Source: a virus | DNA length: 44,645 nucleotides | Virus record (IMG/VR): IMGVR_UViG_3300049003_000015 | Coordinates: 1 to 44,645 of that record | Direction: 5' to 3' (one strand) | In this document: positions 1 to 44,645 of the stretch, piece after piece | Layout: every line of letters starts with the position of its first letter | Position numbering within the stretch: position 1 is the stretch's first letter | Program-made: the position numbers and the translations under genes | Notes under the pieces: model-generated | Seen by the model: only the letters and a program-made list of their open reading frames with translations | Databases searched by the model: none | What the model was told of the DNA's origin: nothing

Positions 1-115
1 TACGACGAAGAGAACACCTACTTCTGGGGCGGTAGCCGCAGCTGCCGTACCTGCTCCCGTGCCCGCGATCGTGATCGCGATCGCTCCCACAGGGCACGCA
101 ATAAGTCGGCGGCAT
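1..115. repeat. Left copy of 115-bp exact terminal repeat
   Basis: Bases 1-115 equal bases 44531-44645 exactly. Because one open reading frame crosses the join, the simplest reading is a circular assembly with an overlap, or a genome whose true ends (cos) were closed. The repeat includes a near-palindromic GATCGTGATCGCGATCG tract at about 67-84, which codes for Arg-Asp repeats. Confidence 0.95.
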
Positions 116-117
116 GA
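1..117 (+). CDS. HNH endonuclease, C-terminal end (gene continues from window end)
   Basis: This is the last 38 codons of the NUMOD4/HNH endonuclease that starts at 43823. Bases 1-115 are identical to 44531-44645, and the reading frame entering from 44531 continues here without interruption to a TGA at 115-117. The segment carries a tyrosine/tryptophan patch, a CxxC pair (SCRTC) and an Arg/Asp-repeat basic tail, consistent with a zinc-binding/DNA-binding C-terminus. The next gene starts at 114, overlapping this stop as ATGA. It is partial only because the circular molecule was opened inside the gene. Confidence 0.85.
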   Translation, partial: YDEENTYFWGGSRSCRTCSRARDRDRDRSHRARNKSAA

Positions 118-281
118 CGAGCGACGGCGGAAGCGCCGGGACAGCTGGCGCGAACTTCCGCGTCGGGATCCCGACCCAATGTCGCGGCCAGGACGTCCCC
201 CGCGAACACGCCGACCCGGCCGAGCCAGGCCGGCGCACCCACCCCCAGCCACGACAGCACGAGGAGACGCGCAATGCCTGA
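114..281 (+). CDS. Small hypothetical protein (55 aa)
   Basis: ATG at 114 overlaps the stop of the upstream HNH gene (ATGA), and its TGA at 279-281 overlaps the ATG of the next gene at 274. The product is hydrophilic, rich in Gly, Pro, Arg and His, with no recognised domain. The tight overlaps on both sides are the main support for it being real. Confidence 0.55.
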   Translation: MTSDGGSAGTAGANFRVGIPTQCRGQDVPREHADPAEPGRRTHPQPRQHEETRNA

Positions 282-492
282 CGCAGTCACCGAGACGATC
301 ACGATCCCGACTCCGCAACTTGCGCCGTTCGGACTGCCGATCACCGACCCCGAGTCCGTGCAGGAAGTGTGGGACACGTTCGTGAAGCCCGACCAGGACG
401 CGGGCATCCCACAGTCGGTTGAGATGCGGGCGCTCATGGCGATCCTCCGCGCCGTGCACAAGGGCCTGACCGACGCGCAGCAGTCCCGGTGA
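274..492 (+). CDS. Hypothetical protein (72 aa)
   Basis: ATG at 274 is preceded by a good ribosome-binding site (GAGGAGA, 256-265 region). The acidic product has a helical C-terminal half (EMRALMAILRAVHKGL). No family is recognised. Its stop overlaps the GTG of the next gene at 489 (GTGA), as is usual in this early operon. Confidence 0.75.
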   Translation: MPDAVTETITIPTPQLAPFGLPITDPESVQEVWDTFVKPDQDAGIPQSVEMRALMAILRAVHKGLTDAQQSR

Positions 493-794
493 CCGCCCCG
501 GCCGAGGACTTCGGCGACATCAGCTACTGCGGGGCATCCCGCTGCTGGGAGTGCGGGCGGATGGTGGCCCACAAGCCACGTGGCGGGCCGATGAAGCGCC
601 ACGCCTGCCGACTGCGCTGGCTGTCCCGGCAGCGGTGGAAGTCGTACCGGGACGGCTGGCATGAGGGCTACCGGTTCGCGGTGGAGAACTCCGACGACCC
701 GGCTGTCCTGGCTGACGCAGACGACTACGGGACGGGCTGGGCCGGTCACATGCGCGTCGGGTACATCACGGTGCCGATCGGCGACCCCCGATGA
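489..794 (+). CDS. Small zinc-finger-like protein (101 aa)
   Basis: GTG start in a GTGA overlap with the upstream stop. The N-terminal third has CxxC (CWEC, residues about 17-20) followed by an H..C pair near residues 37-38, with a basic RLRWLSRQRW stretch after it, which suggests a small zinc-binding nucleic-acid-binding fold. The rest is acidic. The first 19 bases after the start match the start of the next gene (see findings). The function is unknown. Confidence 0.75.
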   Translation: MTAPAEDFGDISYCGASRCWECGRMVAHKPRGGPMKRHACRLRWLSRQRWKSYRDGWHEGYRFAVENSDDPAVLADADDYGTGWAGHMRVGYITVPIGDPR

Positions 795-1462
795 CCGCCC
801 CGGCCGAGGATCCGCGCGGCGGGGAGGCGGAGTGCTGGTGCATCGCCTGCGAGCACCTCACCGTCCGAGCCCGCGAGGAAGCGGGCGACCCGATGGCCAT
901 GTTCGCCCGCCGGTTCATCGTCTGCCCCGACTGCGGCAACAAGCGGTGCCCCCACGCGACGCACCACAGCCTCCCGTGCACCGGCAGCAACGAGCCGGGC
1001 CAGCCCGGCAGCGCCTACGTCCAGGTGCTCGACCCGCCCCGCACCGTCGAGGAGGCGCGCGCTCGCATCCTCGCCGCTGGCAGGGGCGACACCGGCAGCG
1101 GCGGGGAGGGATTCGACCTCACCGCCGCCTGCGAGCCCGTGGCGCGGTCACCGAAGTCGGTCCGTCGCTTCGTCGCCCGCCCCGCCGGGGACCGTGCCCA
1201 GCCGACGCAGGAACTGCGGAAGGCGATCGCCAAGGCGGTCGCCATCGAGACGGACGAGGAAGACTGGACGACGTTCGACGTTGCCGACGCCGTCCTCGCC
1301 CTGCCCGCGGTCGCTGCCCTGCTCGACGCGCAGGCCGCCGTCAGCAGGGTGGAGGCGCTGCTGACGGCTGTGCGCGGCTACGACGCCGGGCCCGACGACC
1401 TGATGGACCGCTTGCAGGTCTCCATCGGCCAGGTCCGCCGCGCCCTGGACGGGACGACGTGA
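791..1462 (+). CDS. Zinc-motif phage protein, CTGSNEPGQ type (223 aa)
   Basis: ATG at 791 overlaps the upstream stop. The N-terminal 75 residues contain several Cys pairs (CWCIAC; CPDCGNKRCP; then H..H and CTGSNEPGQPGS). This cysteine pattern ending in CTGSNEPGQ is widespread in actinobacteriophage early proteins whose function is unknown, and it looks like a zinc ribbon. The C-terminal half (from about residue 135) is helical and hydrophobic in places (ADAVLALPAVAALLDAQAAV). The role is probably regulatory or nucleic-acid binding, by inference only. Confidence 0.8.
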   Translation: MTAPAEDPRGGEAECWCIACEHLTVRAREEAGDPMAMFARRFIVCPDCGNKRCPHATHHSLPCTGSNEPGQPGSAYVQVLDPPRTVEEARARILAAGRGDTGSGGEGFDLTAACEPVARSPKSVRRFVARPAGDRAQPTQELRKAIAKAVAIETDEEDWTTFDVADAVLALPAVAALLDAQAAVSRVEALLTAVRGYDAGPDDLMDRLQVSIGQVRRALDGTT

Positions 1463-2025
1463 CCGAGGCGGGCAGGCACCGGGGCGAGGGCCGCGTCCGC
1501 AGGCCCCCGGTCGTCACGCCCACCCCGCGCAGGGTGGCTGTGATCGCGACAGCTGCCGCCGTGCTCACCCTCGCCAGCGTCGTCGAGCTCGCGGTGTCCG
1601 TCGCACCGGACGCGAGCAGCGCGTCGCAGGTCACGGTGACGCGGGCCGAACGCACCACGGCGGGACCGCTGGTGCTGCCGACCGTCGGCGTCGTGGCACC
1701 GGCGATCGAGTCTCTGTACCCGACACCCTCAGCGGCCCCACAGCACACCGCCGCCGTGTCGAGGGGTACACGGACTAGCCAAACGGCACCCGAGGCCGTC
1801 AGCGGGGCGCTGGTGGCGATGGTGACCCCATCCGTGCAGACCGTCACTCAGCCACCGCAGCCAGTGAGCGAAGACCAGCCCGCCGAACTCACGCCGACCA
1901 CTCCCCTGGCCGACCCGATCGCAGCAGCCGAGAGCGCGACACCGACCAGCGAGGAGCCCGCCGTGACACCCGAACCGACCGAGAGCCCCGTGACCGTGGA
2001 CGTGACGGCGGAGGTGACGCCGTGA
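1459..2025 (+). CDS. Membrane-anchored Pro/Thr-rich protein (188 aa)
   Basis: GTG at 1459 sits in a GTGA overlap; a longer in-frame extension upstream to 661 would run through the preceding gene and is rejected. A basic N-terminus (RRVRR-type) is followed by one hydrophobic segment at residues 26-48, then about 140 residues of Ala/Thr/Pro/Val/Glu-rich low-complexity sequence with no cysteines. This is the design of an envelope-anchored protein with an extended exterior stalk. A superinfection-exclusion or cell-envelope role is possible. It resembles in style the leftward secreted protein at 22137-22592. Confidence 0.75.
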   Translation: MTEAGRHRGEGRVRRPPVVTPTPRRVAVIATAAAVLTLASVVELAVSVAPDASSASQVTVTRAERTTAGPLVLPTVGVVAPAIESLYPTPSAAPQHTAAVSRGTRTSQTAPEAVSGALVAMVTPSVQTVTQPPQPVSEDQPAELTPTTPLADPIAAAESATPTSEEPAVTPEPTESPVTVDVTAEVTP

Positions 2026-2273
2026 ACGGGGAGCACTGCGAGACATGCGTGTGCGGACGACGCGCCCCCGTCCAGGCCAGTTACGAAAGCAAGGGCCGAC
2101 CCCAACGCCCGGCGGGCACCGTCGCCTGGTGGGAGCACGAGAAGGCGTGGGAGGACTACGGCGCTCGATACAGCGGTCAGGACGCCGAGCGGATCGCTGA
2201 GCGTGGCGGCTTCGGCTACTGGGAGATGACCGACCACCTCGGGCACGAGCCGACGACGTGGAGCGTCCGATGA
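2022..2273 (+). CDS. Hypothetical protein with CxxCxC motif (83 aa)
   Basis: GTG at 2022 overlaps the upstream stop. It has a CETCVC motif at residues 6-11 and is rich in Trp, Tyr and acidic residues afterwards (WWEHEKAWEDYGARY). It lies between two genes for membrane proteins. No family is recognised. Confidence 0.7.
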   Translation: MNGEHCETCVCGRRAPVQASYESKGRPQRPAGTVAWWEHEKAWEDYGARYSGQDAERIAERGGFGYWEMTDHLGHEPTTWSVR

Positions 2274-2812
2274 CCACCGCCACCGTGGCCCCCTTCAGCG
2301 GCAACGCATACGCCGTCCTTCTCGCCATGTTCCTGGTCATCTCGGCCATCACCTGCGTCGGGTGGTGGGTCTTCGAACGGCGCAACGACAAGCGAGATGA
2401 GAAGGACGAGGTCCGTGACGAGCAGCTCGCCACCCTCGCCTACCAGATGCCGGCGCTGCTCGAATACCTCGGCATCGAGATCCCGCCGCCGGTGGTGGAC
2501 GACTCACCGGAGGCGGAAGAAGAACATGCGGCTGGCCCGACCGGAAGCAGTCCGCTCGACGGACCCCTAACCCCGGTACGGGCCAGCGACGACAGCATAC
2601 CGCCCGACGACGCGAAGACCGAGGAGTTCCCCGCCGTGCCGAGCACAGTTCCCGACGGGATCGCAATCCAGGTGCAGTCGGCGCTGATTGAGGCGCGGGA
2701 CCTGTCCTCCGAGTTTCCGCACCCGGTTGACTCGGCTGAGCGGAAAGCCTTGAACGCGGCCGACATCGAGGAACGTCTCAAGCAGTTCAACTTCACCGGA
2801 GGGCGAAAGTGA
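2270..2812 (+). CDS. Single-pass membrane protein with acidic tail (180 aa)
   Basis: The ATG at 2270 (ATGA overlap) is preferred over an in-frame GTG at 2258. A hydrophobic segment at about residues 13-35 is followed by a strongly charged stretch (ERRNDKRDEKDEVRDEQ) and an acidic, Pro-rich C-terminal region ending in a short helical segment. The positive charges after the segment suggest that the long tail is cytoplasmic. Function unknown. It groups with the flanking membrane-protein genes at 1459 and 2812. Confidence 0.75.
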   Translation: MTTATVAPFSGNAYAVLLAMFLVISAITCVGWWVFERRNDKRDEKDEVRDEQLATLAYQMPALLEYLGIEIPPPVVDDSPEAEEEHAAGPTGSSPLDGPLTPVRASDDSIPPDDAKTEEFPAVPSTVPDGIAIQVQSALIEARDLSSEFPHPVDSAERKALNAADIEERLKQFNFTGGRK

Positions 2813-3060
2813 TGGCAACCGGAATGGCAAGTGCACGGCAGCGGTCCCTGAAGTTCCGCACGACCCTTAGCGTGCCCGCCGAGATTGCGAGTGTGCTTGT
2901 CAGCTCCGCCGTCATTCTCGGCGTACTGGCGCTCATTGGCGGCCTAGACCATGCCGACATCACGTACGTCGTCGGCCTGATCGGAGGTCAACTCGTCTTC
3001 TTGTTGGGCGCTTACAGGCGGCGGGATCGTGGGGGCGTCGGCGATGTGGACCAGCCTTGA
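2812..3060 (+). CDS. Small two-helix membrane protein (82 aa)
   Basis: ATG at 2812 shares a base with the upstream TGA; a GTG directly before it (2809) is equally possible. A basic N-terminus is followed by two hydrophobic segments (about residues 24-44 and 51-68) with a short GGLDHAD turn and a basic C-terminus. It has the size and topology of a class II holin, but lies far from the lysis cassette in the early operon, so a membrane-modulating early role is as likely. Confidence 0.7.
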   Translation: MATGMASARQRSLKFRTTLSVPAEIASVLVSSAVILGVLALIGGLDHADITYVVGLIGGQLVFLLGAYRRRDRGGVGDVDQP

Positions 3061-3232
3061 TCGGTGGACTTGCGGATCGTGCTCGCGCACCGTCGTGATC
3101 GACGGCAGCGACGACGACACCGCAGCGGCGATCACCGCAGTGCAGTGGCGGCATTTCCGCGCCCACAGAGACGCGGCGAAGGTGGGCAACAAGATGCGAT
3201 CGGCCGAGCGGGAGAGAAGGGGAGCGGCGTGA
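3044..3232 (+). CDS. Small CxxC protein (62 aa)
   Basis: ATG at 3044 lies 17 bases inside the upstream gene; an in-frame GTG at 3029 is an alternative start. The CGSC motif near residue 10 and the basic, Arg/Lys-rich C-terminus suggest a small zinc-binding or nucleic-acid-binding protein. Its stop overlaps the nuclease gene start at 3232. Confidence 0.6.
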   Translation: MWTSLDRWTCGSCSRTVVIDGSDDDTAAAITAVQWRHFRAHRDAAKVGNKMRSAERERRGAA

Positions 3233-3570
3233 TGTACGAGTACAACGCGGTGATCAGAAGCGTGCACGACGGGGACTCCCTGAGAGCCGACGTCGATTGT
3301 GGCTTCGGGGTGTGGATCTCCGACATGGCACTACGCCTGAACGGTCTCGACGCCCCCGAACTCGGTAAGCCCGGTGGCATCGAGGCGCGCGACTTCCTGC
3401 GGTCACTGCTGCCCGTCGGCACCACGGTCACCATTCGCACCCACAAGGACCAGACCGAGAAGTACGGCCGGATGTTGGCCGAGATCTGGACCACGCCGGA
3501 TCTGCCCACCATCAACGCCGACCTGATCAGCACCGGACACGCTGTGCCCTACGACGGGGGCAAGCGATGA
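3232..3570 (+). CDS. Staphylococcal-type nuclease (thermonuclease, SNase) (112 aa)
   Basis: The protein matches the SNase/OB-fold nuclease family: V-x-D-G-D near residues 11-15, RLNGLDAPE at 35-43 (catalytic Arg35 and Glu43) and KYGRMLAEIW at 78-87 (catalytic Arg80). Family members cleave DNA and RNA with calcium as cofactor. There is no signal peptide, so it would act inside the cell, perhaps in host DNA degradation or recombination. At 112 residues it is compact but has the full motif set. ATG follows a GTG (GTGATG); either may be used. Confidence 0.88.
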   Translation: MYEYNAVIRSVHDGDSLRADVDCGFGVWISDMALRLNGLDAPELGKPGGIEARDFLRSLLPVGTTVTIRTHKDQTEKYGRMLAEIWTTPDLPTINADLISTGHAVPYDGGKR

Positions 3571-3725
3571 CCGAGCCGATCGCGCCACCGCCCGATCACG
3601 TGTGGACGGCCTGGCGATACGACCGCGCCCGGCGACGCTGGTACCGGCACTGCGAACGGTCCGTGAACTGCACTGCCGTGGAGAGCGTCGCCCGTGGGAT
3701 GAAGCCGAAGAAGGGGAGCAAGTGA
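3567..3725 (+). CDS. Small basic protein (52 aa)
   Basis: ATG at 3567 overlaps the nuclease stop (ATGA). It has a proline-rich start, then a very basic aromatic stretch (RYDRARRRWYRHCER) and a lysine-rich tail, suggesting nucleic-acid binding. The next gene's GTG at 3722 overlaps its stop. Confidence 0.6.
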   Translation: MTEPIAPPPDHVWTAWRYDRARRRWYRHCERSVNCTAVESVARGMKPKKGSK

Positions 3726-4498
3726 GCGCCGCAGCATGTCCGGTCTGCAACCGCCCGCAGGACGACGGCATCATGTGCCACCGCTGCTGCACCATCCTCG
3801 AGTACGAGCTCGGTGACCCGATCCAAGGCGTCGCAGCAATGGTCGCCGAACTCGACACCACCCTCGCCCGTCAAGGTCGCGGCGAACTCGGCGGCAAAGG
3901 TGGGCTCGCCAATCAGCGCGCGGGATTCCACGCCGGCGCCAGCATCGCCATCGGTGCGCTCAATAACACGCTGACCACCTGGGCCCGCGATGTCAGCGGT
4001 GAGACGTGGGAACCGTTGCGCCCGCGAGTCATCGTCGCCCGCTACCACGCCAACCCGCGACAGGGTCCGTTCTGCAACCAGTGCGATCACCCCACCTGCC
4101 ACGGGATGCGCGTCCTCATCCCGGTCGACGCTGACCCGGTCATGGTTCAGGCCGCCGAGTATCTGATCGGCCAGATCGTCGCCATCCGCAGCCACCCCGA
4201 TGCGTCAGGGCTGCACGACGAACTCGTGTCCTCCATCCAGCAGGCGCGCTACTCCGTCGATCGTGCCGCCAACCGGACCATCATCGAAGTCGGCCCTTGC
4301 CCCGAAGAGGACGAGGAAGGCGCGTGCTGCCCAGGCCAGGTGTTCGCGTTCATTCCCACCGAAGACGACCGGCCGAGCCGCATGGAATGCAAGGCCGACG
4401 CATCCCACAAGTGGACCGCGATTCAGTGGATGCGGACCGGCAAACGCATCCTCGACCTGATCGAGAGGCGCAAGCAGCAGGCCGAAGAGGCAGCGTGA
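3722..4498 (+). CDS. Phage protein with N-terminal zinc ribbon (258 aa)
   Basis: GTG at 3722 is in a GTGA overlap. The first 25 residues hold two CxxC pairs (CPVC, CHRC), a zinc ribbon. A central region has a second Cys/His cluster (CNQCDHPTCHG, about residues 118-128), and a third pair (GACCPG) lies near residue 205. Helical, hydrophilic segments fill the space between. Similar multi-zinc proteins are common in actinophages next to a small HTH gene, as here. The role is unknown, with nucleic-acid binding likely. Confidence 0.75.
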   Translation: MSAAACPVCNRPQDDGIMCHRCCTILEYELGDPIQGVAAMVAELDTTLARQGRGELGGKGGLANQRAGFHAGASIAIGALNNTLTTWARDVSGETWEPLRPRVIVARYHANPRQGPFCNQCDHPTCHGMRVLIPVDADPVMVQAAEYLIGQIVAIRSHPDASGLHDELVSSIQQARYSVDRAANRTIIEVGPCPEEDEEGACCPGQVFAFIPTEDDRPSRMECKADASHKWTAIQWMRTGKRILDLIERRKQQAEEAA

Positions 4499-4695
4499 TC
4501 CTCGACCCGGCAACAGCCAGCATTGCGACGGGCGTACCGACCCGCACCATCCAACGGTGGGTGCTCACAGGCAGGATCACCGACCACGGCGACGGTCTCA
4601 CCATTCGCGTCAATCCTGACGACGTAGCCGAACTCGACGCCATCCGCAACACGCGAAAGGGAAGACGCTTGCCCAACGGCAATGTAGTGGCGTAG
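4495..4695 (+). CDS. MerR/excisionase-type HTH DNA-binding protein (66 aa)
   Basis: GTG at 4495 in a GTGA overlap. The first 30 residues form a compact helix-turn-helix (ATASIATGVPTRTIQRWVLT) followed by a short wing, and then an Asp/Val segment. This matches small MerR-like/HTH_17 DNA-binding proteins. It is the last gene of the early operon before the terminator at 4730. Confidence 0.75.
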   Translation: MILDPATASIATGVPTRTIQRWVLTGRITDHGDGLTIRVNPDDVAELDAIRNTRKGRRLPNGNVVA

Positions 4696-4729
4696 CCTTT
4701 CAGGCAATCTGGTTGTGTTGTCGCCAGAG

Positions 4730-4764
4730 GAAGCCCCGACCACCTGCTGTGTGGCCGGGGCTTC
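4730..4764 (+). terminator. Strong stem-loop terminator after early operon
   Basis: GAAGCCCCGACCAC (4730 on) pairs with GTGGCCGGGGCTTC (ending 4764) with one mismatch in 14 base pairs, leaving a 7-base loop CTGCTGT. A short TTGCTG follows. It lies 35 bases after the last early gene. The long GC stem with a weak T-tract is typical of actinobacterial terminators. Confidence 0.85.
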
Positions 4765-4866
4765 TTGCTGTCCACGGCCCGCCGATTGGCCGACGCCCGG
4801 TGCGTGCGTGATTCGGTGGCGAGCCCGGCGCCGTTACTCGGGCACAACTTCCTGCGGGAGAAAGCC

Positions 4867-4971
4867 ATGCGCGTTCCGTGCAGCACGGACGAGATGGCGT
4901 GGTTCCTCGCCGCTCTCATGCTCCTCAGCAGCGGCATCGGCATCCTCGTGACACTCCTGCGAGAAGGGTGA
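4867..4971 (+). CDS. Very small membrane protein (34 aa)
   Basis: The ATG is preceded by GGGAGAAA at a good distance. The product has a polar nine-residue head and a single hydrophobic helix (residues 10-30), ending LLREG. It is the first gene after the terminator, so the 4696-4866 gap must contain the promoter or read-through; I see no clear promoter there. Confidence 0.6.
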   Translation: MRVPCSTDEMAWFLAALMLLSSGIGILVTLLREG

Positions 4972-4977
4972 GCGGCG

Positions 4978-5172
4978 ATGGCTAAGACCGTTGCGCCGAT
5001 CAGCACGCTGGACGCCATCGACACCGACATCCGTGAAGCAGTCGCCGACCGCGAGGCTGCCTTCCGCAAGGTCATGGTCCGAGACGACGACACGAACCGT
5101 GCGGCGTTGGCTGAGGCGTGCGGCAAGGTCGACTCACTGCTCGAGATGCGACATGGGATGGCGCACGGCTGA
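4978..5172 (+). CDS. Hypothetical helical protein (64 aa)
   Basis: ATG at 4978, six bases after the upstream stop. Acidic and almost wholly helical (DTDIREAVADREAAFRKV), probably a helical hairpin. The stop overlaps the HNH start at 5172. No family recognised. Confidence 0.7.
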   Translation: MAKTVAPISTLDAIDTDIREAVADREAAFRKVMVRDDDTNRAALAEACGKVDSLLEMRHGMAHG

Positions 5173-5444
5173 TGCCGTGGGCACGCAGCCGGCCATCTGC
5201 TGACAAGCGTGGCTACGGCACCGAACACCGCAAGGCCAGAGCAGCAGCGATAGCGCAGCTCGAACGTGCAGGCGTTGGCATCTGCTGCATCGGTGGCGAA
5301 CGCATCTACCCCGGCCAAGCACTGCACCTCGACCACACGCCCGACCGCAACGCCTACCGCGGGCTCGCATGTGCTCGGCACAACCGCAGTGACGGTGCGA
5401 AGCGCGGCCGAGCGAGACAGAACGTCATACGGATGCGGCTCTGA
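5172..5444 (+). CDS. HNH endonuclease (90 aa)
   Basis: ATG at 5172 overlaps the upstream TGA. A basic N-terminus with RGYGTEHRKARAAA is followed by a zinc/HNH core: ICCIGGERIYPG, then LHLDHTPDR (the His-Asp-His pair) and LACARHNRSDGA. This is the compact HNH type found next to cos and terminase in many actinophages and in HK97-like phages, where it assists packaging nicking. A terminator follows at 5488. Confidence 0.85.
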   Translation: MPWARSRPSADKRGYGTEHRKARAAAIAQLERAGVGICCIGGERIYPGQALHLDHTPDRNAYRGLACARHNRSDGAKRGRARQNVIRMRL

Positions 5445-5487
5445 GCGCATCAAAGCAAGACGCTTCTGGCTGATCCCCGGAAGTAGG

Positions 5488-5514
5488 AACCCCGAGTCTC
5501 CCGGCTCGGGGTTT
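5488..5514 (+). terminator. Stem-loop terminator after HNH gene
   Basis: AACCCCGAG (5488-5496) pairs perfectly with CTCGGGGTT (5505-5513) around an 8-base loop, followed by TCGTCGTT. It separates the 5172 HNH gene from the next. Confidence 0.8.
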
Positions 5515-5533
5515 CGTCGTTCCGGGAGAACAA

Positions 5534-6202
5534 GTGAACACACCCCGACGTCCTCGTCCATGCGAGATCTGCGCCAAGCAGTACGTGCCGACCTACCATC
5601 AGCAGCGCACATGCGGTCGGCTGTGTGGTGCCAAGGTCAATGCTCACACCCTGCGCGGAAAGCCGAAGCCCACCTCGTGCGCCGTCGCATGGCGCGAGTG
5701 CATAGTTTGCCAGTCCTGGATCTGCCGCCCCAGGCGCAGACTGTGCGGTAGAGCGTGCGAGCTAGCGCATGGTCGACGCCGCTTTAGTGAGCAGTTCGTA
5801 TCGCAGGCACAGTCGACCACACTGCCGTGCAAAGACTGCGGCGAGGACTACACGACCCGAACAGCCAGCAACTGTGGCGTATGCAAGAGGTGTCAACGAA
5901 GACGACTCAAGGCGCGCTTCGGTAGCAGTGACCGCAAGCGGGCACGCTACTACGGCGTGCAGTACGAGCCCATCGACAGGCTCAAGGTGTACGAGCGTGA
6001 CGGCTGGCGATGCGGGCTGTGTCACAAGCCGGTGCGTCGAGCCGTAAGCGCACCGCATCCACTGTCGCCCAGTCTTGACCACATAGTCCCGATAAGTGCG
6101 GGTGGCGATCACCTGTATGCCAACGTGCAATGTGCGCATTTCCTGTGCAATAGCGCGAAAGGCGATCGAGGTACGCCTCAACAACTCGCTCTCGTCGGTT
6201 GA
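5534..6202 (+). CDS. HNH endonuclease with zinc fingers (222 aa)
   Basis: The GTG start has a good GGGAGAA ribosome site. There are two Cys4-type clusters in the N-terminal half (CEIC..CGRLC, and later CKDC..CKRCQ), then a C-terminal HNH domain: YERDGWRCGLCHKPV, LDHIVPISAGGDH and NVQCAHFLCNSAKGD. It is probably a free-standing homing endonuclease or a packaging-associated HNH, given its place between terminator 5488 and the small terminase. Base composition is a little lower in GC than the neighbouring genes, which fits a mobile endonuclease gene. Confidence 0.85.
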   Translation: MNTPRRPRPCEICAKQYVPTYHQQRTCGRLCGAKVNAHTLRGKPKPTSCAVAWRECIVCQSWICRPRRRLCGRACELAHGRRRFSEQFVSQAQSTTLPCKDCGEDYTTRTASNCGVCKRCQRRRLKARFGSSDRKRARYYGVQYEPIDRLKVYERDGWRCGLCHKPVRRAVSAPHPLSPSLDHIVPISAGGDHLYANVQCAHFLCNSAKGDRGTPQQLALVG

Positions 6203-6291
6203 GAGGGGTAGGGGGTCCGCCATCTGTGATCTTGATCGACTCCCGACCCGCGAGTGGAAAAACGCTCTCTGAAACCGTCGGAGGTCCCGCC

Positions 6292-6621
6292 GTGACTGAG
6301 GGGCTAGGGCCACGGGGTTCGCGTCTCTGGGAGGCGTACAGCGGGCTGGTGGACGGTCAGAGGGGCCTCGTCCTGCTAGAGGAGGCGTGCCGCATCGCCG
6401 ATCGGCTGGACCGGCTCGATGCCTTGCTTGTCGGCGACACCGATGTGTGGTTCCGGCTGGTGCACAACACCCGTACCGAGGACTACGAGATCAAGGTCGA
6501 CGCCGCCCTGACGGAGGCACGGCAGCAGGCGAGCGTCCTGCGCCAGTTGATCGCTTCCCTTCCGCTGTCAAAGGAGTCTGATGACCCTGACGGCGGAGAT
6601 GCCTGGCTCAACGGCGTGTAG
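6292..6621 (+). CDS. terS: Terminase small subunit (109 aa)
   Basis: The GTG at 6292 follows GGAGG at seven bases and is preferred to an in-frame GTG upstream at 6199. A short N-terminus (GPRGSRLWEAY) precedes a long helical core and an amphipathic helix with a VWFRLVHNTRTEDYEI turn. The size, position directly before terL with a 41-base overlap, and the G-x-RG-x-x-LW opening fit actinophage small terminase subunits, which bind cos DNA and recruit TerL. The 6203-6291 leader is a candidate for cos or packaging-recognition sequence. Confidence 0.82.
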   Translation: MTEGLGPRGSRLWEAYSGLVDGQRGLVLLEEACRIADRLDRLDALLVGDTDVWFRLVHNTRTEDYEIKVDAALTEARQQASVLRQLIASLPLSKESDDPDGGDAWLNGV

Positions 6622-8077
6622 GCCGCGGTTCTTCACTCCTCGGGACGAGCAGTTCCCGACGCACGGCGGCGCGGTGGGCGAGGTGGCCCGCCGGCTGGGT
6701 GTGCCGCTGATGCCGTGGCAGCAGGATCTGGCGGACGTCGCATACGAGTACGACCCGGCGACGGGGCTGCTCCGGTACAACGAAATCGACGTCACGGTTC
6801 CGCGTCAGTCCGGAAAGACGACGCTGACGCTCGCCAAGAAGGTCTTCCGGCTGACGGCAATGGCCCGACAGCTGGGTCCGCAGCGGTCGACGTACACGGC
6901 GCAGAAGCGGCTGAACGCCCGGAAGAAGCTCGAGCGGGACTTCGCCGAACTGCTGCGCGGGTCGCGGTCGTTTCGGGAGATCACGAACGCGAAGGCTCGG
7001 CCGCAGAGGGCCACCGAGTGGCGGTTGTCGCTGAACAACGGCTCCGAGGCCATCCAGTTCGGCACGGGCTCGTTCCTCCAGATCGATACCCCGTCACGGA
7101 CGGGCGGTCACGGTGACACGCTCGACGACGGCACGATCGATGAGGCGTTCGCCCACGAGGACGACACGGTCGAGGCCGGGATGCGGCCAGCGATGGCGAC
7201 CCGGAAGAGTGCGCAGCTCTGGGTGATCTCGACCGCTGGTGACGCTCGCTCGAAGTACCTCTACCGCAAGGTGCTCGCGGGCCGGGCCGCCTCAGAGTCG
7301 GGGCAGCACGGCAAGGTCTGTTATGCCGAGTATTCGGCTCCCGAAGACGCCGACCCTGGTGACCCGGCAACGTGGTGGGGCTGTATGCCGGCGCTCGGCC
7401 GCACCATCAACGAAGACTTCATCCGGGGTGAGTGGGAGCGGGCGCAGCGCAAGGGCCAAGAGGGCATCGACATGTTCCTCCGGGCCTATCTGAACCTCTG
7501 GCCCGAGATCCCGGTCCTCGGCGATGAAGAGAGCGGCGGCGCTCTCGACATGGCGTCGTGGCTGTCTGAGGATCTGATTGACACCAAGCCGACGCTGACT
7601 TCACCAATCTTCGGGGTGGCAACCGCCCCGGACCAGTCGTGGTCGGCGATCTGCGCAGCGTGGCGACGACCCGACGGGGCAACGCAGATCCTCCTGGGGG
7701 ATGACTACCGCCGCGATTCAACGTGGGTGGCCGATCGCATCGCTGAGCTCCGCGCCCGCTACGGCAGTCGTGTCCTGGTAGACGCCGCATCAAAGGGCCT
7801 CGTACCGGACGCGATCCAGACCACGGTTACCGACCGAGCCGTTGCTGACAACGCGCTAGCGAACGCCGTCAAAGCGGGCACCCTCCGCCACGGCAACGAG
7901 GCGGCGATGAACGTGTCGGTCAAGGCGGCCCGCTGGAAGAACTCTGGCGATACCCGGGTCTTGGACCCCAAGGGAAACACCGACATCTCGCCGCTGCGGG
8001 CTGCCGCACTGGCCGTACATGGCTTGAGCGTGGCCCCAGCCTCGGTCTACGAGTCCCGCGAACTGCTCACCCTCTAG
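6581..8077 (+). CDS. terL: Terminase large subunit (498 aa)
   Basis: The ATG has AAGGAG at four bases. It has an N-terminal ATPase with Walker A VPRQSGKT (residues 73-80) and a Walker B ending in Asp-Glu (TLDDGTIDEAF, about 180-190). The C-terminal half is a RNase H-like nuclease, with acidic strands around residues 340-460 (FGVATAPDQSW, LVDAASKG). It powers DNA packaging and cuts the concatemer at the portal. Full length for the family. Confidence 0.95.
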   Translation: MTLTAEMPGSTACRPRFFTPRDEQFPTHGGAVGEVARRLGVPLMPWQQDLADVAYEYDPATGLLRYNEIDVTVPRQSGKTTLTLAKKVFRLTAMARQLGPQRSTYTAQKRLNARKKLERDFAELLRGSRSFREITNAKARPQRATEWRLSLNNGSEAIQFGTGSFLQIDTPSRTGGHGDTLDDGTIDEAFAHEDDTVEAGMRPAMATRKSAQLWVISTAGDARSKYLYRKVLAGRAASESGQHGKVCYAEYSAPEDADPGDPATWWGCMPALGRTINEDFIRGEWERAQRKGQEGIDMFLRAYLNLWPEIPVLGDEESGGALDMASWLSEDLIDTKPTLTSPIFGVATAPDQSWSAICAAWRRPDGATQILLGDDYRRDSTWVADRIAELRARYGSRVLVDAASKGLVPDAIQTTVTDRAVADNALANAVKAGTLRHGNEAAMNVSVKAARWKNSGDTRVLDPKGNTDISPLRAAALAVHGLSVAPASVYESRELLTL

Positions 8078-8085
8078 GAGTCCCG

Positions 8086-8448
8086 ATGGCCGGTTTCAGC
8101 GCATCCCAGTGGGTCGGGGTCTCGGAGAACCCCATCCCGTCGGGCTCGGTCACCGCGTCGGGCAATGGTGGCGCGGGGTCCGGCTACGGGGCGGCGACGT
8201 CGCTGCGGGCTCAGCTCAACGTGACCGCCGCCTCGGGTACGACGCCGACGCTGGACGTGGTGATCGAGGACTCGGTCGACGGCGGGGTCACCTGGAACAC
8301 GGTGGGCACGTTCACGCAGAAGACGGCGGCCGCCCGTGAGGTCATCACCGTCACCAACCCGTTCGGTGACTCGCTTCGGGTGCGCTGGACGGTGGGCGGC
8401 ACGACGCCGAACTTCACGTTCGCCGTGCACTGGGTTGCGCAGGCGTGA
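8086..8448 (+). CDS. Probable virion protein, beta-rich (120 aa)
   Basis: ATG at 8086 after GGAGTCCCG. The product is rich in Ser, Thr, Val and Gly with alternating beta-strand patterns (TPTLDVVIEDSVDGGVTWN) and no cysteine, resembling an Ig-like or jelly-roll domain. It lies between terL and portal, a common place for small head or decoration proteins. Function inferred from place and fold only. Confidence 0.7.
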   Translation: MAGFSASQWVGVSENPIPSGSVTASGNGGAGSGYGAATSLRAQLNVTAASGTTPTLDVVIEDSVDGGVTWNTVGTFTQKTAAAREVITVTNPFGDSLRVRWTVGGTTPNFTFAVHWVAQA

Positions 8449-8636
8449 CGACGCAGGTCTGCGATCAGTGCGGCCACGTCGACCCCCACGCGACCGGCGC
8501 GGTCGTCGCGATCCCGTTTCAGCCGAAGGGCACGACGACGCGGGTGCTGCTGGACACGCAGAAGTGTGGTCACACCGCGTGCTTTTGCAACTTCTACATC
8601 CCGCGGGATCTGCTGCCGTCTGAGCCGGCGCTGTGA
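8445..8636 (+). CDS. Small zinc-motif protein (63 aa)
   Basis: GTG in a GTGA overlap. CDQCGH at the N-terminus and CGHTACFCN near the C-terminus form a probable zinc knuckle. It lies within the head operon. Role unknown. Confidence 0.72.
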   Translation: MTTQVCDQCGHVDPHATGAVVAIPFQPKGTTTRVLLDTQKCGHTACFCNFYIPRDLLPSEPAL

Positions 8637-8845
8637 GACAGGTCGTCAAGAAGCGCCTGCACTACCGCGTGATCGTGACGCTGAAGTCGGGCGCCGCGTT
8701 CGAGGGCGTCCTGTGGGAGCAGGACCGGGAGGCGCTGGTTCTGCGGGACACGCAAGCCATTCCCGGCCCTAATCAGGCGCCGGTTCCGGTCGACGGCGAG
8801 CTGCTGGTGTTCGTGGCCGATGTGGACTACCTACAGCGCCCCTAG
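8633..8845 (+). CDS. Sm-like fold small protein (70 aa)
   Basis: GTG at 8633 in a GTGA overlap. The strand pattern YRVIVTLKSGAAFEGVLWEQDREALVLRD, followed by a final FVADVDYLQ strand, resembles an Sm/LSm beta-barrel (compare the K-x-G-x-x-x-x-G-x-L signature). Such small barrels occur in actinophage head operons. RNA binding is possible but not shown. Its 3' end overlaps the leftward gene at 8831 by 15 bases. Confidence 0.72.
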   Translation: MRQVVKKRLHYRVIVTLKSGAAFEGVLWEQDREALVLRDTQAIPGPNQAPVPVDGELLVFVADVDYLQRP

Positions 8846-9028
8846 TACCGCCTGGGCTTGGACAAGCGCCGTGAGCGCATCGAGCAGGACGTACCGCCCG
8901 TTGGGATCCCGGATCTCCTCAGGCGCGGCTCCTGGGAATTGCCGCTCAAGATCTGCTCTCGCCGTTTCGTAGGCGACCTCCAGCCGACTAACGGTGCTGG
9001 TCAACCGCTCGATCTGGCCTTCTGGCAT
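8831..9028 (-). CDS. Leftward coiled-coil protein embedded in head operon (65 aa)
   Basis: Read on the minus strand from ATG at 9028 with AAGG upstream. An almost entirely helical product (IERLTSTVSRLEVAYETARA; LLDALTALVQAQAV) with one proline-rich break, likely a helical hairpin. Opposite orientation to every flanking structural gene, it sits between the Sm-like gene and the portal gene. It is the first of five such leftward inserts. Function unknown. Confidence 0.72.
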   Translation of the reverse strand: MPEGQIERLTSTVSRLEVAYETARADLERQFPGAAPEEIRDPNGRYVLLDALTALVQAQAVLGAL

Positions 9029-9057
9029 CCATAAACCTTATCGGACGGGGGAACCGC

Positions 9058-10476
9058 GTGGCGATCCTGTCTAACGGGGACCTGTCCCTGATCGGCCTCG
9101 CCGACTCTTCGCCGCGCAACTACGCCCAGGCCACCTACTACCCGAGCGTTGGGCTGGGCCAGGCTGGCGGCCAGTTCGCCGCCTACGGCGAGATCTACAA
9201 GCGGCAACTGTGGGTCGCCACGCTGGTCAACAAGCTGGCGTATGGCACGGCCCGGCTGCCACTGAAGGTGTATTCGCGCACCGACGACTCCCGCACCGAG
9301 GCCCGTGAGACGCCGTACGCGAAGCTGATCCGCACCCCCAACAGCCAGCATGACCCGTTCTTCTTCTGGCTGCACATCGCCTCCACATTCGAGCTCTACG
9401 GCGAGGCGCTGCTACTGAAGGTGCGCCCGCGTCCGGGTGCGGCTCCGCTGGAACTGTGGCCGATGCATCCGAGCCGGGTGACGACGGCCCGCGCTGATGA
9501 CGGCGGCTTGGTCTACCGGTACTTCTCTGGGTCGGCTAACGCGGCGTCCTACATCGAGTGGCCCGCCTCGGAGATCGTGCACTTCAGGTCGTACAACCCT
9601 GACGATCAGGTGCGCGGGTTGTCGCGGCTGGAGCCGCTGCGGGCGACGCTGCTGAACGAGGATGCGGCCCGGCGTGCGACGACGGCGTTCTGGAACAAGG
9701 GCGCCCGCCCCGGCATGGCGCTGAGCCACCCCGGTCAGCTGTCACAGCCTGCGCAGGACCGGCTCAAGGCGCAGTTCGACTCGATCGCTGCGGGCGCGGA
9801 CAACACGGGGTCGACGGTCGTGCTCGAGGAGGGCATGACCCCGCAGGTTCTGTCCCTGTCCGCCGAAGAGGCGCAGTACATCGAGACGCGGAAGCTCAAC
9901 CGCGAGGAGGTGTGCGCGGTCTACGACGTGCCTCCCCCGGTGGTGCACATCCTGGACCGGGCGACGTTCTCCAACATCACCGAGCAGATGCGGTCGATGT
10001 ACCGGGACACGATGGCCCCTCGCCTGTCGCTGTACGAGGCGGTGCTTGATACGCAGCTTCGCCCCGACTTCGACCCGCGCGGTGACCTGTACGCCGAGTT
10101 CCTGATGGACGAGGTGCTGCGCGGTTCCTTCGAGGAGCGTGTGTCCGCTTACGAGGTCATGACCCGGATCGCCGGCATGACGCCGGGTGAGATGCGCAAG
10201 CGGGAGAACCTGCCGTATCTCGGCCCCGAGACTGACCAGCTCTACGTGAACGCGGCGACGATCCCGCTGGGTGCGATCCCGAAGCGGGTGGTCATGCAGG
10301 ACGAGGCGCTCGTCGAGTTGCCGCCCGGTCAGTCGCTGCCGAGCAACCCGCCCCCGCCGCAGGCGGATGCGACTCCGGCGAAGTGCGTCGGCTGCGGAAC
10401 TGAAGCCAAGACATCCGCCCGCCAGTTGTGCCGGGCCTGCGAGGGCAGGCGCAGTCGGCAGAAGGAGCAGCCCTGA
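9058..10476 (+). CDS. Portal protein (472 aa)
   Basis: GTG start after GGGGGAA. It has the classic HK97-type portal features: an N-terminal clip/stem region with LWVATLVNKLAYGTARLPLKVY, then a Phage_portal core (ELWPMHPSRVT, IVHFRSYNPDD, GLSRLEPLRATL) and the conserved NREEVCAVYDVPPPVVHI segment near residues 280-300. The C-terminal tail adds a small zinc motif (CVGCGTEAKT, CRACEGRR). It forms the dodecameric DNA entry ring. Confidence 0.93.
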   Translation: MAILSNGDLSLIGLADSSPRNYAQATYYPSVGLGQAGGQFAAYGEIYKRQLWVATLVNKLAYGTARLPLKVYSRTDDSRTEARETPYAKLIRTPNSQHDPFFFWLHIASTFELYGEALLLKVRPRPGAAPLELWPMHPSRVTTARADDGGLVYRYFSGSANAASYIEWPASEIVHFRSYNPDDQVRGLSRLEPLRATLLNEDAARRATTAFWNKGARPGMALSHPGQLSQPAQDRLKAQFDSIAAGADNTGSTVVLEEGMTPQVLSLSAEEAQYIETRKLNREEVCAVYDVPPPVVHILDRATFSNITEQMRSMYRDTMAPRLSLYEAVLDTQLRPDFDPRGDLYAEFLMDEVLRGSFEERVSAYEVMTRIAGMTPGEMRKRENLPYLGPETDQLYVNAATIPLGAIPKRVVMQDEALVELPPGQSLPSNPPPPQADATPAKCVGCGTEAKTSARQLCRACEGRRSRQKEQP

Positions 10477-11477
10477 TGGATCTCGTGAAGAAGGCCGTTG
10501 GCCTCGTCGACACGGTGGAGACCGACAGCCCCAACGGCGCCTTCGAGGTGGTGCTCTCTGCCGCGACGCTCGACCGCGACGGTGAGGTCATCGACTCCCG
10601 CGCCTTCGAGCCGCTGCCGGACCACGTGCCGTTCGACATCGACCACGGCATGACCGTGCAGACCACCGTGGGTTCCGGTCAGCCGTACTACGCCGAGGAC
10701 GGGTCGCTCCGTGTCAAGGGCACCTTCGCGTCCACCCCACTGGCTCAGGAGGTCCGCACCCTCGTTGCCGAGGGGCACATCCGGACCACCTCAGTGACGT
10801 TCATGGCCGCCGAGCGCGTCAAGGACGAGAAGAGCGTCGACCACGTCGTGCGTGCCGAGTTGCTCAACGGCACGTTCACCCCCGTTCCGTCCAACCGCGA
10901 GGCCGTCGTGCTGTCGGCGAAGGCGCTGAACGTGGCCGTGGACGAGAAGGTCGGCGCTCGCAACTCCGCGTCGGACGCCTCGAAGATCCAGAGCGCTCAC
11001 GACGCGATGGTGGACCTGGGCGCCAACTGCCCCGGCGCGGCCAAGTCGGGCCGGAACGTCGCGGACATCTACTCCGCGCTGCGGGACGGCAAGGGGATTA
11101 TCTCGCCGAACGAGGCCCGAGCCCTTGAGGCCAAGGACATCGCTCCCGAGGTGGAGGCCACCCCGGAGTCGCTCGCTCAGGCGGTCGACGCCACCCTCGA
11201 CGAGGCGATGGTCCTGCTCGCCGACTTCGACACCTCCACGCTTCCAGCTGAGGTCGCTCAGGCGATCGCACTGCTCGTGGCCGCGGACAACGCGGTCGAC
11301 GAGCTCCTGACTGTGATGGGTCTGGCTGACCCGGACGAGGAATCGGAAACCGCCGACGAAGCCGCCGGGGCCGCCGCTGATGCCGCCGCCCCCGCCGCCA
11401 AGTCCGCCACCCCCGAGGACGTCCTGGCCCGGCTGGCCATCGCTGAGAACGCGGCCCGGCTCGCGTTCGGCGCCTAG
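10476..11477 (+). CDS. Prohead protease, HK97/U35 family, with C-terminal extension (333 aa)
   Basis: ATG at 10476 overlaps the portal stop, after AAGGAG. Residues 1-160 match the HK97 prohead protease: TLDRDGEVIDSRAF, FDIDHG (His57) and TSVTFM (Ser106). Residues 165-333 form a helical, Ala/Glu-rich region (TPESLAQAVDATLDEA; ADEAAGAAADAAAPA) that may be a fused scaffold-like domain, since no separate scaffold gene is seen. It matures the capsid by removing the major capsid delta domain. Confidence 0.9.
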   Translation: MDLVKKAVGLVDTVETDSPNGAFEVVLSAATLDRDGEVIDSRAFEPLPDHVPFDIDHGMTVQTTVGSGQPYYAEDGSLRVKGTFASTPLAQEVRTLVAEGHIRTTSVTFMAAERVKDEKSVDHVVRAELLNGTFTPVPSNREAVVLSAKALNVAVDEKVGARNSASDASKIQSAHDAMVDLGANCPGAAKSGRNVADIYSALRDGKGIISPNEARALEAKDIAPEVEATPESLAQAVDATLDEAMVLLADFDTSTLPAEVAQAIALLVAADNAVDELLTVMGLADPDEESETADEAAGAAADAAAPAAKSATPEDVLARLAIAENAARLAFGA

Positions 11478-11509
11478 CGCCACCCGCACCGCCTCCCTTC
11501 CGCAGACCA

Positions 11510-11524
11510 ACCCCTGAAAGGGGT
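11510..11524 (+). promoter_or_regulatory. Small hairpin overlapping the capsid-gene ribosome site
   Basis: ACCCCT-GAA-AGGGGT is a perfect six-base stem with a three-base loop, and its right arm contains the AAGGGG ribosome-binding site of the major capsid gene (ATG at 11533). It could tune translation or mark an mRNA end. Confidence 0.5.
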
Positions 11525-11532
11525 CATCAGTC

Positions 11533-12759
11533 ATGCCCACCATGAAGCAGCTTGAGGACCAGGGCCGCGTCCTCCTCGAACAGCAGAAGTCGCTGGTCGA
11601 GGACACGTCCCGCAACTGGTCGGAGAAGTCCGACGAGTACACCGCCCGCGAGGCCGACATCAAGTCGATCCTCGAGCAGCACCGCGCGCTCAAGTCGGTC
11701 AACTCCGACCCGTTCGGCGAGAACGGCGCGACCGCTGCCACCGAGGCCAAGCCCGAGGCGCCCAGGTCCATCGGCGAGGCGTTCACCTCGTCCAAGGGCT
11801 ACCAGAACGCGATCAGCACCGAGGTCAAGGGCTCCCAGTTCACCACCGGGGCCGTCGAGATCGACACGAAGGCCACGCTGACCACCGCTGCCGGTGGCGC
11901 CGGCCTGGTGCAGCCGCAGTACCTGCCCGGCGTGCTGCCGCTGCTGTTCCAGCGGCTCACCGTCGCCGACCTGATGCCGCAGGGCGCCGCGTCCGGCAAC
12001 TCCATCATCTACATGCGGGAATCGGCGGTCACCAACTCCGCCGCGACCGTCGCTGAAGGTGGACTGAAGCCGGCGTCGGACTTCAACTACGCGCAGGTCA
12101 CCGAGACGTTCAAGAAGATCGCGAACGTTCTCAAGATCTCCGACGAGATGCTTCAGGACGTTCCCTACGTCCAGTCGCAGGTCAACGGCCGGCTCGTGTT
12201 CTTCGTGCAGCAGAAGGAGGAGCAGCAGCTCCTCTCGGGTGCCGGCACCGGCTCGGAGCTCCTGGGTCTGCTCAACCGTTCCGGTCTGACGGCAGCGCAG
12301 GCCAAGTCCACGGACTCGGCGATCGACGCGATCTACAAGGACATCACCAAGATCCGGGTGAGCGCCTTCGTCGACCCGTCGGCGATCGTCATGCACCCGA
12401 CGGACTGGCAGAACATCCGGCTGCTGAAGGACGCCAACAACCAGTACTTCGCTGGCGGCCCCTTCACCGGTGCGTACGGCGTTGGGGGCGGCGGCATGAA
12501 CGACCGCACCATCCTCGGCAACGACGGAGCGCTGTGGGGTCTGCCGGTGGTCGTCACCACGTCGGCCACCGTCGGCACGGCGATCGTGGGCGCGTTCAAC
12601 ACCTGCGCCCAGGTGTTCCGCAAGGGCGGCATCACGGTGGAGGCGACGAACTCCAACGAGAACGACTTCCTCACCAACCTGATCGCGATCCGCGCCGAGG
12701 AGCGTCTCGCCCTGGCCGTCTACCGCCCGGCCGGCTTCAGCACGGTCACGGGCCTCTGA
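11533..12759 (+). CDS. Major capsid protein, HK97 fold (408 aa)
   Basis: ATG after AAGGGG. An N-terminal helical delta domain (residues 1-75, coiled-coil LEQQKSLVEDTSRNWSEK) is followed by the HK97 core: VQPQYLPGVLPLLFQRLTV, SIIYMRES, FKKIANVLKISDEMLQD, and the P-domain helix and C-terminal E-loop/A-domain regions (MHPTDWQNIRLLKD; RAEERLALAVYRPAGF). It follows the protease as expected and forms the icosahedral shell. Confidence 0.95.
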   Translation: MPTMKQLEDQGRVLLEQQKSLVEDTSRNWSEKSDEYTAREADIKSILEQHRALKSVNSDPFGENGATAATEAKPEAPRSIGEAFTSSKGYQNAISTEVKGSQFTTGAVEIDTKATLTTAAGGAGLVQPQYLPGVLPLLFQRLTVADLMPQGAASGNSIIYMRESAVTNSAATVAEGGLKPASDFNYAQVTETFKKIANVLKISDEMLQDVPYVQSQVNGRLVFFVQQKEEQQLLSGAGTGSELLGLLNRSGLTAAQAKSTDSAIDAIYKDITKIRVSAFVDPSAIVMHPTDWQNIRLLKDANNQYFAGGPFTGAYGVGGGGMNDRTILGNDGALWGLPVVVTTSATVGTAIVGAFNTCAQVFRKGGITVEATNSNENDFLTNLIAIRAEERLALAVYRPAGFSTVTGL

Positions 12760-12764
12760 TCGCC

Positions 12765-12911
12765 GTGCAGACGACGGTCAACAAGGACGGGTCGGTCACG
12801 ACCACCAACGACGACGAACACCCCACCGGGGTCGAGTCGCCGGAGGCGAAGGTCGTCGAGTCGGACGAGAAGCCCGCAGCGAAGACGCGGTCTCGCGCCG
12901 AGAGCAAGTAG
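12765..12911 (+). CDS. Small acidic protein after capsid gene (48 aa)
   Basis: GTG at 12765, five bases after the capsid stop. Charged and low-complexity (DDEHPTGVESPEAKVVESDE), ending KTRSRAESK. Small disordered proteins of this sort often follow actinophage capsid genes. The reading frame is open between two clear boundaries and is followed by a terminator-like hairpin. Confidence 0.65.
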   Translation: MQTTVNKDGSVTTTNDDEHPTGVESPEAKVVESDEKPAAKTRSRAESK

Positions 12912-12916
12912 CTCCA

Positions 12917-12952
12917 CTCCCCCGGCCCGGACTACTCCCCGGGCCGGGGGAG
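12917..12952 (+). terminator. Perfect 14-bp stem-loop after capsid gene
   Basis: CTCCCCCGGCCCGG (12917-12930) pairs perfectly with CCGGGCCGGGGGAG (12939-12952) around an eight-base loop. There is no T-tract, so it may act as an attenuator or an mRNA 3' stabiliser, raising capsid messenger over the downstream connector genes. Confidence 0.75.
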
Positions 12953-12971
12953 CCCAACTTGAGGAGGTTCC

Positions 12972-13541
12972 GTGTCTCTGCCCACGCTCACGGACCTCCG
13001 GGCCCAGACGAACATCACGTCCACCGCGGACGACGACGAGCTCCAGGAGCATCTGGACGCCGCGGTCGACGTGGTCACCGGCATCGTGGGTCCGATCGAC
13101 GTCCCAACGTCGGTGACGGAGACGCACTACAACGTGCAATCGGATGTGCTGGTGCTGCGCCGAATGCCGGTCGGCTCGCTGGTGTCGGTGTCGTCGCGCT
13201 ATGGGGCTGTCACGACCCCGCTGCTGCTGTCGGACTACGAGCTGGACCCGGCTACGGGCCTGGTTCGGCTGGCAACTGTTGGCCGGTTCTACGGCACGTA
13301 CACAGTCACGTACACGTCGGGCCGAGACGACCTGCCGGCGGCGATCCGGCTGGCGGTGTTGATCATCGCCGAACACCTTTTCGAGACTCAACGTCGTCCC
13401 GGCTTCACAACCGACGCCCCGGCCGGTTTCGGGGGCGCTGACGGCATCCCGGACGCGACGAACCCTGTCGGCACCGGCTACGCGATCCCGAGCCGTGCGC
13501 AGGACCTGTTGCAGCCCTACATGATGCCGAGGATCGCGTGA
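12972..13541 (+). CDS. Head-tail connector protein, gp6-like (189 aa)
   Basis: GTG after GAGGAGG. The N-terminal helix pair (LTDLRAQTNI; DELQEHLDAAVDVVTGIVG), central beta strands (VLVLRRMPVGSLVSVSS; DYELDPATGLVRL) and a helical C-terminal part fit the HK97 gp6/SPP1 gp15 adaptor family that binds beneath the portal. Position after the capsid gene agrees. Confidence 0.85.
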   Translation: MSLPTLTDLRAQTNITSTADDDELQEHLDAAVDVVTGIVGPIDVPTSVTETHYNVQSDVLVLRRMPVGSLVSVSSRYGAVTTPLLLSDYELDPATGLVRLATVGRFYGTYTVTYTSGRDDLPAAIRLAVLIIAEHLFETQRRPGFTTDAPAGFGGADGIPDATNPVGTGYAIPSRAQDLLQPYMMPRIA

Positions 13542-14005
13542 CCATCCTGTTCGGCGTCACGGCCGCTGCGGTGGATGCGCTGCGGGACACGATCCGCGCG
13601 GCGCTGCCGATGCCCGACGCTCCTGACGGTGTGGCCGTGTTCGACGGCCCCGCCCCGGAGCGCGCCTATGCACCTCGGGCGGTCACGATCGCCGCGGCGT
13701 TCCAGGACGATCAGGACGCCGTGGCGGTGGAGCGCACCGAGTCCGGCGCTGGTCCGACGATCATGGAGCGGCTGACGGTTGCCGGGTCGGTGTACGCGGG
13801 CGGCGGCAACGTGGACGTGGACGGCTACCGCGATGAGGCGGGCGTGATCCTGACGGCGATCGAGGACGCTCTGCGGGCTGACCGGACGCTGGGTGACGTC
13901 GTGGCCTTGGCCCGTCTGGCGTCGGCGCAGTGGTTGCAGGGCCGGGACTCGAAGGGCACGGGCGTGTCGATCGGGTTCACCGTCGAACTGGTGTCGCTGG
14001 CATGA
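13538..14005 (+). CDS. Probable tail terminator / head-tail joining protein (155 aa)
   Basis: GTG overlaps the upstream stop (GTGA). It has an N-terminal helix, then VAVFDGPAPERAYAPRAVTIAA and alternating strands and a long helix (DEAGVILTAIEDALRA), with a C-terminal strand GVSIGFTVELVSL. The Asp-Gly-Pro motif and strand/helix order resemble minor tail terminator proteins (gpU/gp17 class). Head closure is the alternative. Confidence 0.65.
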   Translation: MTILFGVTAAAVDALRDTIRAALPMPDAPDGVAVFDGPAPERAYAPRAVTIAAAFQDDQDAVAVERTESGAGPTIMERLTVAGSVYAGGGNVDVDGYRDEAGVILTAIEDALRADRTLGDVVALARLASAQWLQGRDSKGTGVSIGFTVELVSLA

Positions 14006-14433
14006 GCGAGGGCCCCGGCTCCGTTCAACTCTCACAGCTCGCCCGGGACCTGTACCGCATGGGTCCCGCCGGTCGTCGTCGTCTGGCTAAGGCGTTCCGG
14101 GAGGCAGGTCAGCCGTTGGAGGCCGACGCCAAGTCGCGCGCCTCCTGGTCCTCGCGCATCCCCGGGGCGATCAAGGTGTCGCCGATGACGGGCGCTGGTG
14201 ATCGCGTAGGAGTGCAGTTGCGTGTCTCTGCCGCGAACGCCCCGCACGCCCGCCCGTACGAGGGTGGCGGGCAGGGCGGCTCGTTCCGTCACCCCGTGTT
14301 CGGCCGCAACCGATGGGTCACACAGGCCACCCGCCCTTACGCCTGGCCTGCCGTGAAGGCAGCCGGCGACCGTATTCAGCCGGCGATCGCAGCCGCTTAC
14401 GAAGACGCCGCACGCGAGTGCGGTTTCCACTGA
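14002..14433 (+). CDS. HK97 gp10-like minor tail/connector protein (143 aa)
   Basis: ATG at 14002 in an ATGA overlap. It has LARDLYRMGPAGRRRLAKAFREA, then a beta segment, and the APHARPYEGGGQGGSFRHPVFG stretch common to HK97 gp10/minor-tail proteins, followed by WVTQATRPYAWPA and a terminal helix. Members help join head and tail. Confidence 0.75.
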   Translation: MSEGPGSVQLSQLARDLYRMGPAGRRRLAKAFREAGQPLEADAKSRASWSSRIPGAIKVSPMTGAGDRVGVQLRVSAANAPHARPYEGGGQGGSFRHPVFGRNRWVTQATRPYAWPAVKAAGDRIQPAIAAAYEDAARECGFH

Positions 14434-14450
14434 CCCCAAGGAGCATCCCC

Positions 14451-14750
14451 GTGGCCCTCATGCGTGCCCGTCACAACGTCCTGAACGTCGTCGCCGAGGT
14501 TCCAGACAACGACTACTACCGCGACAAGGGCTGGGCGAAGGTGTCCGATGACACCCCCACCACCGTCGAAGCGAAGCTTCAGGAAGAGGGCGACCGCTTC
14601 CTCGGCGTCGTCGTCTACGACCCGTCGGCGCACAGCGTGGAGGACGTGCAGGCGTACCTGGCCGACGCTCCCGAGGCTGAGGTGACCCGGGTGCTACAGG
14701 CCGAGCGCGACGGCAAGGCCCGCAAGACGATCCTCGGCGACGAGGGCTAG
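14451..14750 (+). CDS. Hypothetical protein in connector cluster (99 aa)
   Basis: GTG after AAGGAG. Acidic, with mixed strand and helix (VLNVVAEVPDNDYYRDKGW; ADAPEAEVTRVLQAERDGKAR). Its TAG lies within a CTAG shared with the leftward gene at 14747. A connector-associated role is possible. Confidence 0.72.
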   Translation: MALMRARHNVLNVVAEVPDNDYYRDKGWAKVSDDTPTTVEAKLQEEGDRFLGVVVYDPSAHSVEDVQAYLADAPEAEVTRVLQAERDGKARKTILGDEG

Positions 14751-14947
14751 TGCAGCAGGTCGTATGCCTGCGCGAGTAGCCACACCCCGATCAGAACCAG
14801 CCCGATAACCGTCAGGACGTACATAAGTCCGGTGTGCTTGGCGATGCGAGCCAGGTGCGCGGTCTGCGCGGCCTCCTGCTCGTGAATCTGGTGCAGCCAG
14901 TCGAGTTGTTCCTGCTGCGCCTGCTCGGACCGATCCGTGTAGCTCAC
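14747..14947 (-). CDS. Leftward tail-anchored membrane protein (66 aa)
   Basis: Minus-strand GTG at 14947. Residues 5-38 are a Gln/Glu/His-rich coiled coil (RSEQAQQEQLDWLHQIHEQE), followed by one C-terminal membrane helix at about 41-60 and a short tail. That topology puts the coil in the cytoplasm. It is one of five leftward genes in the late operon, and its stop shares CTAG with the convergent upstream gene. A membrane-active lysogen protein (exclusion) is plausible but unproven. Confidence 0.75.
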   Translation of the reverse strand: MSYTDRSEQAQQEQLDWLHQIHEQEAAQTAHLARIAKHTGLMYVLTVIGLVLIGVWLLAQAYDLLH

Positions 14948-14976
14948 GCCCGCATGGTCCGGTAGCGCCCCCCCGC

Positions 14977-14990
14977 TGTCTAGCTAGACA
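14977..14990. promoter_or_regulatory. Perfect 14-bp palindrome upstream of leftward gene
   Basis: TGTCTAGCTAGACA is a perfect inverted repeat in the 129-base gap between the leftward membrane-protein gene (start 14947) and the rightward major tail gene (15077). It could be an operator for either. The rest of the gap is pyrimidine-rich with a CCACCC repeat near 15042-15062. Confidence 0.5.
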
Positions 14991-15076
14991 CCCCCTCATT
15001 CTCGGCTCCGCCTCCGGTGGCGCCGCGCTCCACCCTGCCCACCACCCCACCACCCCACCACCGGAGGAACCCGGCC

Positions 15077-15562
15077 ATGCCCGCAACCGCCATCCCCCAG
15101 TCGCAGCGCTTCTTCCAGCCCGGCGTTGTCGGCATCCTGTTCCTGCCGGCCATCGCCGCCACGACCGGCATCCCCACCACGTCCGAGGTGACCGCCGGCA
15201 CGGACCTGACCCGTGAGGTCGACGACTGGTCTGGCTGGACCGTCTCGACGGCGTTCCTCGAGACGAAGGACGCCTCCACAGTCATCCGCCCGCAACTCGC
15301 CGGGGCGGTCACCTTCGAGGGTTCCTCGCTGACCTTCAACGGCTCGAAGAACGGCACCGACGCCCGGACGATCTTCACCCGCGGCCAGTCCGGGTTCATC
15401 ATCATCGGTGACGCCGGTGTGGCGACCGGCAAGAAGGCCGACGTCTACCCGGTGACCGTGGGCGCGGTCGCAAAGCTGCGCAACCTGGACTCGACGAACT
15501 TCAAGGTGCGGGTCGACTTCGGCATCACGAACGTGCCGTTCGAAGACATCACGATGCCGTGA
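15077..15562 (+). CDS. Major tail protein (161 aa)
   Basis: ATG after CCGGAGGAA. A beta-rich product (VVGILFLPAIA; SEVTAGTDLTREVDDWSGW; VTFEGSSLTFNGSK; ADVYPVTVGAVAKL) of the usual size for a siphovirus tube protein, directly before the G/GT chaperones and the tape measure, which fixes its identity. It polymerises into the tail tube. Confidence 0.87.
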   Translation: MPATAIPQSQRFFQPGVVGILFLPAIAATTGIPTTSEVTAGTDLTREVDDWSGWTVSTAFLETKDASTVIRPQLAGAVTFEGSSLTFNGSKNGTDARTIFTRGQSGFIIIGDAGVATGKKADVYPVTVGAVAKLRNLDSTNFKVRVDFGITNVPFEDITMP

Positions 15563-16050
15563 CCTCGCTCCGGGAACGCATCGAGGCGAAGGCGCGTCGC
15601 ACGGTTTCGCTGCCGATCCTGGTCGACGAGACCGAGACGGCGACGGCTGCCGTCACAGAGACCCTGCGGCAGCTGCAGAACCACCAGCGCACCGCCCCCG
15701 ACGAGCCGGACGAGGCTTTCCGGGCGGAGGAGCAGCGCCTGCGGGATGCCGTGCAGGACGCGGTGAAGGCTCAGCAGGATCTTGTCGTTCATGTCAAGCT
15801 CCGCGCGCTGCCGGCGGACGAGTGGGAAGCCGTGTTCGGCGCGGTAGAGCTCGACGAGAACGGCGAAGCGGACCTCGACGAATGTCGGGCTGCGGTACTG
15901 GCCGCTTGTTGTGTGGATGAGGATCTGCGCGACGAGCAGTGGTGGGAGCAGCGGCTGTCCACCTGGACCAAGGGCGAGAAGATCGCGGCCGACTTCATCC
16001 TGCTCGACCTGAACCTCGGAGCGCCCGCCCGGTCTCCGGGAAAAGGCTGA
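15559..16050 (+). CDS. Tail assembly chaperone G (163 aa)
   Basis: GTG at 15559 in a GTGA overlap with the tail tube gene. Helical and acidic (LRERIEAKARRTVSLPILVD; EEQRLRDAVQDAVKAQQDL; EWEAVFGAVELDENGE; EDLRDEQWWEQRLSTW). It ends just after a GGGAAAA slippery site at 16038-16044. It coats the tape measure during tail assembly. Confidence 0.88.
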   Translation: MTSLRERIEAKARRTVSLPILVDETETATAAVTETLRQLQNHQRTAPDEPDEAFRAEEQRLRDAVQDAVKAQQDLVVHVKLRALPADEWEAVFGAVELDENGEADLDECRAAVLAACCVDEDLRDEQWWEQRLSTWTKGEKIAADFILLDLNLGAPARSPGKG

Positions 16051-16388
16051 GGCGCGACCAGCTTTACGCCGATCGGATGGCGTACTGCGGGCCGCGCGGC
16101 ATCGAACTGGCCGCTTTCCTTCGCTGGTCGGAGGCGTCCCAGCGCGCCGCCCTCGACTGGATGAAGTTCGAAGGCCAGCGCTGCAAGAACTGCGGCACCC
16201 ACCCCGACGAATGGGCCGAGGACCAGTTCGCCTACCACGCCCACCTGACGCAGTGCAAAGGCTGCCAGCGGCAGCAGGGCCTCTCGGAAGCGAGCAGGTC
16301 GGGCACAGAGCGCGGCGTGTTCGCCGTCATGGCGCACGGTCCAGCGGCTGTGTGCCCGCAGTGCCGACCGGACGACGATGACGACTGA
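15559..16388 (+). CDS. Tail assembly chaperone GT by -1 frameshift (276 aa)
   Basis: Slippage of one base back at GGGAAAA (16038-16044; zero frame reads G GGA AAA) moves ribosomes into the frame that stays open to TGA at 16386-16388. The added 114 residues hold a conserved helical start (LRRDQLYADRMAYCG), a zinc-like cluster (CKNCGTH..H..CKGC) and a CPQC near the end. Coordinates cover both frames. This matches the universal G/GT arrangement of long-tailed phages. Confidence 0.85.
16038..16044 (+). other. Programmed -1 frameshift site GGGAAAA
   Basis: A canonical X-XXY-YYZ heptamer (G GGA AAA) sits two codons before the G stop codon (TGA at 16048), and the -1 frame continues for 114 codons. 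Confidence 0.88.
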
Positions 16389-16402
16389 GAGGGGTTCGCT
16401 GG

Positions 16403-19210
16403 ATGGCGCTCTCCCGCGACGTCGTCATCCGTCTCCTGGGGGACGCCAGTAGCGCCGTAGCCGCCACGAAGGCCGCCGCAGATGCCGCCGAGGTGTCCGT
16501 GGCCGCCTACCGGAAGGCGGAGCGGGAGCAGCAGCGCCAGCAGGCCGCGGAGAAGGCTGCGCTGGAAACCCGCCGTCAGGCCATTCAGGAGGCCAGTCAG
16601 AGCGCCGTGATCCTGGGCGGGGCGATGCTGGCCGCATTCGGGATCGCCGCGAAGGCCGCGATGGACTTCGACAAGTCCATGTCGGCGGTGGGTGCGGCGA
16701 CGATGGCGAACGCCGAGCAGATGGGCCAGCTTCGGCAGGCCGCGCTCGATGCTGGCGCCGCCACCATGTTCTCGGCGACGGAAGCCGCAGACGCAGAGAC
16801 CGAGCTCGCCAAGGCAGGCCTGAACACGGCCGACATTCTCGGCGGGGCGCTCAAGGGTGCACTTGACCTCGCTGCGGCCGGTCAGCTCGACGTCGCCAGC
16901 GCGGCCGGGATCGCGGCGACGACGCTCAAGCAGTTCCAGTTGTCCGGCAGTCAGACGTCCCATGTCGCGGACCTGCTGGCCGCTGGTGCGGGTAAGGCGC
17001 TGGGCTCGGTGCAGGATCTGTCCGAGGGCCTGAAGTACGTGGGACCGGTCGCGCACGGCATGGGCGTCTCTATCGAGGAGACCACTGGCGCGCTGGCCCT
17101 GTTCGCATCGAAGGGCATCCTCGGCGAGCAGGCGGGCACGTCGCTGCGCGGCGTCATCTCTTCACTGTCGTCCCCGTCGATGGAGGCGCAGAAGGAGCTC
17201 GACAAGCTCGGCATCTCCGTCTTCGACGCACAGGGCAAGTTCAAGGGCTTGGGCGGTGTCGCGGGCGAACTCCGGGGCGCGATGTCGGGGCTGACCCAGG
17301 AGGAGCGTTCCGAGGCCCTGGGCCGCATCTTCGGCAATGCCCAGCTGACGGCGGCGCAGGTGCTGTATGACGCGGGCTCCGAGGGCGTCAAGAAGTGGAC
17401 CGATGCGGTCAACGACTCCGGATACGCACAGGAGCAGGCCGCGCGGCTCACGGACAACCTGGCCGGCGACATCGAGCGCCTAGGCGGGTCGATCTCCACG
17501 GTGCTGATCGACGGCGGGTCGAAGGCCACCGGCGTGCTTCGGTTCTTGGTGCAGGCCGCGACGGATGGCGTTAACTCGATCGGCACCCTGCCGGGACCGT
17601 TGCAGGCGGTCGGCATGGGCCTGCTCGGCGTGGTCGGTGGGGGCACGCTGCTGCTGGGCGCGCTGGGCACGATCATCCCGCGGATTCAGGAGGCCCGGGC
17701 GGCGCTTGAGGCTCTCGGCCCGGCCGGGGTGAAGGCCAACGGCGCGTTGGGGATGGTCGGCAAGGCTGGCGGTGGGGCCGCACTGGCGCTGGTGGGCATC
17801 ACGTTGCTGTCGGACGCCTTCGATGCGATGCACCCGCCGACGGAGATCGTGACTGCGGACGCCACCGAGTTGACGCACAGGCTCGAGGAGCTCGGCGGCT
17901 CGTCGGCGACACTGTCAAAGGCGCTCCGTGAGACCGGCTTGGACGAGCTGATCGATCAGTTGAGCATGACCGAGAACCACACCTACGACACCATCACGGG
18001 CTTGGGTGACCTCGGCAAGGCCGCGGGCATGACCAACCTGTCCTTCGGGATCATGGAGGACGCGGCGCAGCACGCCAATGATGGCTTCAAGCAGGCGCAG
18101 CAGTCCATCAAGGACACCGATTCGGCGCTGGCTGGAATGGTCAACGGCGGCAGCGCGGAGGCTGCGGCCAAGGCGACGATGCGGCTTTACGACGCCTGGA
18201 CGAAGGCTGGTGGCACCGCGCAGGAGTTCAAGGAGAAGTTCCCCGACACAGTCGCCGCGATGGAGGCGTACTCGGCCACCAGTCAGACGGTGGTCAGTGA
18301 CACGGGTGAGATCACGACTGGTCTGGGTGAGGCGGCGTCGGCGGCCGACATTCTGAAGACCGCTCTCGACACTCTGAACGGCGCGCAGATCAATCAGGTC
18401 GCCGCGAACATTGCGTGGACGCAGACGCTCGCCGACCTCAAGATCGCGGCGGCCGACGGGTCCAAGAGCCTGGATCTGAACACGAAGGCTGGCGCGGACA
18501 ATGCGGCGCAGTTCGTGGACGCCGCTAAGAAGGCCAGCGATTTCTCGCAGGCGGTCGCCGACACGAAGGGGCTTGAGGCCGGCCGCGCGGCTCTCGGTGG
18601 TTTCCGCGACGCCCTCGTCGAGCAGGCCGTCAAGGCGGGGTTCTCTCGCGATTCGGTCATCGGGCTGATCGACACGATCCTTCAGGTTCCGAAGGACACC
18701 CCGACTGCGGTCACTCTGCATGACCAGGCGACGCCCGGCATCGAGGCCGTGAATGCGTGGCTGGATCGGGTCAACGGGAAGACCGCAACCACCACGGTGA
18801 CCAACAACGTGATCACCGTGTTCAAGCAGCTCGGGCAGCCCTACAAGGAGACCGGATCAGGCGGCAACCCGATCGGCCTGCCGCCTGTTCGTGCAGCCGG
18901 TGGCCCAGTGTGGCCCGGTCAGCCGTTCCTCGTCGGCGAGAAGGGTCCAGAGCTCGTGCAGTTCGGCGCCTCTGGATTCGTCACTCCCCACGACATGACG
19001 AAGCGAGCCATCGCCGCGGGGTCTGGCATTCCCGTGGGTTCCGGTGGGGCGTCTAGCACCGTAGGCCCAGCCATCGACTACGACCGACTCGCCGCTGCCG
19101 TGTCGGCTGGATCTCGGGGTGGCGTGAGCATCGGAACCATCGTCACGCAGAAGAACGAAACCGGCTATGAGCTCGCGCAGACCCTCGCGTTTGATGGGCG
19201 CACCCGATGA
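16403..19210 (+). CDS. Tape measure protein (935 aa)
   Basis: The longest gene, after the G/GT pair. The N-terminal 75 residues are Ala/Lys/Glu coiled coil. A TP901-type tape-measure core follows (FSATEAADAETELAKAGLNTA; VASAAGIAATTLKQFQLSG; GEQAGTSLRGVISSLSSPS). Hydrophobic segments occur at about 66-84, 388-415 and 450-470, expected for a protein that inserts in the host membrane during DNA entry. With about 1.5 angstrom per residue the tail would be roughly 140 nm. Confidence 0.93.
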   Translation: MALSRDVVIRLLGDASSAVAATKAAADAAEVSVAAYRKAEREQQRQQAAEKAALETRRQAIQEASQSAVILGGAMLAAFGIAAKAAMDFDKSMSAVGAATMANAEQMGQLRQAALDAGAATMFSATEAADAETELAKAGLNTADILGGALKGALDLAAAGQLDVASAAGIAATTLKQFQLSGSQTSHVADLLAAGAGKALGSVQDLSEGLKYVGPVAHGMGVSIEETTGALALFASKGILGEQAGTSLRGVISSLSSPSMEAQKELDKLGISVFDAQGKFKGLGGVAGELRGAMSGLTQEERSEALGRIFGNAQLTAAQVLYDAGSEGVKKWTDAVNDSGYAQEQAARLTDNLAGDIERLGGSISTVLIDGGSKATGVLRFLVQAATDGVNSIGTLPGPLQAVGMGLLGVVGGGTLLLGALGTIIPRIQEARAALEALGPAGVKANGALGMVGKAGGGAALALVGITLLSDAFDAMHPPTEIVTADATELTHRLEELGGSSATLSKALRETGLDELIDQLSMTENHTYDTITGLGDLGKAAGMTNLSFGIMEDAAQHANDGFKQAQQSIKDTDSALAGMVNGGSAEAAAKATMRLYDAWTKAGGTAQEFKEKFPDTVAAMEAYSATSQTVVSDTGEITTGLGEAASAADILKTALDTLNGAQINQVAANIAWTQTLADLKIAAADGSKSLDLNTKAGADNAAQFVDAAKKASDFSQAVADTKGLEAGRAALGGFRDALVEQAVKAGFSRDSVIGLIDTILQVPKDTPTAVTLHDQATPGIEAVNAWLDRVNGKTATTTVTNNVITVFKQLGQPYKETGSGGNPIGLPPVRAAGGPVWPGQPFLVGEKGPELVQFGASGFVTPHDMTKRAIAAGSGIPVGSGGASSTVGPAIDYDRLAAAVSAGSRGGVSIGTIVTQKNETGYELAQTLAFDGRTR

Positions 19211-20049
19211 GCGACACCGCGGTCACGTGGGGCGGCATCACTGTCGGCGGTGGCGGCGACTACCACGTGGAGGAGATCACCGGCTGGGACGACCTGCCCG
19301 ACATCACCTCCTACGACCAGGCGCGCAGCCGCGGGCACGGTGACCACACAGGTAGCCAGTTCGCGCGGGCCCGCATCGTCACTGTGTCCGGCAGCATCGC
19401 CTCCCCGTCGGCTCGTAACGCGCTGGCGCGGACGTTGATCGGGGCGTCCACGGTCGAGACGGATCTGCTCGAGGATCTGACCATCGAGACGTTCGGTCAG
19501 GCGCTGACCGCGAGCGCCCGGCTGATTCGCCGGTCGCTGCCGGTGGGCGACAACTACGCGGCCGGCTCGGTGCCCTTCGCCCTCCAGTGGAAGTGCCCGG
19601 ACCCCCTGCGTTACGCGGCGCCGCAGCCGCCGATCTCGACGGGTCTGCCCACGTCGGCAGGCGGCCTGGCGTATCCGCTGGTGTACGGGCTGACCTATGG
19701 CGCTGCTGGCACCCCCGGTCAGGTGACGTTGACCAACACGGGTACGGCTGCGGCGCCGTTCGTGGCGATGGTGACCGGCTCCCTGCCCAGCGGCTTCGAG
19801 GTGTCCTCGGGTGGTCAGCGCATCCGGTACGAGACGGTCGTGTCGGCCGGGGAGACGCTGACGATCGACACGGGCGAGGGTACGGTGCTGGCGCAGGGGA
19901 CGGCGGATCGTCGGGCGAATCTGACGGTGGCTGACTGGATTCAGGTCCCGCCGCTGTCGACGATCACGCTGCAATTCACCTCACTGGGTGGAACCTTCGA
20001 CCCGGCGGCGACGCTGACTGTTCCGGCGTTCCGGTCCGCGTCGTGGTGA
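19207..20049 (+). CDS. Distal tail protein (Dit-like) (280 aa)
   Basis: ATG overlaps the tape measure stop. The N-terminal half (TWGGITVGGGGDYHVEEITGW; GDHTGSQFARARIVTVSGSI; ARTLIGASTV; LQWKCPDPLRYAA) fits the Dit/phage tail family, and the C-terminal half is a galectin-like beta domain (VYGLTYGAAGTPGQVTLTNTGT; FEVSSGGQRIRYETVVSAGE). Dit forms the hub between tail tube and tip. Confidence 0.85.
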   Translation: MSDTAVTWGGITVGGGGDYHVEEITGWDDLPDITSYDQARSRGHGDHTGSQFARARIVTVSGSIASPSARNALARTLIGASTVETDLLEDLTIETFGQALTASARLIRRSLPVGDNYAAGSVPFALQWKCPDPLRYAAPQPPISTGLPTSAGGLAYPLVYGLTYGAAGTPGQVTLTNTGTAAAPFVAMVTGSLPSGFEVSSGGQRIRYETVVSAGETLTIDTGEGTVLAQGTADRRANLTVADWIQVPPLSTITLQFTSLGGTFDPAATLTVPAFRSASW

Positions 20050-20053
20050 CGGA

Positions 20054-20233
20054 CTAGAGAGCGCTTCGGCAACGTCCGGGGCGCCATAAATCGTTGCCGT
20101 GCGCCTGTGAGAGTGCGCAATGCGGGCAGGTCGGAGGCGGCAGCGGGCCGCGCGGTAATGCCGCCGCGATTGTCCGACGCACGTCGTCGGGCAATGCCCG
20201 CATCACGTCGTCATGCGTCACGAGACCGTCCAT
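20054..20233 (-). CDS. Leftward small protein with CPHC motif (59 aa)
   Basis: Minus strand from ATG at 20233, with a TTG two codons earlier as an alternative. An acidic helical first half (HDDVMRALPDDVRRTIAAAL), then LPPPTCPHCALSQAHGNDLW and a basic end. Cys-x-x-Cys plus His suggests a zinc site. It lies between Dit and the next tail gene, opposite to both, four bases from the Dit stop. Function unknown. Confidence 0.65.
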   Translation of the reverse strand: MDGLVTHDDVMRALPDDVRRTIAAALPRGPLPPPTCPHCALSQAHGNDLWRPGRCRSAL

Positions 20234-20278
20234 GACCAAAGCATCCCACCCCGCCCGACGAGATGAGGTGCTTTTCGA

Positions 20279-21400
20279 GTGGTGACCACGTCCCTGCTGA
20301 TCGGGGAGACTCGCACGGGCCGGATCACCGACACCCTGACCGGGGATGAGTTGCCGACCGGGCTGCGCTGGTCTGCGGTCCTCAACAACTCGGGGTCGAT
20401 CGACTCGGTCACCATTCCGTCCTCGGTGGTGACCAAGTACGACCTGCGTCAGAAGACCTTCGGCGAACGCTGCTTCCTGGCAGTGGAGGTGGACGGCCGG
20501 ATTAAGCAGGCCGGGCCGATCAAGTCGCGGTCATGGGACTGGGAGAAGGGCGAGCTCACCCTGGGGGCGGCCGGCATCTGGTCGCTGATGGACAAGCGGG
20601 TCATCTACGACGACGCCGACTTTCCGAGCGGCCTGCGCACGTTCTCCGGGGTGTCCCTGGGCGGGCTGGCGGTGTCGCTGGTGTCGCACATGCTCAACGC
20701 GGTCCCACCCTTCACGAACCTGCCGATCGTGCTGCCGGCGATCGAGACGGGTGACCACACGGAGTCGTTCGCTCGGTGGGAGTTGTCCCGTTACGGGGAG
20801 CAGATGCGGCAGATCACGCAGCGCGCCACCGATGCCCCGGACATCCGCTTCGAACCCCGCCGCACCGCCGCGGACTCGCGCTACCTCGAGTGGGTCATGG
20901 AGGTCGGCACGGAGGTCGCGCCGAGCCTGAGCCAGGGGGGCCCGGACTGGGTGTTCGACGCCTCCGCCCCGAAGTCGTCGGTGCGCGGAATCTCCACCGA
21001 CGAGGACGCCTCTGGCATGGCGACGGCCACGTGGGTGACGGGCACCGGGATGGAGGCGGACATGAAGCTGGCGCGCGGCTTCGACGACGGCACGCTGCTG
21101 AACAACGGGTGGCCGTTCATGGAGGTCGACGAGTCGCACTCCACCGTGGACGACAACGCGATCCTGACCGGCTACGCCGAGGCCCTAGCGGTGCGGGCCG
21201 CCCGACCTATCGAGGTGTTCAAGGTGCAGGTGTCGGCGTCGGCTGCGAACGAGGTGCTGCCCGGTGACTACTGCCAGGTGATCACCAAGGGCGACCCGTG
21301 GCTGGGCGACATGGACCGGCTCATGCGGGTCCGGCAGGTGTCCGGCGATCTGTCCGACGTCGTGACACTGGAGATGTTCCCGCTGGCTGGCCTGCTGTGA
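20279..21400 (+). CDS. Minor tail protein, tail-hub/Tal-like (373 aa)
   Basis: GTG at 20279 with GAGG ten bases before; a second GTG follows at once. Beta-rich N-terminal part (TRTGRITDTLTGDELPTGLRW), a central helical/strand region with RYGEQMRQITQRATDAPDIRFE and a C-terminal part (VFKVQVSASAANEVLPGDYC). This is the usual actinophage hub protein after Dit, resembling the gp27-like tail hub. Confidence 0.8.
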   Translation: MVTTSLLIGETRTGRITDTLTGDELPTGLRWSAVLNNSGSIDSVTIPSSVVTKYDLRQKTFGERCFLAVEVDGRIKQAGPIKSRSWDWEKGELTLGAAGIWSLMDKRVIYDDADFPSGLRTFSGVSLGGLAVSLVSHMLNAVPPFTNLPIVLPAIETGDHTESFARWELSRYGEQMRQITQRATDAPDIRFEPRRTAADSRYLEWVMEVGTEVAPSLSQGGPDWVFDASAPKSSVRGISTDEDASGMATATWVTGTGMEADMKLARGFDDGTLLNNGWPFMEVDESHSTVDDNAILTGYAEALAVRAARPIEVFKVQVSASAANEVLPGDYCQVITKGDPWLGDMDRLMRVRQVSGDLSDVVTLEMFPLAGLL

Positions 21401-22140
21401 CGCAGGAGGCCGGCACCCCGGCAGGGTTCTGGGACCGCGTCGAGCAGATCGCCAAGAAGGTCGTCAACGACTACGTCCGCGCCGGCCTGCTGAACAGCGC
21501 CTCAATCTCCAGTGGTGGCCTGACTATCAAGGGCGGTTTCCTGCGCTTCCTGTTTCCTGCCTCCCTGGGCAGCGGCCTGGCCGCCTTCTTCGGGGACATC
21601 AAGAACGAGGCCGACGGCAGCTACCTCGGCACGGGGCTTCTGATTCAGGACCAGAACGGGCGTGACATCGCACAGCTCCGCACCGACGACGCCACCGGGA
21701 CGACGGTGATCATGCTCAACGACGCCCAGGGCAACAACGTCATCTCGACGTTCAACGCGCCGATGGGCCTCAGCCGGCCGCTCCTGCAGGGTGGCTTTGT
21801 GCCGACCCGGTTCGCCGACTTTACGGTGGCCACCACCTCGGCGACGTTCGAGACGCTTTTCCGAGGCACCCTGTACAAGCAGAACCCAGCCATGTTCGTG
21901 CGGACGGCCGCGTCGATGGACACCTCCGGGACCACCGGGGAGCTACGCGTTCTCGTCAACGGAAACCAGCTCGGGTCCGTCGCCACGGTCGGGTTCACTG
22001 TGGGCACCTTCGACTTCGGCACAGCAGTCATTGCCGGTGCACACATGGACTTCCTCAACGTGGAGATCCAGGGTCGGCGCACCGGCGCCACCGGTGCCCT
22101 CCGGGTCGCCCCCGGCACGTGGATAGGGGGCAGTCTCTAG
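21397..22140 (+). CDS. Minor tail protein (247 aa)
   Basis: GTG in a GTGA overlap. An N-terminal helix (FWDRVEQIAKKVVNDYVRAG) is followed by Gly-rich beta repeats (SISSGGLTIKGGFLRFL; SYLGTGLLIQDQNGRDIAQL), then a beta-sandwich C-terminus. This pattern is typical of tail-tip trimers. Its TAG lies in a CTAG shared with the leftward gene at 22137. Confidence 0.75.
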   Translation: MTQEAGTPAGFWDRVEQIAKKVVNDYVRAGLLNSASISSGGLTIKGGFLRFLFPASLGSGLAAFFGDIKNEADGSYLGTGLLIQDQNGRDIAQLRTDDATGTTVIMLNDAQGNNVISTFNAPMGLSRPLLQGGFVPTRFADFTVATTSATFETLFRGTLYKQNPAMFVRTAASMDTSGTTGELRVLVNGNQLGSVATVGFTVGTFDFGTAVIAGAHMDFLNVEIQGRRTGATGALRVAPGTWIGGSL

Positions 22141-22592
22141 CCGTTCACGATCGAGAGGTCGGGAGCGCCCGGGCCGGCTGGTGGTGCGGCGGGCGGCGGG
22201 GCGACAGGCGGCTCCCCGGGATTCACCCGGGGCGGTGCAGGCGTGTACTGGCCGTCCTCGCCTGTAGTGCCGATCGACTCGGGGTCGACGACTGCCGGCT
22301 GGGGTGCCTGCGGTTCGGGTGTGGTCACGGCCCCAACGGTAGCGGCCGACACCTGCGGCGCGGGCGGCTCGACTGCAAGCGGCGGGGTCTCCGCAGGCAC
22401 CTCGACCGATGCGATGGCCGGCGCGTCGGTGGTCGTCGCTGCGGGCGTGTCCGATGGGGCCACGTACACGGACTCGTCGGACGTGGGGTGCACGTCGCCG
22501 CCGATCGCTCCGGACGCAAACGCGCCACCGACGCCGAGCGCCAGAACTCCCGCGACGCCTGCGCCGACGACCGGCAGCGACAACTTCCTCAC
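22137..22592 (-). CDS. Leftward secreted Pro/Ala/Thr-rich protein (151 aa)
   Basis: Minus strand from GTG at 22592, with a strong AAGGAGA ribosome site upstream. Residues 1-27 are a signal peptide or N-terminal anchor (MRKLSLPVVGAGVAGVLALG), with no lipobox cysteine. The remainder is low-complexity Pro/Ala/Thr/Val (PPLAVEPPAPQVSAATVGAV) that should be extended and outside the cell. It is one of five leftward inserts. A TTGACG lies upstream on its strand, but no convincing -10 partner was found. A surface role in the lysogen is an inference. Confidence 0.78.
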   Translation of the reverse strand: MRKLSLPVVGAGVAGVLALGVGGAFASGAIGGDVHPTSDESVYVAPSDTPAATTTDAPAIASVEVPAETPPLAVEPPAPQVSAATVGAVTTPEPQAPQPAVVDPESIGTTGEDGQYTPAPPRVNPGEPPVAPPPAAPPAGPGAPDLSIVNG

Positions 22593-22677
22593 GACTTCTC
22601 CTTCAGTAGCGGACTGCTCACCGTAGCGGCGGCCGTCAAGTTTCGGAACTACCTACTTCACAGAGGAGCGCCGCCGC

Positions 22678-22845
22678 ATGGCAGATACAGCAGACGGGCC
22701 GGGCTGGGATCTCGCCTACTACGGCGAGCAGCTACCAGAGGTCCAGGCCCGGTCCGCTGCCCAGGGCCTCCGATTCCGGCAGGTCATCACCCCCGACGGA
22801 TTCGAGCAATGGGTCAAGTGGGCCAATGATGAGGACGCCGCCTGA
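22678..22845 (+). CDS. Small protein before tail-fibre gene (55 aa)
   Basis: ATG after AGAGGAG. An acidic, Trp/Tyr-containing product (GPGWDLAYYGEQLPEVQARS; FEQWVKWANDEDAA) whose stop overlaps the next gene's ATG at 22845. No family recognised; tail-associated by position. Confidence 0.68.
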   Translation: MADTADGPGWDLAYYGEQLPEVQARSAAQGLRFRQVITPDGFEQWVKWANDEDAA

Positions 22846-23906
22846 TGGCGAATGCTCTCGGCACACCCGGCGGCGTCGTCTCCGACGAGAACCACCGGCT
22901 CGCCATCGCCGCCATGATCGCGGCCGGGACCACCATCCTGGATGCGCGACTCGGTGTCCTCGTGGGCCCCGGCACGACCGCCCTGGTCACCGGCACGTCT
23001 GCGACCGGCACCATGACTGTGGGCATCGCCGCGCACACCGTCGTGTCCTCCCGCTCCACCGGAGACGGCGCGTACCTAGGTCCGACGCTGGAAGCGGCGA
23101 CGACGGTCAACATCGCGGCCGCGCCCGGCTCCAACTCGCGCATCGACGTCGTGTACGCCAAGCAGAACGACACGGGCAGCACCGTCAGCCCCGACACGGG
23201 CACCACTCAGCCGCTGTACGGAGTGGTCACGGGCACCGCATTGGTGTCCCCCACGAAGCCTCCGATCCCCGTGGGCGCGGTGGAACTCGCAACCGTCCAG
23301 GTCGCGGTCGGCGCCACGTCCACCAACGGCGCCGGGGTGACGATCACCAACACGATTCCGCAGACCGTGGCGCGCGGCGGCATCCATCCCGTCCGCTCCA
23401 CCGACGCCACAGCCGGCGCCTACGTCGACCAGTACCGCGGGCACCCGACGCGCGGCCTCGAGCGATGGGACGGCACCCAGTGGACGACGGCGAACCCGTT
23501 TACCTGGACGGACCTGCTGCGCTCCACGTCGTACAACTACACGCCCCCCACCGGCTCGTCCTACGTCGACCTATCTTCGGGGAACTTCACCGTCAGCAAC
23601 TTGCCGCCGGGCCGTGAGATCGAGTTCGAGTGGAAGGCGCCGCTCATCGCCGCGTCCACGAACGCGACACTGGTCCTGCGGATGCTGATCGCCGGCACAC
23701 AGGCGGACACGAACGTCTTCTCAACCAGCACCGCGCCGATGTTCGGTCCCGGCCGGCTGACCGGTTCCGCGGTGATCCCGTCGGGCGGGTCAGTGCTAGT
23801 GCAGGTGCAGGGCTTCAACGGCGTGGGTGCCACGGCCACGCCGATCCAGGCGGGTACCGCGTTCGCCGCCTCAGGCGCCGTCGTCCTCCGCTACCGGGTC
23901 CGGTGA
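22845..23906 (+). CDS. Minor tail / tail-fibre protein (353 aa)
   Basis: ATG at 22845 in an overlap. It has an N-terminal region typical of actinophage receptor-binding proteins (NALGTPGGVVSDENHRLAIA; MTVGIAAHTVVSSRSTGDGA; SNSRIDVVYAKQNDTG), a central RYWDGTQW-like segment (GLERWDGTQWTTANPF) and a beta-rich C-terminal head (LPPGREIEFEWKAPLIAAST) likely to bind host glycans. Confidence 0.8.
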   Translation: MANALGTPGGVVSDENHRLAIAAMIAAGTTILDARLGVLVGPGTTALVTGTSATGTMTVGIAAHTVVSSRSTGDGAYLGPTLEAATTVNIAAAPGSNSRIDVVYAKQNDTGSTVSPDTGTTQPLYGVVTGTALVSPTKPPIPVGAVELATVQVAVGATSTNGAGVTITNTIPQTVARGGIHPVRSTDATAGAYVDQYRGHPTRGLERWDGTQWTTANPFTWTDLLRSTSYNYTPPTGSSYVDLSSGNFTVSNLPPGREIEFEWKAPLIAASTNATLVLRMLIAGTQADTNVFSTSTAPMFGPGRLTGSAVIPSGGSVLVQVQGFNGVGATATPIQAGTAFAASGAVVLRYRVR

Positions 23907-24841
23907 TGGCTATCACCGGCCCGGACATCTCACATCACCAGACCTCGGCGGACTTCGCCGCCGTCGCTCGGGCCGGGCATCAGTTCGTCGCCCTGAAGGT
24001 CACCGAGTCGACCAACTACGTGGACCCGACGTTCAGCGCGCGTCGTGCCGCCGCGCACGCGGCCGGGCTGGTGGTTGGTCTGTACCACTTCGCCCGCGCA
24101 GGGAACGCCGCGGGCGAGGCTGCCTGGTTCCTCAAGCAGCTCGGTCAGGTGCAGCGCGGGGAGTTTCTCGTCCTCGACTGGGAGGTGCCCGCAGCCGATC
24201 CGGTCGGCTGGTGCCGCGCGTGGCTGGAGGCGGTGCGCGCAGCGACGGGGATTCGGGCGCTGATCTACATGAACAGCACCGCCGAGCGCGGCTCCAACTG
24301 GTCACCCCTGATCGCCGACTACGGGCTGTGGCTCGCGAAGTACGACGGCAGCCAGGCGCAGACCGCGGTGACGCACTGGTCCGCGCTGGCCATGAAGCAG
24401 TACACGGACAAGGGCACGGTGCCAGGAGTCCCCGGCCCCTGCGACGTGAACGTGTTCTACGGGACCACCGACCAATTGCGCGCCTATGGCGCGGGAGGAG
24501 ACGACATGCCCACTGCCAAGGAGATCGTCGATGAGCTGATGAACCGGCCCATCGACTTCACCTACCGAGACCCGGCAACCGGCGCCGGTAAGCCCTCGAG
24601 TACCAGCGTGCGCCAGCTGCTCGCCGACCTGTACGCGCAGACGTTCTGGGGCATGGGGTCGGTCGACTGGGGGCCGGGCCTCGCTTTGCAGCTCCGGGAC
24701 CTGGTGGCCGCCGCTCATTCGGGCGCGGCGATTGACCCGGCTGCCATTCAAGCGGCGGCGAGGGCCGGTGCCGAGGAGGCCATTGCGCAGGGCGTGGACG
24801 TGAACGTCAACGTCGGCGGCAGCAAGCCGGCCAGTTCCTGA
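23906..24841 (+). CDS. Endolysin, GH25 muramidase (311 aa)
   Basis: ATG at 23906 overlaps the upstream TGA. Residues 1-195 form a glycoside hydrolase family 25 barrel: GPDISHHQ (Asp7), FVALKVTEST, GLYHFAR and LVLDWEV with the catalytic Asp91 and Glu93. The C-terminal part (about 200-311) is a separate helical region with TSVRQLLADLYAQTFWGMGS and an Ala-rich helix before a Val/Asn tail, likely a cell-wall or multimerisation module. No signal peptide, so release depends on a holin. It cleaves the N-acetylmuramyl-N-acetylglucosamine bond of peptidoglycan. Confidence 0.92.
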   Translation: MAITGPDISHHQTSADFAAVARAGHQFVALKVTESTNYVDPTFSARRAAAHAAGLVVGLYHFARAGNAAGEAAWFLKQLGQVQRGEFLVLDWEVPAADPVGWCRAWLEAVRAATGIRALIYMNSTAERGSNWSPLIADYGLWLAKYDGSQAQTAVTHWSALAMKQYTDKGTVPGVPGPCDVNVFYGTTDQLRAYGAGGDDMPTAKEIVDELMNRPIDFTYRDPATGAGKPSSTSVRQLLADLYAQTFWGMGSVDWGPGLALQLRDLVAAAHSGAAIDPAAIQAAARAGAEEAIAQGVDVNVNVGGSKPASS

Positions 24842-24859
24842 CCGGCCGGGAAGCGTCCG

Positions 24860-25144
24860 GTGGATTGGCTCGGGGCGCTCCCGATCGGACAACTGAGCGC
24901 GGGGGCTCTGCTCGCCATCGTGGTGCTGGCGATCCTGCGCGGCAATCTCGTGCCCCGGCAGCAGTTGCTGGACACGCAGGCCGACCGGGACAAGTGGCGG
25001 GAGACGGCCGAGAAGTCGCAGGCCATTCAGACGCAGCTCGGCATTTCGGTCGAGAAGGTGCTCGTCGCGGTGGAACTGACCAATCACGCCATCTTGGACA
25101 TCCGTGAGTTTGCTCGCCGCGCGGACGAGCAGGAGTCGCCGTGA
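24860..25144 (+). CDS. Membrane protein with coiled-coil tail, lysis cassette (94 aa)
   Basis: GTG at 24860, 18 bases after the endolysin stop. One hydrophobic helix (residues 13-28), then a charged coiled coil (QQLLDTQADRDKWRETAEKS). This topology is common next to actinophage endolysins; candidates are a holin, antiholin or spanin-like factor. Confidence 0.72.
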   Translation: MDWLGALPIGQLSAGALLAIVVLAILRGNLVPRQQLLDTQADRDKWRETAEKSQAIQTQLGISVEKVLVAVELTNHAILDIREFARRADEQESP

Positions 25145-25338
25145 TGTGGCCGTTCACCCGTCGCCGTCCTGCGCGCCCTTCCCCGGACGCGGTAGCGGCA
25201 GCCGCACATGCGGACCGTGCCTTGATCGACGCGAAGAATCTTGACGGCAAGGTTGATCGGGCTGTCGAACTAGCGGCGGAGATTAAGCGCGTGAATCACA
25301 TCGCCCTGGCCGTGGCGAAATCCATTCGGGGAGTTTGA
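25144..25338 (+). CDS. Small protein, lysis cassette (64 aa)
   Basis: ATG at 25144 overlaps the upstream stop, with a GTG directly before it. MWPFTRRRPARPSPD followed by an Ala/Lys helix. The MWPF plus arginine opening with a helical remainder is recurrent in actinophage lysis cassettes. Function unknown. Confidence 0.7.
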   Translation: MWPFTRRRPARPSPDAVAAAAHADRALIDAKNLDGKVDRAVELAAEIKRVNHIALAVAKSIRGV

Positions 25339-25674
25339 GTGACCAGGTTCTACGCGCAGCCCGCGTTCTGGCTGTACTTCGCGGGCTGGCTGCCGTACAC
25401 GCTGCACGTTCTGGTGTACGGGCTCGGGTCGCCGTGGTGGCGGTCGGAGATCGGCCGGGCGTTCTTCCTGTCGAAGCTGGCCTTGTGCCTGGTGTTCTCG
25501 CTGGTCCTGACTGTGTTCCTGTTCGGCCAGTACGACGGGCTGCCTGCGGTGCGCGCCGTCCTGCTGGGGCTAGTCGCGTGCGCAGCCTGGTATCAGCTGT
25601 CGGTGACCGTCCGCGTTCAGCGGCGGCCCCACCTCGATGAGGCTTCCCACCGCCGCCGCAGTACCGACGTCTAG
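25339..25674 (+). CDS. Holin-like three-helix membrane protein (111 aa)
   Basis: GTG at 25339. Hydrophobic segments at about residues 9-28, 44-63 and 70-88 and a basic C-terminal tail give the class I holin topology. It is 0.5 kb after the endolysin. The stop lies in a CTAG shared with the leftward gene at 25671. Confidence 0.7.
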   Translation: MTRFYAQPAFWLYFAGWLPYTLHVLVYGLGSPWWRSEIGRAFFLSKLALCLVFSLVLTVFLFGQYDGLPAVRAVLLGLVACAAWYQLSVTVRVQRRPHLDEASHRRRSTDV

Positions 25675-26117
25675 GCCAGGGCGGCTAGCGCCTTCTCGTA
25701 CTTGACCGCCAGCCGTTCCCGGGTCGCCTCGTCCAGCAGTGCCACCCGCTCAGGGTCCGTGTTGCTGGCGATGTCAGCCAGCTTGACCCGCAGCGCGATC
25801 GGGTTTGTCTTCACGCGGGCGTAGTACGCCAACCGGGGCTCGTTCGGACGGTGCGTGATAGCCACAACCGCCTCCACGACCTCGGGCGGGAATGCCTGGC
25901 GCAGGTCCGAGAGGACTGACGGGTCGCCGTCCTCCACGACGTCATGCAGCCAGCCGACCGCCTGCGTGACCTCGCCTTCCCCTGCCAGGCGCCGCACAAC
26001 GTCCTCGACGTGCGCCCTTACGTAGGACCGCCCCGCCTTGTCGACCTGGCCCATGTGCACCGACCAAGCACAGAGCCGCGCCTGACTCAAGAGCGACAGA
26101 CGCTCCGCGATCTCCAT
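25671..26117 (-). CDS. Leftward HD hydrolase, small alarmone hydrolase-like (148 aa)
   Basis: Minus strand from ATG at 26117 with GGAGG eight bases before it. The protein carries the full RelA/SpoT-type hydrolase pattern: HMGQVDKAGRSY (21-32), His36, His58-Asp59, Glu62-Asp63 (LHDVVED) and KLADIASN with Asp115 and Asn119. The His-Asp to Glu-Asp and Asp to Asn spacings equal those of the known (p)ppGpp hydrolases. No synthetase or regulatory domain is present, so it resembles a stand-alone small alarmone hydrolase that would remove 3'-pyrophosphate from (p)ppGpp or related nucleotides. It lies opposite to its lysis and holin neighbours, which suggests separate expression. A nucleotide phosphohydrolase of another specificity is the alternative. 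Confidence 0.85.
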   Translation of the reverse strand: MEIAERLSLLSQARLCAWSVHMGQVDKAGRSYVRAHVEDVVRRLAGEGEVTQAVGWLHDVVEDGDPSVLSDLRQAFPPEVVEAVVAITHRPNEPRLAYYARVKTNPIALRVKLADIASNTDPERVALLDEATRERLAVKYEKALAALA

Positions 26118-26154
26118 CTCGCAATCCTCCCACCCCGCACCGACAGGAGTCACC

Positions 26155-26400
26155 ATGTCCTTCAAGTCGCTCAACTTCCGGGAACCGTCCGTCCTCCGTG
26201 GCGTCATCACCGCGATCGTCGCGCTGCTCGCGTCGATCGGCGTGGTCGTGTCCACGGACGTGACCGGTGCCGCTGAGGGCCTGATCCCCGCCGCTGCCGT
26301 GATCATCCCGCTGGTGCAGTCGCTGTGGACGCGCGCTGCTGTGTTCTCCCCGAAGGCTGTGGCGCAGATCGCCGGGAAGCACGAAGCGCCTGAGGTCTGA
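26155..26400 (+). CDS. Putative holin (81 aa)
   Basis: ATG after AGGAG. Two hydrophobic segments (about residues 15-33 and 40-57) separated by a short acidic turn, with a basic tail and Lys/Ala end. This is class II holin topology and the protein type most often called holin in actinophages. It is 1.3 kb from the endolysin, with the HD hydrolase gene in between. Confidence 0.75.
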   Translation: MSFKSLNFREPSVLRGVITAIVALLASIGVVVSTDVTGAAEGLIPAAAVIIPLVQSLWTRAAVFSPKAVAQIAGKHEAPEV

Positions 26401-26456
26401 CCGCACCCGCCCACTTTCGTCACACCCCGAAACTCCCCTGAACTAAGGAGCCCCCG

Positions 26457-26882
26457 TTGGCCAACGCTGTGTACACAACGGCCCGCGAGGGGCACCTCGC
26501 CGGCGAAATCGACTTCGACACCGCAGTGTTCAAAGTCCTGCTCGTGCGCGGCTACACCTTCTCGGCGGCCCACAAGTTCGTCTCCGACGTGACCGGTGCT
26601 GGCGGGACCATCGCCGCCACCTCAGCTGCCCTCGCCTCGAAGACGGTCACCGGTGGCACGGCGGACGCGGCCGACCTGACCTTCACCGCCCCTGCTGTGA
26701 GCGCTTCCGCGCATGTGCTCATCCTGATCCAGTCCTCAGCGGTCACCGGTGGCGCCGATGTCGCCGCCTCGGCGCAGCGCGTCGTCACCTACCTCGACAC
26801 CGGGACCAACCTGCCGATCCCCTCGCTCAACGGGGGCGACGTGGTCGTGGCTTGGAACGCCTCCGGGATCTACAGCATCTAA
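26457..26882 (+). CDS. Structural protein, tail-fibre cluster (141 aa)
   Basis: TTG start chosen because TAAGGAG sits eight bases upstream; no ATG or GTG fits. Mostly beta (YTTAREGHLAGEIDFDTAVF; KVLLVRGYTFSAAHKFVSDV) and Ala/Thr-rich. Such proteins occur in the fibre region of actinophages and probably belong to the virion. Its stop overlaps the next start at 26882. Confidence 0.75.
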   Translation: MANAVYTTAREGHLAGEIDFDTAVFKVLLVRGYTFSAAHKFVSDVTGAGGTIAATSAALASKTVTGGTADAADLTFTAPAVSASAHVLILIQSSAVTGGADVAASAQRVVTYLDTGTNLPIPSLNGGDVVVAWNASGIYSI

Positions 26883-27319
26883 TGGCCCGCTACAGCATTC
26901 AGACGACCAAGACGTCCGGTGCGGCGGCGGCCTGGCTGGCGCAGTTCCGCACCGGTTCCGCCCGTGACGCCCGCGTGTTCGAGGTCGGCGTGTTCACCAC
27001 CACGGCGGTTGCGGGCACCGTCGGGCTGATCCGGTCGGCGACGGTTGGGGCGACGTTCACATCGACGGCGACTGGCGCACCCTACGACCCTGTCTCGGCC
27101 GCCGGGGTGGCCGTTATCGACACGGCGGCCACCACCGCGCCCACAATCTCCGGTACCCCCGCCTACTTCAAGCAGGCCGTGTTCCCGGCCACGGCCGGCT
27201 CCGGGGTGATCTGGTCGTTCCCGAACGGCCTCATCGTCCCCATCTCCTCGGGTCTGCTGCTGTGGCAGCTGAGCACGGCAGCGGTCGGCTACAACTTTTA
27301 CGTCGACTTCGAGGAATGA
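26882..27319 (+). CDS. Structural protein, tail-fibre cluster (145 aa)
   Basis: ATG at 26882 shares a base with the upstream TAA. Beta-rich, with ARDARVFEVGVFTTTAVAGT and a C-terminal GVIWSFPNGLIVPISSGLLL and aromatic end. It resembles small virion proteins with a jelly-roll-like fold that accompany actinophage fibres. Confidence 0.75.
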   Translation: MARYSIQTTKTSGAAAAWLAQFRTGSARDARVFEVGVFTTTAVAGTVGLIRSATVGATFTSTATGAPYDPVSAAGVAVIDTAATTAPTISGTPAYFKQAVFPATAGSGVIWSFPNGLIVPISSGLLLWQLSTAAVGYNFYVDFEE

Positions 27320-27328
27320 GCTAGCGCC

Positions 27329-28522
27329 GTGGCCGTGCTGAGTGGTCAGTCCGGCGTCATCGGAAGCGCAACCTCCCTCCCGCAGTCCTATGCCGCGCTG
27401 CCTTCGAGCCTGTCCGCTACTCGCGTTGCCCAGTCCACGGTGGTCCTCGGCTCGGATCTGACGGTGACGGTCTCCCCGGGCGCGGCGTCCAGTGCGTCCG
27501 CGGCGTCCAGCCCGGCGGTGACGCTCTCGGTCTCAGTCACCCCCGGGACCGGCTTCGGCGTTCAGCCGTTCGGCACGTCGCCGTTCGGCACTGGCTATCC
27601 GACGGCCGGAACCGACCCGACGGTGTACGCGCCGTCGGTGACGGTCGGCCCGCCCACCCTCACTGTCACGCCCGACCTCACCGCGGTCAGCCCAGCCGCA
27701 TTCGGCCCGGATGTGAGCGCGTCCCTGACGTCGACCCCCGGGATCGCCACCAGTACCCCTGCGACGTTCCCGCCGGCCCTCACGTCCACGGTCACCGCCA
27801 CCCCGGATCTCGCGGTTGCTACCCCGGCAACGTTCGCCCCTGCGCTGTCGACGCCGACCACCGTCACCCCTGGTATCGCCAGCGGCACCGCGACCGCACT
27901 GAACCCCACGCTCAGCGCTGCTGTCACCGTGGTCCCCGGCCTGGCTGTCGCCGCTGCGACCGTCTACGCGCCCACCCTCACCGGCTCGACGACGGTCGCT
28001 CCCGACGTCGCCGGTTCCTCGCCGACGGTCTACCAGCCTGTGGTCACACTCGCTGGCGGGCCTGTCACCGTGGTCCCCGACCCGGCCTCGAGCTCCCCCA
28101 ACGCGTACGCGCCGACCGTCGGCGGAAGCATCACCATTGCCCCCGGCCTGGCCGTCGCCAGCGCTGCCACGTTCGCCCCCGCCGTCGCAGGAACGGTCAC
28201 GGTCACCCCCGACGGCGCGGCGACCATCGCCACCGCCTACGGGCCCGTCATCGTCCCCACTGTGACCCTCGGCCCCGTCGTCGCCACCAGCGCACCGGAC
28301 ACATTCCCGCCGACGGTCACGACCGGAGCGGCGCCGGGCAGCCTTCCCACCGACGCCCCACCTGAGCGAATCACCACCGTCGCCGCCGAGGTCCGCATCT
28401 ACCGAATGGCCGCCGACCTACGCACCACCACCGTCGCCGCGGACGACAACCGGCAGAGCGCGCCCGGTGCAGACCCGCGAATTATCAGCGTCGCGGCCGA
28501 ACGTCGAGACGTCACCATCTAA
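27329..28522 (+). CDS. Repetitive tail-fibre protein (397 aa)
   Basis: GTG start. After a 100-residue N-terminus come about ten tandem 22-residue repeats (residues about 110-330) with consensus VTVxPGxAxxxPxxYAPxVxG, predicted to form a beta-solenoid or fibrous shaft. A C-terminal stretch with short repeats (ITTVAAEVR, TTTVAADDNR, ISVAAERRDV) precedes the fibre-tail adaptor gene; this AAE-R motif is usual just upstream of that gene in actinophages. No cysteine. It probably forms the fibre shaft. Confidence 0.8.
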   Translation: MAVLSGQSGVIGSATSLPQSYAALPSSLSATRVAQSTVVLGSDLTVTVSPGAASSASAASSPAVTLSVSVTPGTGFGVQPFGTSPFGTGYPTAGTDPTVYAPSVTVGPPTLTVTPDLTAVSPAAFGPDVSASLTSTPGIATSTPATFPPALTSTVTATPDLAVATPATFAPALSTPTTVTPGIASGTATALNPTLSAAVTVVPGLAVAAATVYAPTLTGSTTVAPDVAGSSPTVYQPVVTLAGGPVTVVPDPASSSPNAYAPTVGGSITIAPGLAVASAATFAPAVAGTVTVTPDGAATIATAYGPVIVPTVTLGPVVATSAPDTFPPTVTTGAAPGSLPTDAPPERITTVAAEVRIYRMAADLRTTTVAADDNRQSAPGADPRIISVAAERRDVTI

Positions 28523-28530
28523 GGAGCCTC

Positions 28531-28803
28531 GTGGCCGCCACGTTCAAGAAGGATCCGCAGGCGAAGCTCGACTACGCCATCGACTGGGGCAGGTGGCTCG
28601 CGCCGAGCGACAGCATCACGACCGCCACATGGACTGTGCCCGCCGGCATCACCAAGACCGCCGAATCTGTCGACGGAACCAAGGCCGTCATTTGGCTGTC
28701 CGGCGGCACCGTCGGCCAGACGTACTCGGTGACCTGCCATGTCGTCACCGCTGAGGGCCGCGAGAACGACAAGACCGTCGTCTTCCTCATCGCTGACCGA
28801 TGA
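28531..28803 (+). CDS. Fibre-tail adaptor-like protein (90 aa)
   Basis: GTG after AAGGAG. KDPQAKLDYAIDWGRWLAPS, TATWTVPAGITK, VIWLSGGTVGQTYSVTCHVV and RENDKTVVFLI follow the pattern of the actinophage fibre-tail adaptor family closely (D-W-x-x-W-L, then W-x-V-P-x-G, W-L-S-G-G-x-x-G). It would link fibre to tail. It lies directly between the fibre gene and the deacetylase. Confidence 0.85.
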   Translation: MAATFKKDPQAKLDYAIDWGRWLAPSDSITTATWTVPAGITKTAESVDGTKAVIWLSGGTVGQTYSVTCHVVTAEGRENDKTVVFLIADR

Positions 28804-30050
28804 CACTCCCCAGTCTGCCCGCGCTGAACTCCACCACCTGGTTCGCGTACTCCTCGGCGGTCGACAGCGCCGTGCGGACGAACTCCGCGGCCCTCACCAA
28901 CCTCTATGCCCCCCGCCGAGGCGTCGTCATGTTCACCATCGACGACGGCCGGGCAGACGCCGACGCCTTCGTGCAGATCCACGAAGCACGCGGCCAGAAA
29001 GTCACCCTCGGCATCGTGTCCAGCCTTCTCGACACCACCAACAATCTGACGTCGGCGCAGGTCCTCGCCTACCACCAGCGCGGCCACGAGATCGCCAACC
29101 ACTCCAAGACGCACGCCAACTACACCACGCTGACCGCGGCGCAGCGGGCCACCGAAACCGACGACTGCCAGACCTTCCTGACCAGCCTCACCGGCGCCGC
29201 CCCCAAGACGTTCATCTACCCGCAGGGCGACTGGAACGCGGCCTCCGACCGGGAACTGTGCGGACGGTTCCGCTGCTGGGGGCTCACCGTCTCCCCCGTC
29301 ACCTCGCTGCCCGTCGCCTACCCGCTCGGCGGCAGCAACCCGCGCTTCTACCGCATCGACGTGCAGGACCCGGCGAACCTGGAACGCGCCAAGGAACTGA
29401 TCCGACTCGCCGCCGTGTCACCGATCGCGGTGTCCATGTTCATCCACTACGCGGACCAGGCCGGCACCGTCACCACCGCCCAGTACGTGTCACTGGCGCA
29501 GCTCGCCGCCGACCTGGGGGTGCCGTCGGTGCTGCCGCGGGACATCGTCGGCGGACTCAGTTTGCTTCAGGACGCCTCGTTCGAGGTGAACCCCATCGCC
29601 AGCTGGATGTCGCTCAACACCGGCGCCGGGACCGCCGACTCCGGCACCATCACCCCCGACGCGGGGATCGCGGGCACCCGCGGCCTCGTACTCACCGCCG
29701 CCAACCCCGACATCGCCGGCCGCTCCCAGGCCGTGCCGCTGGTGGTGACCGGCAAGTACCGCCTGTCCGGCCGGGTCAAGGTGGCGTCGGGGAACCTGAT
29801 CACCAACGACTTCAACATCCGGCTGCGGTATCGGGCGTGGGACGAGACGGCGGTCTCCTTCGAGGAGGGGTATCCCGCGCTGTCGGCGGTCGGCACGTGG
29901 GCGCGGTTCGAGCAGGATTTCACGGTCCCAGACGGCACGGCGTTCGCCTACGTCGACCTGATGTGCGTTCCGAACGCGGCGGGCCGGTCTGGGGTGTTGC
30001 ACGTCGATCACGTCGACCTCCGGCCCACCAGCCAGGGCGGCCTCGGATAG
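28800..30050 (+). CDS. Virion-associated polysaccharide deacetylase (CE4/NodB) (416 aa)
   Basis: ATG overlaps the adaptor stop (ATGA). Residues 40-240 form a NodB-type carbohydrate esterase 4 domain: FTIDDG (45-50, metal Asp49 preceded by the catalytic Asp48), HSKTH (101-105, metal histidines), YPQGDW (140-145) and FIHYAD (His216). The C-terminal 165 residues resemble a carbohydrate-binding beta-sandwich (DASFEVNPIASWMSL; TGKYRLSGRVKVASG; VHVDHVDLR-like end). There is no signal peptide; its place as last gene of the fibre cluster suggests it is carried on the tail and deacetylates host surface glycan or peptidoglycan. Confidence 0.88.
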   Translation: MTLPSLPALNSTTWFAYSSAVDSAVRTNSAALTNLYAPRRGVVMFTIDDGRADADAFVQIHEARGQKVTLGIVSSLLDTTNNLTSAQVLAYHQRGHEIANHSKTHANYTTLTAAQRATETDDCQTFLTSLTGAAPKTFIYPQGDWNAASDRELCGRFRCWGLTVSPVTSLPVAYPLGGSNPRFYRIDVQDPANLERAKELIRLAAVSPIAVSMFIHYADQAGTVTTAQYVSLAQLAADLGVPSVLPRDIVGGLSLLQDASFEVNPIASWMSLNTGAGTADSGTITPDAGIAGTRGLVLTAANPDIAGRSQAVPLVVTGKYRLSGRVKVASGNLITNDFNIRLRYRAWDETAVSFEEGYPALSAVGTWARFEQDFTVPDGTAFAYVDLMCVPNAAGRSGVLHVDHVDLRPTSQGGLG

Positions 30051-30078
30051 TCCCACCGCACGGCACCACCGCACACCT

Positions 30079-30125
30079 CGCCGCCTCGCTTGGCCCAACC
30101 CGGGTCGAGCGGGGCGGCGTTCTTT
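30079..30125 (+). terminator. Late-operon terminator
   Basis: CGCCGCCTCGCT (30079-30090) pairs with AGCGGGGCGGCG (30108-30119) through 12 base pairs with one G-T wobble, followed by TTCTTT. It lies 28 bases after the deacetylase stop and before attP. Confidence 0.85.
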
Positions 30126-30169
30126 GCGTTCGGGAAGCGTGTGGCATCGTGTCGCCGGGGACGTGCTGC

Positions 30170-30192
30170 ACCCATGGCGTACCCATGATCTT
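30170..30192 (+). repeat. Left copy of 23-bp direct repeat flanking attP
   Basis: Differs from the copy at 30385-30407 at two positions; shared core GTACCCATGATCTT. The two copies lie 215 bp apart on either side of the tRNA-like core, which suits integrase arm-type or excisionase binding sites. Confidence 0.7.
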
Positions 30193-30236
30193 CGTCGAAA
30201 GTCGCGGCGGCAGGAAGATGCAGGTCGCGATACCCC

Positions 30237-30278
30237 GGGGCGGTAGCTCAGCTGGTCAGAGCATGGGACTCATAATCC
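30237..30278 (+). other. Attachment site attP core, 5' half of tRNA (anticodon CAU)
   Basis: The sequence reads as an acceptor strand GGGGCGG, TA, D-stem GCTC/GAGC, then an anticodon arm with loop CTCATAA (anticodon CAT at 30271-30273) and breaks down after TCC. No T-arm or 3' acceptor strand follows, so it is not a working tRNA gene but the phage copy of an integration core. It lies 145 bases before the integrase start. A GTCTAA...TTAGAC inverted repeat (30286-30291 and 30309-30314) sits just beyond. Integration into a host elongator tRNA-Met gene is the likely target. Confidence 0.8.
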
Positions 30279-30355
30279 AACAGGCGTCTAATCGTGGCCT
30301 GGGATTTCTTAGACACTGAGCGTGCATCGCCTAGACATCCGTCTCAGGAAGTCGC

Positions 30356-30370
30356 ACACTGTCGCAGTGT
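30356..30370. promoter_or_regulatory. Perfect inverted repeat upstream of integrase
   Basis: ACACTG-TCG-CAGTGT, a 15-base inverted repeat about 50 bases before the integrase start. Possible operator or integrase/excisionase site. Confidence 0.5.
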
Positions 30371-30384
30371 TCACGCGCTAGTGA

Positions 30385-30407
30385 ACCCACGGTGTACCCA
30401 TGATCTT
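30385..30407 (+). repeat. Right copy of 23-bp direct repeat flanking attP
   Basis: Matches 30170-30192 at 21 of 23 positions and ends 15 bases before the integrase start codon. Confidence 0.7.
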
Positions 30408-30422
30408 GATGCAGGGAGACCC

Positions 30423-31634
30423 TTGGCAGCACGTCGCAAGCCCGGCATCGAGGTCCGTGAAGCCGCAGACGGAAGCCGCAGCTACCGCATCAGGTGGCGC
30501 CAGGACGGTCGCAACCTGTCGCACAGTTACACCCGCGAGAAGGAGGCAGTCGACGCCCGCGCCCGCATCATCGCCGCCGGGAACCGTTGCTCCTGCCCCA
30601 CACACCGACCCGCCGTCAAGCCCCCTGCCCCCGGGCTCGGCGGCGGGTCGCTCACCTTCGGGCCGTTCGCGCGACAGCACGTCGCCAACCTGACCGGCGT
30701 CGGCCCCGGCTACCGCGCCCGCTTCGCCCGCGAGCTCGAACTGCACTTCGCCGACTTCCACGACGCAGCCCTCGACGGCATCACCGACGTCAACGTGCGC
30801 ACGTGGATTCGTGGCATGGAGGACGGCACCCACCCGTGGCTTCTGCGCCACGACAAGGCCGCAGACGAGTGGCACCCGGACCCGAGGTCGGCCACGACCA
30901 TCCGCCGCCTCCTCGCCCAAGCTGGGGCCGTCATGGCGTCCGCGCAGTCCGAGGGCCTCGCGCAGCGCAACCCGTTCAAGGGCCACCGGCTCGGCCGCCG
31001 CGACCGGGACCAGCACACGGAGATGACCGTCCTCACCCACGACGAATGGGCGATCCTCCAAGCCGCGATCCCGGCCGGCGTCTACCGCGACCTGGCGACG
31101 GTGATGATCGGAACAGGGATGCGCTGGGGCGAAGCTTCAGCCCTCGGACCCGGGCACGTCGACCCGTTCACCACTCCCCCGGTGCTGCACGTCGCCCGCG
31201 CCTGGCAGGACAACGGACGGGGCGGCTACCAGCTCGGCACGCCGAAGTCGCGGCGGTCGCGGCGCACCATCGAGTACACGAGCGCGGTCCTTGAGGCGCT
31301 CATCCCCCACCTAGCGGGCGCGCGGGACCACGTGTTCACCACGCCCAGCGGCGCCCCGATCCGGCACAGCAACTTCTACAACCGGATCTGGCTGCCCTCA
31401 CTCAAGCGCGCCGCAGCCACAGGGCTCACGAAACGGCCCCGCATCCACGACCTCCGCCATTCACATGCGAGCTGGTGCATCGCAGGCGGAATGGACATCG
31501 CCGCCGTCTCACGCCGGCTAGGGCACGAGACGACGGCGCTGACCGTCGACACCTACTACCACCTGATGCCCCAGACCTCCGCGCTGGCGCTGTCGATCCT
31601 CGAGCAGGCCATGCCTACGCAGCCGCCACGCTGA
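30423..31634 (+). CDS. int: Tyrosine site-specific integrase (403 aa)
   Basis: The TTG at 30423 is chosen because AGGGAG is four bases upstream and the protein then begins at the arm-binding domain (AARRKPGIEVREAADGSRSY); an ORF start at 30294 would run through attP. The N-terminal arm-binding domain (1-65), SAM-like core-binding domain (about 75-190) and catalytic domain carry the full active site: Arg234 (TGMRWGEAS), Lys275, His342-x-x-Arg345 (HDLRHSHAS), His368 (LGHE) and Tyr378 (VDTYYH). It recombines attP with a host tRNA gene. Confidence 0.93.
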   Translation: MAARRKPGIEVREAADGSRSYRIRWRQDGRNLSHSYTREKEAVDARARIIAAGNRCSCPTHRPAVKPPAPGLGGGSLTFGPFARQHVANLTGVGPGYRARFARELELHFADFHDAALDGITDVNVRTWIRGMEDGTHPWLLRHDKAADEWHPDPRSATTIRRLLAQAGAVMASAQSEGLAQRNPFKGHRLGRRDRDQHTEMTVLTHDEWAILQAAIPAGVYRDLATVMIGTGMRWGEASALGPGHVDPFTTPPVLHVARAWQDNGRGGYQLGTPKSRRSRRTIEYTSAVLEALIPHLAGARDHVFTTPSGAPIRHSNFYNRIWLPSLKRAAATGLTKRPRIHDLRHSHASWCIAGGMDIAAVSRRLGHETTALTVDTYYHLMPQTSALALSILEQAMPTQPPR

Positions 31635-31920
31635 GCGGACACGGCTCCCGCCGCGGTTCGGGTATGACGACGTCCCCCAGTAACTGGCACCGCCACTCCT
31701 CCAGCATCACGCGCGCGTGCCGGGGCGCGGCTGGCTTGTCCAGGTCCAGGCATACAACCAGCACACCCCCGATCCGGGCGGCTGCCGCGATGGCCCGCCC
31801 CGGCAGTGGTGCGCAGATCACCTTCGCCTCGTGTCCATCCAGAATCGACACCGTGTAGCTGCCGCACAGTGCGACGTTCAGGGCCGCGAGGCCCTCCTGA
31901 CTGATCAACCGATCTACCAC
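31615..31920 (-). CDS. Leftward hypothetical protein in immunity region (101 aa)
   Basis: Minus strand; GTG at 31920 with GGGGGAG upstream is preferred to ATG at 31944 or 31959. Beta-rich with AALNVALCGSYTVSILDGHE and GGVLVVCLDLDKPAAPRHAR. It converges on the integrase, overlapping its last 20 bases, and lies downstream of the repressor in the same direction, so it would be expressed in the lysogen. Function unknown. Confidence 0.7.
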   Translation of the reverse strand: MVDRLISQEGLAALNVALCGSYTVSILDGHEAKVICAPLPGRAIAAAARIGGVLVVCLDLDKPAAPRHARVMLEEWRCQLLGDVVIPEPRREPCPLSVAAA

Positions 31921-31947
31921 TTCGCTCCCCCACCTCATCCGGTCGCG

Positions 31948-31967
31948 ACAGAGTCGCACGACTCTGT
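31948..31967. promoter_or_regulatory. Perfect inverted repeat between two leftward immunity genes
   Basis: ACAGAGTCG-CA-CGACTCTGT: nine-base arms with a two-base centre. It is between the repressor stop (32028) and the 31920 start. There is no T-tract on either side, so an operator is more likely than a terminator. Confidence 0.55.
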
Positions 31968-32027
31968 GACATTTAGGTGGGATCGTGTCGCTCTCAGTAA
32001 GCGGGCGCTAGCTGTAGTAGGAGCGCG

Positions 32028-32561
32028 TTAGGCGTTGTCAGGTTGTGACGAGCGGCGCTGCTCGCGTTGTGACTCTTCCGCGATGATTTGGAGCAGGCGC
32101 GCGGTCGTGGCCCGCTTCTCCTCGTCGGACACTTCCTCGTCGCCGAAGTACCGCGCCACAACGAAGGCCACGTCTGACGAGGACGTATCCACCACGTTGA
32201 AGCCCGCCGCCACCTGCGCGGCCCGCGACAAGTCCTCTTCCGAGATGGGCAGCACGCTGGCGAGACGCTGCACCAGCTCGGCCGGCACCTTGTGTCCGCC
32301 CTTGCGGGTCACCCTCGGATTCAGGTGGTAGTAGGCGCCCGGCATCTGGTTCTTGGAGTAGCCCGCCCTGCGGAGCAGCTCGGCCTCCGAGACGTCCTGC
32401 CCCTCCAGGCGAATGAGGGCCCGACGTGCTTCTTCTACCGCCTGAATGAATGCGTCCACAGTGTTCCGCACCTTATGGCCCTTCCCTCCCTTGGCTCCAC
32501 CCAGTAGGGGGAGGTGACGGGCTGTCGTGACTCCCCGTGGTTGTTCAGGATTTTGCGACAC
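32028..32561 (-). CDS. Immunity repressor, HTH type (up to 177 aa)
   Basis: Minus strand. Shown from the GTG at 32561; a GTG at 32471, preceded by GGGAGGGAAGG, would give 147 residues beginning RNTVDAFIQAVEEARRALIR and may be the true start. Helical N-terminal region with an HTH-like LLRRAGYSKNQMPGAYYHL segment, then helices (ELVQRLASVLPISEEDLSRA) and an acidic/basic C-terminal helix. Position, divergent from the early operon and beside int, fits the lysogenic repressor. It would bind operators in 32562-32665. Confidence 0.75.
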   Translation of the reverse strand: MSQNPEQPRGVTTARHLPLLGGAKGGKGHKVRNTVDAFIQAVEEARRALIRLEGQDVSEAELLRRAGYSKNQMPGAYYHLNPRVTRKGGHKVPAELVQRLASVLPISEEDLSRAAQVAAGFNVVDTSSSDVAFVVARYFGDEEVSDEEKRATTARLLQIIAEESQREQRRSSQPDNA

Positions 32562-32665
32562 GCCCGAGAACTTCTCTCACAGGGTTGCACACCGTCTAAG
32601 ATTCCTCCATAGTCATCTCAACGCTTCACACGGCGGAGTGAACTAGCTACAGGGGGAATGCAGAC
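32562..32665. promoter_or_regulatory. Divergent control region (repressor / early operon)
   Basis: These 104 bases separate the leftward repressor from the first rightward early gene and are less GC-rich than their surroundings. A possible rightward promoter is TTGCAC (32585-32590), 17 bases, CATAGT (32608-32613). On the other strand TTGAGA (32615-32620) is followed 17 bases on by a weak TAGACG. TTCAC-8-GTGAA (32625-32642) is an inverted repeat that may be an operator. The rightward gene has GGGGGA before its GTG. Confidence 0.6.
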
Positions 32666-32866
32666 GTGACTGACGTCCTGAGAGACCGCGAGGTCTTCAC
32701 CGTGGCGGAGGCGGCGAAGCTGCTCCGCATCAGCGAGGCGACGGTCTACCGCCTCGCCTCCGAAGGCAAGGTCCCGCACCGCAAGATCCGGGGCACCGGC
32801 ATCCGCTTCACCGGGACCGACATCGACGAGATCCTCGCCGCTGCCGCCCGTGGCGCCGCCGCGTGA
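32666..32866 (+). CDS. Excisionase-like / MerR-type HTH protein (66 aa)
   Basis: GTG after GGGGGA. FTVAEAAKLLRISEATVYRL followed by ASEGKVPHRKIRGTGIRFT is the winged-helix excisionase/HTH_17 pattern. First gene of the early operon, divergent from the repressor, so it may act as Cro-like regulator or excisionase. Confidence 0.85.
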   Translation: MTDVLRDREVFTVAEAAKLLRISEATVYRLASEGKVPHRKIRGTGIRFTGTDIDEILAAAARGAAA

Positions 32867-33033
32867 CCGCCCCGAACGTCGGCATCGTCACCGCCGTCCA
32901 GCAGCTCCAGGCCGAGCGTGACGCACTCCGCGAGGTGCTCCGCACCGTCATCGCCGGGGTTCCCGACCACGCGAAGTACCACGCCGTGCACTTGTCGCCC
33001 GACGTGCTCGCCGAGATCCGCCGCCTCATCTGA
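32863..33033 (+). CDS. Small helical protein (56 aa)
   Basis: GTG in a GTGA overlap, beginning with the recurrent ACCGCCCC (Thr-Ala-Pro) start. A long helix (AVQQLQAERDALREVLRTVI) and a short C-terminal one. Function unknown. Confidence 0.68.
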   Translation: MTAPNVGIVTAVQQLQAERDALREVLRTVIAGVPDHAKYHAVHLSPDVLAEIRRLI

Positions 33034-33062
33034 TCGCCCGCTCTTCACGTCAAGGAAGAGCC

Positions 33063-33236
33063 ATGAACGCATCAGAGAAGTACACCGGCCGTCCAGAATT
33101 CTTGAACAGCCCTCCAAGCCCCCCGCCCGAGGTGTCTAGACCCCACCTCGGACGGGGTGACCCGGCACGCCAAAACGCCGCCCCCACAAAGCCAGGCCAG
33201 GCCGGGGACGGCGCTCGACAACAGAAAGGTACCGCA
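33063..33236 (+). promoter_or_regulatory. Structured leader or N-terminal extension of antirepressor
   Basis: An ATG at 33063 with AAGGA upstream is in frame with the antirepressor and no stop intervenes, but the 58 codons are Pro/Gly-rich and unlike a domain. The segment holds two strong hairpins: 33121-33134 with 33144-33157 (14 pairs, one mismatch) and 33176-33185 with 33204-33213 (10 pairs, one mismatch). It may regulate translation of the GTG at 33237, or give a longer isoform. Confidence 0.55.
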
Positions 33237-34055
33237 GTGACCGCATTGCAGCCCTTCACCTTCCAGGACCAGTCCGTCCGCGTCGTCACCGACGACCTCG
33301 GCGAGCCCTGGTTCGTCGCCGCCGACGTGGCCAAGATCCTCGGCTACCGCATGGCCTCCGACATGACGCGGACCCTCGACGACGACGAGCGGGGTACGCG
33401 TCCGGTGCGTACCCCCTCGGGCGACCAGGACCAGACGGTCCTGACCGAGCCCGGCCTCTACTCGGCGATCTCGCAGCGGCAGACCGGCCGCATTGTCGAT
33501 GACCAGGCCCGCGAGACGGTTCGACAGTTCAAGCGCTGGGTCACCCACGACGTCCTTCCCGCGATCCGCAAGACCGGCTCCTACGGCGTCACGATGCCCG
33601 ACCTCACCACCCCCGCCGGCATCCTCGTCATGGCCGAGCAGTTCGCCGACACCGCGCGGGCGCTCGTTGCGTCACAGCAGAAAATCGCCGAGCTCGAGCC
33701 GAAGGCCGACCTCGCCGATACCTACCTGATCGCGCAGGGCGGCAACCGCAAGGTCCGCGAGGCCGCGAAGCTGCTGGCGATGCGGGAGCGGGACCTGCGC
33801 CGCTTCCTCATCGACGAGCGGCTGATCTTCGCCCGGCACGCCCGCTGCGGCGACGTCCAGTACGACTTCTACGCCGAGTTCGCGCACCACTTCCAGGCGA
33901 TTGAGCACGTCGTCAACCACACGTGGGGCAGCTGCTCCCACTACACGTTGGCGATCACCCCGCGCGGGATCGACCTGATCCGCCGCCGGATGGCGAAGAT
34001 CGCGCTCCCCGCCGACGAGGCCGCCTCGCAGCTCACCACGGCAGGTGCGGCATGA
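33237..34055 (+). CDS. Antirepressor, Bro-N plus KilAC-type C-terminus (272 aa)
   Basis: GTG at 33237 with AAAGG seven bases before, directly ahead of the Bro-N domain: FTFQDQSVRVVTDDLGEPWF, VAADVAKILGYRMASDMTRT, VLTEPGLYSAISQRQ, VRQFKRWVTHDVLPAIRKTG. The C-terminal half (VREAAKLLAMRERDLRRFLI, then HYTLAITPRGIDLIRRRM) is the phage antirepressor KilAC type. Such proteins bind and inactivate repressor or act as regulators. An in-frame start at 33063 would add 58 residues. Confidence 0.88.
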   Translation: MTALQPFTFQDQSVRVVTDDLGEPWFVAADVAKILGYRMASDMTRTLDDDERGTRPVRTPSGDQDQTVLTEPGLYSAISQRQTGRIVDDQARETVRQFKRWVTHDVLPAIRKTGSYGVTMPDLTTPAGILVMAEQFADTARALVASQQKIAELEPKADLADTYLIAQGGNRKVREAAKLLAMRERDLRRFLIDERLIFARHARCGDVQYDFYAEFAHHFQAIEHVVNHTWGSCSHYTLAITPRGIDLIRRRMAKIALPADEAASQLTTAGAA

Positions 34056-34294
34056 ACGCCCGCTGGGGCTGGTGGGCCGCCGCCGTGGAAGCGCTAATCG
34101 TCGCCCTCAACGTCGCCTGCCTGATCTTCTGGGACGGCGGTCCGCTGAACTGGATGGCAGTCGTCATCTGCACAGCTAGCGGCATCTATTGCTTCAAGCT
34201 CTGGCGCGAAGAGGTCCGGGACGAGGCCCTGCATCGGGCCATGCTCGCTCGGCTCGACGCGCGGATCGCCCGCGTCTGGGGTGAGCAGCGATGA
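34052..34294 (+). CDS. Small membrane protein (80 aa)
   Basis: ATG at 34052 overlaps the antirepressor stop. Two hydrophobic segments (about residues 7-27 and 32-50), then a charged helix with many Arg and Glu. Probably an inner-membrane protein with cytoplasmic tail. No family recognised. Confidence 0.7.
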   Translation: MNARWGWWAAAVEALIVALNVACLIFWDGGPLNWMAVVICTASGIYCFKLWREEVRDEALHRAMLARLDARIARVWGEQR

Positions 34295-34563
34295 CCGCCG
34301 CCTGGCACCACCTCACCTCGCCGTGGGGCCTCGTCGGTCTCGGCATCTACGCCGCTGCCGCCGTCGTGTTCCTGCTGGCGAACCACGGCGCGCACCGCAC
34401 GCCGAAGCCGCCGTGGACGAACTGGACGTTGGACCAGCCGCCGGTTCCCACCCAGGCCGACATCGACGCCACCTGGCTGGACGCGTGGCCGGTGTCCGAC
34501 GACACGGCGGAACTGCACCTGCGCTTCGACCAGATCGTGTCGGCCGAGGAGTGGGCGGCGTGA
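34291..34563 (+). CDS. Small single-pass membrane protein (90 aa)
   Basis: ATG in an ATGA overlap. One hydrophobic helix at residues 12-31, then a Trp/Pro-rich and acidic tail (PPWTNWTLDQPPVPTQADID). Pairs with the membrane gene before it. Confidence 0.7.
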   Translation: MTAAWHHLTSPWGLVGLGIYAAAAVVFLLANHGAHRTPKPPWTNWTLDQPPVPTQADIDATWLDAWPVSDDTAELHLRFDQIVSAEEWAA

Positions 34564-34907
34564 CCGCCCAGGTTGCCGCCGACCTGAGGGCCGCTGCGGA
34601 GGTGCTCAAGCGCGACGGCTGGACGCAGGGCGCCTACCACTCGGACGACGGCTGTCACTGCGCTCTCGGTGCCATCGCCAGAGTGATCAGCGCACGGTCG
34701 GACCGCCCGAATCCTGACCGCTGGAAGCCGTGGGCCGACTCGTCCGTGCGTCTGCGCCTCGACGCCCTCGCACTTGCGAACCACCTCGGCGACCCGGTCT
34801 TCCCGCGACTCGCGGTGACCGACTGGAACGACGCCCCCGGTCGCACCGCCGACGAGGTCATTGCCGCACTGGAAGCCGCCGCAGACGCAGCGGAGGCCGA
34901 CCAGTGA
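34560..34907 (+). CDS. DUF6197-like phage protein (115 aa)
   Basis: GTG in an overlap. LRAAAEVLKRDGWTQGAYHS then DDGCHCALGAIARVI, and a C-terminal LANHLGDPVF..VTDWNDAPGRT, fits the DUF6197 pattern (W-x-Q-G-x-x, C-x-x-G-A, W-N-D). These are common in actinophages; function unknown. Confidence 0.8.
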   Translation: MTAQVAADLRAAAEVLKRDGWTQGAYHSDDGCHCALGAIARVISARSDRPNPDRWKPWADSSVRLRLDALALANHLGDPVFPRLAVTDWNDAPGRTADEVIAALEAAADAAEADQ

Positions 34908-35062
34908 CCGCCGATACCGCCCCCCTGCCCGGCGAGTCCTCGGGCCGTCACAGGGCCGCACGCCTGTTCCCCCTCGGCGTCGAAGTCCACCACGCCGTTG
35001 CGAGGGCCGGTTACCGCTGGGTCCCCGTTCACACACACCACAGCTTGGAGACCCCGGCATGA
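34904..35062 (+). CDS. Small hypothetical protein (52 aa)
   Basis: GTG in a GTGA overlap. His-rich (EVHHAVARAGYRWVPVHTHH). Tight overlaps at both ends support it. No family recognised. Confidence 0.6.
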   Translation: MTADTAPLPGESSGRHRAARLFPLGVEVHHAVARAGYRWVPVHTHHSLETPA

Positions 35063-35475
35063 CCATCACCCGAGAGCAGGTCGCGGACCTGCGGCCTGGC
35101 GACGTCGTGGAGCTCACCCACGCCAGCCACGAGGGGGTGACGCTCCGGGGGCCCGCCAGGACTCATCGGGACAGTCGCGCCGTCTGGGTCGGCGACACCC
35201 TCCTGATGGACCTTCGGGGCGAACTTCGAGACGCCTCCCGCTGGACGCACCTCACCGTCGTCTCCCGCGCCCCCCGCCCCCTGTACGTCAACCACCCGCG
35301 CACCGAGCCGACTCACGGAGACACGGCGGCGTGGGTAGGCGACCAGAGCGGACGTGTCTACTGGCGCGCCGACGGGTTCTGGTTGTGCAACGACGGCGGT
35401 AGGTACGACGCCGACCAGATGCCCGCCCGCCTCCGCCTCCTGGTCGACGGCGAGACCGGTCGGTGCGTCCAGTGA
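35059..35475 (+). CDS. Hypothetical protein (138 aa)
   Basis: ATG in an ATGA overlap. N-terminal half with small beta-barrel character (VADLRPGDVVELTHASHEGV; SRAVWVGDTLLMDLRGELRD), C-terminal half with AWVGDQSGRVYWRADGFWLC. No assigned family. Confidence 0.7.
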   Translation: MTITREQVADLRPGDVVELTHASHEGVTLRGPARTHRDSRAVWVGDTLLMDLRGELRDASRWTHLTVVSRAPRPLYVNHPRTEPTHGDTAAWVGDQSGRVYWRADGFWLCNDGGRYDADQMPARLRLLVDGETGRCVQ

Positions 35476-35651
35476 CCCGCCGCCGCCCGCTCCCCGTGGA
35501 ACCGACCGGTGCTGGCCTGCGCGAGCTGCTGCCGTGGCTCGCTCGCCTCGCCGACTGGATGGACCCGGCGGGAAACACCGGGCAGGCGTGGGGGCCGCGC
35601 GAGCCGCTGACCGTCCCGAGCGCCTGGGTCGAGATGGAGGCGGAGCGGTGA
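35472..35651 (+). CDS. Small hypothetical protein (59 aa)
   Basis: GTG in a GTGA overlap. Contains GLRELLPWLARLADWMDPAG (amphipathic helix) and a Trp/Pro-rich end. Function unknown. Confidence 0.62.
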   Translation: MTRRRPLPVEPTGAGLRELLPWLARLADWMDPAGNTGQAWGPREPLTVPSAWVEMEAER

Positions 35652-35857
35652 GCCGCTACGACCTGCCCGGCCCGAAGTGCAATCACGCCTTCTCGAAGCG
35701 GGTTATCCGAGTCGCAAGCCACGCGGAATACACCGCCGACGAGCCATTCATCTCGGCATGGATCTGCGAGCGCCCGGCCTGCCTCGCTGACGCCGACGAG
35801 TGCGTGCGCGCCTTCTCCCACCGCGAGCCGATCCACGTCAGGAGCGACAAGCGATGA
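35648..35857 (+). CDS. Small Cys-containing protein (69 aa)
   Basis: GTG in a GTGA overlap. CNHAF near the start and WICERPACLADADEC near the centre place four Cys and one His as a possible zinc site. Function unknown. Confidence 0.68.
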   Translation: MSRYDLPGPKCNHAFSKRVIRVASHAEYTADEPFISAWICERPACLADADECVRAFSHREPIHVRSDKR

Positions 35858-36174
35858 CCGCCCACCACTCCCCCGACGTCGACCCCTGCCTGATGCCCGT
35901 GGGCCACAACCGCGTGTGCCTGCTGCCCGGTGACCACGGCGGCGGCTGCGACGAGCCCACCGAGCCCGCTGCCCGTCACCGCTGCAAGTGCTCGCACGGG
36001 CCGTCAGTCCACACCGGCGGTTATGGGCGCTGCCACCTGTTCGCCTGCGCCTGCCAGCGCTACCGCGACGGCGACGAACTCGAGCAAGCCAAGCGCCGGC
36101 ACCCCGCAGGCCGCGACCTGCCGCAGACCGCAGACATCAACGACTACCTCCGCCAGAAGGGGGAGCTGGCATGA
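35854..36174 (+). CDS. Cys/His-rich protein (106 aa)
   Basis: ATG in an ATGA overlap. Many Cys and His (CLMPVGHNRVCLLPGDHGGG; RHRCKCSHGPSVHTGG; GRCHLFACACQRY), suggesting two zinc sites. Directly upstream of, and overlapping, the exonuclease gene. Confidence 0.7.
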   Translation: MTAHHSPDVDPCLMPVGHNRVCLLPGDHGGGCDEPTEPAARHRCKCSHGPSVHTGGYGRCHLFACACQRYRDGDELEQAKRRHPAGRDLPQTADINDYLRQKGELA

Positions 36175-36842
36175 CCCTGATCGAACTGCCCGACCTCATC
36201 CAAGGCACCGACGAATGGCACGACCAGCGGCGCGGCATGGTCACCGCGTCCGTCGTCGGCAAGCTGATCACCCCGACCGTGCGCGTCGCCTCCAACGACT
36301 ACTCCCGCGCCCTCACCGCACAGCTGGTCGCCGAACGCATCACCGGCTGGACCGACCCGACGTACGTATCCGACGACATGCTGCGCGGTCACGAGGACGA
36401 GCCGAGGGCGCGCGACCTGTACTACGAGCACTTCGCCCCCGTCCGCGAGTCCGGGTTCATGGTGCGGACCGAGGCGAACTGGAAGCTCGGCTACTCCCCC
36501 GACGGCCTGGTTGGTGACGACGGACTGATCGAGGTCAAGTCCCGCCGACCGAAGAAGCAGCTGCAAACGATCCTGTCCGGCGAGGTGCCCGCGGAGAACA
36601 TGCCGCAGTTGCAGGCCGGGCTGCTCGTCTCCGGCCGCGAGTGGATCGACTACGTCTCCTACTGCGGCGGGATGCCCATGTGGGTCAAGCGCGTGCTGCC
36701 CGACGAGCGCTGGTTCGACGCCATCACCGCCGCCGTCATCACGTTCGAAGAGACCGCCGCCGAAATGGTCACGGCCTACGAGACCGCCACCGCAGGAATG
36801 CCCGCCACCGAGCGCGTCATCGAAATGGAAATGGTGATCTGA
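36171..36842 (+). CDS. YqaJ/lambda-type exonuclease (223 aa)
   Basis: ATG overlaps the upstream stop. The YqaJ family pattern is clear: GTDEWHDQRRGMVTAS near the N-terminus, RGHEDEPRARDLY, LGYSPDGLVG (Asp111) and LIEVKSRR (Glu121, Lys123), then the PQLQAGLLVSG helix. It degrades one strand of double-stranded DNA 5'-3' in phage recombination; a partner single-strand-annealing protein is expected nearby. Confidence 0.92.
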   Translation: MTLIELPDLIQGTDEWHDQRRGMVTASVVGKLITPTVRVASNDYSRALTAQLVAERITGWTDPTYVSDDMLRGHEDEPRARDLYYEHFAPVRESGFMVRTEANWKLGYSPDGLVGDDGLIEVKSRRPKKQLQTILSGEVPAENMPQLQAGLLVSGREWIDYVSYCGGMPMWVKRVLPDERWFDAITAAVITFEETAAEMVTAYETATAGMPATERVIEMEMVI

Positions 36843-36843
36843 G

Positions 36844-37086
36844 ATGTACGACGAGACCGAGAGCGTCGCGGTGGACGACCGCATGGTGCTCATGCAGCAG
36901 TACGTCGACCTGGACTCGGCGCGCAAGCAGATGGATAAGGAACGCAAGTTCCTCGAAGAGAAGTCACAGAAGCTCGCCGCCGAGTTCCGGCAGGTGTCCG
37001 AGCGACTCCGCAACATGCTCGGGTTCGACGACCCGATGGCCGCGGCAAAGCGTTCCCTCAATGACGAGGTGGCGAACCTGCGATGA
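36844..37086 (+). CDS. Coiled-coil protein next to exonuclease (80 aa)
   Basis: ATG one base after the exonuclease stop. Almost wholly helical (DSARKQMDKERKFLEEKSQK), ending GFDDPMAAAKRSLNDE. The place between exonuclease and the 37083 gene suggests an accessory recombination factor. Confidence 0.75.
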   Translation: MYDETESVAVDDRMVLMQQYVDLDSARKQMDKERKFLEEKSQKLAAEFRQVSERLRNMLGFDDPMAAAKRSLNDEVANLR

Positions 37087-37715
37087 CCACCTTCGACCTG
37101 ACCGAATCCATCGCCCCGAAGTCCGACCAGCTCAACGCCGAGGATCTGCTCACCGGCCCGCGCACGTTCACCGTCGCCGAGGTCAAGCGGGGCAGCGCCG
37201 AGCAGCCCGTCGACATCCACCTCGCCGAGTTCCCCGGCAGGCCGTTCAAGCCCTCCAAGACGGTGCGCCGCATTCTCGTCTCCGCCTGGGGACCGGACGC
37301 AGCCACCTACGCCGGCCGCCGCATGACCCTGTACCGCGACCCGGCCGTGCGGTTCGGCGGCATGGACGTGGGCGGGATCAGGGTCAGCCACCTGTCGCAC
37401 ATCGACAAGCCGATGACGCTCGTCCTGGCCGTCAGCAAGGGCAAGCGCGCGCCGTACGTCGTCAAGCCCCTCGCCGACGAACCGGCGCCCAAGGGTGAAG
37501 GCATCTCCGCCGCCGACCTCGAATCGGTCAACGCGGGGCTGACGGGCCTGGGCATCACCGACCGCGCCGAGAAGCTGGCGACCGTCAGCCAGGTCATCGA
37601 CCGCGAGATCACGTCAGCAAGGGATCTGACCCGCGCCGAAGCTGCCGCCGTCCTCGACTGGATCAAGCAGGAGGAGCAGGCCGACGCCGAGCCGACGCTC
37701 GAGGGCATCTCGTGA
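37083..37715 (+). CDS. Putative recombination-associated protein (210 aa)
   Basis: ATG in an ATGA overlap. The first 130 residues are beta-rich with EDLLTGPRTFTVAEVKRGSA, FPGRPFKPSKTVRRILVSAW, GRRMTLYRDPAVRFGGMDVG and GGIRVSHLSHID; the C-terminal part is helical. Proteins of this sort regularly follow YqaJ exonucleases in actinophages; a single-strand-binding or annealing role is inferred, but it is not a RecT or ERF by motif. Confidence 0.75.
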   Translation: MTTFDLTESIAPKSDQLNAEDLLTGPRTFTVAEVKRGSAEQPVDIHLAEFPGRPFKPSKTVRRILVSAWGPDAATYAGRRMTLYRDPAVRFGGMDVGGIRVSHLSHIDKPMTLVLAVSKGKRAPYVVKPLADEPAPKGEGISAADLESVNAGLTGLGITDRAEKLATVSQVIDREITSARDLTRAEAAAVLDWIKQEEQADAEPTLEGIS

Positions 37716-37912
37716 GGGCCAACAAGGCGGTCGCCCTGGTCGGGATCTTCGTCGGCTCCGTCGTCTTCCTTGCCGGGTTGGCCTGCTTCTTCCTGGCGAT
37801 CTGGACGGTCGGCCCGAACTCTGCACGCTGGGTCGGCACGGGCGCGCTCCTCTGCCTCCCCAGCTTCGCCCTGACGATGTTCGCGGGCACGGTTTGGAGT
37901 GACCTCGGATGA
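37712..37912 (+). CDS. Small two-helix membrane protein (66 aa)
   Basis: GTG in a GTGA overlap. Hydrophobic segments at residues 8-31 and 40-60. Another of several small early membrane proteins. No family recognised. Confidence 0.68.
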   Translation: MRANKAVALVGIFVGSVVFLAGLACFFLAIWTVGPNSARWVGTGALLCLPSFALTMFAGTVWSDLG

Positions 37913-38061
37913 CCGCCCCGTCGAACGTCACCCGCATCCACGAGCACCGCTGTGCCTATGGCCTGTGGGTGGCTGGCCGCTGGGTGTCGGCCTCCTCCTG
38001 CCACTTCGGCGACATCCTGCCGCTGGACCCGCCCGCACCGAAGCGGGGGGCCGTCGCGTGA
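37909..38061 (+). CDS. Small hypothetical protein (50 aa)
   Basis: ATG in an ATGA overlap, with the recurrent ACCGCCCC start. HEHRCAYGLWVAGRWVSASS has a compact His/Cys/Trp core. Overlaps at both ends. Function unknown. Confidence 0.6.
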   Translation: MTAPSNVTRIHEHRCAYGLWVAGRWVSASSCHFGDILPLDPPAPKRGAVA

Positions 38062-38249
38062 GCGAGTCATGGACCACCACCCCCGGCGACCGGGTCACCG
38101 TCTTCCAGCGCCTCGGCCTGTTCGGCAGCAAGTGGCGCTACCACATCACCGCCGCGAACGGAGAGCTCGTCGAGTGGGGCGAGAGCTACAGCAGGCGCAT
38201 CGCCGCGGTTCGTGCTGCCGCTCGGCAGCACCCGCGGGTGGAGTCATGA
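38058..38249 (+). CDS. DUF1508/YegP-like small protein (63 aa)
   Basis: GTG in an overlap. KWRYHITAANGELVEWGESY followed by a helix with AAVRAAARQH resembles the single-copy YegP fold (W-x-x-x-x-N-G-E-x-x-x-x-S-E-x-Y). Role unknown. Confidence 0.7.
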   Translation: MSESWTTTPGDRVTVFQRLGLFGSKWRYHITAANGELVEWGESYSRRIAAVRAAARQHPRVES

Positions 38250-38437
38250 CCGACCAGGACGAGAAGGGCCTCCGCTGGAACTCGGTCGGCGTCGCGGACG
38301 GCAGCGTCAACATCTGGATGGTCCCGCTCTGGCTCAAGGGTGACCGGGTCGTCAGAGCCGTGGTCTCGCCAAAGACCGCGCGATCCCTCGCCATCAAGTT
38401 GTTGCAGGCCGCCGATGCTGCGGAGGGCCAGCCGTGA
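38246..38437 (+). CDS. Small hypothetical protein (63 aa)
   Basis: ATG in an ATGA overlap. Beta-rich start (GVADGSVNIWMVPLWLKGDR) and a C-terminal helix (KTARSLAIKLLQAADAAEGQ). No family recognised. Confidence 0.65.
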   Translation: MTDQDEKGLRWNSVGVADGSVNIWMVPLWLKGDRVVRAVVSPKTARSLAIKLLQAADAAEGQP

Positions 38438-38739
38438 CCGAGGCGCAGCTTCAGCAGATGGTCATCGACCTCGCCCGCTGGGCCGGGTTCCTCCACTTCC
38501 ACGACAACGACCCGCGCCGCAACCGCGCCGGCTTCCCCGACCTCGTGCTCATCCACACGACGACCGGCCGGCTCATCTTCGTCGAACTCAAGTCCGAGAA
38601 GGGGAAGCTGCGGCCCGAGCAGGACGTGTGGCTCACCCACCTCGGCGTTCATCACGAGTGCTACGTGTGGCGCCCCCAGCACTGGGAGACCGGCCTCATC
38701 CGCCGCGTGCTGCTCGAGGAACGGCGCGCAGTCGCATGA
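38434..38739 (+). CDS. VRR-NUC nuclease (101 aa)
   Basis: GTG in a GTGA overlap. RNRAGFPDLVLIH, then LIFVELKSEKGKLRPEQDVW match the VRR-NUC core (Asp in G-F-P-D-L, Glu-x-Lys in VELKSE). The PD-(D/E)XK fold resolves or cuts DNA structures. In actinophages it lies in the recombination/replication part, as here. Confidence 0.9.
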   Translation: MTEAQLQQMVIDLARWAGFLHFHDNDPRRNRAGFPDLVLIHTTTGRLIFVELKSEKGKLRPEQDVWLTHLGVHHECYVWRPQHWETGLIRRVLLEERRAVA

Positions 38740-38882
38740 CCGCCCCGACGCCCCGCCCGCTGTCGATGGACTGGCAGAGCCTCCCCACCTTCTGCGTCCG
38801 CTGCGAGATCCACCAGGCCACCAACCACAAGCCGATCTGCCCGGTCTGCCTCGACGACATCCGGCGGGAGGAGGCGCGGTGA
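38736..38882 (+). CDS. Small zinc-ribbon protein (48 aa)
   Basis: ATG in an ATGA overlap. FCVRCEIHQ and ICPVCLDDIRRE give two CxxC pairs 16 residues apart, a minimal zinc ribbon. Overlaps both neighbours. Confidence 0.65.
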   Translation: MTAPTPRPLSMDWQSLPTFCVRCEIHQATNHKPICPVCLDDIRREEAR

Positions 38883-39055
38883 GTGCATCGGCAGATCGCG
38901 TGCGCGACTTCCTCAACGCCCGCGCTGACATGACGGGGATAGATCCAGAGGTGGTCACCACCGTCAGCGTCGCTGGCCAGCGGCATGACCTGACGGTGTT
39001 CGACCTCTGGGAGCTGATCGGCGAGGCCGTCAGGGCTGAGGAGCGCGAGTCGTGA
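38879..39055 (+). CDS. Small hypothetical protein (58 aa)
   Basis: GTG in a GTGA overlap. An acidic helical start, then VTTVSVAGQRHDLTVFDLWE and a terminal helix. It immediately precedes the methyltransferase. Function unknown. Confidence 0.62.
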   Translation: MSASADRVRDFLNARADMTGIDPEVVTTVSVAGQRHDLTVFDLWELIGEAVRAEERES

Positions 39056-39723
39056 AGCCCCTCTTGCTCGACACCTTCTGCGGGGCCGGTGGCTGCTCCG
39101 TCGGCTACAACCGTGCCGGCTTCGACGTCGTCGGCATCGACAAGGAGCCGCATCCCGACTACCCGTTCCCGATGATCGTCGGCGATGCGATGGAGTACCT
39201 GTCCGATCTGGACTTCCTCGCACAGTTCGACGTCGTCCACGCCTCGCCGCCGTGCCCGTTCTACTCGACGGCGACGATCGCCAGCGCCCGCAGTAACCAC
39301 CCGGACCTCGTGCCGCCGACCTTCGCGGCCCTGCGCGCCTGGGGTGGCGTATGGGTGATCGAGAACGTGCCCGGGGCTCCGATGCCCGACGCGATCGTTC
39401 TGTGCGGCGGCGCGATGGGACTCCCCCGCATCCGCCGGCACCGCCTGTTCGCGTCCTCCGTGCCGCTCATGTCCCCCGGGTGCGCCTGCACGGGCCAGGA
39501 GGTCGTCGGCGTCTACGGCGGCAAGCGCGGGTGGGGACGCAACGCTCCTCGACCCGATGGGACGTCACGGGGCCGGCGCGCACTCACCCACACCGAAGCC
39601 TGCGAGGTCATGGGCATCGACTGGATGGCTAGCCCCGGCGACGTGTCCGACGCGATCCCGCCGAACTACACGGAGTACATCGGCGGGCAGCTCATCGAGC
39701 AGTTGGAGAGGGCAGCCGCATGA
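39052..39723 (+). CDS. C5-cytosine DNA methyltransferase (223 aa)
   Basis: GTG in a GTGA overlap. Motifs: I LLLDTFCGAGGCSVGYNRAG (5-24), IV ASPPCPFYST with catalytic Cys68, VI VIENVPG (103-109), VIII RIRRHRLFASS, and a C-terminal IPPNYTEYIGGQL (IX-X like). The target-recognition region is very short, so specificity may be loose or simple. Methylation may protect the phage genome against host restriction or affect packaging. No partner endonuclease is seen. Length is short for the family, but the motif set is complete. Confidence 0.9.
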   Translation: MKPLLLDTFCGAGGCSVGYNRAGFDVVGIDKEPHPDYPFPMIVGDAMEYLSDLDFLAQFDVVHASPPCPFYSTATIASARSNHPDLVPPTFAALRAWGGVWVIENVPGAPMPDAIVLCGGAMGLPRIRRHRLFASSVPLMSPGCACTGQEVVGVYGGKRGWGRNAPRPDGTSRGRRALTHTEACEVMGIDWMASPGDVSDAIPPNYTEYIGGQLIEQLERAAA

Positions 39724-39968
39724 CCGCCCTCTGTCGTCCCTGCGCCAGGGACGACGCCGGGTGGCGCGATGCCCCGATGAGCATCGTCGACGGCGGCATC
39801 CAGATCATCACGATCGGCAACCGTCTCCAGGACGCCCTGGAGAACGGGAAGCACCGCGTTGAGAGCTACTACGCCCTCGTCCGCTTCCAGCGAGACCTGA
39901 TCGCCCGCCAGTGCGCTGAGCAGCACCAGCGGCCGATGCAACTCAGTCTGCTCGAGGTGGCGGCATGA
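39720..39968 (+). CDS. Hypothetical protein (82 aa)
   Basis: ATG in an ATGA overlap. CRPCARDDAGW at the start, then IITIGNRLQDALENGKHRVE and RFQRDLIARQCAEQHQR. Helical C-terminus. No family recognised. Confidence 0.65.
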   Translation: MTALCRPCARDDAGWRDAPMSIVDGGIQIITIGNRLQDALENGKHRVESYYALVRFQRDLIARQCAEQHQRPMQLSLLEVAA

Positions 39969-39969
39969 C

Positions 39970-40176
39970 TCACTCCGGCAGCCGGACGCAGTCACTCGGG
40001 ACCGAGCGCAAATACCGACCGCGTCCCCAGTCGTGTGCCACGACGTATGAGACGGATGCGCGCCACTCCCCATCCGGCCACCGCACCCAGGCGTCCTGCC
40101 AAGCCGGCACCCAGTTCCCGTCGTGCAGCACCTCCACGGCCCGCGGCTCCGGGAAGCGCCTGACGTCATCGCCCAC
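39970..40176 (-). CDS. Leftward small protein inside early operon (68 aa)
   Basis: Minus strand from GTG at 40176. VEVLHDGNWVPAWQDAWVRW followed by VSYVVAHDWGRGRYLRSVPS and a C-terminal VRLPE has the strand-turn pattern of small actinobacterial/phage beta proteins; the opposite-strand ORF (39965-40204) is Ser/Thr-rich and shapeless. It is the only leftward gene in the rightward early operon. No clear ribosome site was seen. Confidence 0.6.
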   Translation of the reverse strand: MGDDVRRFPEPRAVEVLHDGNWVPAWQDAWVRWPDGEWRASVSYVVAHDWGRGRYLRSVPSDCVRLPE

Positions 40177-40200
40177 GACACAAACCGTAGGAGGTCAGGG

Positions 40201-40392
40201 GTGAAGCCTGAACTGCTCACGGTCCGCGAGGTCGCTGACCTGTTCGGCGTCTCCCGGATGACCGTCTACCGGCTGATCGAAGACCAAAGCCTGCGAGCAC
40301 GTCGCATCGGTCGCTCGCTGCGGATCGACATGCGCGACGCCAAGGAGTTCTGGCAGGACGCGAACACCATCGAATGGGAGCGACCGGCATGA
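40201..40392 (+). CDS. Excisionase-family HTH protein (63 aa)
   Basis: GTG with AGGAGG before it. LTVREVADLFGVSRMTVYRL, IEDQSLRARRIGRSLRIDM is a textbook excisionase/HTH_17 domain. A second such protein in this genome (see 32666), so one may be excisionase and the other a transcription factor. Confidence 0.87.
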   Translation: MKPELLTVREVADLFGVSRMTVYRLIEDQSLRARRIGRSLRIDMRDAKEFWQDANTIEWERPA

Positions 40393-40634
40393 CCGCGATA
40401 GACCTGCCGTTCTTCAACGGCAACGCAGCCTGCGCCGAGACCGACCCGGACGCTTTCTTCCCGGAGAAGGGCGGGTCGACGCTCAAGACGAAGGCGATCT
40501 GCGCGGGCTGCGAGATTCGCGTGGCTTGTTTCAAGTGGTCGATGGACAACCGCGAGCAGGCCGGCACCTGGGGTGGCGTGTCCGAGACGCAGCGGAAGCG
40601 GCTGCTCCGTGCGCGCGGGAGGCGAGCCGCATGA
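40389..40634 (+). CDS. WhiB-family iron-sulphur transcription factor (81 aa)
   Basis: ATG in an ATGA overlap. Four cysteines in the family pattern (Cys15, Cys38, Cys41, Cys47), DPDAFFPEKGG before the CxxC, then the turn motif GTWGGVS (59-65) and a basic C-terminus (RKRLLRARGRR). WhiB proteins hold a 4Fe-4S cluster and bind sigma factor to redirect transcription. It marks an actinobacterial host. Confidence 0.93.
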   Translation: MTAIDLPFFNGNAACAETDPDAFFPEKGGSTLKTKAICAGCEIRVACFKWSMDNREQAGTWGGVSETQRKRLLRARGRRAA

Positions 40635-40732
40635 TCGCCCGCCTGCTCGCCGCCGTCGACAGCGCCGTCGACACCTTCCTAAACGCCGTCGTCGACCGGC
40701 TGATCGCGGCGTGGCTTGAGGAGGAGCGGTGA
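40631..40732 (+). CDS. Tiny amphipathic peptide (33 aa)
   Basis: ATG in an ATGA overlap with whiB. MIARLLAAVDSAVDTFLNAV forms an amphipathic helix that may bind membranes or a partner. The overlaps are the main support. Confidence 0.5.
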   Translation: MIARLLAAVDSAVDTFLNAVVDRLIAAWLEEER

Positions 40733-40863
40733 AACGTCACCCAACCGGCCGGTGGCGGTGGCTGTGTCGCCTTATCGGTCACCGCCGAACATTCGTTTAC
40801 GGCCCGCATTGGTGCCGCCGTTGTGGGGTCATCGCGGCGTGGATCGAGGCGGGGGAACGGTGA
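40729..40863 (+). CDS. Small basic Trp/Cys protein (44 aa)
   Basis: GTG in a GTGA overlap. RWRWLCRLIGHRR and WCRRCGVIAAW: two Cys pairs and a His suggest zinc; very basic. Confidence 0.52.
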   Translation: MKRHPTGRWRWLCRLIGHRRTFVYGPHWCRRCGVIAAWIEAGER

Positions 40864-41024
40864 CGACCATTCAGGTCGACTTCGAGTGCTGCGGTGATGT
40901 CCTTGTGCTGCCGACCGCCTTGCGTGATGACCAGACGATGTTGGCGAATGCGTCGCTTATCGACACGTTGCTGATGTATGCCGAAGCCGATCACTCGTCG
41001 CGTCACCCGGAGTGCGCCCCGTGA
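40860..41024 (+). CDS. Small hypothetical protein (54 aa)
   Basis: GTG in a GTGA overlap. Acidic; IQVDFECCGDVLVLPTALRD then helix. Function unknown. Confidence 0.6.
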   Translation: MTTIQVDFECCGDVLVLPTALRDDQTMLANASLIDTLLMYAEADHSSRHPECAP

Positions 41025-41182
41025 CCCCCGAGGAGCGCGCCCTCGCCGCCGCATTCATGGCCGAATGCTGGCCCACCGTCCGCGAGTACCGCGAGGGTGA
41101 TCCGCCGCCGAAACGTCGTCCCCGCCGCCGTCCAGAGAATGTGGACAAAGGTGTGGACACGGCTCGAAAGGGGGCGGCGTGA
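41021..41182 (+). CDS. Small basic protein (53 aa)
   Basis: GTG in a GTGA overlap. Helical start, then a very basic KRRPRRRPENV stretch suggesting DNA binding. Confidence 0.58.
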   Translation: MTPEERALAAAFMAECWPTVREYREGDPPPKRRPRRRPENVDKGVDTARKGAA

Positions 41183-41316
41183 ATCGCCGGAATGGTTTGC
41201 CCAACGTCACTCTGACGTGCGAAAATAGGGCTGTCGACACAAGTCGACCCCCGGTCGTAAGCGGTGCTGGTAACACCACAACCGGGGGCCTCGCCAGCCG
41301 TGAAAGGGCTGACTGA
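41179..41316 (+). CDS. Possible small protein over a hairpin element (45 aa)
   Basis: GTG in a GTGA overlap. Peptide contains DTSRPPVVSGAGNTTTGG. The same DNA holds a strong hairpin (41248-41288), so the segment may be a regulatory RNA and not coding. A 46-base gap separates the stop from the next gene. Confidence 0.4.
   Translation: MNRRNGLPNVTLTCENRAVDTSRPPVVSGAGNTTTGGLASRERAD
41248..41288 (+). promoter_or_regulatory. Compound hairpin upstream of replication gene
   Basis: CCCCCGGTCGT (41248-41258) pairs with ACAACCGGGGG (41278-41288), one mismatch; inside, GGTG (41263-41266) pairs with CACC (41274-41277) directly stacking on the outer stem. GTCGAC-ACAA-GTCGAC (41233-41248) is a second inverted repeat just before it. 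An A-rich GAAAATAG precedes both. It may be a structured leader, attenuator or small RNA controlling the gene at 41363. Confidence 0.65.
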
Positions 41317-41362
41317 TGGAGAGCATTTCACCACATGGTGCCCGCCGTGAACAGGGGGGCTC

Positions 41363-41983
41363 GTGAGTGATGACGACGACGACGCCAAGGTCTCGCGCTA
41401 CGAGTGGGAGCGGTGGGTCCGTCGCTGCTGCCTGCCGTCCAGTTCCAAGCTGGTCGCGTTCGTGATGGCCACCTACGCCGCCCGCGACGGCTCCCGCATC
41501 TTCCCGGGCGTCGCCCGCCTGGCTGCCACGACCGGGCTGTCCGAGCGGACGGTCCGCACCGCGCTGGGCAACCTCCGTGACGTCGGCCTGATCGAGCGCG
41601 TCTACCCCGGTGGTCGGCGCGGTCAGATGGCTTTCGCGGACGTCCACCGTCTCGCCATTCCGGCCGATCTGATGGACCGCGTTCCGATGCTCAACCCCGA
41701 CGAGGACGCACTTCCCAAGCGGCAGCAGTTGCCGGTTGGAAAGCCGCGCGGAGAGGTTCCCAACCGGCAAATGAGCGCATCCCAACCGGCAACTGACGAC
41801 GTCCAACCGGCAACTGACGACGTCCCAACCGGCAATGGTTGCACCCCAACAACTCAAGGATCAGCACATAGATCAGTTCAACCATCAACTGAGGACTCAA
41901 GTTTCGGGACTGAACTCACTACGGGTGGGATCGAACTTCCGACGAACGTCATCGCTGGTCGGTTTGGGAGGCGGGGGGCGTGA
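41363..41983 (+). CDS. Winged-helix replication-initiator-like protein (206 aa)
   Basis: GTG with GGGGGG upstream. Residues 1-100 form a helix-turn-helix/winged-helix domain of the kind found at the N-terminus of phage replication initiators: KLVAFVMATYAARDGSRIFP, GVARLAATTGLSERTVRTAL, GNLRDVGLIERVYPGGRRGQ. From about residue 120 the protein is low-complexity (QPATDDV repeated), because the DNA here contains phased iterons. The C-terminal part is Ser/Thr-rich. This is the lambda O arrangement (initiator gene containing its origin). No helicase or loader gene follows. Confidence 0.8.
   Translation: MSDDDDDAKVSRYEWERWVRRCCLPSSSKLVAFVMATYAARDGSRIFPGVARLAATTGLSERTVRTALGNLRDVGLIERVYPGGRRGQMAFADVHRLAIPADLMDRVPMLNPDEDALPKRQQLPVGKPRGEVPNRQMSASQPATDDVQPATDDVPTGNGCTPTTQGSAHRSVQPSTEDSSFGTELTTGGIELPTNVIAGRFGRRGA
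41729..41835. repeat. Five phased 11-bp iterons
   Basis: CCAACCGGCAA occurs exactly at 41760-41770, 41782-41792, 41803-41813 and 41825-41835, and inverted at 41729-41739. Direct copies are spaced 22, 21 and 22 bases and the inverted one 31 bases before the first, that is, at two and three helical turns, so all lie on one face of the DNA. Confidence 0.9.
41729..41925. other. Probable replication origin inside initiator gene
   Basis: The iteron array is followed at once by about 90 bases of much lower GC content (CAACAACTCAAGGATCAGCA and similar through about 41925) in a genome otherwise near two-thirds GC. Iterons plus AT-rich DNA inside an HTH gene match the lambda oriL layout. No experimental proof. 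Confidence 0.75.
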
Positions 41984-42336
41984 CCGAGCCGAGAAGATGC
42001 AAGGGATGCCAGGGACCCATCCCACCTCGCCGCAACCTCTCTGCCGCCTACTGCTCGCCTGAGTGCAAGTGGGTCTCGGCCAGGCGGCGGTCACGGAAGG
42101 CCAAGCGGCCGACTCCTCTCGCGCCCCCACCGCCGCCAACCCACTGTGCTTCATGCGGCAAGGTCGCGTGCCCCACCGAGGACGCGGCAAAGGTAGCCAA
42201 GCGAGCGGTAGAGATCGCAACGGGTCGCACCAACGACGTCCGCTATTACCAGTGCTCCGACGGTTGGTGGCACTGGACCCGGCTCGACGCCACGCTCGAC
42301 GGCTTTCGCGCCCGGTCCGGGAGTGGTGCGAAATGA
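41980..42336 (+). CDS. Zinc-finger protein (118 aa)
   Basis: GTG in a GTGA overlap. RRCKGCQGPIPPRR, YCSPECKWVSARRRSRKAKR (CxxC..CxxxC zinc finger followed by a basic patch), then THCASCGKVACPT and a C-terminal QCSDGWWHW. DNA or RNA binding is likely. Directly follows the initiator gene. Confidence 0.75.
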   Translation: MTEPRRCKGCQGPIPPRRNLSAAYCSPECKWVSARRRSRKAKRPTPLAPPPPPTHCASCGKVACPTEDAAKVAKRAVEIATGRTNDVRYYQCSDGWWHWTRLDATLDGFRARSGSGAK

Positions 42337-42500
42337 CGCGGACCGCGCACGTCCTCCCAGTAAATGACCTCATCGAACACGAGGACGAAGGCGACGACTG
42401 CCCGTGCGGGCCGACGGTCAAGCCATTCCCACAAGAGGACGGCTCAATGAACTGGGTCATCGTCCACCACTCCCTTGACGGACGAGAGAAGAACGAATGA
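42333..42500 (+). CDS. Small acidic protein (55 aa)
   Basis: ATG overlaps the upstream stop. LIEHEDEGDDCPCGPTVKPF with a CPCGP core and WVIVHHSLDGREKNE end. The CPCGP..H-H-SLDGRE pattern recurs in actinobacteria and their phages; function unknown. Confidence 0.68.
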   Translation: MTRTAHVLPVNDLIEHEDEGDDCPCGPTVKPFPQEDGSMNWVIVHHSLDGREKNE

Positions 42501-42658
42501 CCGCCCGCCCGCAGCTCGACGACCGCGATCCGCAGCCGCCGGCCGAATGGGAGCCGGCTAGCCACGAGTGGGCACGCAAGCAAGCCCTCGACGCCACCAA
42601 AGCCGCCGTGACCAAAGCCCGCGACGCCCGCAAGAAGCCAGCAGAGGAGACGACGTGA
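42497..42658 (+). CDS. Small basic helical protein (53 aa)
   Basis: ATG in an ATGA overlap. A Pro-rich start and a Lys/Arg/Ala helix (ATKAAVTKARDARKKPAEET). Function unknown. Confidence 0.58.
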   Translation: MTARPQLDDRDPQPPAEWEPASHEWARKQALDATKAAVTKARDARKKPAEETT

Positions 42659-42846
42659 ACGGCATCCCGCTGTCGTGGTGGTCGGCCGCCGACCTGCTCG
42701 CTCACGAAGACGGCGAGGACGAGCCGGTCGTGTTCGAGCCCATCGGTCGCCCCAGTTCGCTCAAGGGCCGCGCCATCCCGAAACGCGACGCCCGCAAGCC
42801 CGCCGAGATCCGCAACGCAAACGAGGAGAAGAGCAGCGATGAGTGA
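42655..42846 (+). CDS. Small hypothetical protein (63 aa)
   Basis: GTG in a GTGA overlap. LSWWSAADLLAHEDGEDEPV then a basic segment and acidic end. It runs eight bases into the next gene. Confidence 0.62.
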   Translation: MNGIPLSWWSAADLLAHEDGEDEPVVFEPIGRPSSLKGRAIPKRDARKPAEIRNANEEKSSDE

Positions 42847-43399
42847 CTACCCGACCGCACAGGACATCGCTCGGTATCGGAGGCACGACCTGACCCCGGA
42901 CCTGTCCCCTGCCGAGGCTGCCAAGGCCGCCGCATTCGACGCCGCCCCGACCCCGCCCGAGGTTCGGGAGGCCGCGTTGCTCGAGGAGGTGGCGCGGGCG
43001 ATCCGGCGCTCGTGGTTGCTGAGTTTCGACAACCGGGACGACTGGGACTTTGCCGAGGACGACACACGCATCCACTACCGCCGTCTCGCCGCCGCCGCTG
43101 TCGCCGCCTACCGAGCACAGGACGGCGACCTCCGCAACCGCATGGCCGACGTCGCCGACAACCTCGACTACTACGCGGGCAAGACCGACGGCGGCACCTA
43201 CGCGGGCGGGCTGTCTGACGCGGCCGGGCACATTCGGGACGCGCTCGCAGGAGTGCAGGACGGCGGGGCCGAGGAGGCGGTGCGACGACAGGTAGCGGAG
43301 TACGCCTGGTCGCAGGGGTACGAGTCCTGCCGCCGGGGCGACCAGAAGCGCAACCCGTACCGCGCCGCCCTCGCCACGCGGGCCGGGGACGATCGGTGA
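42839..43399 (+). CDS. Hypothetical helical protein (186 aa)
   Basis: ATG at 42839. Ala/Asp/Arg-rich helices (REAALLEEVARAIRRSWLLS; RRLAAAAVAAYRAQDGDLRN; GLSDAAGHIRDALAGVQDGG), with EYAWSQGYESCRRGDQ near the C-terminus, a motif seen in actinophage early proteins. No assigned function. Confidence 0.72.
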   Translation: MSDYPTAQDIARYRRHDLTPDLSPAEAAKAAAFDAAPTPPEVREAALLEEVARAIRRSWLLSFDNRDDWDFAEDDTRIHYRRLAAAAVAAYRAQDGDLRNRMADVADNLDYYAGKTDGGTYAGGLSDAAGHIRDALAGVQDGGAEEAVRRQVAEYAWSQGYESCRRGDQKRNPYRAALATRAGDDR

Positions 43400-43512
43400 C
43401 CGCCGTGGATGTCTGCGGCGACTGCGAGCACCCGTGTGCTCCGGGTCGGTGTGAGTGCCCGCCTGAGTGTCCCGCGAGGCAGGCCGAGCCGGTGGCCGGT
43501 GAGTCCCGGTGA
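43396..43512 (+). CDS. Tiny cysteine-rich protein (38 aa)
   Basis: GTG in a GTGA overlap. VCGDCEHPCAPGRCECPPEC holds six cysteines in 20 residues, suggesting a metal-binding knuckle. The first 17 bases after the start codon's G repeat at the start of the next gene. Confidence 0.55.
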   Translation: MTAVDVCGDCEHPCAPGRCECPPECPARQAEPVAGESR

Positions 43513-43826
43513 CCGCCGTGGATGTCGACGCCCTCGCCAAGCTGCGGGAGGCGGCGACGCCGGGGCCGTGGGTTGTGCTGACGGGGCAGCAGGGCTACCT
43601 GTCTCACCCTGATTCGGCCCTGATCGTCGCGGCGGTCAACGCCCTCGCACCCCTCCTCGCCGAGGTGCGTCGGGGCCGGGCACTGCGGGACAAGGTGGTC
43701 GGGACGTTGCAGGCGTACGACCACGACGCCCGCTACGAGCACGACGTCGGGCACACGACGGCAACCGACCTCATCAGCGACCTCCGCGCCGCCCTCGCGG
43801 CCGTGGACGGCGGTGAGCAGCGGTGA
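43509..43826 (+). CDS. Ead/Ea22-like protein (105 aa)
   Basis: GTG in a GTGA overlap. KLREAATPGPWVVLTGQQGY then LIVAAVNALAPLLAEVRRGR: the A-T-P-G-P-W motif followed by A-A-V-N is the signature of Ead/Ea22-type phage accessory proteins. The function in the host is not settled. Confidence 0.78.
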   Translation: MTAVDVDALAKLREAATPGPWVVLTGQQGYLSHPDSALIVAAVNALAPLLAEVRRGRALRDKVVGTLQAYDHDARYEHDVGHTTATDLISDLRAALAAVDGGEQR

Positions 43827-44645
43827 GCGACAAGCCAATTTGTGGAGCCCCGTGTCCGAAGGGTGGACAGGAGGCATTGCAGCGTCGAAGTCACGCCGAG
43901 CTGGGCTGGATGGGGCACTGCAACAAGCGCGTGAAGCGCGAAGGGGATCGTTGCTTTATGCATTTGGCATCCGGTCAGACGGTCGTCCGCTGCCCTGGCA
44001 GCGGGCAGCGGACGTTGCGCGGGGGTATTGACGATCCCGACCGCTGCCCCGTTTGCAAGCGCGTCGCTTACGTCCGCCTAGATGGCACTACCGGCAGCCA
44101 CCAAGGTCCCCCGCCGCAGCGTGCTGTGCCTCAGCGGGTTGACTTGCCCGGCGAGGAGTGGCGGCCCATCCCAGGATTGGAAGGCACGCACGAAGTCTCC
44201 AACATGGGCCGGATCTACTCCCTTAGGCGCCCCAAGGCAGCCAACTCCGGCCGAATCCTCCGACAGGCGCTGCTCCCTAGCGGTCACTACGCGGTCGTAC
44301 TTCGTCGAGCCGACAAGCCGGCGGCCAAGCTAACTGTCCACCAGTTGATGATGCGGGCGTTTGTCGGGCCGCAAGAGCCAGGCGTTGTCGTTAGGCATCT
44401 TGATGGGGACCCGGCCAATAACGTACTGAGCAATCTGCGGTACGGGACGATCTCCGAGAATGAGCACGACAAGGTGCGTCACGGCACCCATACCTGGGCG
44501 TCGAAAACACACTGCCCGGCGGGCCACGCATACGACGAAGAGAACACCTACTTCTGGGGCGGTAGCCGCAGCTGCCGTACCTGCTCCCGTGCCCGCGATC
44601 GTGATCGCGATCGCTCCCACAGGGCACGCAATAAGTCGGCGGCAT
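43823..44645 (+). CDS. NUMOD4/HNH endonuclease with N-terminal zinc region (continues at 1-117)
   Basis: GTG at 43823 in a GTGA overlap. Read through the join the product is about 307 residues and stops at 117. N-terminal Cys/His clusters (CGAPCPKGG; GHCNKRVKREGDRCFMH; DRCPVCKR) form one or two zinc sites. Then follows a NUMOD4-HNH endonuclease: EEWRPIPGLEGTHEVSNMGR, KLTVHQLMMRAFVG, VVRHLDGDPANNVLSNLRYG and a C-terminal THCPAGHAY with SCRTC. Probably a homing endonuclease. The zinc region could be a formerly separate gene, but one frame is open throughout. Confidence 0.85.
   Translation, partial: MSDKPICGAPCPKGGQEALQRRSHAELGWMGHCNKRVKREGDRCFMHLASGQTVVRCPGSGQRTLRGGIDDPDRCPVCKRVAYVRLDGTTGSHQGPPPQRAVPQRVDLPGEEWRPIPGLEGTHEVSNMGRIYSLRRPKAANSGRILRQALLPSGHYAVVLRRADKPAAKLTVHQLMMRAFVGPQEPGVVVRHLDGDPANNVLSNLRYGTISENEHDKVRHGTHTWASKTHCPAGHAYDEENTYFWGGSRSCRTCSRARDRDRDRSHRARNKSAA
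44531..44645. repeat. Right copy of 115-bp exact terminal repeat
   Basis: Identical to 1-115; see the left copy. Position 44530 joins to 1 without interrupting the HNH frame. Confidence 0.95.

Follow-up and report, generated by a model that had tools for sequence, protein, structure and literature searches.

The window, i.e., the whole stretch of DNA that was analysed, is the 44,645-nucleotide IMG/VR virus record IMGVR_UViG_3300049003_000015, a metagenomic contig that looks to be that of a temperate actinobacterial phage. Among its rightward virion and lysis genes it carries four probable leftward passenger genes and one doubtful frame, 20054 (leftward frames are named here by their first coordinate). 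The features are:

8633-8845, plus strand: small rightward gene flanking the 8831 frame
8831-9028, minus strand: leftward frame for a 65-aa coiled-coil-like protein, a probable moron between the 8633-8845 gene and the portal gene
8846-9044: 199-bp insertion holding nearly all of the 8831 frame and 16 bp upstream of it, from comparison with the relative L002
9035-9040, minus strand: TAAGGT, a -10-like element whose end lies 6 nt upstream of the 8831 ATG, a leaderless arrangement
9058-10476, plus strand: portal gene, on the other flank of 8831
14747-14947, minus strand: gene for a 66-aa protein with a charged N-terminal half and a C-terminal transmembrane helix, with a counterpart in the relatives L162 and L163
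20050-20278: 229-bp spacer bearing 20054, flanked by GTGGTGAC repeats at 20043 and 20279
20054-20233, minus strand: open frame of 59-61 aa, a doubtful gene
22137-22592, minus strand: gene for a 151-aa protein with a hydrophobic N-terminal signal or anchor followed by a Pro/Ala-rich stalk, with a counterpart in L162
22620-22625, minus strand: TACGGT, a -10-like element, 27 nt upstream of the start at 22592
25671-26117, minus strand: gene for a predicted 148-aa small alarmone hydrolase (RSH HD domain), between putative holins
30241-30279, plus strand: 39-nt attP candidate, 2-3 mismatches away from the 5' half of actinobacterial tRNA-Met(CAT) genes
30423-31634, plus strand: tyrosine integrase (PF00589, E 4.8e-13; phrog_1, E 7.6e-52)
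32028-32459, minus strand: putative immunity repressor gene, so called from position and orientation, with no family match
32470-32475, minus strand: TAAGGT, 10 nt before the start of the putative repressor gene

The original prediction had counted five leftward genes in the late operon. All five minus-strand frames (8831, 14747, 20054, 22137 and 25671) are present in the sequence, the first four between rightward virion genes and 25671 between two putative holin/lysis genes; four are credible as genes, whereas 20054 does not pass the coding tests. Stops are infrequent at ~67% GC (an estimated one in about 44 codons), and a 60-codon open frame is expected by chance in a 200-bp gap about one quarter of the time, so that an open frame alone is little proof of a gene. 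Codon-hexamer scores per codon were +0.53 for 25671, +0.26 for 14747, +0.02 for 22137, -0.11 for 8831 (the top score among its own six frames) and -0.39 for 20054, the reference values being a mean of +0.43 and a minimum of +0.10 for rightward genes, and a mean of -0.22 and a maximum of +0.19 for shadow frames within them. The 25671 and 14747 frames are firmly genes. The product of 14747 is 73% identical to that of its leftward counterpart at this junction in L162/L163 (dN/dS 0.44 in this frame), and had no homologues in 50,697 phage records.

It might be argued that 14747 and 25671 are the only genes among the five and that most of the short frames are open by chance in GC-rich spacer DNA, a reading favoured by the high chance frequency of 60-codon frames and by the poor codon-use scores of 20054 and 8831, whose products had no homologues in the same 50,697 phage records. 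We consider it unlikely, because a -10 element lies directly before the ATG within the 8831 insertion and because 22137 has a counterpart in L162 by position and composition. The genes that flank 8831 abut (-16 to +35 nt) in 69 of 70 relatives, and in L002, which is devoid of the insert, the empty site reads TAG-13 bp-GTG and gives the exact boundaries of the insertion; 8831 is thus inserted between genes that are contiguous in relatives, as expected of a moron. Because the 199-bp insertion also holds the -10 element, 8831 is probably a gene. Its product showed a weak similarity, sub-threshold and under the Pfam cut-off, to Rv0078B-type antitoxins (E 0.007). Likewise, 22137 is probably a gene because a relative has a similar leftward gene at the same junction (L162:8980-9417, encoding a secreted Pro-rich protein; 38% identity, E 0.003, low complexity), and a Shine-Dalgarno-like GAAGGAG follows its TACGGT. 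For 20054, the chance reading probably holds: no coding signal was found by codon-hexamer score in any frame of its spacer, and in L162, which lacks this spacer, the genes on either side overlap by 4 nt. As its 229-bp gap is its sole support, 20054 should not be counted as a gene. Flanking direct repeats were rejected as insertion scars, since 20054 is the only insert with an 8-nt one (p 0.036 before correction).

The product of 25671 had been proposed to be an HD hydrolase, an assignment that holds and can be sharpened. It matches the phage phosphohydrolase family phrog_990 (E 7e-36), and its best match in both sequence and fold is the (p)ppApp hydrolase 7smg (E 6.6e-15; AlphaFold model with pLDDT 95 and TM 0.84 to 7smg). 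Alternative starts extend the frame further upstream, the ATG at 26117 being the sensible start. The protein has the attributes of small alarmone hydrolases: a single HD domain of ~150 aa, the metal and catalytic residues H, HD, ED, D and N, and a model that matches these enzymes. The H..HD..ED..D..N pattern is invariant in 20 aligned sequences (H35, H57-D58, E61-D62, D114 and N118, counted in A2 with the initiator Met left out). No RelA/SpoT synthetase domain was found in the record, which therefore lacks the linked toxin of the Apk2-IapK-Aph1 module. From sequence and model, the 25671 product is predicted to be an orphan small alarmone hydrolase, closest to the (p)ppApp hydrolases that serve as prophage immunity proteins.

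Zero or one leftward gene in the late operon is what most relatives have, judged from ~30 related IMG/VR records and nine annotated phages. L162 carries both 14747-like and 22137-like genes, and the HD gene was not present in the other records searched. G001 has a different short leftward gene for a coiled-coil/membrane protein, L002 has an unrelated one ahead of its tail-tube gene, and the 8831 junction of L081 is occupied by three others, where a 4-nt tail overlap is also found. Four leftward annotations of Arthrobacter phage 1191A were discounted, as they overlie a tblastn match of the major capsid gene. Scanning genome contigs with the tail-tube alignment yielded no relatives, and with the portal seven actinobacterial genomes, none of them close. 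The inserts come and go separately among relatives. The original prediction is supported in that the products are unlike virion proteins and that accessory genes are set at late-operon gene junctions. Individual inserts are indeed present or absent at the same junctions, and the subsets differ.

We then consider expression. The search for a promoter common to the five starts succeeded in part: a TAMGGT -10-like hexamer precedes 8831, 22137 and the putative repressor gene, and none is found at 14747, 20054 and 25671. The more general TANNNT lies within 45 nt upstream of these same three genes vs none of 58 rightward genes (chance ~0.0145 per start), and is absent within that distance from 14747, 20054 and 25671 as well as from both L162 leftward genes and three of L081. 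Among relatives, it also precedes leftward genes in G001 (two), L002 and G008. The motif was picked after viewing the first upstream regions and tested afterwards only on the G001 methyltransferase, G008, L081 and annotated-phage cases, of which only three of the seven annotated-phage leftward genes carry it. No -35 consensus was seen at leftward genes, a sigma-70 scan of the window gave nothing relevant, and Rfam had no match anywhere in the window. Because 8831, 22137 and the putative repressor gene have a common promoter-like element, expression of the leftward genes in the lysogen is plausible. That an integrase lies beside a candidate attP is what is expected of a temperate phage. The 14747, 25671 and 20054 frames would be moron-like by position only.

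The original prediction went further, to a coordinated lysogen programme, i.e., one regulon under a shared regulator switched on jointly in the prophage. Its best arguments are that TAMGGT is common to two of the five frames and the repressor gene, and that TAAGGT has only two copies in the window, at 8831 and at the repressor gene. However, three of the five frames lack a recognisable element, the inserts are gained and lost separately with subsets varying among relatives, and no shared operator was found: the candidate TGTCTAGCTAGACA, a palindrome of 14 bp that precedes 14747, has a single copy and is not retained in L162. The programme is not supported as proposed, and we consider it improbable.

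At four of the five junctions the upstream gene ends on CTAG, compared to 2 of 65 other rightward genes (Fisher p 8e-5). In three cases the leftward and the upstream rightward gene are tail to tail with stops overlapping on this tetranucleotide (14747-14750, 22137-22140 and 25671-25674), which leaves no space for a terminator. CTAG is avoided in the window (36 observed vs 52 expected with dinucleotides kept); the 131 expected from base composition overstates this avoidance. In a terminator scan none of the leftward genes was followed by an intrinsic terminator, whereas morons "typically" have their own (PMC3029335). This layout might be functional, leftward antisense run-on into virion genes and late silencing of the inserts forming a distributed mutual-exclusion switch; we give this little credence, although if true the inserts would tighten lysogeny and exclude related phages. 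That the leftward transcripts act mainly as antisense RNA against late genes (curbing their leaky expression or keeping superinfecting relatives out) and that the proteins come second is very improbable: the stop overlaps and the lack of a detected terminator would suit it, as would STnc6030 of BTP1, a prophage antisense RNA over structural genes that causes superinfection exclusion (PMC7067206), but 25671 and 14747 are conserved as proteins and Rho-dependent termination is invisible in sequence.

As the likely explanation we favour that each of the leftward genes is a moron in its own right, oriented against the late operon and most likely expressed by the prophage at a time when late transcription is off. 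Accessory genes would have been gained singly, each placed directly after the stop codon with which a rightward late gene ends. In the prophage, 8831 and 22137 would be transcribed from the -10-like elements, and 14747 and 25671 from other promoters; upon induction, late transcription would cross the inserts and turn the leftward genes off. Both lysogen expression and product functions are what we infer. The HD protein would most likely clear toxic (p)ppApp or related alarmones, shielding the lysogen from toxins that make alarmones or from abortive-infection enzymes, and the membrane and secreted proteins (14747, 22137) may act at the cell surface, e.g., in superinfection exclusion. Matches to the PADLOC defence library were all marginal and were disregarded. 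The phage thus offers a dense, comparable example of passenger genes within the virion operon of a temperate phage, the exact 8831 insertion (a frame and a -10 element) would show how small a moron can be, and an orphan (p)ppApp-hydrolase-like gene is added to an actinobacterial phage, which makes it possible to test whether a prophage can arm its host against alarmone-making toxins with no such toxin of its own.

The 25671 product shares its predicted fold and its metal and catalytic residues with the Aph1 immunity proteins of Apk2 MuF prophage toxins (PMC12226406) and with the Bacteroides caccae small alarmone hydrolase (PDB 7smg), with which it also has the GQ-I/V-DKAG motif in common; its homologues in Streptococcus, Mannheimia and Pasteurella phages come from groups in which aph1 is described (PMC12226406). 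Unlike Aph1 immunity genes, 25671 stands alone and faces against the late operon, and this orphan alarmone hydrolase gene with no synthetase toxin in the record is the new detail. Morons are DNA inserted between genes contiguous in relatives, with their own promoter, and are also found antisense to lytic genes (PMC3029335, PMC7067206); here the insertion is alike, but there are several per operon and no terminator was detected. Sbash and CarolAnn, examples of mycobacterial/Gordonia prophage defence, have short leftward genes that lysogens express, in some cases from a dedicated promoter (PMC6426606), but the CarolAnn genes are repressor-linked in the genome centre, outside the virion operon, whereas those described here lie within it. 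The closest likeness in layout is to Cluster O mycobacteriophages (Corndog, YungJamal and relatives), whose rightward virion/lysis operon is interrupted up to four times by small leftward genes; one such insert is served by PL2, a leaderless promoter predicted to be SigA-like, and YungJamal gene 60 is a leftward insertion that shows when relatives are compared (PMC4351075). In contrast to this record with its integrase and attP candidate, the Cluster O phages are not clearly temperate; their inserts were not matched to proteins of this phage, and the CTAG stop overlap at three junctions belongs to this phage. The pattern, which the original prediction called unusual, is rare among local relatives, but because Cluster O reaches four interruptions the class is already known (PMC4351075), and the phage described here offers an exceptionally dense example of a familiar phenomenon, not a new type of system.

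No close relative of the window, a 44,645-base IMG/VR virus record, was found among named phages. Gene calling and tRNA matching placed the following features:

about 6.3 to 30 kb, rightward: terminase, portal, protease, capsid, connectors, tail, endolysin and holins (gene calling)
30241-30279: attP candidate, 39 nt, directly upstream of the integrase (match to the tRNA-Met(CAT) 5' half)
30423-31634: integrase, following the rightward block (gene calling)
32028-32459, leftward: putative repressor gene (gene calling)
after the putative repressor gene, rightward: early genes (gene calling)

The attP candidate has 2-3 mismatches to the 5' half of tRNA-Met(CAT) in two actinobacterial genomes, and seven relatives of the window portal occur in actinobacterial genome records. 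Judging from the integrase and the tRNA-Met-like attP candidate, the phage is probably temperate with an actinobacterial host. Codon-based calling overlooked a probable HNH-type endonuclease gene with CxxC motifs (5534-6202, rightward, 5' of the terminase gene). Two frames, 15559-16050 and 16077-16388, occupy the tail assembly chaperone position in the tail-tube/tape-measure interval (15559-16388); the product of the second carries Cys-x2-Cys motifs.

The late operon had been predicted to contain five leftward genes, here named by their first coordinate: 8831, 14747, 20054, 22137 and 25671. All five frames are open, which is weak evidence of a gene because the window GC is 67%. Codon-hexamer scoring clearly supported 25671 and 14747, was neutral for 22137 and borderline for 8831 (top among its six frames), and was negative in all six frames at 20054. 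A leftward homologue of 14747, 73% identical, lies at the same junction in the related records L162 and L163, with a dN/dS of 0.44 in the annotated frame versus 0.74-1.5 in the other frames. At the junction of 22137, L162 carries a leftward counterpart sharing the hydrophobic N-terminus, Pro/Ala-rich composition and NPGEPPVAP motif (38% identity, E 0.003, low complexity; the sole match among 17 related records). 25671 is a member of phrog_990. Four of the leftward frames are probable morons; 20054 is a doubtful case, probably a spacer rather than a gene.

At the 8831 junction of 69/70 relatives, the portal gene abuts the small gene before it (-16 to +35 nt). The empty site in record L002 reads TAG-ACGGGGGGACCGC-GTG and the occupied site in the window TAG-[199 bp]-ACGGGGGAACCGC-GTG; the 199-bp insert holds nearly the whole 8831 ORF and 16 bp 5' of its ATG, TAAGGT included, the final codons and stop lying inside the resident gene. 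Otherwise only L081 (1887-3194) is occupied here, by three unrelated leftward genes between the portal and preceding gene, the stop of the last one overlapping the upstream stop by 4 nt (TTAG). At the 20054 junction the flanking genes overlap by 4 nt in L162, whereas the window has 229 bp with GTGGTGAC copies on both flanks. The site before the tail-tube gene carries 14747 in the window and L162/L163, a different short coiled-coil/membrane gene in record G001 and an unrelated leftward gene (83 aa) in L002. A search of 12 related records, some being fragments, found no copy of the HD gene 25671. This junction-by-junction comparison indicates that the inserts are gained and lost one by one; the coordinated lysogen programme raised as a possibility in the original prediction is not shown.

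The stops of 14747, 22137 and 25671 overlap those of their upstream genes in a CTAG, an arrangement also seen at the G001 membrane gene and the L162 stalk gene. In the window, the gene preceding the insert terminates in CTAG at 4/5 junctions, against 2/65 other rightward genes (p 8e-5); the CTAG counted at the 8831 junction does not hold the stop of the insert. Downstream of the window leftward genes, no intrinsic terminators were found; rightward and leftward transcription must therefore collide or alternate. Most simply, the two directions would alternate between lysogeny and lytic growth, and expression of the leftward genes in lysogens is plausible.

The usual actinobacterial SigA -10 form is TANNNT. 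This motif was chosen once the first upstream regions had been inspected, which makes the window counts partly post hoc. It occurs only 28 times in the window; 8831, 22137 and the putative repressor gene each have it in the 45 nt before their starts (chance 0.0145 per start), and 0/58 rightward genes do. At 8831 it ends 6 nt 5' of the ATG, a leaderless-like spacing. The starts of 14747, 20054 and 25671 lack TANNNT in the same 45-nt interval. Elsewhere TANNNT precedes leftward genes in G001 (membrane and methyltransferase-like genes), L002 and G008 and 3/7 leftward genes of annotated phages. Neither L162 gene and none of the three L081 genes has it; cases tested after motif choice (G001 methyltransferase, G008, L081) gave two hits and three misses. 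A TACGGT stands 35 nt before the start of the G001 methyltransferase-like gene (L166:5991-6809, leftward, late operon end). In G008 (L174 reverse strand, 16562-16945), a leftward membrane/secreted protein gene has TATGTT 30 nt upstream, immediately preceded by a near-perfect palindrome, AGGTGTAGTTACACCT, which might be an operator.

The best sequence match of the 25671 product is 7smg, the Bacteroides caccae (p)ppApp hydrolase (E 6.6e-15). Its AlphaFold model (pLDDT 95) also matches 7smg best (TM 0.84, E 2e-7), Mesh1 and other small alarmone hydrolases following with E-values more than 1000-fold weaker. Metal and catalytic residues are invariant across 20 aligned sequences, and its GQVDKAG is closer to GQIDKAG of 7smg than to QYRKSG of Rel. 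No alarmone synthetase domain was found in the window record, so the gene is an orphan. Streptococcus, Mannheimia and Pasteurella phages carry relatives of it. From the same groups comes the immunity protein Aph1, described as hydrolysing the (p)ppApp made by prophage MuF toxins and as giving cross-protection against non-cognate toxins (PMC12226406). By analogy, the 25671 product may be protective.

Most of about 30 related IMG/VR records lack a leftward gene inside the late operon, and nine annotated phages (Lton, PFR1, Trine, Gustav, Shoya, BAjuniper, Kumotta, 1191A and Puppers) have at most one credible case each inside the virion block. Four leftward hypothetical genes are annotated in Arthrobacter phage 1191A (OR088901.1, 4313-5627), where tblastn places the rightward major capsid gene; an annotation error is likely. 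The pattern, noted as unusual, is rare in these sets but has precedent. Cluster O mycobacteriophages, like the window, have several leftward interruptions of this sort (up to four); one has a predicted leaderless promoter, and the insertion history of another has been reconstructed (PMC4351075). Salmonella prophages are also recognised to carry moron loci antisense to lytic genes (PMC7067206). The window inserts belong to this already known class, to which they add their density, one exact insertion of an ORF with a promoter-like element (8831) and an orphan alarmone hydrolase.

Follow-up and report, generated by a model that had tools for sequence, protein, structure and literature searches.

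The 44,645-nt virus record analysed here (the window) carries, in the lysis region of a temperate phage, an orphan gene for a small alarmone hydrolase (SAH) that is probably of the (p)ppApp type. In our preferred reading, to which we give a probability of about 0.55, the protein would be a stand-alone (p)ppApp hydrolase serving as a portable antidote to (p)ppApp-making toxSAS that the phage or its lysogen encounters. The original prediction had proposed a stand-alone (p)ppGpp hydrolase: sequence, family and predicted fold all back a stand-alone alarmone hydrolase, whereas the evidence on substrate favours (p)ppApp.

The leftward open reading frame lies exactly at the coordinates and on the strand first assigned to it, and translates into 148 residues with a single stop (Table 1). 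The ATG start codon and the start of the divergent plus-strand gene are 37 nt apart, and the GC content at the three codon positions (0.74/0.43/0.87) is as in the other accepted genes of the phage. A match to PHROG 990, ‘metal-dependent phosphohydrolase’ (E 7e-36), 65% identity to a cellular protein over 129 aa and a confident AlphaFold2 model built on a 73-row alignment (pLDDT 95.6, pTM 0.90) place the gene far beyond chance, and it is real. A scan for promoters and terminators of the gene was empty, with no consensus promoter.

Table 1. The SAH gene, its sequence signals and the phage genes that define its setting (window coordinates).
Feature	Position	Strand	Evidence
Orphan small alarmone hydrolase (SAH), Aph1/ATfaRel-like, 148 aa	25671..26117	-	ORF, profile matches, alignment, predicted fold
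Strong Shine-Dalgarno GGAGGA, 7 nt 5' of SAH ATG, within 37-nt gap to divergent gene	26125..26130	-	
CTAG common to two convergent stop codons, of holin-like gene (+) and SAH (-)	25671..25674		
Holin-like membrane protein (Pfam Phage_holin_2), convergent neighbour of SAH	25339..25674	+	PF23778 E 6e-17
Small membrane protein, divergent neighbour of SAH	26155..26400	+	Weak: holin phrog_9752 E 8e-4, minor tail phrog_981 E 2e-4
GH25 endolysin, marks lysis region	23906..24841	+	PF01183 E 3e-35
Tyrosine integrase	30294..31634	+	PF00589 E 6e-13
Antirepressor (Bro-N + KilAC domains)	33063..34055	+	Domain matches

The record also encodes terminase, portal, protease, capsid and tail genes, and because an integrase and an antirepressor are present it is a temperate phage. 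The gene had been described as lying between holin-like genes in a lysis cassette; the lysis setting and the left-hand holin stand, but the assignment of the right-hand neighbour is weak. The capsid is nearest to those of Propionibacterium, Gordonia, Arthrobacter and Microbacterium phages, and the only nucleotide matches to phage records cover about 115–300 nt of the portal/antirepressor in Gordonia phages. Capsid kinship and these short matches make an actinobacterial (high-GC) host probable. Protein queries with either of the small membrane proteins that flank the SAH gene matched no phage record. Two Rhodococcus-order genomes each contain a prophage whose tail genes are syntenic with those of the window (L186 and L187). 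The 13.5 and 17 kb examined contained no SAH match; the L186 stretch covers a lysin with a CHAP domain, small genes putatively involved in lysis and a gene resembling an integrase. As far as sampled, the SAH gene is therefore accessory. Related viral contigs (L172-L174) stop before the homologous position and are uninformative on its presence. Elsewhere in the window, a gene downstream of the lysis region (28800-30050, +) encodes a polysaccharide deacetylase domain, along with a carbohydrate-binding domain matched below threshold, and the right-hand part of the genome holds a DNA methyltransferase-like gene and a WhiB-like regulator (39052-39723 and 40374-40634, +).

Pfam and PADLOC gave no match to the SAH protein, and NCBIfam only a sub-threshold spoT_relA match. 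Among PDB sequences the best match was the (p)ppApp hydrolase 7smg (E 7e-15), followed by Rel proteins (5e-5) and fly Mesh1 (0.1). Comparison of the model with PDB folds using VIA-align placed 7smg at the top (Z 20.8, rmsd 1.8), above PaSAH (17.6), MESH1 (16.8) and Rel (15.5), and Foldseek likewise ranked 7smg first. As modelled, the protein has the fold of a small alarmone-hydrolase HD domain. Structure prediction, which had been suggested as a check against MESH1 and the SpoT HD domain, thus returned an alarmone-hydrolase fold, but one closest to a (p)ppApp hydrolase. The predicted metal and catalytic residues (His36, His58-Asp59, Glu62-Asp63, Asp115 and Asn119) are all present and are invariant or nearly so among relatives. 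The broader claim that every active-site position of the RelA/SpoT hydrolases is kept holds for these residues but fails at RelSeq Arg44 in HD1, and family spacing is broken by a one-residue insertion directly before His36 (YVRAH versus YIxH). We rejected the idea that this insertion reflects decay of the active site: four relatives (L188-L190 and L192) have it too, and the model is confident there.

It is the base-binding loop that separates the protein from (p)ppGpp hydrolases. Asp26-Lys27-Ala28 (DKA) occupy the columns of RelSeq Arg44-Lys45-Ser46 (RKS), leaving the SAH without the HD1 Arg that SpoT/Rel-type (p)ppGpp hydrolases use in guanine binding and hydrolysis, and which is found at this column in SpoT and three Rel proteins. 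Asp holds the first loop position in 7smg and in 21/21 relatives classed as toxSAS-neighboured (11 with faRel, 10 with an upstream synthetase), a class defined by scanning loci of limited length with a single HMM, seeded with FaRel and able to pick up MuF-Apk2 proteins as well (E about 1e-60). By the signatures that we set empirically here, D-K-[AGS] versus R-x-[SN] of (p)ppGpp hydrolases, the SAH loop is of the former type, as for Aph1-type (p)ppApp hydrolase. The Aph1 (p)ppApp-hydrolase signature was reportedly defined by Ahmad in PNAS in 2023. In RelSeq, the R44Q mutation abolishes hydrolysis (PMC13299517), and (p)ppApp is not cleaved by that enzyme (PMC13299517, PMC7644958). Because DKA replaces RKS, 7SMG is the best match by both sequence and fold, and ATfaRel and Aph1 are kin, we infer with good support that the SAH is probably a (p)ppApp-type hydrolase and the ‘(p)ppGpp’ label probably wrong. 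This likely shift of substrate alters which experiment to run.

The initial bacterial matches to the SAH were mostly actinobacterial, the best being 49–58% identical. In eleven actinobacterial loci the relative lies directly 5' of a FaRel-type toxSAS gene, and the two loci that were read from end to end both have a third small gene after faRel. One of the eleven is that of Cellulomonas marina, from which the FaRel/ATfaRel system has been characterised (PMC11782079) and whose ATfaRel is 49% identical to the SAH. Aggregatibacter, Mannheimia and pneumococcal phage relatives stand third in a row of MuF-toxin, small ORF and SAH; muf-apk2/iapK/aph1 is the gene arrangement of MuF-Apk2 phages (PMC12226406). 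With antitoxins of FaRel operons and Aph1 immunity proteins of MuF-Apk2 phages among the relatives, the link to toxSAS proposed at the outset has grown stronger.

A wider search of 298 Rhodococcus-order genomes, about 10% of which hold a family member, brought in closer relatives at 64%, 59% and 58% identity. No toxSAS was detected within 1.5 kb of these, and longer stretches around them gave no FaRel match; we accordingly softened the view of the SAH as a direct FaRel antitoxin. In the tree, the window protein groups with L188, L189, L190 and L192 in one clade (bootstrap/SH-aLRT 100/98) that is sister (98/80) to Microbacterium FaRel antitoxins. All five members share an (A/G)SNTDP motif and one additional residue preceding the metal His (Y/F-x-x-[AS]-H), an insertion found only in this subclade; under the 30% column filter the sparse insertion column should drop out, so it should not drive the grouping. 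L192 carries DEA in place of DKA. Genes for an Eco29kI restriction enzyme, a C5 methylase and Vsr, together with an integrase gene, are found in the vicinity of L188.

With no toxSAS beside the nearest clade members, the lineage need not be one of antitoxins, and its proteins may be stand-alone metabolic enzymes. The most durable alternative builds on this: the gene would be a metabolic or housekeeping moron of host-chromosomal origin, whose product acts on 3'-phosphorylated nucleotides in general and has no toxin-specific role. Several of the nearest relatives sit in chromosomal settings, the family's frequency in the sampled Rhodococcus-order genomes is compatible with such an origin, and MESH1 and XccSAH are reported to be active on NADPH too (PMC9765508). 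We nevertheless consider this account unlikely, given that the sister group consists of FaRel antitoxins and that one clade member and one FaRel triple adjoin restriction–modification (R-M) genes.

Four further loci deserve mention. On the Rhodococcus plasmid NZ_CP126459.1 (L238), what appears to be an aTfaRel-faRel-aT2faRel triple has a type I R-M system on one side and a gene for a P-loop NTPase on the other, apparently a defence-island-like setting for FaRel. In L217 (9934-13955), an Eco29kI-type restriction enzyme, a C5 methylase and Vsr lie near an SAH with ~200 extra N-terminal residues of unassigned family. In L015, an Arg-type SAH domain is N-terminal in a giant viral ORF (>2,800 aa; ~7977 to the locus end), and the FaRel/Apk2 HMM matches a very long open frame of the locus (E 3e-33), which suggests a polyvalent protein with hydrolase and synthetase domains. 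The 757-aa MuF-Apk2 protein of Aggregatibacter phage S1249 (L083:3510-5780) has a sub-threshold Intein_splicing match over 230-708, and its gene may carry an intein.

Within the window the SAH gene is an orphan, without a toxin. The FaRel-seeded HMM detected no FaRel/Apk2-type synthetase or domain in any of the six frames, and a PF04607 scan of the window also gave no match, a weak test because FaRel toxins score below the PF04607 cut-off. Neither a faRel toxin with aT2faRel nor muf-apk2 with iapK adjoins the gene, whose neighbours are lysis and tail genes. A search for toxSAS genes in candidate hosts was another of the suggested checks. In a non-exhaustive search of the 298 Rhodococcus-order genomes, FaRel matches at E<=1e-10 were only distant (~30% identical). 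Some of these genomes, among them the one that holds the syntenic prophage L186, have distant toxSAS-like domains in very long open frames of thousands of residues (L226-L234, e.g. L235 6768-14000 and L236 5626-15000), possibly secreted or contact-dependent (p)ppApp toxins. Because Rhodococcus-order genomes hold such domains, targets for the SAH possibly exist in the presumed host group.

We infer the antidote role, the toxin met and the mode of expression as follows. As a metal (Mn)-dependent 3'-pyrophosphohydrolase of the Aph1/ATfaRel class, the SAH would remove the 3' pyrophosphate of (p)ppApp to give ATP/ADP, and such removal would blunt (p)ppApp-synthesising toxins. By carrying the enzyme without a toxin, the phage would protect the infected cell or lysogen against actinobacterial FaRel modules, toxSAS domains in very large proteins, MuF-Apk2 toxins of other phages and polymorphic toxins. 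Expression would come from a leftward unit of its own, most probably in the lysogen, since late rightward transcription would be antisense to the gene. In mycobacteriophage prophages, central genes, some of them leftward, are expressed in lysogens (PMC6426596), and from the gene's orientation and by this analogy the earlier suggestion of prophage or lysis-independent expression is plausible.

Support for an antidote comes from relatives in defence settings (the Eco29kI/methylase/Vsr/integrase neighbourhood and the plasmid where a type I R-M system adjoins the FaRel triple) and from precedent. Aph1-type hydrolases protect across toxin systems (PMC12226406), and the phage SAH SSU5 PaSpo neutralises toxSAS (PMC11559606, PMC9712102) and counters FaRel2 (PMC11559606). 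Against it, the enzyme alone would give partial protection, since such toxins make (p)ppApp at rates orders of magnitude above the turnover of SAHs such as PaSAH and MESH1 (PMC12691689), and no protein-binding immunity partner is recognisable in the phage. We advance more tentatively, and lean somewhat against, a fuller history in which an actinophage took a host FaRel-type antitoxin and left the toxin behind, gaining general counter-defence or lysogen immunity against (p)ppApp systems, with the orphans of the clade representing a recurrent, product-directed anti-toxSAS strategy.

PaSpo also inspires a different reading, in which the SAH would reverse the tRNA 3'-CCA pyrophosphorylation performed by Phrann PhRel/CapRel-like toxSAS and so counter exclusion by prophages of the same host group. 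PaSpo removes such a modification (PMC11559606), and PhRel belongs to a mycobacterial temperate phage, its system blocking superinfection (PMC9712102). This is improbable, however: PaSpo is just 29% identical to the SAH and has an Arg-type base-binding loop, and the toxSAS-neighboured relatives pair with FaRel and Apk2, makers of (p)ppApp. Least probable of all is a (p)ppGpp hydrolase damping the host stringent response in infection or lysogeny, for although the HD fold and catalytic set are those of SpoT, Rel and MESH1, and some SAHs (MESH1; XccSAH) cleave both alarmones (PMC9765508), the protein has Asp where RelSeq needs Arg for (p)ppGpp hydrolysis, is nearest in sequence and fold to 7smg, and groups with FaRel antitoxins, apart from Rel/SpoT.

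Set against known systems, the protein closely resembles ATfaRel of the C. marina aTfaRel-faRel-aT2faRel operon, with which it shares its length, DKA and all catalytic residues, but it is phage-borne, has neither toxin nor second antitoxin and carries the insertion before His36. Aph1 (PDB 7SMG, from Bacteroides caccae), the best PDB match, and the phage-encoded immunity enzymes of that name in MuF-Apk2 phages (S. pneumoniae, Mannheimia, Pasteurella) are about 31–44% identical to it. Those Aph1 genes follow muf-apk2 and iapK in a head operon, whereas the SAH gene runs leftward in the lysis region. PaSpo of Salmonella phage SSU5 is likewise a phage-encoded SAH, one for which toxSAS neutralisation is experimental, but its loop places it in another subfamily, and it is best seen as a functional analogue. 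MESH1 and the SpoT hydrolase domain share the HD fold and metal site (Z 15–17), with lower similarity than Aph1 and an Arg44-type guanine site that is Asp in the SAH. The clade members L188-L190 and L192 (53–65% identity) share the insertion and motif, but are chromosomal or on an R-M/integrase island, outside any phage lysis region.

The SAH enzyme family, orphan SAHs and phage SAHs that neutralise toxSAS (SSU5 PaSpo; MuF-Apk2/Aph1) are already known. The lone phage-borne branch is undescribed in the literature searched, and it is somewhat unusual as an orphan in the lysis region of an actinophage and as a member of a small SAH subclade marked by an insertion flanking the active site. If our preferred reading, a portable (p)ppApp-directed antidote, is true, the part that FaRel-type modules play in phage defence would be directly testable by knock-out of the phage gene, and phages would possess, independently of the cognate toxins, antidotes that destroy the product of toxSAS toxins used in defence or competition.

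Follow-up and report, generated by a model that had tools for sequence, protein, structure and literature searches.

Five copies of the 11-mer CCAACCGGCAA, set within 107 bp of one winged-helix gene of a virus contig and followed by markedly less GC-rich DNA, raise the question of whether this gene carries the replication origin of its phage inside its own reading frame. To our knowledge, actinophage origins are mostly unmapped. A study of mycobacteriophage RepA, a protein with a helix-turn-helix region encoded for example by Miko, could only suggest that a lambda-like origin lies within repA (PMC7157519). The window analyzed here is the whole source record, a virus contig of 44,645 bases. The stretch from 41715 to about 41925 is proposed to be the putative replication origin of this phage, located within the initiator gene and working like lambda ori, a reading to which we assign a probability of roughly 0.87. 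Repeats, phasing, reading in three codon frames, low GC3 and duplex instability are all present in this stretch, and both of its elements, iterons and tract, are conserved in relatives and in unrelated initiator genes.

The initiator gene and its product

The gene product matches HTH_36 above the family cut-off in a Pfam scan (E = 4.9e-8), in line with the winged-helix gene of the original prediction, as well as phrog_1032 (6.1e-13), phrog_270 (2.9e-9) and phrog_391, 'replication initiation O-like' (1.2e-8). By these profile matches, the protein belongs among the HTH_36/O-like phage initiators (phrog_270, phrog_1032, phrog_391). AlphaFold2, supplied with a 21-row alignment of window and locus proteins, gave pLDDT values of mostly 89-97 per ten-residue block over residues 11-110, with one block at 81, whereas the tail scored about 50-68 and residues 109-206 are predicted to be disordered. 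The repeat array sits in this predicted-disordered part of the gene, and the protein stops about 20 codons past the AT-rich tract (Table 1). This model, a single confident winged helix followed by a disordered tail encoded by the putative origin, fits the mechanism proposed below.

Table 1. Coordinates of the putative origin region and neighboring features in the window
Feature	Position	Strand	Remarks
DnaA-box-like 9-mers TTGTCCACA (exact, 41140-41148) and GTGTCCACA (41152-41160)	41140..41160	-	about 200 bp upstream of the initiator gene
Initiator gene, 206-residue winged-helix protein	41363..41983	+	HTH_36; O-like replication initiation PHROGs
Predicted winged-helix folded domain, residues 11-108	41393..41686	+	AlphaFold2
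Iteron 1, CCAAGCGGCAGCAGTTGCCGGTTGG, near-palindrome	41715..41739	+	aligns with iteron 1 of L092 and L091
Iteron 2, core CCAACCGGCAA at 41760-41770	41760..41781	+	codon phase 1, PNRQ
Iteron 3, core at 41782-41792	41782..41802	+	codon phase 2, QPAT
Iteron 4, core at 41803-41813	41803..41824	+	codon phase 2, QPAT
Iteron 5, core at 41825-41835	41825..41847	+	codon phase 0, PTGN
AT-rich tract, putative DNA unwinding element	41836..41925	+	GC 0.49; instability; GC3
ATCA at 41860, 41872 and 41884 (exact 12-nt phase)	41860..41887	+	

A PDB sequence search with the initiator returned nothing beyond one marginal GntR match, and a Foldseek search with its model gave only generic winged helices above E = 0.001, the best matches including MarR and CodY regulators. 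Plasmid Rep proteins, moreover, commonly regulate themselves. The generic domain and these regulator matches would also suit an autoregulatory operator array, in which the winged-helix protein is a transcription regulator of its own gene and the AT-rich tract is incidental. Such an operator is quite improbable, given that the array lies in the 3' half of the coding region rather than at a promoter, that no sigma-70-like promoter was found near it, that the PHROG matches are replication initiators, and that the array adjoins the least stable DNA in the record and is paired, in unrelated phages, with a conserved repeat in the tract.

The iteron array

The four direct copies and the one inverted copy of CCAACCGGCAA that had been reported all lie where they were placed, starting at 41729 (minus strand) and at 41760, 41782, 41803 and 41825 (plus strand), at intervals of 31, 22, 21 and 22; no further exact copy occurs in the 44,645-base record. 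The array is the sole site in the record with at least four copies of any 9-mer inside 150 bp. The two-turn phasing of 22/21/22 is real, but the inverted copy and its three-turn interval of 31 bp have to be read differently. The exact match on the minus strand is the right arm of the near-palindrome 41715-41739, and because two relatives have their iteron 1 in alignment with the left arm of CCAAGCGGCAGCAGTTGCCGGTTGG, 41715 marks the start of the array, whose meaningful register is 45/22/21/22. On this alignment, the 'inverted copy' belongs to a degenerate fifth forward iteron, and the array consists of five direct iterons spaced 45/22/21/22 bp apart, where an intragenic iteron origin calls for at least three direct repeats, roughly two helical turns apart, within the gene of the initiator itself. 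An internal dyad, as expected of each iteron in the lambda family, is clear in the iterons of the relative L023 (GGCACCTGGTGCC) and in iteron 1 of the window, only partial in iteron 5 (GCAATGGTTGC), and missing from iterons 2-4. After iteron 5 comes TGCACCCCA, a sequence that both tailed relatives described below share without change.

Copies of the repeat fall in all three codon frames, GC3 drops from 0.82 to 0.27, and synonymous resampling fails to recreate the pattern; together these argue for selection at the DNA level, so that in the putative origin region the constraint appears to fall on DNA rather than on the low-complexity protein, as had been predicted. The opposite explanation, a functionless by-product of protein repeats or of a recent tandem duplication in low-complexity coding DNA, could appeal to the partly repetitive sequence of the tail (QPATDDV-QPATDDV) and to the commonness of low-complexity tails, yet it is the least likely of the alternatives weighed here. 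Not one of 40,000 synonymous-codon shuffles of the initiator gene produced five copies of any 11-mer, a single 11-mer is encoded in three frames and the codon-phase data contradict this explanation, GC3 falls to 0.27 solely in the tract, the iterons survive about 50% protein divergence with an altered codon frame, and the same architecture recurs in 46 initiator clusters among the matches listed in the phage-wide comparison.

The AT-rich tract

An easily melted AT-rich tract directly adjoins the iterons. Its GC content is 0.49, compared with 0.68 for the whole record, and its base composition is A28 C25 G19 T18. Local GC and stability profiles bear out the less GC-rich 90-base tract of the original prediction and place the record minimum there: the lowest-GC 90-mer begins at 41832 (GC 0.467) and the least stable 90 bp, by nearest-neighbor energy, at 41848 (z = 4.8). 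Within the initiator gene, the tract's GC3 of 0.27 (0.82 upstream) is below that of all 5,393 other 30-codon windows of the comparison (mean 0.85), and under synonymous resampling the tract had a GC of 0.675 +/- 0.021 and never reached 0.467. The second lowest-GC stretch of the record, at 32541-32660 between the integrase and anti-repressor genes, is probably regulatory.

Inside the tract, the strongest autocorrelation is at a lag of 12 (p = 0.0016). The phased ATCA triple appeared in 0 of 20,000 synonymous resamples, and no second triple of this type was found in the record on either strand at lags of 8-15. Its third ATCA falls within CAACCATCA (41879-41887), which is one mismatch off a repeat, GAACCATCA, that recurs in many phages.

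Conservation in close relatives

Single-sequence searches of viral and genome contigs, and a two-sequence profile run against genome contigs, returned no relatives; the profile search that yielded four loci gave the same set when repeated with three sequences. The close family comparison rests on two tailed relatives from IMG/VR, L092/L023 (48% protein identity) and L091 (50%). When the DNA of the window was aligned with both, as the original prediction had proposed, all five iterons aligned, and their spacing proved to persist (44/22/21/22 in L091 and 34/21/21/22 in L023) while letters and amino acids change. The repeat is uniform inside each genome and differs between genomes, taking the forms CCAACCGGCA-A, CCAACCGGCA-C/G and CACCGGCA among the window, L091 and L023. 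The codon phase of iteron 2 is 1 in the window and L091 but 2 in L023, where QPA stands in place of the NRQ of the window, and that of iteron 1 is 1 in the window but 2 in L091; these shifts of phase between relatives, which arise where indels move the frame, indicate that the DNA has been preserved while the amino acids were altered. Where a residue of the iteron cores or of TGCACCCCA is invariant, its codon keeps the third base in 9 of 9 cases; the winged helix does so in 15 of 44 (p = 3e-4). Reading in three frames, third-base identity and frame shifts between relatives all mark the repeats as constrained at the level of DNA. The strongest lag in the AT-rich tract is likewise 12 in the relatives (p = 0.085 in L091 and 0.0004 in L092/L023).

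Two further winged-helix relatives, L093 and L094 (about 5001-5330; 47% and 42% identity), end at about 100-150 residues and have no tail, iterons or tract; they are possibly regulators, or initiators with an origin elsewhere. Relatives that keep the protein and lose the repeat spacing had been named as evidence against the origin. As L093 and L094 are short and lack both tail and iterons, no relative retains the tail with its spacing lost.

The Mycobacterium phages IdentityCrisis, phiGD21-1 and phiGD34-2 (L011:2956, L012:3001 and L013:2965) share with L092 (5494-5503) the palindrome GTTACGTAAC just past the AT-rich tract, and the window carries a degenerate GTTTCGGGAC where it aligns.

A tract repeat shared among phage initiator genes

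Three spaced copies of AACCGGCA were found at 64 loci in IMG/VR, compared with 8 for the reversed pattern, and the array lay strongly within a winged-helix initiator gene at 16 of the 64 loci and at none of the 8 controls under the same HMM search. Downstream of the arrays in this iteron-selected set, GAACCATCA (at most one mismatch) occurs in 29 copies against 0.45 expected. A second query of IMG/VR with GAACCATCA-N2-6-GAACCATCA retrieved at least 120 loci; among the matches listed, the repeats lie on the coding strand of HTH_36/O-like initiator genes in 94 of 120 cases, while the reversed control pattern placed 0 of 36 loci in initiator genes. The iteron-pattern search and the GAACCATCA search therefore converge on the same kind of gene. 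The winged-helix HMM was partly seeded from iteron-selected loci, and 21 of 21 sampled relatives match HTH_36 and replication-initiation PHROGs in agreement with it.

Clustering at 60% identity sorts the 94 initiator loci among the matches listed into 46 groups, and 30 of these have GAACCATCA copies in at least two codon phases. Exact copies are distributed 157/24/31 over the three phases, phase 0 thus holding 157 of 212, a bias suggesting that some copies may be selected at the protein level. Upstream of GAACCATCA, 92 of the 94 listed loci carry repeated 7-mers or longer, mostly 21-23 bp apart and of many differing sequences. The tract copies themselves are mostly spaced 11 or 12, with none on the opposite strand in the listed loci, and winged-helix codons have a GC3 of 0.61 where tract codons have one of 0.30, the tract being below the helix in 91 of 93 listed GAACCATCA loci. 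Pseudomonas phage TC7 is a named example, as is Sphingopyxis VSN-002 with weaker tract copies, and the three Mycobacterium phages mentioned above carry arrays with CCGGA-type cores at the corresponding position within the gene. SfV and mEp460 carry GAACCAGTCA in place of GAACCATCA, and Aggregatibacter S1249 has iterons and no tract motif, exceptions by which the motif is common rather than universal. Near-matches to GAACCATCA number one in the window tract (CAACCATCA) and none in L091/L092, so that any link of the 12-nt repeat to the phage-wide motif is no more than suggestive.

A search with paired CCAACCGGCAA gave four matches, two of which were not initiators; L007 was rejected as a membrane protein with NRQA repeats and L010 as AT-rich DNA with no clear gene. 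The initiators of the actinophages Jace, Schmidt, DelaGarza, Huphlepuff and Kithara (L261-L265), which share with L117 only its C-terminal domain (pattern DYW...TWRNW), contain no GAACCATCA, and most of them have simple repeats rather than an iteron array. They show a local intragenic GC3 drop (0.35-0.40), often with simple tandem repeats, and perhaps represent a further intragenic origin type.

In the open-access literature, no prior description of a widespread GAACCATCA tract repeat was found, and among the literature matches listed for tract-motif strings, mostly primer lists, none concerned replication origins. The 2006 survey of phage replication modules by Weigel and Seitz (cited in PMC7145576) may list some such repeats.

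Comparison with known replication systems

The O protein of lambda binds four iterons located midway along the gene that encodes it, the adjacent tract opens and helicase is loaded (PMC5043065, PMC7466680). The window has a matching layout: by our computation, the four intragenic iterons of lambda ori are spaced 20/24/23 and read in codon phases 0, 2, 2 and 1, and lambda O likewise has an N-terminal DNA-binding domain and an AT-rich tract downstream of the iterons (PMC7466680). The lambda-type origin originally predicted thus holds for the layout of intragenic iterons and tract, but not for the protein family. PF04492 (Phage_rep_O) is absent from the window record, where the lambda control scored 2.5e-38. 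Lambda O also has a large post-origin region and an adjacent P gene, whereas no P, DnaC-type or DnaB-type gene was found in the window (PF06992 among the families without a match), and its initiator, as modeled, lacks a folded C-terminal domain contacting a loader. With no match to PF04492, no P gene found and no C-terminal domain, the window initiator falls outside the lambda O family in the strict sense. The lambda tract strand, furthermore, is almost all purine (PMC5043065), unlike that of the window.

The HTH_36/O-like initiators (94 listed IMG/VR loci, and TC7) share with the window an AT-rich tract and intragenic iterons mostly 21-23 bp apart. Their tracts contain 11-12-bp repeats, compared with one near-GAACCATCA and an own 12-nt ATCA phase in the window, and many of them are longer than the window protein and adjoin a P, DnaC or DnaB gene. 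Plasmid pSK41, of the RepA_N type, has its Rep boxes midway along rep, and the stretch of Rep encoded by the ori is a linker that the protein can do without (PMC5703833). RepA_N initiators (pSK41, pSK1) are winged-helix proteins too, with the RepA structures 4pt7, 4pta and 5kbj in the Foldseek top ten; however, PF06970 is not among the window Pfam matches up to E = 0.1, and the window protein has no C-terminal host-interaction domain. RepC of repABC plasmids was matched only at E = 0.01 (RP-C, PF03428; 16.1 bits against a cut-off of 24.4). On inspection, Miko repA has no intragenic iteron array, and Miko possesses parABS instead of an integrase. By these searches and comparisons, the window is not a RepA_N, RepC or Miko-type actinophage replicon. 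Phage P1 repL/oriL is a further case of an origin inside an initiator gene, and its function is lost when an A/T-rich stretch is altered synonymously (PMC9948254); the available part of its description mentions no iteron array.

Mycobacteriophages Miko and Rachaly, in which a parS of five repeats comes immediately after repA (PMC7157519), also offer a precedent for a centromere-like partition site, and the array could in principle be such a parS, or a packaging or recombination site. This is very unlikely for the window: no ParA-type ATPase (PF13614) was found in its record or in those of the relatives, an integrase gene is present, and the repeats are internal to a winged-helix initiator gene, with an unwinding-type tract downstream of them.

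Proposed mechanism and implications

On the reading of 41715-41925 as a replication origin, binding, melting, strand capture and helicase loading would all occur there. By analogy with lambda, the winged-helix domain of the initiator would bind the five iterons of about 22 bp, and because these are two helical turns apart, the bound molecules would stack on one face of the DNA. The stacked initiators could then strain the neighboring AT-rich tract until it opens, one strand with its 12-nt-phased ATCA repeats would be kept open, and host DnaB helicase would be recruited. The disordered tail of the protein would be mostly a by-product of an origin carried in the reading frame. Genes of PF06992, PF01695 and PF03796 were found neither in the window record, which is possibly incomplete, nor in those of the two tailed relatives, and host helicase and loader are accordingly presumed, unless a loader gene went unrecognized.

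At Vibrio cholerae ori2, iterons stand beside regularly spaced ATCA, which RctB binds as single-stranded DNA (PMC11711613, PMC10316083, PMC10797057); as described, ori2 lies outside its initiator gene, whereas the candidate origin of the window lies inside. The binding of ATCA by RctB may suggest how the window's ATCA array, and the ATCA at the end of GAACCATCA, are recognized; the link is a four-base likeness that is a lead only and, between the window tract and ori2, may be coincidence. Tentatively, at somewhat less than even odds, many HTH_36/O-like initiators might have in common one strand-specific melting-zone code, GAACCATCA in an 11-12-nt phase on the coding strand, kept while the iterons vary because the initiator, or the step that loads the helicase, recognizes it in single-stranded form; the window's 12-nt ATCA array would then be a diverged form, and its likeness to the RctB sites would reflect common or convergent recognition.

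If correct, the position, register and melting zone of a putative actinophage origin can be read from sequence alone, and phage origins may be found by searching for a DNA repeat in several codon frames beside a GC3 drop. Direct tests are possible in the two relatives and in isolates growing on Mycobacterium smegmatis, with a similar intragenic array in IdentityCrisis gp55. A conserved melting-zone repeat would also make the recognition of melted strands by non-DnaA initiators testable in many phages.

Genome context and host

The terminase of the record is closest to those of Rhodococcus and Arthrobacter phages (about 30% identity), and most terminase matches are to Mycobacterium, Arthrobacter and Gordonia phages. 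Together with the integrase, anti-repressor, RecE-like exonuclease and WhiB encoded by the record, these matches indicate a temperate actinophage or a fragment of one, and the terminase and WhiB agree with the host group originally suggested.

The exact 9-mer TTGTCCACA is the record's only exact actinobacterial DnaA box, with its one-mismatch neighbor GTGTCCACA 12 bp off, and one-mismatch matches across the record show no excess over chance. L091 has DnaA boxes at 4747 (plus) and 4806 (minus), about 170-230 bp upstream of its initiator gene. The 9-mers at 41140-41160 are possible accessory sites. The cumulative GC-skew minimum (43174) is close to the array rather than on it, in a flat, uninformative stretch. 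The early region near the putative origin also encodes a VRR-NUC nuclease (38434-38739, plus strand) and a C-5-cytosine-methylase-like protein (39052-39723, plus strand; phrog_363, 5e-33).
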